A stretch of 64,000 nt of DNA from Rugalucina vietnamica. Taxonomy: Eukaryota > Mollusca > Bivalvia > Lucinida > Lucinidae. Within the stretch, counting starts at the first letter, position 1; each line of letters starts with the position of its first letter. The notes under the pieces are model-generated. The model was not told the DNA's origin. It ran no database searches and saw only the letters and a list, made by a program, of their open reading frames with translations. This document shows, one piece after another, positions 1-64,000 of this stretch. Both the position numbers and the translations under genes were made by a program. The stretch spans positions 47,075,986 through 47,139,985 of the forward strand of contig OZ024875.1 of the NCBI GenBank assembly GCA_964017185.1. Direction: 5' to 3'.

Positions 1-697
1 GCTCCCAAACTAGCTCTTGTGCCAGGAAGCCGCTAGTACTACGACATAGATGTATAGTATATACAAGTATGTGGCAAGTCTCATTAGGATTGAAAGAGGA
101 TGAGATGGGTAGCCAGGGCCCCCAATGTCATGGGTGGTGTCAAAAATTCCATTTTCGAGAGTTTTCGGTTTCCTGCTCCCAAACTAGCTCTTGTGCCAGG
201 AATCCGCTAGTACTACGACATAGATGTATAGTAGATACAAGTATGTGGCAAGTCTCATCAGGATTGAAAGAGGATGAGATGGGTAGCCAGGGCCCCCAAT
301 GTCATGGGGGTGTCAAAAAATTCCATTTTCGATAGTTTTCGGTCTCCTGCTCCCAAACTAGCTCTTGTGCCAGGAAGCAGCTAGTACTACGACATAGATG
401 TATAGTATATATAAGTATGTGGCAAGTCTCATTAGGATTGAAAGAGGATGAGATGGGTAGCCAGGGCCCCCAATGTCATGGGTGGTGTCAAAAATTCCAT
501 TTTCGAGAGTTTTCGGTTTCCTGCTCCCAAACTAGCTCTTGTGCCAGGAATCCGCTAGTACTACGACATAGATGTATAGTAGATACAAGTATGTGGCAAG
601 TCTCATCAGGATTGAAAGAGGATGAGATGGGTAGCCAGGGCCCCCAATGTCATGGGGGTGTCAAAAAAAATCCATTTTCGATAGTTTTCGGTCTCCT
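1..697 (+). repeat. Two tandem 348-bp satellite dimers
   Basis: Two consecutive dimers share paired private variants. One monomer has catgggtggtgtc, followed by an atgtatagtagatac variant (gtagatac at 231 and 579, offset exactly 348), and the next has the ggaagcagctag variant (366 and 721). The dimer is therefore a local unit of recent duplication inside the left arm. Confidence 0.8.
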
Positions 698-1191
698 GCT
701 CCCAAACTAGCTCTTGTGCCAGGAAGCAGCTAGTACTACGACATAGATGTATAGTATATATAAGTATGTGGCAAGTCTCATCAGGATTGAAAGAGGATGA
801 GATGGGTAGCCAGGGCCCCCAATGTCATGGTGGGTGTCAAAAATTCCATTTTCGAGAGTTTTCGGTTTCCTGCTCCCAAACTAGCTCTTGTGCCAGGAAG
901 CCGCTAGTACTACGACATAGATGTATAGTATATACAAGTATGTGGCAAGTCTCATCAGGATTAAAAGAGGATGAGATGGGTAGCCAGACCCCCTACTATG
1001 TCAGAGGGGGTGCAAAAAAATATTTTCGATATTTCTCGGTATCTTGCTCCCAAACTAGCTCTTGTGGCAGAAAGCCGCTTATACTGAAATAAAGGTATAT
1101 GATATATGAATGTATATGTCAAGTCTTATTAGGATTGAAAGAGGATGAGGAGGGTAGCCAGGCCCCCGCAACGGCTCTAGGGTCATATTTT

Positions 1192-2770
1192 CCTGTACAG
1201 AATTGGCTATTTTCGACACTTCTAGGTCTACTACTCCGAAACTAGCTCTTGTGCCAGGAAGCCGCTAGTACTGTGATAAATGTATAAGGTCTATACAAGT
1301 ATGTGGCAAGTCTCATAAGGATTGAAAGAGGATGAGATGGGTAGCCAGGGCCCCCAATGTCATTGGGGGTGTCAAAAATTCCATTTTCGAGAGTTTTGGT
1401 TACCTGCTCCTAAACTAGCTCTTGTGCCAGGAAGCCGCTAGTACTACGACATAGATGTATAGTATATACAAGTATGTGGCAAGTCTCATCAGGATTGAAA
1501 GAGGATGAGATGGGTAGCCAGGGCCCCAAATGTCATGGGGGTGTCAAAAAATTCCATTTTCGATAGTTTTCGGTCTCCTGCTCCCAAACTAGCTCTTGTG
1601 CCAGGAAGCCGCTAGTACTACGACATAGATGTATAGTATATACAAGTATGTGGCAAGTCTCATTAGGATTGAAAGAGGATGAGATGGGTAGCCAGGGCCC
1701 CCAATGTCATGGGTGGTGTCAAAAATTCCATTTTCGAGAGTTTTCGGTTTCCTGCTCCCAAACTAGCTCTTGTGCCAGGAAGCCGCTAGTACTACGACAT
1801 AGATGTAAAGTAGATACAAGTATGTGGCAAGTCTCATCAGGATTGAAAGAGGATGAGATGGGTAGCCAGGGCCCCCAATGTCATGGGGGTGTCAAAAAAA
1901 TTCCATTTTCGATAGTTTTCGGTCTCCTGCTCCCAAACTAGCTCTTGTGCCAGGAAGCAGCTAGTACTACGACATAGATGTATAGTATATATAAGTATGT
2001 GGCAAGTCTCATCAGGATTGAAAGAGGATGAGATGGGTAGCCAGGGCCCCCAATGTCATGGGGGTGTCAAAAATTCCATTTTCGAGAGTTTTCGGTTTCC
2101 TGCTCCCAAACTAGCTCTTGTGCCAGGAAGCCGCTAGTACTACGACATAGATGTATAGTATATACAAGTATGTGGCAAGTCTCATCAGGATTGAAAGAGG
2201 ATGAGATGGGTAGCCAGGGCCCCCAATGTCATGGGGGATGTAAAAAATTCCATTTTCGATAGTTTTCGGTCTCCTGCTCCCAAACTAGCTATTGTGCCAG
2301 GAAGCAGCTAGTACTACGACATAGATGTATAGTATATACAAGTATGTGGCAAGTCTCATCAGGATTGAAAGAGGATGAGATGGGTAGCCAGGGCCCCCAA
2401 TGTCATGGGGGTGTCAAAAATTCCATTTTCGAGAGTTTTCGGTTTCCTGCTCCCAAACTAGCTCTTGTGCCAGGAAGCCGCTAGTACTATGACATAGATG
2501 TATAGTATATACAAGTATGTGGCAAGTCTCATCAGGATTGAAAGAGGATGAGATGGGTAGCCAGACCCCCTACTATGTCAGAGAGGGGTATAAAAAAAAT
2601 ATTTTCGATATTTCTCGGTATCTTGCTCCCAAACTAGCTCTTGTGCCAGAAAGCCGCTGATACTGAAATAAAGGTATATGATATATGAATGTATATGTCA
2701 AGTCTCATTAGGATTGAAAGAGGATGAGGAGGGTAGCCAGGCCCCCGCAACGGCTCTAGGGTCATATTTT
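1192..2770 (+). repeat. Irregular 9-monomer unit of the left arm (copy 1)
   Basis: Interval between E markers at 1192 and 2771 (1579 bp, about nine monomers). Its first ~800 bp match the sequence starting at 2771 in the same order of variants: a cattgggggtgtc monomer with the rare ggttacctgctcctaaac spelling, then a ccccaaatgtc monomer, then a cattagg monomer with catgggtggtgtc, then a ggaagcagctag monomer. This indicates a segmental duplication with an offset near 1579 bp. Confidence 0.75.
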
Positions 2771-5040
2771 CCTGTACAGAATTGGCTATTTTCGTAGGTC
2801 TACTACTCCGAAACTAGCTCTTGTGCCAGGAAGCCGCTAGTACTGTGATAAATGTATATGTTCTATACAAGTATGTGGCAAGTCTCATAAGGATTGAAAG
2901 AGGATGAGATGGGTAGCCAGGGCCCCCAATGTCATTGGGGGTGTCAAAAATTCCATTTTCGAGAGTTTTTGGTTACCTGCTCCTAAACTAGCTCTTGTGC
3001 CAGGAAGCCGCTAGTACTACGACATAGATGTATAGTATATACAAGTATGTGGCAAGTCTCATCAGGATTGAAAGAGGATGAGATGGGTAGCCAGGGCCCC
3101 AAATGTCATGGGGGTGTCAAAAAATTCCATTTTCGATAGTTTTCGGTCTCCTGCTCCCAAACTAGCTCTTGTGCCAGGAAGCCGCTAGTACTACGACATA
3201 GATGTATAGTATATACAAGTATGTGGCAAGTCTCATTAGGATTGAAAGAGGATGAGATGGGTAGCCAGGGCCCCCAATGTCATGGGTGGTGTCAAAAATT
3301 CCATTTTCGAGAGTTTTCGGTTTCCTGCTCCCAAACTAGCTCTTGTGCCAGGAAGCCGCTAGTACCACGACATAGATGTATAGTATATACAAGTATGTGG
3401 CAAGTCTCATCAGGATTGAAAGAGGATGAGATGGGTAGCCAGGGCCCCCAATGTCATGGGGGGTGTCAAAAAAATTCCATTTTCGATAGTTTTCGGTCTC
3501 CTGCTCCCAAACTAGCTCTTGTGCCAGGAAGCAGCTAGTACTACGACATAGATGTATAGTATATATAAGTATGTGGCAAGTCTCATCAGGATTGAAAGAG
3601 GATGAGATGGGTAGCCAGGGCCCCCAATGTCATGGAGGGTGTCAAAAAAATTCCATTTTCGATAGTTTTCGGTCTCCTGCTCCCAAACTAGCTCTTGTGC
3701 CAGGAAGCAGCTAGTACTACGACATAGATGTATAGTATATATAAGTATGTGGCAAGTCTCATCAGGATTGAAAGAGGATGAGATGGGTAGCCAGGGCCCC
3801 CAATGTCATGGGTGGTGTCAAAAATTCCATTTTCGAGAGTTTTCGGTTTCCTGCTCCCAAACTAGCTCTTGTGCCAGGAAGCCGCTAGTACTACGACATA
3901 GATGTATAGTATATACAAGTATGTGGCAAGTCTCATCAGGATTGAAAGAGGATGAGATGGGTAGCCAGGGCCCCAAATGTCATGGGGGTGTCAAAAAATT
4001 CCATTTTCGATAGTTTTCGGTCTCCTGCTCCCAAACTAGCTCTTGTGCCAGGAAGCCGCTAGTACTACGACATAGATGTATAGTATATACAAGTATGTGG
4101 CAAGTCTTATTAGGATTGAAAGAGGATGAGATGGGTAGCCAGGGCCCCCAATGTCATGGGGGTGTCAAAAAATTCCATTTTCGATAGTTTTCGGTCTCCT
4201 GCTCCCAAACTAGCTCTTGTGCCAGGAAGCCGCTAGTACTACGACATAGATGTATAGTATATACAAGTATGTGGCAAGTCTCATCAGGATTGAAAGAGGA
4301 TGAGATGGGTAGCCAGGGCCCCCAATGTCATGGGGGTGTCAAAAATTCCATTATCGAGAGTTTTCGGTTTCCTGCTCCCAAACTAGCTCTTGTGCCAGGA
4401 AGCCGCTAGTACTACGACATAGATGTATAGTATATACAAGTATGTGGCAAGTCTTATCAGGATTGAAAGAGGATGAGATGGGTAGCCAGGGCCCCCAATG
4501 TCATGGGGGGGTAAAAAAACTCCATTTTCGATAGTTTTCGGTCTCCTGCTCCCAAACTAGCTCTTGTGCCAGGAAGCAGCTAGTACTACGACATAGATGT
4601 ATAGTATATACAAGAATGTGGCAAGTCTCATCAGGATTGAAAGAGGATGAGATGGGAAGCCAGGGCCCCCAATGTCATGGGGGTGTCAAAAATTCCATTT
4701 TCGAGAGTTTTCGGTTTCCTGCTCCCAAACTAGCTCTTGTGCCAGGAAGCCGCTAGTACTACGACATAGATGTATAGTATATACAAGTATGTGGCAAGTC
4801 TCATCAGGATTGAAAGAGGATGAGATGGGTAGCCAGACCCCCCACTATGTCAGAGGGGGGTGCAAAAAAATATTTTCGATATTTCTCGGTATCTTGCTCC
4901 CAAACTAGCTCTTATGCCAGAAAGCCGCTTAAACTACAATTTGGGTATATGATATATGAATGTATGTGTCAAGTCTCATTAGAATTGAAAGAGGATGAGG
5001 AGGGTAGCCAGGCCCCCCAACGGCTATAGGGTCATATTTT
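2771..5040 (+). repeat. Irregular 13-monomer unit of the left arm
   Basis: Interval between E markers at 2771 and 5041 (2270 bp). The first ~800 bp duplicate 1192-1990; the E monomer here has lost a few bases (ggctattttcgtaggtc instead of the form with acacttc). The remainder is mostly ApaI-type monomers with catgggtggtgtc and ggaagcagctag variants, ending with an A-type monomer just before 5041. Confidence 0.7.
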
Positions 5041-8000
5041 CCTGTACAGAATTGGCTATTTTCGACACTTCTAGGTCTACTGCTCCGAAACTAGCTCTTG
5101 TGCCAGGAAGCCGGTAGTACTGTGATAAATGTATATGTTATATACAAGTATGTGGCAAGTCTCATCAGGATTGAAAGAGGATGAGATTGGTAGCCCGGGC
5201 CCAAATGTCATGGGGGTGTCAAAAATTCCATTTTCGAGAGTTTTTGGTTTCCTGCTCCCAAACTAGCTCTTGTGTCAGGAAGCCGCTAGTACTACGACAT
5301 AGATGTATAGTATATACAAGTATGTGGCTAGTCTCATCAGGATTGAAAGAGGATGAGATGGGTAGCCAGGGCCCCAAATGTCATGGGGGGTGTCAAAAAA
5401 TTCCATTTTCGATAGTTTTCGGTCTCCTGCTCCCAAACTAGCTCTTGTGCCAGGAAGCCGCTAGTACTACGACATAGATGTATAGTATTTACAAGTATGT
5501 GGCAAGTCTCATCAGGATTGAAAGAGGATGAGATGGGTAGCCAGGGCCCCCAATGTCATGGGGTGTCAAAATACCATTTTCGAGAGTTTTCGGTTTCCTG
5601 CTCCCAAACTAGCTCTTGTGCCAGAAAGCCGCTAGTACTACGACATAGATGTATAGTATATACAAGTATGTGGCAATTCTCATCAGGATTGAAAGAGGAT
5701 GAGATGGGTAGCCAGACCCCCCACTATGTCAGACGGGGGTGCAAAAAAATTATTTTCGATATTTCTCGGTATCTTGCTCCCAAACTAGCTCTTGTGCCAG
5801 AAAGCCGCTTATACTGCAATAAAGGTATATGATATATGAATGTATGTGTCAAGTCTCATTAGGATTGAAAGAGGATGAGGAGGGTAGCCAGGCCCCCCAA
5901 CGGCTCTAGGGTCATATTTTCCTGTACAGAATTGGCTATTTTCTACACTTCTAGGTCTACTGCTCCGAAACTAGCTCTTGTGCCAGGAAGCCGCTAGTAC
6001 TGTGATAAATGTATATGTTATATACAAGTATGTGTCAAGTCTCATCAGGATTGAAAGAGGATGAGATGGGTAGCCCGGGCTCCCAATGTCATGGGGGATG
6101 TCAAAAATTCCATTTTCGATAGTTTTCGGTCTCCTGCTCCCAAACTAGCTCTTGTGCCAGGAAGCCGCTAGTACTACGACATAGATGTATAGTATATACA
6201 AGTATGTGGCAAGTCTCATCAGGATTGAAAGAGGATGAGATGGGTAGCCAGGGCCCCAAATGTCTTGGGGGGTGTCAAAAAATTCCATTTTCGATAGTTT
6301 TCGGTCTCCTGCTCCCAAACTAGCTCTTGTGCCAGAAAGCCGCTAGTACTACGACATAGATGTATAGTATATACAAGTATGTGGCAAGTCTCATCAGGAT
6401 TGAAAGAGGATGAGATGGGTAGCCAGGGCCCCCAATGTCATGGGGGTGTCAAAAATTCCATTTTTGAGAGTTTTCGGTTCCCTGCTCCCAAACTAGCTCT
6501 TGTGCCAGGAAGCCGCTAGTACTACGACATAGATGTATAGTATATACAAGTATGTGGCAATTCTCATCAGGATTGAAAGAGGATGAGATGGGTAGCCAGA
6601 CCCCCCACTATGTCAGACGGGGGTGCAAAAAATTGTTTTCGATATTTCTCGGTATCTTGCTCCCAAACTAGCTCTTGTGCCAGAAAGCCGCTTATACTGC
6701 AATAAAGGTATATGATATATGAATGTATGTGTCAAGTTTCATTAGGATTGAAAGAGGATGAGGAGGGTAGCCAGGCCCCCCAACGGCTCTAGGGTCATAT
6801 TTTCCTGTACAGAATTGGCTATATTCGACACTTCTAGGTCTACTGCTCCGAAACTAGCTCTTGTGCCAGGAAGCCGCTAGTACTGTGATAAATGTATATG
6901 TTATATACAAGTATGTGGCAAGTCTCATCAGGATTGAAAGAGGATGAGTTTGGTAGCCAGGGCCCCCAATGTCATGGGGGGTGTCAAAAATTCCATTTTC
7001 GAGAGTTTTCGGTTTCCTGCTCCCAAACTAGCTCTTGTACCAAGAAGCCGCTAGTACTACGACATAGCTGTATAGTATTTACAAGTATGTGGCAAGTCTC
7101 ATCAGGATTGAAAGAGGATGAGATGGGTAGCCAGGGCCCCCAATGTCATGGGGGGTGTAAAAAAATTACATGTTCGATAGTTTTCGGTTTCCTGCTCCCA
7201 AACTAGCTCTTGTGCCAGGAAGCCGCTAGTACTACGACATAGATGTATAGTATATACAAGTATGTTGCAAGTCTCATCAGGATTGAAAGAGGATGAGATG
7301 GGTAGCCAGGGCCCCCAATGTCATTGGGGGGTGTCAAGAACTTCCATTTTCGATAGTTTTCGGTCTCCTGCTCCCAAACTAGCTCTTGTGCCAGGAAGCC
7401 GCTAGTACTACGACATAGATGTATAGTATATACAAGTATGTGGCAAGTCTCATCAGGATTGAAAGAGGATGAGATGGGTAGCCAGGGCCCCCAATGTCAT
7501 GGGTGTCTCAAAAATTCCATTTTCGAGAGTTTTCGGTTTCCTGCTCCCAAACTAGCTCTTGTGCCAGGAAGCCGCTAGTACTACGACATAGATGTATAGT
7601 ATATACAAGTATTGAAAGAGGATATACTGCAATAAAGGTATATGACATATGAATGTATGTGTCAAGTCTCATTAGGATTGAAAGAGGATGAGGAGGGTAG
7701 GCAGGCCCCCCAACGGCTCTAGGGTCATATTTTCCTGTACAGAATTTGCTATTTTCGACACTTCTAGGTCTACTGCTTCGAAACTTGTGCCAGGAAGCCG
7801 CTAGTACTGTGATAATTGTATATGTTATATACAAGTATGTGGCAAGTCTCATCAGCATTGAAAGAGGATGAGATGGGTAGCCCGGGCTCCCAATGTCATG
7901 GGGGTGTCAAAAATTCCATTTTCGAGAGTTTTTGGTTTCCTGCTCCCAAACTAGCTCTTGTGCCAGGAAGCCGCTAGTACTACGACATAGATGTATAGTA

Positions 8001-9499
8001 TATACAAGTATGTGGCAAGTCTAATCAGGATTGAAAGAGGATGAGATGGGTAGCCAGGGCCCCAAATGTCATGGGGGGTGTCAAAAAATTCCATTTTCGA
8101 TAATTTTCGGTCACCTGCTCCCAAACTAGCTCTTGTGCCAGGAAGCCGCTAGTACTACGACATAGATCTATAGTATATACAAGTATGTGGCAAGTCTCAT
8201 TAGGATTGAAAGAGGATGAGATGGGTAGCCAGGGCCCCCAATGTCATGGGGGGTGTCAAAAAATTCCATTTTCGATAGTTTTCGGTCTCCTGCTCCCAAA
8301 CCAGCTCTTGTGCCAGGAAGCAGCTAGTACTACGACATAGATGTATAGTATATACAATTATGTGGCAAGTCTCATCAGGATTGAAAGAGGATGAGATGGG
8401 TAGCCAGGGCCCCCAATGTCATGGTGGGTGTCAAAAAATTCAATTTTCGATAGTTTTCGGTCTCCTGCTCCCAAACTAGCTCTTGTGCCAGGAAGCAGCT
8501 AGTACTACGACATAGATGTATAGTATATACAAGTATGTGGCAAGCCTCATCAGGATTGAAAGAGGATGAGATGGGTAGCCAGGGCCCCCAATGTCATTGG
8601 GGGTGTCAAAAATTCCATTTTCGAGAGTTTTCGGTTTCCTGCTCCCAAACTAGCTCTTGTGCCAGGAAGCCGCTAGCACTACGACATAGATGTATAGTAT
8701 ATAAAAGTATGTGGCAAGTCTCGTCAGGATTGAAAGAGGATGAGATGGGTAGCCAGACCCCCCACTATGTCAGAGGGGGGTGCAAATAAATTATTTTCGA
8801 TCTTTCTTGGTCTCTTGCTCCCAAACTAGATCTTGTGCCAGGAAGCCGCTTATACTGCAATAAAGGTATATGATATATGAATGTATGTGGCAAGTCTCAT
8901 TAGGATTGAAAGAGGATGAGGAGGGTAGCCAGGCCCCCCAACGGCTCTAGGGTCATATTTTCCTGTACAGAATTGGCTATTTTCGACACTTCTAGGTCTA
9001 GCTCATGTGCCAGGAAGCCGCTAGTACTGTGGTAAATGTATATGTTACATAAAAGTATGTGACAAGTCTCATAAGGATTGAAAGAGGATGAGATGGGTAG
9101 CCAGGGCCCCCAATGTCATGGGGGTGTCAAAAATTCCATTTTCGATAGCTTTTGGTCTCCTACTCCCAAACTAGCTCTTGTGCCAGGAAGCCGCTAGTAC
9201 TACGACATAGATATATAGTATATACAAGTATGTGGCAAGTCTCATCAGGATTGAAAGAGGATGAGATGGGTAGCCAGGGCCCCCAATGTCATGGGGGGTG
9301 TCAAAAAATTCCATTTTCGATAGTTTTCGGTCTCCTGCTCCCAAACAAGCTCTTGTGCCAGGAAGCCGCTAGTACTACGACATAGATGTATAGTATATAC
9401 AAGTATGTGGCAAGTCTCGTCAGGATTGAAAGAGGATGAGATGGGTAGCCAGACCCCCCACTATGTCAGAGGGGGTGCAAAAAATTATTTTCGATCTTT
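5041..9499 (+). repeat. Left-arm satellite with 5- to 7-monomer units next to the inversion
   Basis: E markers at 5041, 5931, 6804, 7734 and 8962 give intervals of 890, 873, 930 and 1228 bp, close to the 5-mer (885) and 7-mer (1235) sizes of the right arm. The A-E alternation seen on the other side of the inversion is therefore already present here, but with more substitutions and several internal deletions (for example at 7609-7626, 7786-7796 and 8995-9005). Confidence 0.75.
7600..7632 (+). other. Rearranged junction between monomers
   Basis: An ApaI-type monomer runs to tatatacaagt, then jumps to attgaaagaggat, then straight into atactgcaataaagg of an A/E-type monomer. Normal intervening sequence (gtggcaagtctcatcagg, and the rest of a monomer after the second box) is missing. 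Two deletions, or a template switch at short shared words (agtat, gata), explain it. This accounts for the odd 930-bp spacing of the flanking E markers. Confidence 0.75.
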
Positions 9500-9545
9500 C
9501 TTCATACATTTATATATTATATACCTTTTTTGCAGTATAAGCGGC
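9486..9545. other. Inversion junction: satellite orientation switches
   Basis: Left of about 9500 an A-type monomer reads in + orientation (gtgcaaaaaattattttcga then tctttc). Right of it the sequence is the reverse complement of an A-type monomer (ttcatacattt, tatacc, tgcagtataagcggcttcc). The left arm would be expected to continue with ttggtctcttgctccc but does not. Only a few bases (ttc/tt) could be shared microhomology. The A monomer on the left (..9499) and its mirror near 9585-9616 form an inverted repeat with a loop of about 85 bases. It could be a true inversion or an assembly join. Confidence 0.9.
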
Positions 9546-12440
9546 TTCCTGGCACAAGAGCTAGTTTGGGAGAAAGAGACCAAGAAATATCGAAAATATT
9601 TTTTTGCACCACCCTCTGACATAGTGGGGGGGGGGGGTCTGGCTACCCCTCTCATCCTCTTTCAATCCTGACGAGACTTGCCACATACTTGTATATACTA
9701 TACATCTATGTCGTAGTACTAGCGGCTTCCTGGCACAAGAGCTAGTTTGGGAGCAGGAGACCGAAAACTTTCGAAAATGGAATTTTTTAACACCACCCAT
9801 GACATTGGGGGCCCTGGCTACCCATCTCATCCTCTTTCAATCCTGATGAGACTTGCCACATACTTTTATGTAACATAAACATTTATCACAGTACTAGCGG
9901 CTTCCTGGCACAAGAGCTAGTTTCCGAGCAGAAGACCTAGAAGTGTCGAAAATAGCCAATTCTGTACAGGAAAATATGACCCTAGAGCCGTTGGGGGGCC
10001 TGGCTACCCTCCTCATCCTCTTTCAATCCTAATGAGACTTGCCACATACATTCATACATCATATACCTTTATTGCAGTATAAGCGGCTTCCTGGCACAAG
10101 AGCTAGTTTGGGAGCAAGAGACCAAGAAATATCGAAAATAATTTTTTGCACCCCCCTCTGACATAGTGGGGGGTCTGGCTACCCATCTCATCCTCTTTCA
10201 ATCCTGACGAGACTTGCCACATACTTGCATATACTATACATCTATGCCGTAGTACTAGCGGCTTCCTGGCACAAGAGCTAGTTTGGGAGCAGGAAACCGA
10301 AAACTCTCGAAAATGGAATTTTTGACACCCCCCATGACATTGGGGGCCCTGGCTACCCATCTCATCCTCTTTCAATCCTGATGAGACTTGCCACATACTT
10401 GTATACAGTATACTATACATCTATATCGTAGTACTAGCGGCTTCCTGGCACAAGAGCTAGTTTGGGAGCAGGAGACCGAAAACTATCGAAAATGGAATTT
10501 TTTGACACCCCCCATGACATTCGGGGCCCTGGCTACCTATCTCATCCTCTTTCAATCCTGATGAGACTTGCCACATACTTTTATGTAACATATACATTTA
10601 TCACAGTACTAGCGGCTTCCTCGCACAAGAGCTAGTTTCCGAGCAGTAGACCTAGAAGTGTCGAAAATAGCCAATTCTGTACAGGAAAATATGACCCTAG
10701 AGCCGTTGGGGGGGGCCTGGCTACCCTCCTAATCCTCTTTCAATCCTAATGAGACTTGCCACATACATTCATATATCATATACCTTTATTGCAGTATAAG
10801 CGGCTTCCTGGCACAAGAGCTAGTTTGGGAGCAAGAGACCAAGAAAGATCGAAAATAATTTTTTGCACCCCCCTCTGACATAGTGGGGGGTCTGGCTACC
10901 CATCTCATCCTCTTTCAATCCTGACGAGACTTGCCACATACTTGTATATACTATTCATCTATGTCGTAGTACTAGCGGCTTCCTGGCACAAGAGCTAGTT
11001 TGGGAGCAGGAAACCGAAAACTCTCGAAAATGGAATTTTTGACACCCCCCATGACATTGGGGGCCCTGGCTACCCATCTCATCCTCTTTCAATCCTGATG
11101 AGACTTGCCACATACTTGTATATACTATACATCTATGTCGTAGTACTAGCGGCTTCCTGGCACAAGAGCTAGTTTGGGAGCAGGAGACCGAAAACTATCG
11201 AAAATGGAATTTTTTGACACCCCCTTGACATTGGGGGCCCTGGCTACCCATCTCATCCTCTTTCAATCCTGATGAGACTTGCCACATACTTGTATATACT
11301 ATACATCTATGTCGTAGTACTAGCGGCTTCCTGGCACAAGAGCTAGTTTGGGAGCAGGAGACCGAAAACTATCGAAAATGGATTTTTTTGACACCCCCCA
11401 TGACATTGGGGGCCCTGGCTACCCATCTCATCCTCTTTCAATCCTGATGAGACTTGCCACATACTTTTATGTAACATATACATTTATCACAGTACCAGCG
11501 GCTTCCTGGCACAAGAGCTAGTTTCCGAGCAGTAGACCTAGAAATGTCGAAAATAGCCAATTCTGTACAGGAAAATATGACCCTAGAGCCGTTGGGGGGC
11601 CTGGCTACCCTCCTCATCCTCTTTCAATCCTTATGAGACTTGCCACATACATTCATATATCATATACCTTTATTGCAGTATAAGCGGCTTCCTGGCACAA
11701 GAGCTAGTTTGGGAGCAAGAGACCAAGAAAGATCGAAAATAATTTTTTTGCACCCCCCTCTGACATAGTGGGGGGTCTGGCTACCCATCTCATCCTCTTT
11801 CAATCCTGACGAGACTTGCCACATACTTGTATATACTATTCATCTATGTCGTAGTACTAGCGGCTTCCTGGCACAAGAGCTAGTTTGGGAGCAGGAAACC
11901 GAAAACTCTCGAAAATGGAATTTTTGACACCCCCATGACATTGGGGGCCCTGGCTACCCATCTCATCCTCTTTCAATCCTGATGAGACTTGCCACATACT
12001 TGTATATACTATACATCTATGTCGTAGTACTAGCGGCTTCCTGGCACAAGAGCTAGTTTGGGAGCAGGAGACCGAAAACTATCGAAAATGGAATTTTTTG
12101 ACACCCCCTTGACATTGGGGGCCCTGGCTACCCATCTCATCCTCTTTCAATCCTGATGAGACTTGCCACATACTTGTATATACTATACATCTATGTCGTA
12201 GTACTAGCGGCTTCCTGGCACAAGAGCTAGTTTGGGAGCAGGAGACCGAAAACTATCGAAAATGGATTTTTTTGACACCCCCCATGACATTGGGGGCCCT
12301 GGCTACCCATCTCATCCTCTTTCAATCCTGATGAGACTTGCCACATACTTTTATGTAACATATACATTTATCACAGTACCAGCGGCTTCCTGGCACAAGA
12401 GCTAGTTTCCGAGCAGTAGACCTAGAAGTGTCGAAAATAG
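9500..12440 (-). repeat. Edge of the right arm next to the inversion, more diverged HOR units
   Basis: Contains E markers 9956, 10671 and 11557. The first interval (715 bp) is a 4-mer whose third monomer is a C-like form with gacaccccccatgac; the next is a 5-mer of 886 bp. Monomers carry more private changes than further right (taacataaacatt, tcgcacaagag, ctatgccgtag, tcctcctaatcc). A run of 12 G lies at 9626-9637, the longest homopolymer of this kind in the array. Divergence next to the switch suggests this edge is homogenised less efficiently. Confidence 0.85.
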
Positions 12441-12518
12441 CCAATTCTGTACAGGAAAATATGACCCTAGAGCCGTTGGGGGGCCTGGCTACCCTCCTCA
12501 TCCTCTTTCAATCCTAAT

Positions 12519-12694
12519 GAGACTTGCCACATACATTCATATATCATATACCTTTATTGCAGTATAAGCGGCTTCCTGGCACAAGAGCTAGTTTGGGAGC
12601 AAGAGACCAAGAAAGATCGAAAATAATTTTTTTGCACCCCCCTCTGACATAGTGGGGGGTCTGGCTACCCATCTCATCCTCTTTCAATCCTGAC
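12519..12694 (-). repeat. Monomer type A (reference copy)
   Basis: 176 bp. Diagnostic words on the + strand: acattcatatatcatatacc, attgcagtataagcgg, gagaccaagaaagatcg, and a C-run/G-run pair cccccctctgacatag..ggggggtctgg. It lacks GGGCCC. Across the array two alleles alternate at one site: gcagtataagcgg and gcagtaaaagcgg; the second allele marks units starting at 14212, 17216, 18985, 21989, 24109, 25878, 28882, 31362 and 33842. Confidence 0.88.
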
Positions 12695-12868
12695 GAGACT
12701 TGCCACATACTTGTATATACTATTCATCTATGTCGTAGTACTAGCGGCTTCCTGGCACAAGAGCTAGTTTGGGAGCAGGAAACCGAAAACTCTCGAAAAT
12801 GGAATTTTTGACACCCCCCATGACATTGGGGGCCCTGGCTACCCATCTCATCCTCTTTCAATCCTGAT
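12695..12868 (-). repeat. Monomer type B (reference copy)
   Basis: 174 bp. Diagnostic words: tatactattcatctatg, gcaggaaaccgaaaactctc, and aatttttgacacccccc. Contains one GGGCCC (ApaI) site. It sits next to A in every unit, including the 4-mers. Confidence 0.87.
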
Positions 12869-13042
12869 GAGACTTGCCACATACTTGTATATACTATACA
12901 TCTATGTCGTAGTACTAGCGGCTTCCTGGCACAAGAGCTAGTTTGGGAGCAGGAGACCGAAAACTATCGAAAATGGAATTTTTTGACACCCCCTTGACAT
13001 TGGGGGCCCTGGCTACCCATCTCATCCTCTTTCAATCCTGAT
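12869..13042 (-). repeat. Monomer type C (reference copy)
   Basis: 174 bp. Differs from D mainly in ggaattttttgacacccccttgac (shortened here to key words ggaatttttt and cccccttgac). One GGGCCC. C is the monomer absent from all ~711-bp 4-mers. A hybrid form C' (ggaatttttt with ccccccatgac) follows B in the 7-mers at 15981 and 22874. Confidence 0.87.
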
Positions 13043-13217
13043 GAGACTTGCCACATACTTGTATATACTATACATCTATGTCGTAGTACTAGCGGCTTCC
13101 TGGCACAAGAGCTAGTTTGGGAGCAGGAGACCGAAAACTATCGAAAATGGATTTTTTTGACACCCCCCATGACATTGGGGGCCCTGGCTACCCATCTCAT
13201 CCTCTTTCAATCCTGAT
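13043..13217 (-). repeat. Monomer type D (reference copy)
   Basis: 175 bp. Diagnostic words: aaaatggatttttttgacac and ccccccatgac; a subset has only five C (cccccatgac), e.g. in the units starting at 14212, 17216, 24109, 28882, 31362 and 33842. One GGGCCC site. C and D are more alike than any other pair, so the ancestral HOR probably arose partly by C/D duplication. Confidence 0.87.
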
Positions 13218-13403
13218 GAGACTTGCCACATACTTTTATGTAACATATACATTTATCACAGTACCAGCGGCTTCCTGGCACAAGAGCTAGTTTCCGAGCA
13301 GTAGACCTAGAAGTGTCGAAAATAGCCAATTCTGTACAGGAAAATATGACCCTAGAGCCGTTGGGGGGCCTGGCTACCCTCCTCATCCTCTTTCAATCCT
13401 AAT
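13218..13403 (-). repeat. Monomer type E (reference copy), longest and most divergent
   Basis: 186 bp. Diagnostic words: cttttatgtaacatatac, atttatcacagtaccagcgg, tttccgagcagtagacctag, ccaattctgtacaggaaaat, gaccctagagccgttggg. It lacks the usual gcccccaatgtc segment and the GGGCCC site, and carries about 11 extra bases. It keeps the two conserved boxes, so it belongs to the same family. It occurs once per HOR unit and serves as phase marker. Confidence 0.9.
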
Positions 13404-15980
13404 GAGACTTGCCACATACATTCATATATCATATACCTTTATTGCAGTATAAGCGGCTTCCTGGCACAAGAGCTAGTTTGGGAGCAAGAGACCAAGAAAG
13501 ATCGAAAATAATTTTTGTTGCACCCCCCTCTGACATAGTGGGGGGTCTGGCTACCCATCTCATCCTCTTTCAATCCTGACGAGACTTGCCACATACTTGT
13601 ATATACTATTCATCTATGTCGTAGTACTAGCGGCTTCCTGGCACAAGAGCTAGTTTGGGAGCAGGAAACCGAAAACTCTCGAAAATGGAATTTTTGACAC
13701 CCCCCATGACATTGGGGGCCCTGGCTACCCATCTCATCCTCTTTCAATCCTGATGAGACTTGCCACATACTTGTATATACTATACATCTATGTCGTAGTA
13801 CTAGCGGCTTCCTGGCACAAGAGCTAGTTTGGGAGCAGGAGACCGAAAACTATCGAAAATGGAATTTTTTGACACCCCCTTGACATTGGGGGCCCTGGCT
13901 ACCCATCTCATCCTCTTTCAATCCTGATGAGACTTGCCACATACTTGTATATACTATACATCTATGTCGTAGTACTAGCGGCTTCCTGGCACAAGAGCTA
14001 GTTTGGGAGCAGGAGACCGAAAACTATCGAAAATGGATTTTTTTGACACCCCCCATGACATTGGGGGCCCTGGCTACCCATCTCATCCTCTTTCAATCCT
14101 GATGAGACTTGCCACATACTTTTATGTAACATATACATTTATCACAGTACCAGCGGCTTCCTGGCACAAGAGCTAGTTTCCGAGCAGTAGACCTAGAAGT
14201 GTCGAAAATAGCCAATTCTGTACAGGAAAATATGACCCTAGAGCCGTTGGGGGGCCTGGCTACCCTCCTCATCCTCTTTCAATCCTAATGAGACTTGCCA
14301 CATACATTCATATATCATATACCTTTATTGCAGTAAAAGCGGCTTCCTGGCACAAGAGCTAGTTTGGGAGCAAGAGACCAAGAAAGATCGAAAATAATTT
14401 TTTTGCACCCCCCTCTGACATAGTGGGGGGTCTGGCTACCCATCTCATCCTCTTTCAATCCTGACGAGACTTGCCACATACTTGTATATACTATTCATCT
14501 ATGTCGTAGTACTAGCGGCTTCCTGGCACAAGAGCTAGTTTGGGAGCAGGAAACCGAAAACTCTCGAAAATGGAATTTTTGACACCCCCCATGACATTGG
14601 GGGCCCTGGCTACCCATCTCATCCTCTTTCAATCCTGATGAGACTTGCCACATACTTGTATATACTATACATCTATGTCGTAGTACTAGCGGCTTCCTGG
14701 CACAAGAGCTAGTTTGGGAGCAGGAGACCGAAAACTATCGAAAATGGAATTTTTTGACACCCCCTTGACATTGGGGGCCCTGGCTACCCATCTCATCCTC
14801 TTTCAATCCTGATGAGACTTGCCACATACTTGTATATACTATACATCTATGTCGTAGTACTAGCGGCTTCCTGGCACAAGAGCTAGTTTGGGAGCAGGAG
14901 ACCGAAAACTATCGAAAATGGATTTTTTTGACACCCCCATGACATTGGGGGCCCTGGCTACCCATCTCATCCTCTTTCAATCCTGATGAGACTTGCCACA
15001 TACTTTTATGTAACATAAACATTTATCACAGTACCAGCGGCTTCCTGGCACAAGAGCTAGTTTCCGAGCAGTAGACCTAGAAGTGTCGAAAATAGCCAAT
15101 TCTGTACAGGAAAATATGACCCTAGAGCCGTTGGGGGGCCTGGCTACCCTCCTCATCCTCTTTCAATCCTAATGAGACTTGCCACATACATTCATATATC
15201 ATATACCTTTATTGCAGTATAAGCGGCTTCCTGGCACAAGAGCTAGTTTGGGAGCAAGAGACCAAGAAAGATCGAAAATAATTTTTTTGCACCCCCCTCT
15301 GACATAGTGGGGGGTCTGGCTACCCATCTCATCCTCTTTCAATCCTGACGAGACTTGCCACATACTTGTATATACTATTCATCTATGTCGTAGTACTAGC
15401 GGCTTCCTGGCACAAGAGCTAGTTTGGGAGCAGGAAACCGAAAACTCTCGAAAATGGAATTTTTGACACCCCCCATGACATTGGGGGCCCTGGCTACCCA
15501 TCTCATCCTCTTTCAATCCTGATGAGACTTGCCACATACTTGTATATACTATACATCTATGTCGTAGTACTAGCGGCTTCCTGGCACAAGAGCTAGTTTG
15601 GGAGCAGGAGACCGAAAACTATCGAAAATGGAATTTTTTGACACCCCCTTGACATTGGGGGCCCTGGCTACCCATCTCATCCTCTTTCAATCCTGATGAG
15701 ACTTGCCACATACTTGTATATACTATACATCTATGTCGTAGTACTAGCGGCTTCCTGGCACAAGAGCTAGTTTGGGAGCAGGAGACCGAAAACTATCGAA
15801 AATGGATTTTTTTGACACCCCCCATGACATTGGGGGCCCTGGCTACCCATCTCATCCTCTTTCAATCCTGATGAGACTTGCCACATACTTTTATGTAACA
15901 TATACATTTATCACAGTACCAGCGGCTTCCTGGCACAAGAGCTAGTTTCCGAGCAGTAGACCTAGAAGTGTCGAAAATAG
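13326..15980 (-). repeat. Three 5-mer HOR units before the first 39-mer block
   Basis: Units at 13326, 14212 and 15096, all 5-mers (886, 884, 885 bp). The middle unit carries the gcagtaaaagcgg allele of A and the five-C allele of D. The order of alleles (plain, marked, plain, then a 7-mer, then marked) equals the tail of the 39-mer pattern described for 15981-29765; 13326-18099 is 4774 bp, the same length as 18100-22873. Confidence 0.8.
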
Positions 15981-18900
15981 CCAATTCTGTACAGGAAAAT
16001 ATGACCCTAGAGCCGTTGGGGGGCCTGGCTACCCTCCTCATCCTCTTTCAATCCTAATGAGACTTGCCACATACATTCATATATCATATACCTTTATTGC
16101 AGTATAAGCGGCTTCCTGGCACAAGAGCTAGTTTGGGAGCAAGAGACCAAGAAAGATCGAAAATAATTTTTTTGCACCCCCCTCTGACATAGTGGGGGGT
16201 CTGGCTACCCATCTCATCCTCTTTCAATCCTGACGAGACTTGCCACATACTTGTATATACTATTCATCTATGTCGTAGTACTAGCGGCTTCCTGGCACAA
16301 GAGCTAGTTTGGGAGCAGGAAACCGAAAACTCTCGAAAACGGAATTTTTGACACCCCCCATGACATTGGGGGCCCTGGCTACCCATCTCATCCTCTTTCA
16401 ATCCTGATGAGACTTGCCACATACTTGTATATACTATACATCTATGTCGTAGTACTAGCGGCTTCCTGGCACAAGAGCTAGTTTGGGAGCAGGAGACCGA
16501 AAACTATCGAAAATGGAATTTTTTGACACCCCCCATGACATTGGGGGCCCTGGCTACCCATCTCATCCTCTTTCAATCCTGATGAGACTTGCCACATACT
16601 TGTATATACTATACATCTATGTCGTAGTACTAGCGGCTTCCTGGCACAAGAGCTAGTTTGGGAGCAGGAGACCGAAAACTATCGAAAATGGATTTTTTTG
16701 ACACCCCCCATGACATTGGGGGCCCTGGCTACCCATCTCATCCTCTTTCAATCCTGATGAGACTTGCCACATACTTGTATATACTATACATCTATGTCGT
16801 AGTACTAGCGGCTTCCTGGCACAAGAGCTAGTTTGGGAGCAGGAGACCGAAAACTATCGAAAATGGAATTTTTTGACACCCCCTTGACATTGGGGGCCCT
16901 GGCTACCCATCTCATCCTCTTTCAATCCTGATGAGACTTGCCACATACTTGTATATACTATACATCTATGTCGTAGTACTAGCGGCTTCCTGGCACAAGA
17001 GCTAGTTTGGGAGCAGGAGACCGAAAACTATCGAAAATGGATTTTTTTGACACCCCCCATGACATTGGGGGCCCTGGCTACCCATCTCATCCTCTTTCAA
17101 TCCTGATGAGACTTGCCACATACTTTTATGTAACATATACATTTATCACAGTACCAGCGGCTTCCTGGCACAAGAGCTAGTTTCCGAGCAGTAGACCTAG
17201 AAGTGTCGAAAATAGCCAATTCTGTACAGGAAAATATGACCCTAGAGCCGTTGGGGGGCCTGGCTACCCTCCTCATCCTCTTTCAATCCTAATGAGACTT
17301 GCCACATACATTCATATATCATATACCTTTATTGCAGTAAAAGCGGCTTCCTGGCACAAGAGCTAGTTTGGGAGCAAGAGACCAAGAAAGATCGAAAATA
17401 ATTTTTTTGCACCCCCCTCTGACATAGTGGGGGGTCTGGCTACCCATCTCATCCTCTTTCAATCCTGACGAGACTTGCCACATACTTGTATATACTATTC
17501 ATCTATGTCGTAGTACTAGCGGCTTCCTGGCACAAGAGCTAGTTTGGGAGCAGGAAACCGAAAACTCTCGAAAATGGAATTTTTGACACCCCCCATGACA
17601 TTGGGGGCCCTGGCTACCCATCTCATCCTCTTTCAATCCTGATGAGACTTGCCACATACTTGTATATACTATACATCTATGTCGTAGTACTAGCGGCTTC
17701 CTGGCACAAGAGCTAGTTTGGGAGCAGGAGACCGAAAACTATCGAAAATGGAATTTTTTGACACCCCCTTGACATTGGGGGCCCTGGCTACCCATCTCAT
17801 CCTCTTTCAATCCTGATGAGACTTGCCACATACTTGTATATACTATACATCTATGTCGTAGTACTAGCGGCTTCCTGGCACAAGAGCTAGTTTGGGAGCA
17901 GGAGACCGAAAACTATCGAAAATGGATTTTTTTGACACCCCCATGACATTGGGGGCCCTGGCTACCCATCTCATCCTCTTTCAATCCTGATGAGACTTGC
18001 CACATACTTTTATGTAACATATACATTTATCACAGTACCAGCGGCTTCCTGGCACAAGAGCTAGTTTCCGAGCAGTAGACCTAGAAGTGTCGAAAATAGC
18101 CAATTCTGTACAGGAAAATATGACCCTAGAGCCGTTGGGGGGCCTGGCTACCCTCCTCATCCTCTTTCAATCCTAATGAGACTTGCCACATACATTTATA
18201 TATCATATACCTTTATTGCAGTATAAGCGGCTTCCTGGCACAAGAGCTAGTTTGGGAGCAAGAGACCAAGAAAGATCGAAAATAATTTTTTTGCACCCCC
18301 CTCTGACATAGTGGGGGGTCTGGCTACCCATCTCATCCTCTTTCAATCCTGACGAGACTTGCCACATACTTGTATATACTATTCATCTATGTCGTAGTAC
18401 TAGCGGCTTCCTGGCACAAGAGCTAGTTTGGGAGCAGGAAACCGAAAACTCTCGAAAATGGAATTTTTGACACCCCCCATGACATTGGGGGCCCTGGCTA
18501 CCCATCTCATCCTCTTTCAATCCTGATGAGACTTGCCACATACTTGTATATACTATACATCTATGTCGTAGTACTAGCGGCTTCCTGGCACAAGAGCTAG
18601 TTTGGGAGCAGGAGACCGAAAACTATCGAAAATGGAATTTTTTGACACCCCCTTGACATTGGGGGCCCTGGCTACCCATCTCATCCTCTTTCAATCCTGA
18701 TGAGACTTGCCACATACTTGTATATACTATACATCTATGTCGTAGTACTAGCGGCTTCCTGGCACAAGAGCTAGTTTGGGAGCAGGAGACCGAAAACTAT
18801 CGAAAATGGATTTTTTTGACACCCCCCATGACATTGGGGGCCCTGGCTACCCATCTCATCCTCTTTCAATCCTGATGAGACTTGCCACATACTTTTATGT

Positions 18901-21900
18901 AACATATACATTTATCACAGTACCAGCGGCTTCCTGGCACAAGAGCTAGTTTCCGAGCAGTAGACCTAGAAGTGTCGAAAATAGCCAATTCTGTACAGGA
19001 AAATATGACCCTAGAGCCGTTGGGGGGCCTGGCTACCCTCCTCATCCTCTTTCAATCCTAATGAGACTTGCCACATACATTCATATATCATATACCTTTA
19101 TTGCAGTAAAAGCGGCTTCCTGGCACAAGAGCTAGTTTGGGAGCAAGAGACCAAGAAAGATCGAAAATAATTTTTTTGCACCCCCCTCTGACATAGTGGG
19201 GGGTCTGGCTACCCATCTCATCCTCTTTCAATCCTGACGAGACTTGCCACATACTTGTATATACTATTCATCTATGTCGTAGTACTAGCGGCTTCCTGGC
19301 ACAAGAGCTAGTTTGGGAGCAGGAAACCGAAAACTCTCGAAAATGGAATTTTTGACACCCCCCATGACATTGGGGGCCCTGGCTACCCATCTCATCCTCT
19401 TTCAATCCTGATGAGACTTGCCACATACTTGTATATACTATACATCTATGTCGTAGTACTAGCGGCTTCCTGGCACAAGAGCTAGTTTGGGAGCAGGAGA
19501 CCGAAAACTATCGAAAATGGAATTTTTTGACACCCCCTTGACATTGGGGGCCCTGGCTACCCATCTCATCCTCTTTCAATCCTGATGAGACTTGCCACAT
19601 ACTTGTATATACTATACATCTATGTCGTAGTACTAGCGGCTTCCTGGCACAAGAGCTAGTTTGGGAGCAGGAGACCGAAAACTATCGAAAATGGATTTTT
19701 TTGACACCCCCCATGACATTGGGGGCCCTGGCTACCCATCTCATCCTCTTTCAATCCTGATGAGACTTGCCACATACTTTTATGTAACATATACATTTAT
19801 CACAGTACCAGCGGCTTCCTGGCACAAGAGCTAGTTTCCGAGCAGTAGACCTAGAAGTGTCGAAAATAGCCAATTCTGTACAGGAAAATATGACCCTAGA
19901 GCCGTTGGGGGGCCTGGCTACCCTCCTCATCCTCTTTCAATCCTAATGAGACTTGCCACATACATTCATATATCATATACCTTTATTGCAGTATAAGCGG
20001 CTTCCTGGCACAAGAGCTAGTTTGGGAGCAAGAGACCAAGAAAGATCGAAAATAATTTTTTTGCACCCCCCTCTGACATAGTGGGGGGTCTGGCTACCCA
20101 TCTCATCCTCTTTCAATCCTGACGAGACTTGCCACATACTTGTATATACTATTCATCTATGTCGTAGTACTAGCGGCTTCCTGGCACAAGAGCTAGTTTG
20201 GGAGCAGGAAACCGAAAACTCTCGAAAATGGAATTTTTGACACCCCCCATGACATTGGGGGCCCTGGCTACCCATCTCATCCTCTTTCAATCCTGATGAG
20301 ACTTGCCACATACTTGTATATACTATACATCTATGTCGTAGTACTAGCGGCTTCCTGGCACAAGAGCTAGTTTGGGAGCAGGAGACCGAAAACTATCGAA
20401 AATGGAATTTTTTGACACCCCCTTGACATTGGGGGCCCTGGCTACCCATCTCATCCTCTTTCAATCCTGATGAGACTTGCCACATACTTGTATATACTAT
20501 ACATCTATGTCGTAGTACTAGCGGCTTCCTGGCACAAGAGCTAGTTTGGGAGCAGGAGACCGAAAACTATCGAAAATGGATTTTTTTGACACCCCCCATG
20601 ACATTGGGGGCCCTGGCTACCCATCTCATCCTCTTTCAATCCTGATGAGACTTGCCACATACTTTTATGTAACATATACATTTATCACAGTACCAGCGGC
20701 TTCCTGGCACAAGAGCTAGTTTCCGAGCAGTAGACCTAGAAGTGTCGAAAATAGCCAATTCTGTACAGGAAAATATGACCCTAGAGCCGTTGGGGGGCCT
20801 GGCTACCCTCCTCATCCTCTTTCAATCCTAATGAGACTTGCCACATACATTCATATATCATATACCTTTATTGCAGTATAAGCGGCTTCCTGGCACAAGA
20901 GCTAGTTTGGGAGCAAGAGACCAAGAAAGATCGAAAATAATTTTTTTGCACCCCCCTCTGACATAGTGGGGGGTCTGGCTACCCATCTCATCCTCTTTCA
21001 ATCCTGACGAGACTTGCCACATACTTGTATATACTATTCATCTATGTCGTAGTACTAGCGGCTTCCTGGCACAAGAGCTAGTTTGGGAGCAGGAAACCGA
21101 AAACTCTCGAAAATGGAATTTTTGACACCCCCCATGACATTGGGGGCCCTGGCTACCCATCTCATCCTCTTTCAATCCTGATGAGACTTGCCACATACTT
21201 GTATATACTATACATCTATGTCGTAGTACTAGCGGCTTCCTGGCACAAGAGCTAGTTTGGGAGCAGGAGACCGAAAACTATCGAAAATGGAATTTTTTGA
21301 CACCCCCTTGACATTGGGGGCCCTGGCTACCCATCTCATCCTCTTTCAATCCTGATGAGACTTGCCACATACTTGTATATACTATACATCTATGTCGTAG
21401 TACTAGCGGCTTCCTGGCACAAGAGCTAGTTTGGGAGCAGGAGACCGAAAACTATCGAAAATGGATTTTTTTGACACCCCCCATGACATTGGGGGCCCTG
21501 GCTACCCATCTCATCCTCTTTCAATCCTGATGAGACTTGCCACATACTTGTATATACTATACATCTATGTCGTAGTACTAGCGGCTTCCTGGCACAAGAG
21601 CTAGTTTGGGAGCAGGAGACCGAAAACTATCGAAAATGGAATTTTTTGACACCCCCTTGACATTGGGGGCCCTGGCTACCCATCTCATCCTCTTTCAATC
21701 CTGATGAGACTTGCCACATACTTGTATATACTATACATCTATGTCGTAGTACTAGCGGCTTCCTGGCACAAGAGCTAGTTTGGGAGCAGGAGACCGAAAA
21801 CTATCGAAAATGGATTTTTTTGACACCCCCCATGACATTGGGGGCCCTGGCTACCCATCTCATCCTCTTTCAATCCTGATGAGACTTGCCACATACTTTT

Positions 21901-22873
21901 ATGTAACATATACATTTATCACAGTACCAGCGGCTTCCTGGCACAAGAGCTAGTTTCCGAGCAGTAGACCTAGAAGTGTCGAAAATAGCCAATTCTGTAC
22001 AGGAAAATATGACCCTAGAGCCGTTGGGGGGCCTGGCTACCCTCCTCATCCTCTTTCAATCCTAATGAGACTTGCCACATACATTCATATATCATATACC
22101 TTTATTGCAGTAAAAGCGGCTTCCTGGCACAAGAGCTAGTTTGGGAGCAAGAGACCAAGAAAGATCGAAAATAATTTTTTTGCACCCCCCTCTGACATAG
22201 TGGGGGGTCTGGCTACCCATCTCATCCTCTTTCAATCCTGACGAGACTTGCCACATACTTGTATATACTATTCATCTATGTCGTAGTACTAGCGGCTTCC
22301 TGGCACAAGAGCTAGTTTGGGAGCAGGAAACCGAAAACTCTCGAAAATGGAATTTTTGACACCCCCCATGACATTGGGGGCCCTGGCTACCCATCTCATC
22401 CTCTTTCAATCCTGATGAGACTTGCCACATACTTGTATATACTATACATCTATGTCGTAGTACTAGCGGCTTCCTGGCACAAGAGCTAGTTTGGGAGCAG
22501 GAGACCGAAAACTATCGAAAATGGAATTTTTTGACACCCCCTTGACATTGGGGGCCCTGGCTACCCATCTCATCCTCTTTCAATCCTGATGAGACTTGCC
22601 ACATACTTGTATATACTATACATCTATGTCGTAGTACTAGCGGCTTCCTGGCACAAGAGCTAGTTTGGGAGCAGGAGACCGAAAACTATCGAAAATGGAT
22701 TTTTTTGACACCCCCCATGACATTGGGGGCCCTGGCTACCCATCTCATCCTCTTTCAATCCTGATGAGACTTGCCACATACTTTTATGTAACATATACAT
22801 TTATCACAGTACCAGCGGCTTCCTGGCACAAGAGCTAGTTTCCGAGCAGTAGACCTAGAAGTGTCGAAAATAG
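15981..22873 (-). repeat. Second-order HOR: 39-monomer block, copy 1 (6893 bp)
   Basis: Unit order by E marker: 7-mer (15981), 5-mer (17216), 5-mer (18100), 5-mer (18985), 5-mer (19870), 7-mer (20755), 5-mer (21989). The first 7-mer has a rare B allele (cgaaaacggaatt) and the hybrid C' monomer; the second 7-mer has neither. Units at 17216, 18985 and 21989 carry the gcagtaaaagcgg allele, and the 17216 unit also has five-C D. The same order of lengths and alleles follows in 22874-29765. Confidence 0.88.
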
Positions 22874-25800
22874 CCAATTCTGTACAGGAAAATATGACCC
22901 TAGAGCCGTTGGGGGGCCTGGCTACCCTCCTCATCCTCTTTCAATCCTAATGAGACTTGCCACATACATTCATATATCATATACCTTTATTGCAGTATAA
23001 GCGGCTTCCTGGCACAAGAGCTAGTTTGGGAGCAAGAGACCAAGAAAGATCGAAAATAATTTTTTTGCACCCCCCTCTGACATAGTGGGGGGTCTGGCTA
23101 CCCATCTCATCCTCTTTCAATCCTGACGAGACTTGCCACATACTTGTATATACTATTCATCTATGTCGTAGTACTAGCGGCTTCCTGGCACAAGAGCTAG
23201 TTTGGGAGCAGGAAACCGAAAACTCTCGAAAACGGAATTTTTGACACCCCCCATGACATTGGGGGCCCTGGCTACCCATCTCATCCTCTTTCAATCCTGA
23301 TGAGACTTGCCACATACTTGTATATACTATACATCTATGTCGTAGTACTAGCGGCTTCCTGGCACAAGAGCTAGTTTGGGAGCAGGAGACCGAAAACTAT
23401 CGAAAATGGAATTTTTTGACACCCCCCATGACATTGGGGGCCCTGGCTACCCATCTCATCCTCTTTCAATCCTGATGAGACTTGCCACATACTTGTATAT
23501 ACTATACATCTATGTCGTAGTACTAGCGGCTTCCTGGCACAAGAGCTAGTTTGGGAGCAGGAGACCGAAAACTATCGAAAATGGATTTTTTTGACACCCC
23601 CCATGACATTGGGGGCCCTGGCTACCCATCTCATCCTCTTTCAATCCTGATGAGACTTGCCACATACTTGTATATACTATACATCTATGTCGTAGTACTA
23701 GCGGCTTCCTGGCACAAGAGCTAGTTTGGGAGCAGGAGACCGAAAACTATCGAAAATGGAATTTTTTGACACCCCCTTGACATTGGGGGCCCTGGCTACC
23801 CATCTCATCCTCTTTCAATCCTGATGAGACTTGCCACATACTTGTATATACTATACATCTATGTCGTAGTACTAGCGGCTTCCTGGCACAAGAGCTAGTT
23901 TGGGAGCAGGAGACCGAAAACTATCGAAAATGGATTTTTTTGACACCCCCCATGACATTGGGGGCCCTGGCTACCCATCTCATCCTCTTTCAATCCTGAT
24001 GAGACTTGCCACATACTTTTATGTAACATATACATTTATCACAGTACCAGCGGCTTCCTGGCACAAGAGCTAGTTTCCGAGCAGTAGACCTAGAAGTGTC
24101 GAAAATAGCCAATTCTGTACAGGAAAATATGACCCTAGAGCCGTTGGGGGGCCTGGCTACCCTCCTCATCCTCTTTCAATCCTAATGAGACTTGCCACAT
24201 ACATTCATATATCATATACCTTTATTGCAGTAAAAGCGGCTTCCTGGCACAAGAGCTAGTTTGGGAGCAAGAGACCAAGAAAGATCGAAAATAATTTTTT
24301 TGCACCCCCCTCTGACATAGTGGGGGGTCTGGCTACCCATCTCATCCTCTTTCAATCCTGACGAGACTTGCCACATACTTGTATATACTATTCATCTATG
24401 TCGTAGTACTAGCGGCTTCCTGGCACAAGAGCTAGTTTGGGAGCAGGAAACCGAAAACTCTCGAAAATGGAATTTTTGACACCCCCCATGACATTGGGGG
24501 CCCTGGCTACCCATCTCATCCTCTTTCAATCCTGATGAGACTTGCCACATACTTGTATATACTATACATCTATGTCGTAGTACTAGCGGCTTCCTGGCAC
24601 AAGAGCTAGTTTGGGAGCAGGAGACCGAAAACTATCGAAAATGGAATTTTTTGACACCCCCTTGACATTGGGGGCCCTGGCTACCCATCTCATCCTCTTT
24701 CAATCCTGATGAGACTTGCCACATACTTGTATATACTATACATCTATGTCGTAGTACTAGCGGCTTCCTGGCACAAGAGCTAGTTTGGGAGCAGGAGACC
24801 GAAAACTATCGAAAATGGATTTTTTTGACACCCCCATGACATTGGGGGCCCTGGCTACCCATCTCATCCTCTTTCAATCCTGATGAGACTTGCCACATAC
24901 TTTTATGTAACATATACATTTATCACAGTACCAGCGGCTTCCTGGCACAAGAGCTAGTTTCCGAGCAGTAGACCTAGAAGTGTCGAAAATAGCCAATTCT
25001 GTACAGGAAAATATGACCCTAGAGCCGTTGGGGGGCCTGGCTACCCTCCTCATCCTCTTTCAATCCTAATGAGACTTGCCACATACATTCATATATCATA
25101 TACCTTTATTGCAGTATAAGCGGCTTCCTGGCACAAGAGCTAGTTTGGGAGCAAGAGACCAAGAAAGATCGAAAATAATTTTTTTGCACCCCCCTCTGAC
25201 ATAGTGGGGGGTCTGGCTACCCATCTCATCCTCTTTCAATCCTGACGAGACTTGCCACATACTTGTATATACTATTCATCTATGTCGTAGTACTAGCGGC
25301 TTCCTGGCACAAGAGCTAGTTTGGGAGCAGGAAACCGAAAACTCTCGAAAATGGAATTTTTGACACCCCCCATGACATTGGGGGCCCTGGCTACCCATCT
25401 CATCCTCTTTCAATCCTGATGAGACTTGCCACATACTTGTATATACTATACATCTATGTCGTAGTACTAGCGGCTTCCTGGCACAAGAGCTAGTTTGGGA
25501 GCAGGAGACCGAAAACTATCGAAAATGGAATTTTTTGACACCCCCTTGACATTGGGGGCCCTGGCTACCCATCTCATCCTCTTTCAATCCTGATGAGACT
25601 TGCCACATACTTGTATATACTATACATCTATGTCGTAGTACTAGCGGCTTCCTGGCACAAGAGCTAGTTTGGGAGCAGGAGACCGAAAACTATCGAAAAT
25701 GGATTTTTTTGACACCCCCCATGACATTGGGGGCCCTGGCTACCCATCTCATCCTCTTTCAATCCTGATGAGACTTGCCACATACTTTTATGTAACATAT

Positions 25801-28800
25801 ACATTTATCACAGTACCAGCGGCTTCCTGGCACAAGAGCTAGTTTCCGAGCAGTAGACCTAGAAGTGTCGAAAATAGCCAATTCTGTACAGGAAAATATG
25901 ACCCTAGAGCCGTTGGGGGGCCTGGCTACCCTCCTCATCCTCTTTCAATCCTAATGAGACTTGCCACATACATTCATATATCATATACCTTTATTGCAGT
26001 AAAAGCGGCTTCCTGGCACAAGAGCTAGTTTGGGAGCAAGAGACCAAGAAAGATCGAAAATAATTTTTTTGCACCCCCCTCTGACATAGTGGGGGGTCTG
26101 GCTACCCATCTCATCCTCTTTCAATCCTGACGAGACTTGCCACATACTTGTATATACTATTCATCTATGTCGTAGTACTAGCGGCTTCCTGGCACAAGAG
26201 CTAGTTTGGGAGCAGGAAACCGAAAACTCTCGAAAATGGAATTTTTGACACCCCCCATGACATTGGGGGCCCTGGCTACCCATCTCATCCTCTTTCAATC
26301 CTGATGAGACTTGCCACATACTTGTATATACTATACATCTATGTCGTAGTACTAGCGGCTTCCTGGCACAAGAGCTAGTTTGGGAGCAGGAGACCGAAAA
26401 CTATCGAAAATGGAATTTTTTGACACCCCCTTGACATTGGGGGCCCTGGCTACCCATCTCATCCTCTTTCAATCCTGATGAGACTTGCCACATACTTGTA
26501 TATACTATACATCTATGTCGTAGTACTAGCGGCTTCCTGGCACAAGAGCTAGTTTGGGAGCAGGAGACCGAAAACTATCGAAAATGGATTTTTTTGACAC
26601 CCCCCATGACATTGGGGGCCCTGGCTACCCATCTCATCCTCTTTCAATCCTGATGAGACTTGCCACATACTTTTATGTAACATATACATTTATCACAGTA
26701 CCAGCGGCTTCCTGGCACAAGAGCTAGTTTCCGAGCAGTAGACCTAGAAGTGTCGAAAATAGCCAATTCTGTACAGGAAAATATGACCCTAGAGCCGTTG
26801 GGGGGCCTGGCTACCCTCCTCATCCTCTTTCAATCCTAATGAGACTTGCCACATACATTCATATATCATATACCTTTATTGCAGTATAAGCGGCTTCCTG
26901 GCACAAGAGCTAGTTTGGGAGCAAGAGACCAAGAAAGATCGAAAATAATTTTTTTGCACCCCCCTCTGACATAGTGGGGGGTCTGGCTACCCATCTCATC
27001 CTCTTTCAATCCTGACGAGACTTGCCACATACTTGTATATACTATTCATCTATGTCGTAGTACTAGCGGCTTCCTGGCACAAGAGCTAGTTTGGGAGCAG
27101 GAAACCGAAAACTCTCGAAAATGGAATTTTTGACACCCCCCATGACATTGGGGGCCCTGGCTACCCATCTCATCCTCTTTCAATCCTGATGAGACTTGCC
27201 ACATACTTGTATATACTATACATCTATGTCGTAGTACTAGCGGCTTCCTGGCACAAGAGCTAGTTTGGGAGCAGGAGACCGAAAACTATCGAAAATGGAA
27301 TTTTTTGACACCCCCTTGACATTGGGGGCCCTGGCTACCCATCTCATCCTCTTTCAATCCTGATGAGACTTGCCACATACTTGTATATACTATACATCTA
27401 TGTCGTAGTACTAGCGGCTTCCTGGCACAAGAGCTAGTTTGGGAGCAGGAGACCGAAAACTATCGAAAATGGATTTTTTTGACACCCCCCATGACATTGG
27501 GGGCCCTGGCTACCCATCTCATCCTCTTTCAATCCTGATGAGACTTGCCACATACTTTTATGTAACATATACATTTATCACAGTACCAGCGGCTTCCTGG
27601 CACAAGAGCTAGTTTCCGAGCAGTAGACCTAGAAGTGTCGAAAATAGCCAATTCTGTACAGGAAAATATGACCCTAGAGCCGTTGGGGGGCCTGGCTACC
27701 CTCCTCATCCTCTTTCAATCCTAATGAGACTTGCCACATACATTCATATATCATATACCTTTATTGCAGTATAAGCGGCTTCCTGGCACAAGAGCTAGTT
27801 TGGGAGCAAGAGACCAAGAAAGATCGAAAATAATTTTTTTGCACCCCCCTCTGACATAGTGGGGGGTCTGGCTACCCATCTCATCCTCTTTCAATCCTGA
27901 CGAGACTTGCCACATACTTGTATATACTATTCATCTATGTCGTAGTACTAGCGGCTTCCTGGCACAAGAGCTAGTTTGGGAGCAGGAAACCGAAAACTCT
28001 CGAAAATGGAATTTTTGACACCCCCCATGACATTGGGGGCCCTGGCTACCCATCTCATCCTCTTTCAATCCTGATGAGACTTGCCACATACTTGTATATA
28101 CTATACATCTATGTCGTAGTACTAGCGGCTTCCTGGCACAAGAGCTAGTTTGGGAGCAGGAGACCGAAAACTATCGAAAATGGAATTTTTTGACACCCCC
28201 TTGACATTGGGGGCCCTGGCTACCCATCTCATCCTCTTTCAATCCTGATGAGACTTGCCACATACTTGTATATACTATACATCTATGTCGTAGTACTAGC
28301 GGCTTCCTGGCACAAGAGCTAGTTTGGGAGCAGGAGACCGAAAACTATCGAAAATGGATTTTTTTGACACCCCCCATGACATTGGGGGCCCTGGCTACCC
28401 ATCTCATCCTCTTTCAATCCTGATGAGACTTGCCACATACTTGTATATACTATACATCTATGTCGTAGTACTAGCGGCTTCCTGGCACAAGAGCTAGTTT
28501 GGGAGCAGGAGACCGAAAACTATCGAAAATGGAATTTTTTGACACCCCCTTGACATTGGGGGCCCTGGCTACCCATCTCATCCTCTTTCAATCCTGATGA
28601 GACTTGCCACATACTTGTATATACTATACATCTATGTCGTAGTACTAGCGGCTTCCTGGCACAAGAGCTAGTTTGGGAGCAGGAGACCGAAAACTATCGA
28701 AAATGGATTTTTTTGACACCCCCCATGACATTGGGGGCCCTGGCTACCCATCTCATCCTCTTTCAATCCTGATGAGACTTGCCACATACTTTTATGTAAC

Positions 28801-29765
28801 ATATACATTTATCACAGTACCAGCGGCTTCCTGGCACAAGAGCTAGTTTCCGAGCAGTAGACCTAGAAGTGTCGAAAATAGCCAATTCTGTACAGGAAAA
28901 TATGACCCTAGAGCCGTTGGGGGGCCTGGCTACCCTCCTCATCCTCTTTCAATCCTAATGAGACTTGCCACATACATTCATATATCATATACCTTTATTG
29001 CAGTAAAAGCGGCTTCCTGGCACAAGAGCTAGTTTGGGAGCAAGAGACCAAGAAAGATCGAAAATAATTTTTTTGCACCCCCCTCTGACATAGTGGGGGG
29101 TCTGGCTACCCATCTCATCCTCTTTCAATCCTGACGAGACTTGCCACATACTTGTATATACTATTCATCTATGTCGTAGTACTAGCGGCTTCCTGGCACA
29201 AGAGCTAGTTTGGGAGCAGGAAACCGAAAACTCTCGAAAATGGAATTTTTGACACCCCCCATGACATTGGGGGCCCTGGCTACCCATCTCATCCTCTTTC
29301 AATCCTGATGAGACTTGCCACATACTTGTATATACTATACATCTATGTCGTAGTACTAGCGGCTTCCTGGCACAAGAGCTAGTTTGGGAGCAGGAGACCG
29401 AAAACTATCGAAAATGGAATTTTTTGACACCCCCTTGACATTGGGGGCCCTGGCTACCCATCTCATCCTCTTTCAATCCTGATGAGACTTGCCACATACT
29501 TGTATATACTATACATCTATGTCGTAGTACTAGCGGCTTCCTGGCACAAGAGCTAGTTTGGGAGCAGGAGACCGAAAACTATCGAAAATGGATTTTTTTG
29601 ACACCCCCATGACATTGGGGGCCCTGGCTACCCATCTCATCCTCTTTCAATCCTGATGAGACTTGCCACATACTTTTATGTAACATATACATTTATCACA
29701 GTACCAGCGGCTTCCTGGCACAAGAGCTAGTTTCCGAGCAGTAGACCTAGAAGTGTCGAAAATAG
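22874..29765 (-). repeat. Second-order HOR: 39-monomer block, copy 2 (6892 bp)
   Basis: Unit order: 7-mer (22874), 5 (24109), 5 (24993), 5 (25878), 5 (26763), 7-mer (27648), 5 (28882). The cgaaaacggaatt allele and C' hybrid recur in the first 7-mer. The gcagtaaaagcgg allele recurs at 24109, 25878 and 28882, exactly where expected from copy 1. Differences seen: the last unit has five-C D here but six-C in copy 1, giving the one-base length difference, and copy 1 has a catttatatatc variant at the 18100 unit. Confidence 0.88.
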
Positions 29766-32245
29766 CCAATTCTGTACAGGAAAATATGACCCTAGAGCCG
29801 TTGGGGGGCCTGGCTACCCTCCTCATCCTCTTTCAATCCTAATGAGACTTGCCACATACATTCATATATCATATACCTTTATTGCAGTATAAGCGGCTTC
29901 CTGGCACAAGAGCTAGTTTGGGAGCAAGAGACCAAGAAAGATCGAAAATAATTTTTTTGCACCCCCCTCTGACATAGTGGGGGGTCTGGCTACCCATCTC
30001 ATCCTCTTTCAATCCTGACGAGACTTGCCACATACTTGTATATACTATTCATCTATGTCGTAGTACTAGCGGCTTCCTGGCACAAGAGCTAGTTTGGGAG
30101 CAGGAAACCGAAAACTCTCGAAAATGGAATTTTTGACACCCCACATGACATTGGGGGCCCTGGCTACCCATCTCATCCTCTTTCAATCCTGATGAGACTT
30201 GCCACATACTTGTATATACTATACATCTATGTCGTAGTACTAGCGGCTTCCTGGCACAAGAGCTAGTTTGGGAGCAGGAGACCGAAAACTATCGAAAATG
30301 GATTTTTTTGACACCCCCCATGACATTGGGGGCCCTGGCTACCCATCTCATCCTCTTTCAATCCTGATGAGACTTGCCACATACTTTTATGTAACATATA
30401 CATTTATCACAGTACCAGCGGCTTCCTGGCACAAGAGCTAGTTTCCGAGCAGTAGACCTAGAAGTGTCGAAAATAGCCAATTCTGTACAGGAAAATATGA
30501 CCCTAGAGCCGTTGGGGGGCCTGGCTACCCTCCTCATCCTCTTTCAATCCTAATGAGACTTGCCACATACATTCATATATCATATACCTTTATTGCAGTA
30601 TAAGCGGCTTCCTGGCACAAGAGCTAGTTTGGGAGCAAGAGACCAAGAAAGATCGAAAATAATTTTTTTGCACCCCCCTCTGACATAGTGGGGGGTCTGG
30701 CTACCCATCTCATCCTCTTTCAATCCTGACGAGACTTGCCACATACTTGTATATACTATTCATCTATGTCGTAGTACTAGCGGCTTCCTGGCACAAGAGC
30801 TAGTTTGGGAGCAGGAAACCGAAAACTCTCGAAAATGGAATTTTTGACACCCCCCATGACATTGGGGGCCCTGGCTACCCATCTCATCCTCTTTCAATCC
30901 TGATGAGACTTGCCACATACTTGTATATACTATACATCTATGTCGTAGTACTAGCGGCTTCCTGGCACAAGAGCTAGTTTGGGAGCAGGAGACCGAAAAC
31001 TATCGAAAATGGAATTTTTTGACACCCCCTTGACATTGGGGGCCCTGGCTACCCATCTCATCCTCTTTCAATCCTGATGAGACTTGCCACATACTTGTAT
31101 ATACTATACATCTATGTCGTAGTACTAGCGGCTTCCTGGCACAAGAGCTAGTTTGGGAGCAGGAGACCGAAAACTATCGAAAATGGATTTTTTTGACACC
31201 CCCCATGACATTGGGGGCCCTGGCTACCCATCTCATCCTCTTTCAATCCTGATGAGACTTGCCACATACTTTTATGTAACATATACATTTATCACAGTAC
31301 CAGCGGCTTCCTGGCACAAGAGCTAGTTTCCGAGCAGTAGACCTAGAAGTGTCGAAAATAGCCAATTCTGTACAGGAAAATATGACCCTAGAGCCGTTGG
31401 GGGGCCTGGCTACCCTCCTCATCCTCTTTCAATCCTAATGAGACTTGCCACATACATTCATATATCATATACCTTTATTGCAGTAAAAGCGGCTTCCTGG
31501 CACAAGAGCTAGTTTGGGAGCAAGAGACCAAGAAAGATCGAAAATAATTTTTTTGCACCCCCCTCTGACATAGTGGGGGGTCTGGCTACCCATCTCATCC
31601 TCTTTCAATCCTGACGAGACTTGCCACATACTTGTATATACTATTCATCTATGTCGTAGTACTAGCGGCTTCCTGGCACAAGAGCTAGTTTGGGAGCAGG
31701 AAACCGAAAACTCTCGAAAATGGAATTTTTGACACCCCCCATGACATTGGGGGCCCTGGCTACCCATCTCATCCTCTTTCAATCCTGATGAGACTTGCCA
31801 CATACTTGTATATACTATACATCTATGTCGTAGTACTAGCGGCTTCCTGGCACAAGAGCTAGTTTGGGAGCAGGAGACCGAAAACTATCGAAAATGGAAT
31901 TTTTTGACACCCCCTTGACATTGGGGGCCCTGGCTACCCATCTCATCCTCTTTCAATCCTGATGAGACTTGCCACATACTTGTATATACTATACATCTAT
32001 GTCGTAGTACTAGCGGCTTCCTGGCACAAGAGCTAGTTTGGGAGCAGGAGACCGAAAACTATCGAAAATGGATTTTTTTGACACCCCCATGACATTGGGG
32101 GCCCTGGCTACCCATCTCATCCTCTTTCAATCCTGATGAGACTTGCCACATACTTTTATGTAACATATACATTTATCACAGTACCAGCGGCTTCCTGGCA
32201 CAAGAGCTAGTTTCCGAGCAGTAGACCTAGAAGTGTCGAAAATAG
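29766..32245 (-). repeat. Second-order HOR: 14-monomer block 4-5-5 (2480 bp), first
   Basis: 4-mer A-B-D-E (29766, C missing), 5-mer (30477), 5-mer (31362) with the gcagtaaaagcgg allele and five-C D. First appearance of a typical 711-bp 4-mer; no 7-mer occurs to the right of this point. A private B change (gacaccccacatgac) lies near 30140. Confidence 0.87.
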
Positions 32246-34725
32246 CCAATTCTGTACAGGAAAATATGACCCTAGAGCCGTTGGGGGGGCCTGGCTACCC
32301 TCCTCATCCTCTTTCAATCCTAATGAGACTTGCCACATACATTCATATATCATATACCTTTATTGCAGTATAAGCGGCTTCCTGGCACAAGAGCTAGTTT
32401 GGGAGCAAGAGACCAAGAAAGATCGAAAATAATTTTTTTGCACCCCCCTCTGACATAGTGGGGGGTCTGGCTACCCATCTCATCCTCTTTCAATCCTGAC
32501 GAGACTTGCCACATACTTGTATATACTATTCATCTATGTCGTAGTACTAGCGGCTTCCTGGCACAAGAGCTAGTTTGGGAGCAGGAAACCGAAAACTCTC
32601 GAAAATGGAATTTTTGACACCCCCCATGACATTGGGGGCCCTGGCTACCCATCTCATCCTCTTTCAATCCTGATGAGACTTGCCACATACTTGTATATAC
32701 TATACATCTATGTCGTAGTACTAGCGGCTTCCTGGCACAAGAGCTAGTTTGGGAGCAGGAGACCGAAAACTATCGAAAATGGATTTTTTTGACACCCCCC
32801 ATGACATTGGGGGCCCTGGCTACCCATCTCATCCTCTTTCAATCCTGATGAGACTTGCCACATACTTTTATGTAACATATACATTTATCACAGTACCAGC
32901 GGCTTCCTGGCACAAGAGCTAGTTTCCGAGCAGTAGACCTAGAAGTGTCGAAAATAGCCAATTCTGTACAGGAAAATATGACCCTAGAGCCGTTGGGGGG
33001 CCTGGCTACCCTCCTCATCCTCTTTCAATCCTAATGAGACTTGCCACATACATTCATATATCATATACCTTTATTGCAGTATAAGCGGCTTCCTGGCACA
33101 AGAGCTAGTTTGGGAGCAAGAGACCAAGAAAGATCGAAAATAATTTTTTTGCACCCCCTCTGACATAGTGGGGGGTCTGGCTACCCATCTCATCCTCTTT
33201 CAATCCTGACGAGACTTGCCACATACTTGTATATACTATTCATCTATGTCGTAGTACTAGCGGCTTCCTGGCACAAGAGCTAGTTTGGGAGCAGGAAACC
33301 GAAAACTCTCGAAAATGGAATTTTTGACACCCCCCATGACATTGGGGGCCCTGGCTACCCATCTCATCCTCTTTCAATCCTGATGAGACTTGCCACATAC
33401 TTGTATATACTATACATCTATGTCGTAGTACTAGCGGCTTCCTGGCACAAGAGCTAGTTTGGGAGCAGGAGACCGAAAACTATCGAAAATGGAATTTTTT
33501 GACACCCCCTTGACATTGGGGGCCCTGGCTACCCATCTCATCCTCTTTCAATCCTGATGAGACTTGCCACATACTTGTATATACTATACATCTATGTCGT
33601 AGTACTAGCGGCTTCCTGGCACAAGAGCTAGTTTGGGAGCAGGAGACCGAAAACTATCGAAAATGGATTTTTTTGACACCCCCCATGACATTGGGGGCCC
33701 TGGCTACCCATCTCATCCTCTTTCAATCCTGATGAGACTTGCCACATACTTTTATGTAACATATACATTTATCACAGTACCAGCGGCTTCCTGGCACAAG
33801 AGCTAGTTTCCGAGCAGTAGACCTAGAAGTGTCGAAAATAGCCAATTCTGTACAGGAAAATATGACCCTAGAGCCGTTGGGGGGCCTGGCTACCCTCCTC
33901 ATCCTCTTTCAATCCTAATGAGACTTGCCACATACATTCATATATCATATACCTTTATTGCAGTAAAAGCGGCTTCCTGGCACAAGAGCTAGTTTGGGAG
34001 CAAGAGACCAAGAAAGATCGAAAATAATTTTTTTGCACCCCCCTCTGACATAGTGGGGGGTCTGGCTACCCATCTCATCCTCTTTCAATCCTGACGAGAC
34101 TTGCCACATACTTGTATATACTATTCATCTATGTCGTAGTACTAGCGGCTTCCTGGCACAAGAGCTAGTTTGGGAGCAGGAAACCGAAAACTCTCGAAAA
34201 TGGAATTTTTGACACCCCCCATGACATTGGGGGCCCTGGCTACCCATCTCATCCTCTTTCAATCCTGATGAGACTTGCCACATACTTGTATATACTATAC
34301 ATCTATGTCGTAGTACTAGCGGCTTCCTGGCACAAGAGCTAGTTTGGGAGCAGGAGACCGAAAACTATCGAAAATGGAATTTTTTGACACCCCCTTGACA
34401 TTGGGGGCCCTGGCTACCCATCTCATCCTCTTTCAATCCTGATGAGACTTGCCACATACTTGTATATACTATACATCTATGTCGTAGTACTAGCGGCTTC
34501 CTGGCACAAGAGCTAGTTTGGGAGCAGGAGACCGAAAACTATCGAAAATGGATTTTTTTGACACCCCCATGACATTGGGGGCCCTGGCTACCCATCTCAT
34601 CCTCTTTCAATCCTGATGAGACTTGCCACATACTTTTATGTAACATATACATTTATCACAGTACCAGCGGCTTCCTGGCACAAGAGCTAGTTTCCGAGCA
34701 GTAGACCTAGAAGTGTCGAAAATAG
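32246..34725 (-). repeat. Second-order HOR: 14-monomer block 4-5-5 (2480 bp), second
   Basis: 4-mer (32246, 712 bp), 5-mer (32958), 5-mer (33842) with gcagtaaaagcgg and five-C D, repeating the previous block at identical length and with the marked unit in the same third position. The A monomer at 33150 has a shortened C run (gcaccccctctg). Confidence 0.87.
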
Positions 34726-37700
34726 CCAATTCTGTACAGGAAAATATGACCCTAGAGCCGTTGGGGGGCCTGGCTACCCTCCTCATCCTCTTTCAATCCT
34801 AATGAGACTTGCCACATACATTCATATATCATATACCTTTATTGCAGTATAAGCGGCTTCCTGGCACAAGAGCTAGTTTGGGAGCAAGAGACCAAGAAAG
34901 ATCGAAAATAATTTTTTTGCACCCCCCTCTGACATAGTGGGGGGTCTGGCTACCCATCTCATCCTCTTTCAATCCTGACGAGACTTGCCACATACTTGTA
35001 TATACTATTCATCTATGTCGTAGTACTAGCGGCTTCCTGGCACAAGAGCTAGTTTGGGAGCAGGAAACCGAAAACTCTCGAAAATGGAATTTTTGACACC
35101 CCCCATGACATTGGGGGCCCTGGCTACCCATCTCATCCTCTTTCAATCCTGATGAGACTTGCCACATACTTGTATATACTATACATCTATGTCGTAGTAC
35201 TAGCGGCTTCCTGGCACAAGAGCTAGTTTGGGAGCAGGAGACCGAAAACTATCGAAAATGGATTTTTTGACACCCCCCATGACATTGGGGGCCCTGGCTA
35301 CCCATCTCATCCTCTTTCAATCCTGATGAGACTTGCCACATACTTTTATGTAACATATACATTTATCACAGTACCAGCGGCTTCCTGGCACAAGAGCTAG
35401 TTTCCGAGCAGTAGACCTAGAAGTGTCGAAAATAGCCAATTCTGTACAGGAAAATATGACCCTAGAGCCGTTGGGGGGCCTGGCTACCCTCCTCATCCTC
35501 TTTCAATCCTAATGAGACTTGCCACATACATTCATATATCATATACCTTTATTGCAGTATAAGCGGCTTCCTGGCACAAGAGCTAGTTTGGGAGCAAGAG
35601 ACCAAGAAAGATCGAAAATAATTTTTTTGCACCCCCCTCTGACATAGTGGGGGGTCTGGCTACCCATCTCATCCTCTTTCAATCCTGACGAGACTTGCCA
35701 CATACTTGTATATACTATTCATCTATGTCGTAGTACTAGCGGCTTCCTGGCACAAGAGCTAGTTTGGGAGCAGGAAACCGAAAACTCTCGAAAATGGAAT
35801 TTTTGACACCCCCCATGACATTGGGGGCCCTGGCTACCCATCTCATCCTCTTTCAATCCTGATGAGACTTGCCACATACTTGTATATACTATACATCTAT
35901 GTCGTAGTACTAGCGGCTTCCTGGCACAAGAGCTAGTTTGGGAGCAGGAGACCGAAAACTATCGAAAATGGAATTTTTTGACACCCCCTTGACATTGGGG
36001 GCCCTGGCTACCCATCTCATCCTCTTTCAATCCTGATGAGACTTGCCACATACTTGTATATACTATACATCTATGTCGTAGTACTAGCGGCTTCCTGGCA
36101 CAAGAGCTAGTTTGGGAGCAGGAGACCGAAAACTATCGAAAATGGATTTTTTTGACACCCCCCATGACATTGGGGGCCCTGGCTACCCATCTCATCCTCT
36201 TTCAATCCTGATGAGACTTGCCACATACTTTTATGTAACATATACATTTATCACAGTACCAGCGGCTTCCTGGCACAAGAGCTAGTTTCCGAGCAGTAGA
36301 CCTAGAAGTGTCGAAAATAGCCAATTCTGTACAGGAAAATATGACCCTAGAGCCGTTGGGGGGCCTGGCTACCCTCCTCATCCTCTTTCAATCCTAATGA
36401 GACTTGCCACATACATTCATATATCATATACCTTTATTGCAGTATAAGCGGCTTCCTGGCACAAGAGCTAGTTTGGGAGCAAGAGACCAAGAAAGATCGA
36501 AAATAATTTTTTTGCACCCCCCTCTGACATAGTGGGGGGTCTGGCTACCCATCTCATCCTCTTTCAATCCTGACGAGACTTGCCACATACTTGTATATAC
36601 TATTCATCTATGTCGTAGTACTAGCGGCTTCCTGGCACAAGAGCTAGTTTGGGAGCAAAAAACCGAAAACTCTCGAAAATGGAATTTTTGACACCCCCCA
36701 TGACATTGGGGGCCCTGGCTACCCATCTCATCCTCTTTCAATCCTGATGAGACTTGCCACATACTTGTATATACTATACATCTATGTCGTAGTACTAGCG
36801 GCTTCCTGGCACAAGAGCTAGTTTGGGAGCAGGAGACCGAAAACTATCGAAAATGGATTTTTTTGACACCCCCCATGACATTGGGGGCCCTGGCTACCCA
36901 TCTCATCCTCTTTCAATCCTGATGAGACTTGCCACATACTTTTATGTAACATATACATTTATCACAGTACCAGCGGCTTCCTGGCACAAGAGCTAGTTTC
37001 CGAGCAGTAGACCTAGAAGTGTCGAAAATAGCCAATTCTGTACAGGAAAATATGACCCTAGAGCCGTTGGGGGGCCTGGCTACCCTCCTCATCCTCTTTC
37101 AATCCTAATGAGACTTGCCACATACATTCATATATCATATACCTTTATTGCAGTATAAGCGGCTTCCTGGCACAAGAGCTAGTTTGGGAGCAAGAGACCA
37201 AGAAAGATCGAAAATAATTTTTTTGCACCCCCCTCTGACATAGTGGGGGGTCTGGCTACCCATCTCATCCTCTTTCAATCCTGACGAGACTTGCCACATA
37301 CTTGTATATACTATTCATCTATGTCGTAGTACTAGCGGCTTCCTGGCACAAGAGCTAGTTTGGGAGCAGGAAACCGAAAACTCTCGAAAATGGAATTTTT
37401 GACACCCCCCATGACATTGGGGGCCCTGGCTACCCATCTCATCCTCTTTCAATCCTGATGAGACTTGCCACATACTTGTATATACTATACATCTATGTCG
37501 TAGTACTAGCGGCTTCCTGGCACAAGAGCTAGTTTGGGAGCAGGAGACCGAAAACTATCGAAAATGGAATTTTTTGACACCCCCTTGACATTGGGGGCCC
37601 TGGCTACCCATCTCATCCTCTTTCAATCCTGATGAGACTTGCCACATACTTGTATATACTATACATCTATGTCGTAGTACTAGCGGCTTCCTGGCACAAG

Positions 37701-39686
37701 AGCTAGTTTGGGAGCAGGAGACCGAAAACTATCGAAAATGGATTTTTTTGACACCCCCCATGACATTGGGGGCCCTGGCTACCCATCTCATCCTCTTTCA
37801 ATCCTGATGAGACTTGCCACATACTTTTATGTAACATATACATTTATCACAGTACCAGCGGCTTCCTGGCACAAGAGCTAGTTTCCGAGCAGTAGACCTA
37901 GAAGTGTCGAAAATAGCCAATTCTGTACAGGAAAATATGACCCTAGAGCCGTTGGGGGGCCTGGCTACCCTCCTCATCCTCTTTCAATCCTAATGAGACT
38001 TGCCACATACATTCATATATCATATACCTTTATTGCAGTATAAGCGGCTTCCTGGCACAAGAGCTAGTTTGGGAGCAAGAGACCAAGAAAGATCGAAAAT
38101 AATTTTTTTGCACCCCCCTCTGACATAGTGGGGGGTCTGGCTACCCATCTCATCCTCTTTCAATCCTGACGAGACTTGCCACATACTTGTATATACTATT
38201 CATCTATGTCGTAGTACTAGCGGCTTCCTGGCACAAGAGCTAGTTTGGGAGCAGGAAACCGAAAACTCTCGAAAATGGAATTTTTGACACCCCCCATGAC
38301 ATTGGGGGCCCTGGCTACCCATCTCATCCTCTTTCAATCCTGATGAGACTTGCCACATACTTGTATATACTATACATCTATGTCGTAGTACTAGCGGCTT
38401 TCTGGCACAAGAGCTAGTTTGGGAGCAGGAGACCGAAAACTATCAAAAATGGAATTTTTTGACACCCCCTTGACATTGGGGGCCCTGGCTACCCATCTCA
38501 TCCTCTTTCAATCCTGATGAGACTTGCCACATACTTGTATATACTATACATCTATGTCGTAGTACTAGCGGCTTCCTGGCACAAGAGCTAGTTTGGGAGC
38601 AGGAGACCGAAAACTATCGAAAATGGATTTTTTTGACACCCCCCATGACATTGGGGGCCCTGGCTACCCATCTCATCCTCTTTCAATCCTGATGAGACTT
38701 GCCACATACTTTTATGTAACATATACATTTATCACAGTACCAGCGGCTTCCTGGCACAAGAGCTAGTTTCCGAGCAGTAGACCTAGAAGTGTCGAAAATA
38801 GCCAATTCTGTACAGGAAAATATGACCCTAGAGCCGTTGGGGGGCCTGGCTACCCTCCTCATCCTCTTTCAATCCTAATGAGACTTGCCACATACATTCA
38901 TATATCATATACCTTTATTGCAGTATAAGCGGCTTCCTGGCACAAGAGCTAGTTTGGGAGCAAGAGACCAAGAAAGATCGAAAATAATTTTTTTGCACCC
39001 CCCTCTGACATAGTGGGGGGTCTGGCTACCCATCTCATCCTCTTTCAATCCTGACGAGACTTGCCACATACTTGTATATACTATTCATCTATGTCGTAGT
39101 ACTAGCGGCTTCCTGGCACAAGAGCTAGTTTGGGAGCAGGAAACCGAAAACTCTCGAAAATGGAATTTTTGACACCCCCCATGACATTGGGGGCCCTGGC
39201 TACCCATCTCATCCTCTTTCAATCCTGATGAGACTTGCCACATACTTGTATATACTATACATCTATGTCGTAGTACTAGCGGCTTCCTGGCACAAGAGCT
39301 AGTTTGGGAGCAGGAGACCGAAAACTATCGAAAATGGAATTTTTTGACACCCCCTTGACATTGGGGGCCCTGGCTACCCATCTCATCCTCTTTCAATCCT
39401 GATGAGACTTGCCACATACTTGTATATACTATACATCTATGTCGTAGTACTAGCGGCTTCCTGGCACAAGAGCTAGTTTGGGAGCAGGAGACCGAAAACT
39501 ATCGAAAATGGATTTTTTTGACACCCCCCATGACATTGGGGGCCCTGGCTACCCATCTCATCCTCTTTCAATCCTGATGAGACTTGCCACATACTTTTAT
39601 GTAACATATACATTTATCACAGTACCAGCGGCTTCCTGGCACAAGAGCTAGTTTCCGAGCAGTAGACCTAGAAGTGTCGAAAATAG
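34726..39686 (-). repeat. Irregular 4-5-4-5-5-5 stretch of HOR units
   Basis: Markers 34726 (4-mer, 710), 35436 (5), 36321 (4-mer, 711), 37032 (5), 37917 (5), 38802 (5). The gcagtaaaagcgg allele is not seen from here on. Private variants: gcaaaaaaccg in B at 36656-36666, and a C monomer with ggctttctgg (38401) plus ctatcaaaaatgg. This stretch breaks the 4-5-5 rhythm and is a probable unequal-exchange scar. Confidence 0.82.
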
Positions 39687-42167
39687 CCAATTCTGTACAG
39701 GAAAATATGACCCTAGAGCCGTTGGGGGGCCTGGCTACCCTCCTCATCCTCTTTCAATCCTAATGAGACTTGCCACATACATTCATATATCATATACCTT
39801 TATTGCAGTATAAGCGGCTTCCTGGCACAAGAGCTAGTTTGGGAGCAAGAGACCAAGAAAGATCGAAAATAATTTTTTTGCACCCCCCTCTGACATAGTG
39901 GGGGGTCTGGCTACCCATCTCATCCTCTTTCAATCCTGACGAGACTTGCCACATACTTGTATATACTATTCATCTATGTCGTAGTACTAGCGGCTTCCTG
40001 GCACAAGAGCTAGTTTGGGAGCAGGAAACCGAAAACTCTCGAAAATGGAATTTTTGACACCCCCCATGACATTGGGGGCCCTGGCTACCCATCTCATCCT
40101 CTTTCAATCCTGATGAGACTTGCCACATACTTGTATATACTATACATCTATGTCGTAGTACTAGCGGCTTCCTGGCACAAGAGCTAGTTTGGGAGCAGGA
40201 GACCGAAAACTATCGAAAATGGATTTTTTTGACACCCCCCATGACATTGGGGGCCCTGGCTACCCATCTCATCCTCTTTCAATCCTGATGAGACTTGCCA
40301 CATACTTTTATGTAACATATACATTTATCACAGTACCAGCGGCTTCCTGGCACAAGAGCTAGTTTCCGAGCAGTAGACCTAGAAGTGTCGAAAATAGCCA
40401 ATTCTGTACAGGAAAATATGACCCTAGAGCCGTTGGGGGGCCTGGCTACCCTCCTCATCCTCTTTCAATCCTAATGAGACTTGCCACATACATTCATATA
40501 TCATATACCTTTATTGCAGTATAAGCGGCTTCCTGGCACAAGAGCTAGTTTGGGAGCAAGAGACCAAGAAAGATCGAAAATAATTTTTTTGCACCCCCCT
40601 CTGACATAGTGGGGGGTCTGGCTACCCATCTCATCCTCTTTCAATCCTGACGAGACTTGCCACATACTTGTATATACTATTCATCTATGTCGTAGTACTA
40701 GCGGCTTCCTGGCACAAGAGCTAGTTTGGGAGCAGGAAACCGAAAACTCTCGAAAATGGAATTTTTGACACCCCCCATGACATTGGGGGCCCTGGCTACC
40801 CATCTCATCCTCTTTCAATCCTGATGAGACTTGCCACATACTTGTATATACTATACATCTATGTCGTAGTACTAGCGGCTTCCTGGCACAAGAGCTAGTT
40901 TGGGAGCAGGAGACCGAAAACTATCGAAAATGGAATTTTTTGACACCCCCTTGACATTGGGGGCCCTGGCTACCCATCTCATCCTCTTTCAATCCTGATG
41001 AGACTTGCCACATACTTGTATATACTATACATCTATGTCGTAGTACTAGCGGCTTCCTGGCACAAGAGCTAGTTTGGGAGCAGGAGACCGAAAACTATCG
41101 AAAATGGATTTTTTTGACACCCCCCATGACATTGGGGGCCCTGGCTACCCATCTCATCCTCTTTCAATCCTGATGAGACTTGCCACATACTTTTATGTAA
41201 CATATACATTTATCACAGTACCAGCGGCTTCCTGGCACAAGAGCTAGTTTCCGAGCAGTAGACCTAGAAGTGTCGAAAATAGCCAATTCTGTACAGGAAA
41301 ATATGACCCTAGAGCCGTTGGGGGGCCTGGCTACCCTCCTCATCCTCTTTCAATCCTAATGAGACTTGCCACATACATTCATATATCATATACCTTTATT
41401 GCAGTATAAGCGGCTTCCTGGCACAAGAGCTAGTTTGGGAGCAAGAGACCAAGAAAGATCGAAAATAATTTTTTTGCACCCCCCTCTGACATAGTGGGGG
41501 GTCTGGCTACCCATCTCATCCTCTTTCAATCCTGACGAGACTTGCCACATACTTGTATATACTATTCATCTATGTCGTAGTACTAGCGGCTTCCTGGCAC
41601 AAGAGCTAGTTTGGGAGCAGGAAACCGAAAACTCTCGAAAATGGAATTTTTGACACCCCCCATGACATTGGGGGCCCTGGCTACCCATCTCATCCTCTTT
41701 CAATCCTGATGAGACTTGCCACATACTTGTATATACTATACATCTATGTCGTAGTACTAGCGGCTTCCTGGCACAAGAGCTAGTTTGGGAGCAGGAGACC
41801 GAAAACTATCGAAAATGGAATTTTTTGACACCCCCTTGACATTGGGGGCCCTGGCTACCCATCTCATCCTCTTTCAATCCTGATGAGACTTGCCACATAC
41901 TTGTATATACTATACATCTATGTCGTAGTACTAGCGGCTTCCTGGCACAAGAGCTAGTTTGGGAGCAGGAGACCGAAAACTATCGAAAATGGATTTTTTT
42001 GACACCCCCCATGACATTGGGGGCCCTGGCTACCCATCTCATCCTCTTTCAATCCTGATGAGACTTGCCACATACTTTTATGTAACATATACATTTATCA
42101 CAGTACCAGCGGCTTCCTGGCACAAGAGCTAGTTTCCGAGCAGTAGACCTAGAAGTGTCGAAAATAG
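39687..42167 (-). repeat. 14-monomer block 4-5-5 (2481 bp)
   Basis: 4-mer (39687), 5-mer (40398), 5-mer (41283). All A monomers have the gcagtataagcgg allele and D is six-C, distinguishing it from the 29.8-34.7 kb version of the block. Confidence 0.85.
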
Positions 42168-44648
42168 CCAATTCTGTACAGGAAAATATGACCCTAGAGC
42201 CGTTGGGGGGCCTGGCTACCCTCCTCATCCTCTTTCAATCCTAATGAGACTTGCCACATACATTCATATATCATATACCTTTATTGCAGTATAAGCGGCT
42301 TCCTGGCACAAGAGCTAGTTTGGGAGCAAGAGACCAAGAAAGATCGAAAATAATTTTTTTGCACCCCCCTCTGACATAGTGGGGGGTCTGGCTACCCATC
42401 TCATCCTCTTTCAATCCTGACGAGACTTGCCACATACTTGTATATACTATTCATCTATGTCGTAGTACTAGCGGCTTCCTGGCACAAGAGCTAGTTTGGG
42501 AGCAGGAAACCGAAAACTCTCGAAAATGGAATTTTTGACACCCCCCATGACATTGGGGGCCCTGGCTACCCATCTCATCCTCTTTCAATCCTGATGAGAC
42601 TTGCCACATACTTGTATATACTATACATCTATGTCGTAGTACTAGCGGCTTCCTGGCACAAGAGCTAGTTTGGGAGCAGGAGACCGAAAACTATCGAAAA
42701 TGGATTTTTTTGACACCCCCCATGACATTGGGGGCCCTGGCTACCCATCTCATCCTCTTTCAATCCTGATGAGACTTGCCACATACTTTTATGTAACATA
42801 TACATTTATCACAGTACCAGCGGCTTCCTGGCACAAGAGCTAGTTTCCGAGCAGTAGACCTAGAAGTGTCGAAAATAGCCAATTCTGTACAGGAAAATAT
42901 GACCCTAGAGCCGTTGGGGGGCCTGGCTACCCTCCTCATCCTCTTTCAATCCTAATGAGACTTGCCACATACATTCATATATCATATACCTTTATTGCAG
43001 TATAAGCGGCTTCCTGGCACAAGAGCTAGTTTGGGAGCAAGAGACCAAGAAAGATCGAAAATAATTTTTTTGCACCCCCCTCTGACATAGTGGGGGGTCT
43101 GGCTACCCATCTCATCCTCTTTCAATCCTGACGAGACTTGCCACATACTTGTATATACTATTCATCTATGTCGTAGTACTAGCGGCTTCCTGGCACAAGA
43201 GCTAGTTTGGGAGCAGGAAACCGAAAACTCTCGAAAATGGAATTTTTGACACCCCCCATGACATTGGGGGCCCTGGCTACCCATCTCATCCTCTTTCAAT
43301 CCTGATGAGACTTGCCACATACTTGTATATACTATACATCTATGTCGTAGTACTAGCGGCTTCCTGGCACAAGAGCTAGTTTGGGAGCAGGAGACCGAAA
43401 ACTATCGAAAATGGAATTTTTTGACACCCCCTTGACATTGGGGGCCCTGGCTACCCATCTCATCCTCTTTCAATCCTGATGAGACTTGCCACATACTTGT
43501 ATATACTATACATCTATGTCGTAGTACTAGCGGCTTCCTGGCACAAGAGCTAGTTTGGGAGCAGGAGACCGAAAACTATCGAAAATGGATTTTTTTGACA
43601 CCCCCCATGACATTGGGGGCCCTGGCTACCCATCTCATCCTCTTTCAATCCTGATGAGACTTGCCACATACTTTTATGTAACATATACATTTATCACAGT
43701 ACCAGCGGCTTCCTGGCACAAGAGCTAGTTTCCGAGCAGTAGACCTAGAAGTGTCGAAAATAGCCAATTCTGTACAGGAAAATATGACCCTAGAGCCGTT
43801 GGGGGGCCTGGCTACCCTCCTCATCCTCTTTCAATCCTAATGAGACTTGCCACATACATTCATATATCATATACCTTTATTGCAGTATAAGCGGCTTCCT
43901 GGCACAAGAGCTAGTTTGGGAGCAAGAGACCAAGAAAGATCGAAAATAATTTTTTTGCACCCCCCTCTGACATAGTGGGGGGTCTGGCTACCCATCTCAT
44001 CCTCTTTCAATCCTGACGAGACTTGCCACATACTTGTATATACTATTCATCTATGTCGTAGTACTAGCGGCTTCCTGGCACAAGAGCTAGTTTGGGAGCA
44101 GGAAACCGAAAACTCTCGAAAATGGAATTTTTGACACCCCCCATGACATTGGGGGCCCTGGCTACCCATCTCATCCTCTTTCAATCCTGATGAGACTTGC
44201 CACATACTTGTATATACTATACATCTATGTCGTAGTACTAGCGGCTTTCTGGCACAAGAGCTAGTTTGGGAGCAGGAGACCGAAAACTATCGAAAATGGA
44301 ATTTTTTGACACCCCCTTGACATTGGGGGCCCTGGCTACCCATCTCATCCTCTTTCAATCCTGATGAGACTTGCCACATACTTGTATATACTATACATCT
44401 ATGTCGTAGTACTAGCGGCTTCCTGGCACAAGAGCTAGTTTGGGAGCAGGAGACCGAAAACTATCGAAAATGGATTTTTTTGACACCCCCCATGACATTG
44501 GGGGCCCTGGCTACCCATCTCATCCTCTTTCAATCCTGATGAGACTTGCCACATACTTTTATGTAACATATACATTTATCACAGTACCAGCGGCTTCCTG
44601 GCACAAGAGCTAGTTTCCGAGCAGTAGACCTAGAAGTGTCGAAAATAG
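42168..44648 (-). repeat. 14-monomer block 4-5-5 (2481 bp) with the ggctttctgg allele
   Basis: 4-mer (42168), 5-mer (42879), 5-mer (43764). The C monomer of the last unit has T at 44248 (ggctttctgg), the same substitution found at 38401 and 53460. Confidence 0.85.
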
Positions 44649-45532
44649 CCAATTCTGTACAGGAAAATATGACCCTAGAGCCGTTGGGGGGCCTGGCTAC
44701 CCTCCTCATCCTCTTTCAATCCTAATGAGACTTGCCACATACATTCATATATCATATACCTTTATTGCAGTATAAGCGGCTTCCTGGCACAAGAGCTAGT
44801 TTGGGAGCAAGAGACCAAGAAAGATCGAAAATAATTTTTTTGCACCCCCCTCTGACATAGTGGGGGGTCTGGCTACCCATCTCATCCTCTTTCAATCCTG
44901 ACGAGACTTGCCACATACTTGTATATACTATTCATCTATGTCGTAGTACTAGCGGCTTCCTGGCACAAGAGCTAGTTTGGGAGCAGGAAACCGAAAACTC
45001 TCGAAAATGGAATTTTTGACACCCCCCATGACATTGGGGGCCCTGGCTACCCATCTCATCCTCTTTCAATCCTGATGAGACTTGCCACATACTTGTATAT
45101 ACTATACATCTATGTCGTAGTACTAGCGGCTTCCTGGCACAAGAGCTAGTTTGGGAGCAGGAGACCGAAAACTATCGAAAATGGAATTTTTTGACACCCC
45201 CTTGACATTGGGGGCCCTGGCTACCCATCTCATCCTCTTTCAATCCTAATGAGACTTGCCACATACTTGTATATACTATACATCTATGTCGTAGTACTAG
45301 CGGCTTCCTGGCACAAGAGCTAGTTTGGGAGCAGGAGACCGAAAACTATCGAAAATGGATTTTTTGACACCCCCCATGACATTGGGGGCCCTGGCTACCC
45401 ATCTCATCCTCTTTCAATCCTGATGAGACTTGCCACATACTTTTATGTAACATATACATTTATCACAGTACCAGCGGCTTCCTGGCACAAGAGCTAGTTT
45501 CCGAGCAGTAGACCTAGAAGTGTCGAAAATAG
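44649..45532 (-). repeat. Single extra 5-mer between 14-monomer blocks
   Basis: 884-bp 5-mer. Its D monomer has a shortened T run (ggattttttgac) and its C/D boundary reads caatcctaatgagac instead of cctgatgagac (about 45241-45255). It follows directly on the ggctttctgg unit, as an extra 5-mer also does at 38802 and 53861. Confidence 0.8.
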
Positions 45533-48500
45533 CCAATTCTGTACAGGAAAATATGACCCTAGAGCCGTTGGGGGGCCTGGCTACCCTCCTCATCCTCTTT
45601 CAATCCTAATGAGACTTGCCACATACATTCATATATCATATACCTTTATTGCAGTATAAGCGGCTTCCTGGCACAAGAGCTAGTTTGGGAGCAAGAGACC
45701 AAGAAAGATCGAAAATAATTTTTTTGCACCCCCCTCTGACATAGTGGGGGGTCTGGCTACCCATCTCATCCTCTTTCAATCCTGACGAGACTTGCCACAT
45801 ACTTGTATATACTATTCATCTATGTCGTAGTACTAGCGGCTTCCTGGCACAAGAGCTAGTTTGGGAGCAGGAAACCGAAAACTCTCGAAAATGGAATTTT
45901 TGACACCCCCCATGACATTGGGGGCCCTGGCTACCCATCTCATCCTCTTTCAATCCTGATGAGACTTGCCACATACTTGTATATACTATACATCTATGTC
46001 GTAGTACTAGCGGCTTCCTGGCACAAGAGCTAGTTTGGGAGCAGGAGACCGAAAACTATCGAAAATGGATTTTTTTGACACCCCCCATGACATTGGGGGC
46101 CCTGGCTACCCATCTCATCCTCTTTCAATCCTGATGAGACTTGCCACATACTTTTATGTAACATATACATTTATCACAGTACCAGCGGCTTCCTGGCACA
46201 AGAGCTAGTTTCCGAGCAGTAGACCTAGAAGTGTCGAAAATAGCCAATTCTGTACAGGAAAATATGACCCTAGAGCCGTTGGGGGGCCTGGCTACCCTCC
46301 TCATCCTCTTTCAATCCTAATGAGACTTGCCACATACATTCATATATCATATACCTTTATTGCAGTATAAGCGGCTTCCTGGCACAAGAGCTAGTTTGGG
46401 AGCAAGAGACCAAGAAAGATCGAAAATAATTTTTTTGCACCCCCCTCTGACATAGTGGGGGGTCTGGCTACCCATCTCATCCTCTTTCAATCCTGACGAG
46501 ACTTGCCACATACTTGTATATACTATTCATCTATGTCGTAGTACTAGCGGCTTCCTGGCACAAGAGCTAGTTTGGGAGCAGGAAACCGAAAACTCTCGAA
46601 AATGGAATTTTTGACACCCCCCATGACATTGGGGGCCCTGGCTACCCATCTCATCCTCTTTCAATCCTGATGAGACTTGCCACATACTTGTATATACTAT
46701 ACATCTATGTCGTAGTACTAGCGGCTTCCTGGCACAAGAGCTAGTTTGGGAGCAGGAGACCGAAAACTATCGAAAATGGAATTTTTTGACACCCCCTTGA
46801 CATTGGGGGCCCTGGCTACCCATCTCATCCTCTTTCAATCCTGATGAGACTTGCCACATACTTGTATATACTATACATCTATGTCGTAGTACTAGCGGCT
46901 TCCTGGCACAAGAGCTAGTTTGGGAGCAGGAGACCGAAAACTATCGAAAATGGATTTTTTTGACACCCCCCATGACATTGGGGGCCCTGGCTACCCATCT
47001 CATCCTCTTTCAATCCTGATGAGACTTGCCACATACTTTTATGTAACATATACATTTATCACAGTACCAGCGGCTTCCTGGCACAAGAGCTAGTTTCCGA
47101 GCAGTAGACCTAGAAGTGTCGAAAATAGCCAATTCTGTACAGGAAAATATGACCCTAGAGCCGTTGGGGGGCCTGGCTACCCTCCTCATCCTCTTTCAAT
47201 CCTAATGAGACTTGCCACATACATTCATATATCATATACCTTTATTGCAGTATAAGCGGCTTCCTGGCACAAGAGCTAGTTTGGGAGCAAGAGACCAAGA
47301 AAGATCGAAAATAATTTTTTTGCACCCCCCTCTGACATAGTGGGGGGTCTGGCTACCCATCTCATCCTCTTTCAATCCTGACGAGACTTGCCACATACTT
47401 GTATATACTATTCATCTATGTCGTAGTACTAGCGGCTTCCTGGCACAAGAGCTAGTTTGGGAGCAGGAAACCGAAAACTCTCGAAAATGGAATTTTTGAC
47501 ACCCCCCATGACATTGGGGGCCCTGGCTACCCATCTCATCCTCTTTCAATCCTGATGAGACTTGCCACATACTTGTATATACTATACATCTATGTCGTAG
47601 TACTAGCGGCTTCCTGGCACAAGAGCTAGTTTGGGAGCAGGAGACCGAAAACTATCGAAAATGGAATTTTTTGACACCCCCTTGACATTGGGGGCCCTGG
47701 CTACCCATCTCATCCTCTTTCAATCCTGATGAGACTTGCCACATACTTGTATATACTATACATCTATGTCGTAGTACTAGCGGCTTCCTGGCACAAGAGC
47801 TAGTTTGGGAGCAGGAGACCGAAAACTATCGAAAATGGATTTTTTTGACACCCCCCATGACATTGGGGGCCCTGGCTACCCATCTCATCCTCTTTCAATC
47901 CTGATGAGACTTGCCACATACTTTTATGTAACATATACATTTATCACAGTACCAGCGGCTTCCTGGCACAAGAGCTAGTTTCCGAGCAGTAGACCTAGAA
48001 GTGTCGAAAATAGCCAATTCTGTACAGGAAAATATGACCCTAGAGCCGTTGGGGGGCCTGGCTACCCTCCTCATCCTCTTTCAATCCTAATGAGACTTGC
48101 CACATACATTCATATATCATATACCTTTATTGCAGTATAAGCGGCTTCCTGGCACAAGAGCTAGTTTGGGAGCAAGAGACCAAGAAAGATCGAAAATAAT
48201 TTTTTTGCACCCCCCTCTGACATAGTGGGGGGTCTGGCTACCCATCTCATCCTCTTTCAATCCTGACGAGACTTGCCACATACTTGTATATACTATTCAT
48301 CTATGTCGTAGTACTAGCGGCTTCCTGGCACAAGAGCTAGTTTGGGAGCAGGAAACCGAAAACTCTCGAAAATGGAATTTTTGACACCCCCCATGACATT
48401 GGGGGCCCTGGCTACCCATCTCATCCTCTTTCAATCCTGATGAGACTTGCCACATACTTGTATATACTATACATCTATGTCGTAGTACTAGCGGCTTCCT

Positions 48501-51500
48501 GGCACAAGAGCTAGTTTGGGAGCAGGAGACCGAAAACTATCGAAAATGGATTTTTTTGACACCCCCCATGACATTGGGGGCCCTGGCTACCCATCTCATC
48601 CTCTTTCAATCCTGATGAGACTTGCCACATACTTTTATGTAACATATACATTTATCACAGTACCAGCGGCTTCCTGGCACAAGAGCTAGTTTCCGAGCAG
48701 TAGACCTAGAAGTGTCGAAAATAGCCAATTCTGTACAGGAAAATATGACCCTAGAGCCGTTGGGGGGCCTGGCTACCCTCCTCATCCTCTTTCAATCCTA
48801 ATGAGACTTGCCACATACATTCATATATCATATACCTTTATTGCAGTATAAGCGGCTTCCTGGCACAAGAGCTAGTTTGGGAGCAAGAGACCAAGAAAGA
48901 TCGAAAATAATTTTTTTGCACCCCCCTCTGACATAGTGGGGGGTCTGGCTACCCATCTCATCCTCTTTCAATCCTGACGAGACTTGCCACATACTTGTAT
49001 ATACTATTCATCTATGTCGTAGTACTAGCGGCTTCCTGGCACAAGAGCTAGTTTGGGAGCAGGAAACCGAAAACTCTCGAAAATGGAATTTTTGACACCC
49101 CCCATGACATTGGGGGCCCTGGCTACCCATCTCATCCTCTTTCAATCCTGATGAGACTTGCCACATACTTGTATATACTATACATCTATGTCGTAGTACT
49201 AGCGGCTTCCTGGCACAAGAGCTAGTTTGGGAGCAGGAGACCGAAAACTATCGAAAATGGAATTTTTTGACACCCCCTTGACATTGGGGGCCCTGGCTAC
49301 CCATCTCATCCTCTTTCAATCCTGATGAGACTTGCCACATACTTGTATATACTATACATCTATGTCGTAGTACTAGCGGCTTCCTGGCACAAGAGCTAGT
49401 TTGGGAGCAGGAGACCGAAAACTATCGAAAATGGATTTTTTTGACACCCCCCATGACATTGGGGGCCCTGGCTACCCATCTCATCCTCTTTCAATCCTGA
49501 TGAGACTTGCCACATACTTTTATGTAACATATACATTTATCACAGTACCAGCGGCTTCCTGGCACAAGAGCTAGTTTCCGAGCAGTAGACCTAGAAGTGT
49601 CGAAAATAGCCAATTCTGTACAGGAAAATATGACCCTAGAGCCGTTGGGGGGCCTGGCTACCCTCCTCATCCTCTTTCAATCCTAATGAGACTTGCCACA
49701 TACATTCATATATCATATACCTTTATTGCAGTATAAGCGGCTTCCTGGCACAAGAGCTAGTTTGGGAGCAAGAGACCAAGAAAGATCGAAAATAATTTTT
49801 TTGCACCCCCCTCTGACATAGTGGGGGGTCTGGCTACCCATCTCATCCTCTTTCAATCCTGACGAGACTTGCCACATACTTGTATATACTATTCATCTAT
49901 GTCGTAGTACTAGCGGCTTCCTGGCACAAGAGCTAGTTTGGGAGCAGGAAACCGAAAACTCTCGAAAATGGAATTTTTGACACCCCCCATGACATTGGGG
50001 GCCCTGGCTACCCATCTCATCCTCTTTCAATCCTGATGAGACTTGCCACATACTTGTATATACTATACATCTATGTCGTAGTACTAGCGGCTTCCTGGCA
50101 CAAGAGCTAGTTTGGGAGCAGGAGACCGAAAACTATCGAAAATGGAATTTTTTGACACCCCCTTGACATTGGGGGCCCTGGCTACCCATCTCATCCTCTT
50201 TCAATCCTGATGAGACTTGCCACATACTTGTATATACTATACATCTATGTCGTAGTACTAGCGGCTTCCTGGCACAAGAGCTAGTTTGGGAGCAGGAGAC
50301 CGAAAACTATCGAAAATGGATTTTTTTGACACCCCCCATGACATTGGGGGCCCTGGCTACCCATCTCATCCTCTTTCAATCCTGATGAGACTTGCCACAT
50401 ACTTTTATGTAACATATACATTTATCACAGTACCAGCGGCTTCCTGGCACAAGAGCTAGTTTCCGAGCAGTAGACCTAGAAGTGTCGAAAATAGCCAATT
50501 CTGTACAGGAAAATATGACCCTAGAGCCGTTGGGGGGCCTGGCTACCCTCCTCATCCTCTTTCAATCCTAATGAGACTTGCCACATACATTCATATATCA
50601 TATACCTTTATTGCAGTATAAGCGGCTTCCTGGCACAAGAGCTAGTTTGGGAGCAAGAGACCAAGAAAGATCGAAAATAATTTTTTTGCACCCCCCTCTG
50701 ACATAGTGGGGGGTCTGGCTACCCATCTCATCCTCTTTCAATCCTGACGAGACTTGCCACATACTTGTATATACTATTCATCTATGTCGTAGTACTAGCG
50801 GCTTCCTGGCACAAGAGCTAGTTTGGGAGCAGGAAACCGAAAACTCTCGAAAATGGAATTTTTGACACCCCCCATGACATTGGGGGCCCTGGCTACCCAT
50901 CTCATCCTCTTTCAATCCTGATGAGACTTGCCACATACTTGTATATACTATACATCTATGTCGTAGTACTAGCGGCTTCCTGGCACAAGAGCTAGTTTGG
51001 GAGCAGGAGACCGAAAACTATCGAAAATGGATTTTTTTGACACCCCCCATGACATTGGGGGCCCTGGCTACCCATCTCATCCTCTTTCAATCCTGATGAG
51101 ACTTGCCACATACTTTTATGTAACATATACATTTATCACAGTACCAGCGGCTTCCTGGCACAAGAGCTAGTTTCCGAGCAGTAGACCTAGAAGTGTCGAA
51201 AATAGCCAATTCTGTACAGGAAAATATGACCCTAGAGCCGTTGGGGGGCCTGGCTACCCTCCTCATCCTCTTTCAATCCTAATGAGACTTGCCACATACA
51301 TTCATATATCATATACCTTTATTGCAGTATAAGCGGCTTCCTGGCACAAGAGCTAGTTTGGGAGCAAGAGACCAAGAAAGATCGAAAATAATTTTTTTGC
51401 ACCCCCCTCTGACATAGTGGGGGGTCTGGCTACCCATCTCATCCTCTTTCAATCCTGACGAGACTTGCCACATACTTGTATATACTATTCATCTATGTCG

Positions 51501-52975
51501 TAGTACTAGCGGCTTCCTGGCACAAGAGCTAGTTTGGGAGCAGGAAACCGAAAACTCTCGAAAATGGAATTTTTGACACCCCCCATGACATTGGGGGCCC
51601 TGGCTACCCATCTCATCCTCTTTCAATCCTGATGAGACTTGCCACATACTTGTATATACTATACATCTATGTCGTAGTACTAGCGGCTTCCTGGCACAAG
51701 AGCTAGTTTGGGAGCAGGAGACCGAAAACTATCGAAAATGGAATTTTTTGACACCCCCTTGACATTGGGGGCCCTGGCTACCCATCTCATCCTCTTTCAA
51801 TCCTGATGAGACTTGCCACATACTTGTATATACTATACATCTATGTCGTAGTACTAGCGGCTTCCTGGCACAAGAGCTAGTTTGGGAGCAGGAGACCGAA
51901 AACTATCGAAAATGGATTTTTTTGACACCCCCCATGACATTGGGGGCCCTGGCTACCCATCTCATCCTCTTTCAATCCTGATGAGACTTGCCACATACTT
52001 TTATGTAACATATACATTTATCACAGTACCAGCGGCTTCCTGGCACAAGAGCTAGTTTCCGAGCAGTAGACCTAGAAGTGTCGAAAATAGCCAATTCTGT
52101 ACAGGAAAATATGACCCTAGAGCCGTTGGGGGGCCTGGCTACCCTCCTCATCCTCTTTCAATCCTAATGAGACTTGCCACATACATTCATATATCATATA
52201 CCTTTATTGCAGTATAAGCGGCTTCCTGGCACAAGAGCTAGTTTGGGAGCAAGAGACCAAGAAAGATCGAAAATAATTTTTTTGCACCCCCCTCTGACAT
52301 AGTGGGGGGTCTGGCTACCCATCTCATCCTCTTTCAATCCTGACGAGACTTGCCACATACTTGTATATACTATTCATCTATGTCGTAGTACTAGCGGCTT
52401 CCTGGCACAAGAGCTAGTTTGGGAGCAGGAAACCGAAAACTCTCGAAAATGGAATTTTTGACACCCCCCATGACATTGGGGGCCCTGGCTACCCATCTCA
52501 TCCTCTTTCAATCCTGATGAGACTTGCCACATACTTGTATATACTATACATCTATGTCGTAGTACTAGCGGCTTCCTGGCACAAGAGCTAGTTTGGGAGC
52601 AGGAGACCGAAAACTATCGAAAATGGAATTTTTTGACACCCCCTTGACATTGGGGGCCCTGGCTACCCATCTCATCCTCTTTCAATCCTGATGAGACTTG
52701 CCACATACTTGTATATACTATACATCTATGTCGTAGTACTAGCGGCTTCCTGGCACAAGAGCTAGTTTGGGAGCAGGAGACCGAAAACTATCGAAAATGG
52801 ATTTTTTTGACACCCCCCATGACATTGGGGGCCCTGGCTACCCATCTCATCCTCTTTCAATCCTGATGAGACTTGCCACATACTTTTATGTAACATATAC
52901 ATTTATCACAGTACCAGCGGCTTCCTGGCACAAGAGCTAGTTTCCGAGCAGTAGACCTAGAAGTGTCGAAAATAG
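45533..52975 (-). repeat. Three consecutive 14-monomer 4-5-5 blocks
   Basis: Blocks start at 45533, 48014 and 50495 and each measures 2481 bp to the next (ending at 52976). Each is 4-mer + 5-mer + 5-mer. I noticed no private substitution in this stretch, making it the most homogeneous part of the array. Confidence 0.88.
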
Positions 52976-55900
52976 CCAATTCTGTACAGGAAAATATGAC
53001 CCTAGAGCCGTTGGGGGGCCTGGCTACCCTCCTCATCCTCTTTCAATCCTAATGAGACTTGCCACATACATTCATATATCATATACCTTTATTGCAGTAT
53101 AAGCGGCTTCCTGGCACAAGAGCTAGTTTGGGAGCAAGAGACCAAGAAAGATCGAAAATAATTTTTTTGCACCCCCCTCTGACATAGTGGGGGGTCTGGC
53201 TACCCATCTCATCCTCTTTCAATCCTGACGAGACTTGCCACATACTTGTATATACTATTCATCTATGTCGTAGTACTAGCGGCTTCCTGGCACAAGAGCT
53301 AGTTTGGGAGCAGGAAACCGAAAACTCTCGAAAATGGAATTTTTGACACCCCCCATGACATTGGGGGCCCTGGCTACCCATCTCATCCTCTTTCAATCCT
53401 GATGAGACTTGCCACATACTTGTATATACTATACATCTATGTCGTAGTACTAGCGGCTTTCTGGCACAAGAGCTAGTTTGGGAGCAGGAGACCGAAAACT
53501 ATCGAAAATGGAATTTTTTGACACCCCCTTGACATTGGGGGCCCTGGCTACCCATCTCATCCTCTTTCAATCCTGATGAGACTTGCCACATACTTGTATA
53601 TACTATACATCTATGTCGTAGTACTAGCGGCTTCCTGGCACAAGAGCTAGTTTGGGAGCAGGAGACCGAAAACTATCGAAAATGGATTTTTTTGACACCC
53701 CCCATGACATTGGGGGCCCTGGCTACCCATCTCATCCTCTTTCAATCCTGATGAGACTTGCCACATACTTTTATGTAACATATACATTTATCACAGTACC
53801 AGCGGCTTCCTGGCACAAGAGCTAGTTTCCGAGCAGTAGACCTAGAAGTGTCGAAAATAGCCAATTCTGTACAGGAAAATATGACCCTAGAGCCGTTGGG
53901 GGGCCTGGCTACCCTCCTCATCCTCTTTCAATCCTAATGAGACTTGCCACATACATTCATATATCATATACCTTTATTGCAGTATAAGCGGCTTCCTGGC
54001 ACAAGAGCTAGTTTGGGAGCAAGAGACCAAGAAAGATCGAAAATAATTTTTTTGCACCCCCCTCTGACATAGTGGGGGGTCTGGCTACCCATCTCATCCT
54101 CTTTCAATCCTGACGAGACTTGCCACATACTTGTATATACTATTCATCTATGTCGTAGTACTAGCGGCTTCCTGGCACAAGAGCTAGTTTGGGAGCAGGA
54201 AACCGAAAACTCTCGAAAATGGAATTTTTGACACCCCCCATGACATTGGGGGCCCTGGCTACCCATCTCATCCTCTTTCAATCCTGATGAGACTTGCCAC
54301 ATACTTGTATATACTATACATCTATGTCGTAGTACTAGCGGCTTCCTGGCACAAGAGCTAGTTTGGGAGCAGGAGACCGAAAACTATCGAAAATGGAATT
54401 TTTTGACACCCCCTTGACATTGGGGGCCCTGGCTACCCATCTCATCCTCTTTCAATCCTGATGAGACTTGCCACATACTTGTATATACTATACATCTATG
54501 TCGTAGTACTAGCGGCTTCCTGGCACAAGAGCTAGTTTGGGAGCAGGAGACCGAAAACTATCGAAAATGGATTTTTTTGACACCCCCCATGACATTGGGG
54601 GCCCTGGCTACCCATCTCATCCTCTTTCAATCCTGATGAGACTTGCCACATACTTTTATGTAACATATACATTTATCACAGTACCAGCGGCTTCCTGGCA
54701 CAAGAGCTAGTTTCCGAGCAGTAGACCTAGAAGTGTCGAAAATAGCCAATTCTGTACAGGAAAATATGACCCTAGAGCCGTTGGGGGGCCTGGCTACCCT
54801 CCTCATCCTCTTTCAATCCTAATGAGACTTGCCACATACATTCATATATCATATACCTTTATTGCAGTATAAGCGGCTTCCTGGCACAAGAGCTAGTTTG
54901 GGAGCAAGAGACCAAGAAAGATCGAAAATAATTTTTTTGCACGCCCCTCTGACATAGTGGGGGGTCTGGCTACCCATCTCATCCTCTTTCAATCCTGACG
55001 AGACTTGCCACATACTTGTATATACTATTCATCTATGTCGTAGTACTAGCGGCTTCCTGGCACAAGAGCTAGTTTGGGAGCAGGAAACCGAAAACTCTCG
55101 AAAATGGAATTTTTGACACCCCCCATGACATTGGGGGCCCTGGCTACCCATCTCATCCTCTTTCAATCCTGATGAGACTTGCCACATACTTGTATATACT
55201 ATACATCTATGTCGTAGTACTAGCGGCTTCCTGGCACAAGAGCTAGTTTGGGAGCAGGAGACCGAAAACTATCGAAAATGGATTTTTTTGACACCCCCCA
55301 TGACATTGGGGGCCCTGGCTACCCATCTCATCCTCTTTCAATCCTGATGAGACTTGCCACATACTTTTATGTAACATATACATTTATCACAGTACCAGCG
55401 GCTTCCTGGCACAAGAGCTAGTTTCCGAGCAGTAGACCTAGAAGTGTCGAAAATAGCCAATTCTGTACAGGAAAATATGACCCTAGAGCCGTTGGGGGGC
55501 CTGGCTACCCTCCTCATCCTCTTTCAATCCTAATGAGACTTGCCACATACATTCATATATCATATACCTTTATTGCAGTATAAGCGGCTTCCTGGCACAA
55601 GAGCTAGTTTGGGAGCAAGAGACCAAGAAAGATCGAAAATAATTTTTTTGCACCCCCCTCTGACATAGTGGGGGGTCTGGCTACCCATCTCATCCTCTTT
55701 CAATCCTGACGAGACTTGCCACATACTTGTATATACTATTCATCTATGTCGTAGTACTAGCGGCTTCCTGGCACAAGAGCTAGTTTGGGAGCAGGAAACC
55801 GAAAACTCTCGAAAATGGAATTTTTGACACCCCCCATGACATTGGGGGCCCTGGCTACCCATCTCATCCTCTTTCAATCCTGATGAGACTTGCCACATAC

Positions 55901-56462
55901 TTGTATATACTATACATCTATGTCGTAGTACTAGCGGCTTCCTGGCACAAGAGCTAGTTTGGGAGCAGGAGACCGAAAACTATCGAAAATGGAATTTTTT
56001 GACACCCCCTTGACATTGGGGGCCCTGGCTACCCATCTCATCCTCTTTCAATCCTGATGAGACTTGCCACATACTTGTATATACTATACATCTATGTCGT
56101 AGTACTAGCGGCTTCCTGGCACAAGAGCTAGTTTGGGAGCAGGAGACCGAAAACTATCGAAAATGGATTTTTTTGACACCCCCCATGACATTGGGGGCCC
56201 TGGCTACCCATCTCATCCTCTTTCAATCCTGATGAGACTTGCCACATACTTTTATGTAACATATACATTTATCACAGTACCAGCGGCTTCCTGGCACAAG
56301 AGCTAGTTTCCGAGCAGTAGACCTAGAAGTGTCGAAAATAGCCAATTCTGTACAGGAAAATATGACCCTAGAGCCGTTGGGGGGCCTGGCTACCCTCCTC
56401 ATCCTCTTTCAATCCTAATGAGACTTGCCACATACATTCATATATCATATACCTTTATTGCA
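52976..56462 (-). repeat. Right end of the homogeneous array
   Basis: 5-mer (52976, ggctttctgg allele at 53460), 5-mer (53861), 4-mer (54746, A monomer with gcacgcccctc), 5-mer (55457), then E at 56342 and the start of an A monomer that stops at ctttattgca (56462). HOR units remain near-identical up to this last base: the homogeneous array ends abruptly. Confidence 0.9.
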
Positions 56463-56645
56463 TAGACACAAACCATAATGTCCAGATGGTTTGGTTTGCC
56501 TTATTCTAAAAATCGTGGATGGCCAGCACGTTTCTATGGGGACACGCTTAAGAAATGTCTTACAAAATTTTATTGCTTTAAATAGAAAATCAATAATTAA
56601 GATTTTAAACTCGAAAACAAACAAAAATCTTGTACAACACGTTCA
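56463..56645. other. Non-satellite insert at the array edge
   Basis: 183 bp with no similarity to the monomer. It interrupts the A-monomer word attgcagtataagc: left side ends attgca, right side resumes cagtataagcc, so only CA is duplicated. It is AT-rich and holds a short hairpin (aaaccat 56470-56476 with atggttt 56486-56492). No terminal inverted repeat or coding potential seen. Left of it the satellite is homogeneous, right of it strongly degenerate. Identity unknown: insertion, filler, or remnant of the original flank. Confidence 0.7.
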
Positions 56646-57535
56646 CAGTATAAGCCGAATGCTGGCAAAAGAGCTGGCTTGGGGGCTGAAGTTAGTGAAA
56701 TTTTGAAATCATTATTTGGATACCCCTCTGATATTTGGCACCCTGCCTACCCTTCTCATCCTCTTTCAATCATAATAAGACTTGCCACGTCCCTTCATAC
56801 AACATCTACCTATATGGTGGTATAAGCGGTTTAGTGGCACAAGAGTTGGTTTGGGGGCTATAGATCGAGAAATGTTGAAAACAGCACTTTGGACACTCTA
56901 CTGACTTTTGGCGCCCGGGCTATTATTCTCATCCTTTTCCAATCCTTAGGAGACTTGTTTAAGGCCTTCTTAGATTATACGCTCATATCGCAGTATATGC
57001 GGCTTGGTGGCACAAGGGCTGGTTTGGCGGCTGGAGATCGAGAAATGCTGAAAACAGCATTATGGACACCCCTCTGATATTTGGCGCCCTGTCTATCCAT
57101 CTCATCCTCTTTCAATCCTGATGAGACTTGCAACAAAACTTCATAGAACATATACCTATATTCAAGCATAAGCGGCTTGCTGGCACAAGAGCTGGTTTGG
57201 GAGCAGGAGACCGAGGAATATCAAAAACCGCATTTTAGACACCCCCCTCTGACTTTTGGCGACCTGACTACCCTTCGGATCCTCTTTCAATCCTGATGAA
57301 ATTTGCCACAAACCTCTATAGAACATTTATCTATATCGCAGTATAAGCGGCTTGCTGGCACAAGAGCTGGTTTCGGAACAGAATCTCGAGAAATATTGAA
57401 AGAAACATTTTGACCCCCCCCCTCTGACTTTTGTCGCCCAGACTACTGAGGCTTACCACAAACCTTCATACAACATGTATCTATATTGCAGTATAAGCTG
57501 CTTGCCTAAATAAGAGCTAGTACGGGAGCAGGATT
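56646..57535 (-). repeat. Degenerate satellite monomers flanking the array
   Basis: About five diverged monomers in the right-arm orientation. Landmarks: tataagc near 56650, 56820, 57170, 57345 and 57493 (tatatgc at about 56994), each followed by a version of ttgctggcacaagagctgg; catcctctttcaatc near 56757 and 57104, with weaker versions elsewhere. They read gcgccc rather than gggccc, and have ctctgacttttgg instead of ctctgacatag. They resemble type A most. They lack HOR order. The last monomer decays at gagctagtacgggagcagg (about 57535). They look like an old, unhomogenised fringe. Confidence 0.88.
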
Positions 57536-57571
57536 TGTTTTGACACGAACCACTTTTACTGGGCAGGTCCA

Positions 57572-57640
57572 GATGAAATTTTCATCCAACTTTTTTTTTC
57601 TTCTGCTAGATGAAATTTTCACCGGATGAAATTTTCATCC
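57572..57640. repeat. Short near-palindromic motif in three copies
   Basis: The near-palindrome gatgaaattttca(t/c)cc occurs at 57572-57587, 57609-57623 and 57625-57640; the first and third continue with aactt. A T-rich stretch lies between copies 1 and 2. It may be part of a small mobile element; not identified. Confidence 0.65.
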
Positions 57641-57723
57641 AACTTGACGCCGGTAATATAGAGTGATAAAGTTAAGAACCAATCGAATTCTTGGCAAGAA
57701 TTAGACTGTCATCGATAGTTCAG

Positions 57724-57952
57724 CCTTCGCATGAGAAAACCAACAATTTGGGTTCCGACCAGGTCCGACCTAAACCAGCCTGTACAGTCACAGAAGATGG
57801 TTAGAGGCTTGACATTTTGTATTTAAGTAGCAGAGGGACTGTACTATCCGTGTAGCGAAAACAAAGGCGCTGATAAGCTGTGCAATTACTGCACAGCTGA
57901 TCGGCGTCTTTGTTTTCGCATTAACTGATTGCTTGTTTTTCTCATGCGAAGG
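57724..57952. mobile_element. MITE-like element with internal hairpin, copy 1
   Basis: 229 bp bounded by inverted repeats: ccttcgcatgagaaaac at the left and its complement gtttttctcatgcgaagg at the right (one extra T). Both sides are flanked by ttcag (57719-57723 and 57953-57957), a plausible 5-bp target-site duplication. The body shares about 150 bp with 63463-63707, including cctgtacagtcacag and gtactatccg.gtagcgaaaac, and contains a 65-base hairpin. There is no coding capacity, so it would be non-autonomous. I cannot assign a superfamily. Confidence 0.8.
57855..57919. repeat. Hairpin inside MITE-like copy 1
   Basis: Inverted repeat of about 30 bases per arm: gcgaaaacaaaggcgc.gat.agctgtgca, a ~5-base loop (attac), then the complement ending ctttgttttcgc. 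A few mismatches interrupt the stem (aaggcgctgata against gacgccgatc). Confidence 0.85.
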
Positions 57953-57957
57953 TTCAG

Positions 57958-58625
57958 TTATAAAGTAAGAGACAGATGAGTCGCGAACAGGTCATCAAAA
58001 TCATCTTGTTTCTCGGTATTCATATTGCTTAAAAATCATTAAATGTTCGAGCTTTATTCAGATTGCCGGCCTTTACACATCGATAAAATCCACATTGTTG
58101 ATATCCATTTCTTCCCATGGAACAATCTCATATTTTTCGGCAATAAACAAGAACAAGAACAAAACTTTATTATGAACCAAAATCTCAGACCACACGCAGG
58201 TGGTACAATGCAATGGAATGTCCATATATTCTACCAATACAAAATTAAATAGATGTGAGATCGCAAATATACCGTATACGTAATCAAACTAATGCATGCT
58301 CCGCTACAAACATTATAAGCTGTTCGATTTTGTTTTCCATATCTACTCGTGACCAGAATCAAACTCGAGAGTAAGTAGTTGCCCATGAAGAAGGTATATT
58401 TTGGTAGGGGCGGCAATTGAGAGGATGGTGATGATAAAATTAAATGATAACCAAAGTGATATGCAAATGCAAAAGTTATAATGCTGAAAAAAATCAACTA
58501 CTGTCTATACACCATCTTTCAGAAATTGCCTTTTTCAAAATATCACATTTCTGAAACTCTTCAAAGAGGAATAGGTAAAATGTTATTCGTTTGCAACCTA
58601 AAATTCTTTAAAATGTGCCACAATA
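57958..58625. other. AT-rich intergenic stretch, no gene recognised
   Basis: About 670 bp without repeats I can delimit, apart from a caagaacaagaacaaaac tract at 58149-58165 followed by tttatt, which resembles the 3' end of an old retroposon but cannot be confirmed. Short open frames of 69-88 codons here show no domain, codon bias or splice context that would support a gene. Confidence 0.6.
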
Positions 58626-58710
58626 ATTAAAACCAGAGGACCAATGGTCCTGTAAACGCTCACCTGAAACCCGAGATATATACAAATAAACTTGTTTGAC
58701 TAGAATGATA

Positions 58711-59164
58711 ATATACATGTATATAACCCCAGGGCTGGGTCAGAGCAACCCCTGGAGTCAATTTCTTTTTGAAAACATAAAACTTTAGTCCATTTGCCAA
58801 TTTACTGCAAGTTTTGCCCTTCAAATGACATTTTAACAATTTTCCCCATTCAAATGCATGGGCGACCTAAGTTGACCTTGCCGTAAAATAGGTCAAGGTC
58901 ACCCAAGGGTCACGATTTATATAAACTTTGTAGAGCTCTATTGCCTGATGCTTCATGCCAAGTTTCAAAATCATAGGCCTTCTGGTTCTGGAGAAAAAGA
59001 TTTTTAAAGGTTTTTGCTATTTATAGCCATGGCAGCCATCTTGGTCATGTGACCTTGACCATTTATATATATTTTCATACCCACTTCCTAACAATACCCC
59101 TCATAAAGTTTGGCTTTGATTGGCCAAGCAGTTTCAGAGAAAAAGATCTTTGAATATCACTGTA
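58711..59164 (+). repeat. Core repeat 1 of the pearl-like element
   Basis: 454 bp starting atatacatgtatata. Contains catttgccaatttactgcaag, caaatgcatgggcgacc, agccatggcagccatcttgg and ttggctttgattggccaagc. Three TGACCTTG/TCAAGGTCA words at 58873-58880, 58893-58901 and 59050-59058. Confidence 0.88.
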
Positions 59165-59618
59165 ATATACATGTATATTGCCCCGGGGCAGGGGCAGACA
59201 GACCCCTGGGGTCCTAATTTTTTCAGAATCATAAAAATTAAGTCAATTTGCCCATTTCCTGCAAGGTTTTCCCTACAAATGACATTTTAACACTTTTCCC
59301 CATTCAAATGCATGAGCGACCTATGTTGACCTTGCCGTATAATATGTCAAGGTCATCCCAGGGTCATGATTTATATAAATTTTGTAGAGCTCTAGTCACT
59401 GATGCTTCACACCAAGTTTCAAAATCATTGGCCTTCTGGTTCTGGAGAAGAAGATTTTTAAAGGTTTTTTCTATTTATAGCCATGGCAGCCATCTTGGTC
59501 ATGTGACCTTGACCATTTATATAAACTTTCTTTCCCCCTTCCCAAGGATGCTCCACATGAAGTTTGGCTTTGATTGGCCAAGCGGTTTCAGGGAAGAAGA
59601 TGTTTCATTATTATGGAA
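59165..59618 (+). repeat. Core repeat 2 of the pearl-like element
   Basis: 454 bp, same order of landmarks as core 1, starting atatacatgtatattgcccc. TGACCTTG/TCAAGGTCA words at 59327-59334, 59347-59355 and 59504-59512. A 128-codon open frame spans it but its counterparts in cores 1 and 3 are broken, so it is not treated as a gene. Confidence 0.88.
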
Positions 59619-60068
59619 ATATACATGTATATAGCCCCGGGGCAGGGGCAGACAACCCCCCAGGGGCTAAAATTTTCCATTAACATTAATCTTCTGCCCA
59701 TTTGCTTATTCCCAGTTAGTTTTACCCATTAAATAGCATTTTACCATTTTTTCCCATTCAAATGCATTGGCGACCTAAGTTGACCTTGCCGTAAAATAGG
59801 TCAAGGTCATCCTAGGGTCATGATTTATATAAACTATGATGGGCCCACATCCCCAATGCTACATACCAAGTTTCATGGAAAACGGCCCACTGGTTCTGGA
59901 GAAGAAGATTTTTAAAGGTTTTTGCTATTTATAGCCATGGCGGCCATCTTGGTCATGTGACCTGGACCATTTATATAAACTTTCTTTCCCCCTTCCTAAG
60001 GATGCTCCACATGAAGTTTGGCTTTCATTGGCCAAGCGGTTTTAGAGGAGAAGATCTTTGAAAATGTG
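59619..60068 (+). repeat. Core repeat 3 of the pearl-like element
   Basis: About 450 bp starting atatacatgtatatagcccc and running into the microsatellite after gatctttgaaaatgtg. TGACCTTG at 59781-59788 and TCAAGGTCA at 59801-59809; the third word is mutated to tgacctgga (59958-59966). Confidence 0.86.
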
Positions 60069-60107
60069 AACGACGGACGGACGACGGACGACGGACGGAC
60101 GACGGAG
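60069..60107 (+). repeat. ACGG/ACG microsatellite in the element tail
   Basis: Mixed acgg and acg units (acgacggacggacgacgg...). In the pearl family a tetranucleotide microsatellite follows the cores, matching this position. Confidence 0.9.
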
Positions 60108-60122
60108 CATGGGTATACTATA

Positions 60123-60155
60123 AGCTCACCTGTGAGCCTTCGGCTCAGGTGAGCT
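60123..60155 (+). repeat. Terminal hairpin of the pearl-like element
   Basis: Stem agctcacct-gagcc against ggctc-aggtgagct with a short ttc loop and one bulge. It is followed by taaaaa; the ending gagctaa includes CTAA, compatible with the CTRR 3' end of Helitron-type elements, though the hairpin normally lies some bases upstream of that word. Confidence 0.75.
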
Positions 60156-60158
60156 AAA

Positions 60159-60843
60159 AATCGGTTCACTAATAAACCATTTATACCAAAAAACATTTTG
60201 AATGGGTCTTTTGCACGTGCAAGGGAGGTAATCCTTACACCTTAAAATTGAAAATCTTACAAATCTGTGGAATAATTTTAAGAGTTGGGTAATCAGTTTT
60301 TTATACTGAACAGTTTTGCTTTGGTTTGATGGGCGCATTTTAAATAAATGAATAAAAAATGATTTTTTTTTCTGGGAAAATAGTCACTTCCCTTGCTGAT
60401 ATTTTCACAATGGAAGAAGCCCTATTCATTTTTTTTTCTGTCATATTCTTTTTTATTTGTTAATCAATTTATTTTTTTTTTGGCAGTATTTTTATGACTT
60501 TGTGAATGCAAAATGGTGATATGGTCATATTTTTCATTAGGTGTTTCAGAAAAGTGAAATATTGAAAAAGTTGGTTTCTGGCAGATGGAGTATGGACGGA
60601 AAATAATTGCAGTAATCTGGTGTCGTTACACATAATGCACTGATACAACATGTAGACGAACATATTTTCGTCACTTCAACCAGATGTATTATTGGCTTTC
60701 GATAATTCTAAAGAGCTTTAAATCTGAGCTATTTTCTAGAATCGGTCATTGTTACATTGAGGCGGGATGTTAATACATGTATTACCTGCAACGTGATTTA
60801 CCTTTTCAATATTTACAGGTAAAGTGAATATTAATTTTATTCA

Positions 60844-60844
<1 letters not shown>
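60159..60844. other. AT-rich intergenic stretch, no gene recognised
   Basis: Rich in T runs (60362-60371, 60430-60437, 60472-60481). The short minus-strand frames here (64-70 codons) are not supported by any motif or start context. Confidence 0.6.

Positions 60845-60886
<42 letters not shown>
60845..60886 (+). repeat. (AAT)n microsatellite
   Basis: Uninterrupted aat/ata repeat of about 14 units, followed by a short gtttgtttgttt tract (60892-60903). Confidence 0.95.
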
Positions 60887-60887
<1 letters not shown>

Positions 60888-60903
60888 ACTGTTTGTTTGT
60901 TTG

Positions 60904-61935
60904 TCGGTACTCGTTAGAACCGCCTTCTTACGTGTACCCACAATCTATGTTTTGAGCAAAAATAAGAAAAATATCAATTTTTTTTTCACCTGAAAAATTC
61001 AATTTTTTAACCTGAAAAAAGATCTGTTTATTGCATGGGCAAGTTTTCGTAGAAATCTCTGTTTTTCAAACATTTAGACTATAGCCATTTGTAAATTGAT
61101 ATATTTTTTCATATGATATGCAAGAATTTTTCCACCTAAGAATTTAGAATATTATTTTGTACTTTGACCTACCTTGCATCCCAAAAAAACTTTTCACTGA
61201 TGCCAGAGTATTCGTTTGGACCTCTTGAATGCGAGACAGTTTTGTCTTCAAAGAAAAATCTGTTTGCACTTGGTGAAATGCATGGTTTCCATGGCAACCC
61301 GTCGGACGCTTGTCAAGTATTCATGATGGAAGTGACATCCAACTACCAGTTTTACAAATTCTAATTTCTTTCTTTATTCCCCCCAAAAAATGTCATGATA
61401 CAGAATTTTATATTTTACCAAAACATTGTGGCATTGATTAATTAATCAAAGAGACATTATTATGTATTGTATATTAAGTGAGATTAAAGCAGAGGATTTT
61501 ACTTAAGTAACTGAGAAGACCTTTGTTCGTAAAGGTGGAAAGTGAAATCAGTGCATGTGTTCCTAGTTTGACCATTTTGATACTGTGCTTAGGGATAACA
61601 TTTTACAAGGTATCCATTCAGCCTACCCACCCAAGACAGGGATTAGAAATAATGAATTAAAATAAAATTGAGATCTTTTAAAAGCAGAGAACATATTAAT
61701 GGGAAAGGGGTTGGGCCATACCGCGGTTTCGGCTACTTGAGCCTCTTAGTGAACCTATATTATTATTTACAAATGAATGAATGAGATATTCAGTAGGCAC
61801 ACTGACAAATTGTGAGTGTACCATGCGGTCATACATCAAACTTTCATAAGCGTACACATATAATTTAGAACATTTGTGAGTTATAACGGCATAATTTATA
61901 TTAATAATAAGACGTTGACCATGTTATAAAGCCAC
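60904..61935. other. AT-rich intergenic stretch, no gene recognised
   Basis: About 1 kb. One 66-codon open frame (61164-61364, +) starts in ordinary AT-rich sequence and shows no recognisable domain or signal peptide; I do not call it. No tRNA or snRNA box pair is evident. Confidence 0.55.
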
Positions 61936-62001
61936 AAAAAAGAATGAATAAAAAAAAATGAAAAAAAAAAAACAACAACAAAAAACAAACAAAAAAAAAA
62001 C
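61936..62001 (+). repeat. A-rich tract, possible retroposon tail
   Basis: Successive A runs broken by single G, T or C (aaaaaaagaatg, aaaaaaaaatg, aacaacaac, aaacaaac). It may be the tail of an old retroposon or a simple A-rich repeat; no element body or target duplication could be delimited. Confidence 0.7.
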
Positions 62002-62073
62002 GGTATGATATGTCAAAAACGTGCAACAATAAAATGGGAAAGGGGGTTAAAAAGCCTGAAAATATTTAATGAT

Positions 62074-62245
62074 AATTTTTCACTCTATTTCAAATTTTTT
62101 GTCACCAGGCCTTCATCAGGACAGTAACTTTAAATTTCTGCAGCTTGGTGGCATCCATTTTGAAGCATTATATCATATATAATGCTTCAAAATGGATGCC
62201 ACCTAGTTGCAGAAATTTAAAGTTACTGAAATAGAGTGAAAAATT
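62074..62245. mobile_element. Foldback (palindromic) element
   Basis: Two complementary arms. Outer: aatttttcactctatttca (62074-62092) with tgaaatagagtgaaaaatt (62227-62245). Inner: from gtaactttaaatttctgca at 62124 to its complement ending gttac at 62226, meeting at a 3-base centre near 62172-62174 (gcattatat-cat-atataatgc). The left arm carries about 31 extra bases (62093-62123, caccaggccttcatcagg) with no partner on the right. Few mismatches (cagcttggtgg against ccacctagttg). No target duplication is clear. It resembles a foldback transposon. Confidence 0.83.
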
Positions 62246-62582
62246 AACCTAGTGTGTATCATCTATTCCCTCCGGAATATTTATTTGAGAATATCTATTT
62301 AATGATAGTATAAGTATGATAAAGAATGTAATATCCAGAAACGTGTGCAATCAGAAACCAGTTGGGAAACGACCTAAATGACAATACGGTACCGATACAA
62401 AAAGAAGCTAAGGCACGCCGTGTCAGTAGCTATTTCCCAAAAACGACCACTCATTTACCTTTATGATACATCACAAAGAACTCGAATAATAATAACAAAC
62501 AAACCTTTTATTGAAAGCTCAGATAACGCATGTTACATAATTATGAGCAATAAATGAAAATCAAACAATAAGGATCATGGTG

Positions 62583-62589
62583 GCGCGCG

Positions 62590-62633
<44 letters not shown>
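62583..62633 (+). repeat. Compound (GC)n(GA)n microsatellite
   Basis: Alternating GC for about 23 bases passing directly into GA for about 28 bases. Alternating GC favours Z-DNA and the GA mirror repeat favours triplex DNA; these are sequence-based expectations only. Confidence 0.95.
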
Positions 62634-62635
<2 letters not shown>

Positions 62636-62835
62636 ATGGGGAGGCTATACTTCATGCAGATCAATGTATACATTTGTATTATTCATATATGACATGTTCA
62701 GTAAATACATAATTTTTATGACTTACCACTATAGAGCTTTATTATGACACTTTAATTTGAATAGCCAAAAATGTGGAAAGATTGGTTATTTATTTATGAC
62801 CCATCACTAAAGAAGATAATAGTTTTATTTAGTAC

Positions 62836-62836
<1 letters not shown>

Positions 62837-62932
<96 letters not shown>
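62837..62932. repeat. Palindromic (AAT)n(ATT)n microsatellite
   Basis: (AAT) tract 62837-62879 followed, after gat, by (ATT) tract 62883-62932. The two halves are complementary and make a near-perfect hairpin of over 40 base pairs per arm. Confidence 0.95.
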
Positions 62933-62933
<1 letters not shown>

Positions 62934-63462
62934 GAGCAGTTAGTAATTTTAAACTGTAAGCACTGGTCAGGAGGTGTCATAGTCAAACCACTTCATCGAA
63001 ATAAATGTGAGAAATGTAAGTAGACTAAAGACTTACATAGACTAAGCTGTTTCCTGCATATACATTGTACCTCTTCTCAAAAGTGGAGTCGAGGTTTTCG
63101 TACTCTGGTCAAATAATGATGCAAACCGGACCAAAACAACTTTCTACCAGCTAATACACTGGCCATAACACGTAATGACATAATACGTGATCGTCGACGT
63201 ACTGTTCAACGACATCTTGGCTCGAAACTGCTTCATATGGATTATCATTCAATGCCATGAAATCTAACACTCGTATCTGAAATTTATGTTTAAACAATAT
63301 TGTTTGCTTAAATTAACGACGAAACTTGATAGCCAGATTTGAACCTAAACACACATGACCCTAATGAATCAAAACCAGAAAGAGTCACTAAATCAAACAA
63401 AATGATTCTAAGCAAACAAAATAAAACAATGATTATACATCTTATTTCTCGATACATGATAA
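62933..63462. other. Intergenic stretch, no gene recognised
   Basis: About 530 bp, moderately AT-rich, no repeat unit or open frame worth calling. A local near-palindrome cgtgatcgtcgacgtact lies near 63187-63204. Confidence 0.5.
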
Positions 63463-63707
63463 CATATGAGCCGTGACGCGAGAAAACCGGTCTTCGGGAG
63501 ATCCGACCTGATCCAACATAAACTGGCCTGTACAGTCACAGTAGTAGGCTAGAGGCTTGAAGTTTTGGAATTAAGTAGAAGAGGCATTGTACTATCCGAG
63601 TAGCGAAAACAAAGGCGCAGATCAGCTGTGCAGTTTCTGTACAGCTGATCTGCGCCTTGGTTTTCGCATAGGCAAAAATACGGTTTTATCACGATGCGGC
63701 TCATATG
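63463..63707. mobile_element. MITE-like element with internal hairpin, copy 2
   Basis: 245 bp. The ends are inverted: catatgagccg at 63463 and cggctcatatg ending at 63707, continuing into gcgagaaaacc and ggttttatc with mismatches. The body matches copy 1 at 57724-57952 in the same orientation (cctgtacagtcacag, tagaggcttga, gtactatccg.gtagcgaaaac) and carries the same hairpin. The terminal ~20 bases differ from copy 1 except around gagaaaac. No target duplication can be defined because catatg is itself a palindrome. Confidence 0.78.
63603..63667. repeat. Hairpin inside MITE-like copy 2
   Basis: About 30-base arms gcgaaaacaaaggcgcagat + cagctgtgca and their complement ending ccttggttttcgc, with loop gtttc. 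Only about two mismatches, so better preserved than copy 1. Confidence 0.88.
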
Positions 63708-64000
63708 ATACAAAAACAATCAATTTATCAACTAAGGCCGGCTAAGGTGATGAAGCTTCACTAACATCAAACAAACCTACCTCGCGTAGGGAATTCACGA
63801 GCGTCGAGCAATGTTTGTTCAATGATTAACTGATCAATTATTTTCGCGAAATACAACAATGGGAAAATCCTGCGACAGCTTACTTTCACACGCAATTTAC
63901 TGTAACAAATTTTATCAAAAGCGTTTGAAAAATAAAGATTTAATGTCAGATTAGATTATTTGCTTTTTGTGTATGTTTTATATACTGATATTAAGATCAC
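63708..64000. other. Window end, no feature recognised
   Basis: About 290 bp of AT-rich sequence with no repeat, open frame or RNA gene that I can support. Confidence 0.5.

Follow-up and report, generated by a model that had tools for sequence, protein, structure and literature searches.

The window analysed here is a stretch of 64,000 nucleotides from the bivalve Rugalucina vietnamica (C7:47075986-47139985), in a genome of 1.09 Gb and 47 contigs, 17 of which make up 1088 of its 1090 Mb. A single satellite of ~174 bp occupies nearly the whole window, in which no complete open reading frame of at least 150 amino acids (table 11) was found. The satellite belongs to an inverted-repeat structure that reaches from C7:47074123 to C7:47133639 (59,517 bp as assembled), with its right end at window position 57654. 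The left arm (1-9495, - strand) consists of the same satellite without a regular higher-order unit and continues 1863 bp to the left of the window, up to the terminus at C7:47074123; outside the window, the - strand satellite runs to C7:47074332. At the centre (9496-9539), the orientation switches without a long loop, with an incomplete A monomer on the left and an E tail on the right, as judged by eye. The centre is not a perfect hairpin, the best 40-bp arms matching at 32/40 positions around a spacer of 57 bp.

The right arm (9540-56463, + strand) is a higher-order array of 265 monomers. A 187-bp non-satellite segment (56464-56650, + strand), 97% identical to sequences at C7:12.33 Mb and C5:28.64 Mb, forms the junction between the array and the diverged edge monomers (56646-57534, + strand). 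The arm closes with a 120-bp non-satellite terminus (57535-57654, + strand), which carries repeated motifs of the GATGAAATTTTCATC type and ends in ...CTTGACGCCGGT. The original prediction placed the satellite in the + array, where it is indeed found, and did not extend to the - strand copies of the left arm or to the edge monomers.

An inverted copy of the terminus lies at C7:47074123 (98% identity over 174 bp, partly edge satellite), and the inverted termini, ACCGGCGTCAAG... and ...CTTGACGCCGGT, enclose satellite in - and then + orientation. The end motif of the element termini is ACCGGYGTCAAG. Directly beyond the right terminus is the right copy of a 9-bp target-site duplication, AATATAGAG (57655-57663, + strand), the left copy being located just outside C7:47074123. 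In its architecture, the element is a foldback DNA transposon, bounded by terminal inverted repeats (TIRs) and flanked by a 9-bp duplication of its target. The original prediction did not place the array within such a 59.5-kb element, of which it forms one arm. The two arms of the element are 85% identical over the outer 950 bp, and the internal differences per E monomer within the window amount to 1.1 in the + arm versus 14.5 in the - arm, the long arm being homogeneous and the short one heterogeneous.

The monomers of the + array were assigned by an edit-distance anchor scan; cutting at the best regular-expression matches missed diverged copies. Loose anchor matches on the opposite strand at 13 errors, which resemble weak self-complementarity, were dropped. 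This anchored decomposition recovered 54 monomers of the E type, as had been predicted, the first at 9896 and the last at 56282. Their E-specific cores span about 9956-56342, the very interval given for the array beforehand. The 53 E-to-E intervals comprise 38 5-mers (884-886 bp), 11 4-mers (710-715 bp) and four 7-mers (1234-1235 bp), which bears out the three unit lengths of ~711, ~885 and ~1235 bp read from the letters.

Three label strings account for all 53 intervals, whereas 1000 shuffles of the labels gave 0.1 fits on average and never more than 2. Identity to the monomer five places on is found for 51% of monomers and identity to the next monomer for 0% (rounded). The modal variant is present in 39-48 of the 53 units for A, B, D and E, and in 40/46 for C. 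The + array is built of near-identical units with several distinct monomers each, which defines a higher-order repeat. The 5-mer and the 4-mer, A-B-C-D-E and A-B-D-E (the latter without C), are the strings originally proposed. The 7-mer had been read as A-B-C-D-C-D-E, with a repeated C-D pair; its string is instead A-B-C-X-C-D-E, in which the fourth monomer, X, is an exact chimera of a D head and a B or C tail. The first 145 bases of X are those of D and the last 30 those of B and C, with a clean breakpoint, and X is identical across the four 7-mers.

The distances between modal monomers (B-C, 5 edits; C-D, 13; B-D, 14; E to the others, 42-48) also show that B and C are the closest pair, rather than C and D as previously supposed. 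The modal B and C monomers differ solely within their first ~80 bases. In the 4-mers, B lies at most two edits from the modal B in 10/11 cases and six edits from it in the diverged first 4-mer (10082), whose monomers carry 4-6 edits each. The origin of the unit-length variants in out-of-register exchange, already part of the original prediction, is supported by these sequences, while the partners would be others than the C and D proposed there. For the 4-mer, the loss of C appears best explained by a B/C exchange: past about base 80 the two modal monomers do not differ, and an exchange there would leave a normal B. For the 7-mer, a single exchange between the D of one unit and the B of another seems the best explanation.

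Along the array, the variants form ordered blocks. A seven-unit block, 7-5-5-5-5-7-5 (16107-22999, + strand, 6893 bp), is followed by a second copy (23000-29891, + strand, 6892 bp), with most variants common to both (B1, C1, D1, E1) and rarer variants shared as well. Judging from their sequence, the two copies are a recent block duplication. All four 7-mers (16107, 20881, 23000 and 27774) lie within the two blocks. The 7-mer therefore probably arose once and then spread by block duplication, since X is the same in all four and they sit in two copies of one block that share rarer variants. The 4-mers occur at the array start (10082) and beyond 29892, where they alternate with 5-mers (29892-55582, + strand); the arrangement 5-5-4 (about 2480 bp) is found in five of the nine spacings between successive 4-mers.

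Several other repeats lie near the element. A dispersed repeat of ~200 bp with a GCGAAAACAAAGGCGC hairpin is present at window positions 57719-57959 and 63458-63713, with several copies within 110 kb, including those at C7:47037555, 47047982, 47051589, 47145057 and 47145392. It is in one copy of this repeat that a sequence resembling the empty site of an element on C6 was found (see below). Three tandem copies of a 454-bp unit occupy 58709-60062, and a 94% identical copy of this region (about 1.5 kb) lies near a satellite element at C12:13.622 Mb. Past these units, ACGACGG repeats and then CTCACCTGTGAGCCTTCGGCTCAGGTGAGC form an end-like motif (60070-60150), of a type known from mollusc genomes. 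Finally, a segment of 107 bp (62122-62228) matches its own reverse complement at 93% and resembles a small hairpin element.

The termini of the element recur throughout the genome. The terminal 23-mer has 130 exact matches, compared with none for the reversed control, and relaxing one position yields 78 + 87 = 165 termini, the reversed patterns again giving none. The terminal 241 bp were also used as a similarity query, for which 40 of 232 first-look candidates were scored. Setting aside the window and two matches that are short and weak, identity over the outer ~215 bp is 98-100% at the 40 other places. A pattern search for related ends diverging after base 30 gave one place only, the end of a known copy. 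Neighbouring termini within 150 kb of each other number 77 cases, with the order -/+ in 66, +/- in 5, -/- in 5 and +/+ in 1. The smallest of the 66 minus/plus pairs spans 202 bp and the largest 103,662 bp, with a median of 30.7 kb and a total of 2.33 Mb; they are spread over 17 contigs, with 1 to 9 per contig; 33 of the 165 termini are unpaired. A copy at C5:28613279, with a degraded right terminus, is omitted from these pairs.

Target-site duplications were tested in 41 of the 66 pairs. The 9-bp flanks match at 9/9 positions in 33 pairs, at 8/9 in three and at 7/9 in one, and are unmatched in four (C7:51.87, C12:13.60, C17:30.59 and C3:8.50 Mb). As a control, none of 342 mismatched left/right flank combinations (19 pairs) reaches 7/9. 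The 33 perfect duplications all differ from one another. They flank copies as large as that of 103.7 kb on C9 and as small as those of 202 and 246 bp on C17, which are the size of miniature inverted-repeat elements (MITEs). The former of these, a hairpin (C17:14240357-14240558), consists, by eye, of two termini without satellite between them, and the latter (C17:12715067-12715312) has the same ends. Within the limited sequence searched, an empty-site-like match for the copy at C6:50.63 Mb was found at window positions 63464-63496; it corresponds to both flanks of that copy with one 9-mer between them (33 bp, two mismatches). Taken together, the family shows TIRs made of tandem repeats, duplications at both ends and many dispersed copies with the same ends, as expected of foldback elements.

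Two further intervals, C14:38792092-38870884 and C3:59402226-59589864, are not neighbouring pairs; they were rejected as elements and omitted from the duplication count. The outer flanks of the right end at C14:38870884 and the left end at C3:59402226 are the same sequence in the same orientation, which may point to a segmental duplication or a repeat at these places.

Seven copies were read end to end: that of the window and those of 3.0, 3.5, 6.6, 12.8, 12.9 and 16.7 kb. All seven contain satellite in - and then + orientation with short non-satellite segments, and no coding or common middle domain was found in them. In the 3.5-kb copy on C8, the two 1.6-kb arms are 98% identical and make a near-perfect hairpin, which contains edge monomers, a gap of ~214 bp and about one higher-order unit around its centre. 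The arms of the 16.7-kb copy are 98% identical over 2.1 kb. In the six copies compared, arm identity is 98% in two and 84-86% over the outer 0.9-1.0 kb in four, the window's copy included. The 1.0-kb gap in the right arm of the 12.8-kb copy (C12:48295400-48296417) was considered as a transposase gene and rejected; it has no long open reading frame, its single frame of at least 60 amino acids lying at its edge. By eye, this ~1.0-kb segment has inverted ends of its own, ACAGCTCCGTTTCATAAG, and is therefore a nested small element.

The higher-order unit varies by locus, and the copies examined tend to have their own multi-monomer pattern. The window's unit is ABCDE/ABDE, while C7:12.33 Mb has mostly 5- and 6-mers in alternation (1944-bp period), C17:29.39 Mb mostly ABBDE and C12:13.61 Mb mostly ABDE, the B and C labels at other loci denoting the nearest window monomer. 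At C2:66.4 Mb most E monomers lie 883-886 bp apart, and at C2:76.8 Mb most lie 708-711 bp apart; spacings are mixed at C1:22.2, C1:88.5 and C2:22.1 Mb. The order E-A-B-D is already present in small copies.

A comparison of 195 E monomers from 12 loci indicates that they group by locus, the nearest neighbour lying in the same locus for 72% of them versus 16% after shuffling. Of the thirteen loci entered, the C8 copy dropped out because none of its E monomers combined 85% identity with nearly full length and the E motif. The 12 loci are a small share of the family, most of them partial and several picked for matching the window's unit. Three of them (C12:48.29, C7:32.13 and C9:20.01) have E monomers that are, on average, no closer to one another than to those of other loci. 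The E motif has 2012 exact copies in the genome. Among the first 100 listed (C1 and part of C2 only), 98 fall inside paired elements, and - precedes + in all five elements that show both E orientations. The other two motifs of this set are at C1:16467933 and C2:48067181, the latter 15 kb from an unpaired left terminus.

The reading that we favour, with a probability of roughly 0.86, sees the array as an arm of a non-autonomous foldback transposon, which moves as short hairpins whose arms then grow in place. Mobilisation by a transposase would account for the insertions recorded in the sequence, and the 9-bp duplication suggests an enzyme of the Mutator type. This length falls in the range of 8-11 bp given for Mutator-like elements (MULEs) in the accessible text on Rehavkus (PMC6446971). 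No transposase was found in the elements themselves: none of the 59 MULE domains found in the genome lies inside the 66 terminus-pair intervals, the nearest being 183 kb away (excluding five matches on C5, a contig without an exact pair). A Mutator-like transposase supplied elsewhere would move short hairpin copies such as the 3.5-kb one. After insertion, the arms may lengthen in place, and unequally, through out-of-register exchange, block duplication or replication restart, each insertion founding its own higher-order satellite. The window's + arm would have reached about 47 kb of array in this way; the 7-mer probably goes back to a single D x B exchange, and the 6.9-kb block duplication and the 5-5-4 blocks would then have spread the variants. 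Growth of the arms in place is what we infer from these comparisons.

It could be argued that the locus is an ordinary heterochromatic array, centromere- or pericentromere-like, whose inverted layout arose by a chance inversion or segmental duplication. In centromeric satellites, too, one finds higher-order repeats, high homogeneity and switches of orientation. Such satellites are marked by CENP-A and by a single main locus on each chromosome, and the presence of several loci on many contigs here speaks against that class. However, such an array would not be expected to have exact common termini with site-specific 9-bp duplications, copies down to 202 bp, three satellite loci on C7 among the matches listed, or terminus pairs on 17 contigs with 1 to 9 on each, and this origin is highly unlikely. 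A Helitron or Helentron with internal tandem repeats is hardly conceivable, even though the satellite-like repeats of oysters lie inside Helentron elements according to the accessible text of their description (PMC7492417). The same text gives Helitrons as lacking target-site duplications (PMC7492417), whereas perfect 9-bp ones flank 33 of the 41 pairs tested here, and the present elements have true inverted-repeat termini around an interior of inverted satellite.

Another question is whether the giant copies were transposed as units of 50-100 kb instead of growing after insertion. Perfect duplications around copies of 50 to 104 kb would fit such transposition, as would the recurrence of the E-A-B-D order at far-apart loci. 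This order is, however, already found in the small copies, and both the grouping of E monomers by locus and the differences in higher-order unit among loci argue against movement at full size, which we regard as unlikely. As for the 4-mer and 7-mer variants and the array lengths, they might be artefacts of assembly; near-identical arrays tend to collapse, and the lengths depend on the assembly. An artefact would not readily produce variants in ordered blocks that share rarer variants, a chimeric monomer with a clean breakpoint or boundaries that recur at many loci, so this explanation is quite improbable. Growth in place of a foldback element remains our preferred reading. A combined scheme can be put forward only tentatively: transposition may plant a short hairpin that develops its own higher-order satellite in place, and some copies may later move again as palindromes of 50-100 kb, which would rank among the largest non-autonomous cut-and-paste elements.

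Tandem-repeat TIRs are a feature of the foldback or Mutator-type elements FB of Drosophila and TU of the sea urchin, and FB makes a 9-bp duplication. Both are far shorter than the present elements, to which they are likened here by description, and we know of no higher-order arms in either of them. A foldback element with higher-order arms or of such size was not found in the titles and abstract openings of the open PMC papers listed. The closest described case found is Tetris of Drosophila virilis. In the accessible text of its description (PMC4079207), Tetris is a non-autonomous foldback transposon and the source of the TIR-220 satellite. The likeness extends to long TIRs holding tandem repeats (~220 bp in Tetris), to target-site duplications of 8-10 bp (9 bp here), to the amplification of internal repeats into satellite arrays and to a short MITE-like relative (PMC4079207). 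Tetris itself is described there with three structurally complete copies, TIRs of up to 1,735 bp, arrays of up to 66 copies and a middle domain, and the expansion of its arrays is thought possibly to disrupt the element (PMC4079207). In contrast, the present family comprises 66 pairs, with higher-order arms and elements of up to 104 kb that have both ends and the 9-bp duplication.

Two other systems share part of this organisation. Rehavkus has a 9-bp duplication and a minisatellite inside the element; unlike the present element, in which no coding sequence was found, it encodes a PHD-finger transposase, and its minisatellite precedes one terminus, as stated in the accessible text (PMC6446971). 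The Helentron carriers of oysters likewise disperse bivalve satellites of similar monomer length by transposition, but they are of the Helitron type, have no target-site duplication and reach 29 monomers in their longest array; the term 'higher-order' is absent from the accessible text of that paper (PMC7492417).

The family described here is a foldback-type transposon that keeps both ends and its duplication intact at lengths of up to about 100 kb. The element is also a route for the spread of a satellite through the chromosomes. The origin of higher-order repeats is an old question; most work on it concerns centromeres, in which no trace of the founding event survives. In the present arrays this event is marked by transposon ends and target-site duplications, and the starting state is probably represented by the short copies. 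Should the arms indeed have grown in place, the genome would hold dozens of tagged arrays, each started independently, in which the birth of higher-order repeats is replayed. In primate alpha satellite, as here, multi-monomer units are near-identical within an array and differ between loci. Unlike the arrays of alpha satellite, those of R. vietnamica are the arms of mobile elements with defined ends and, as far as is known, not centromere arrays.
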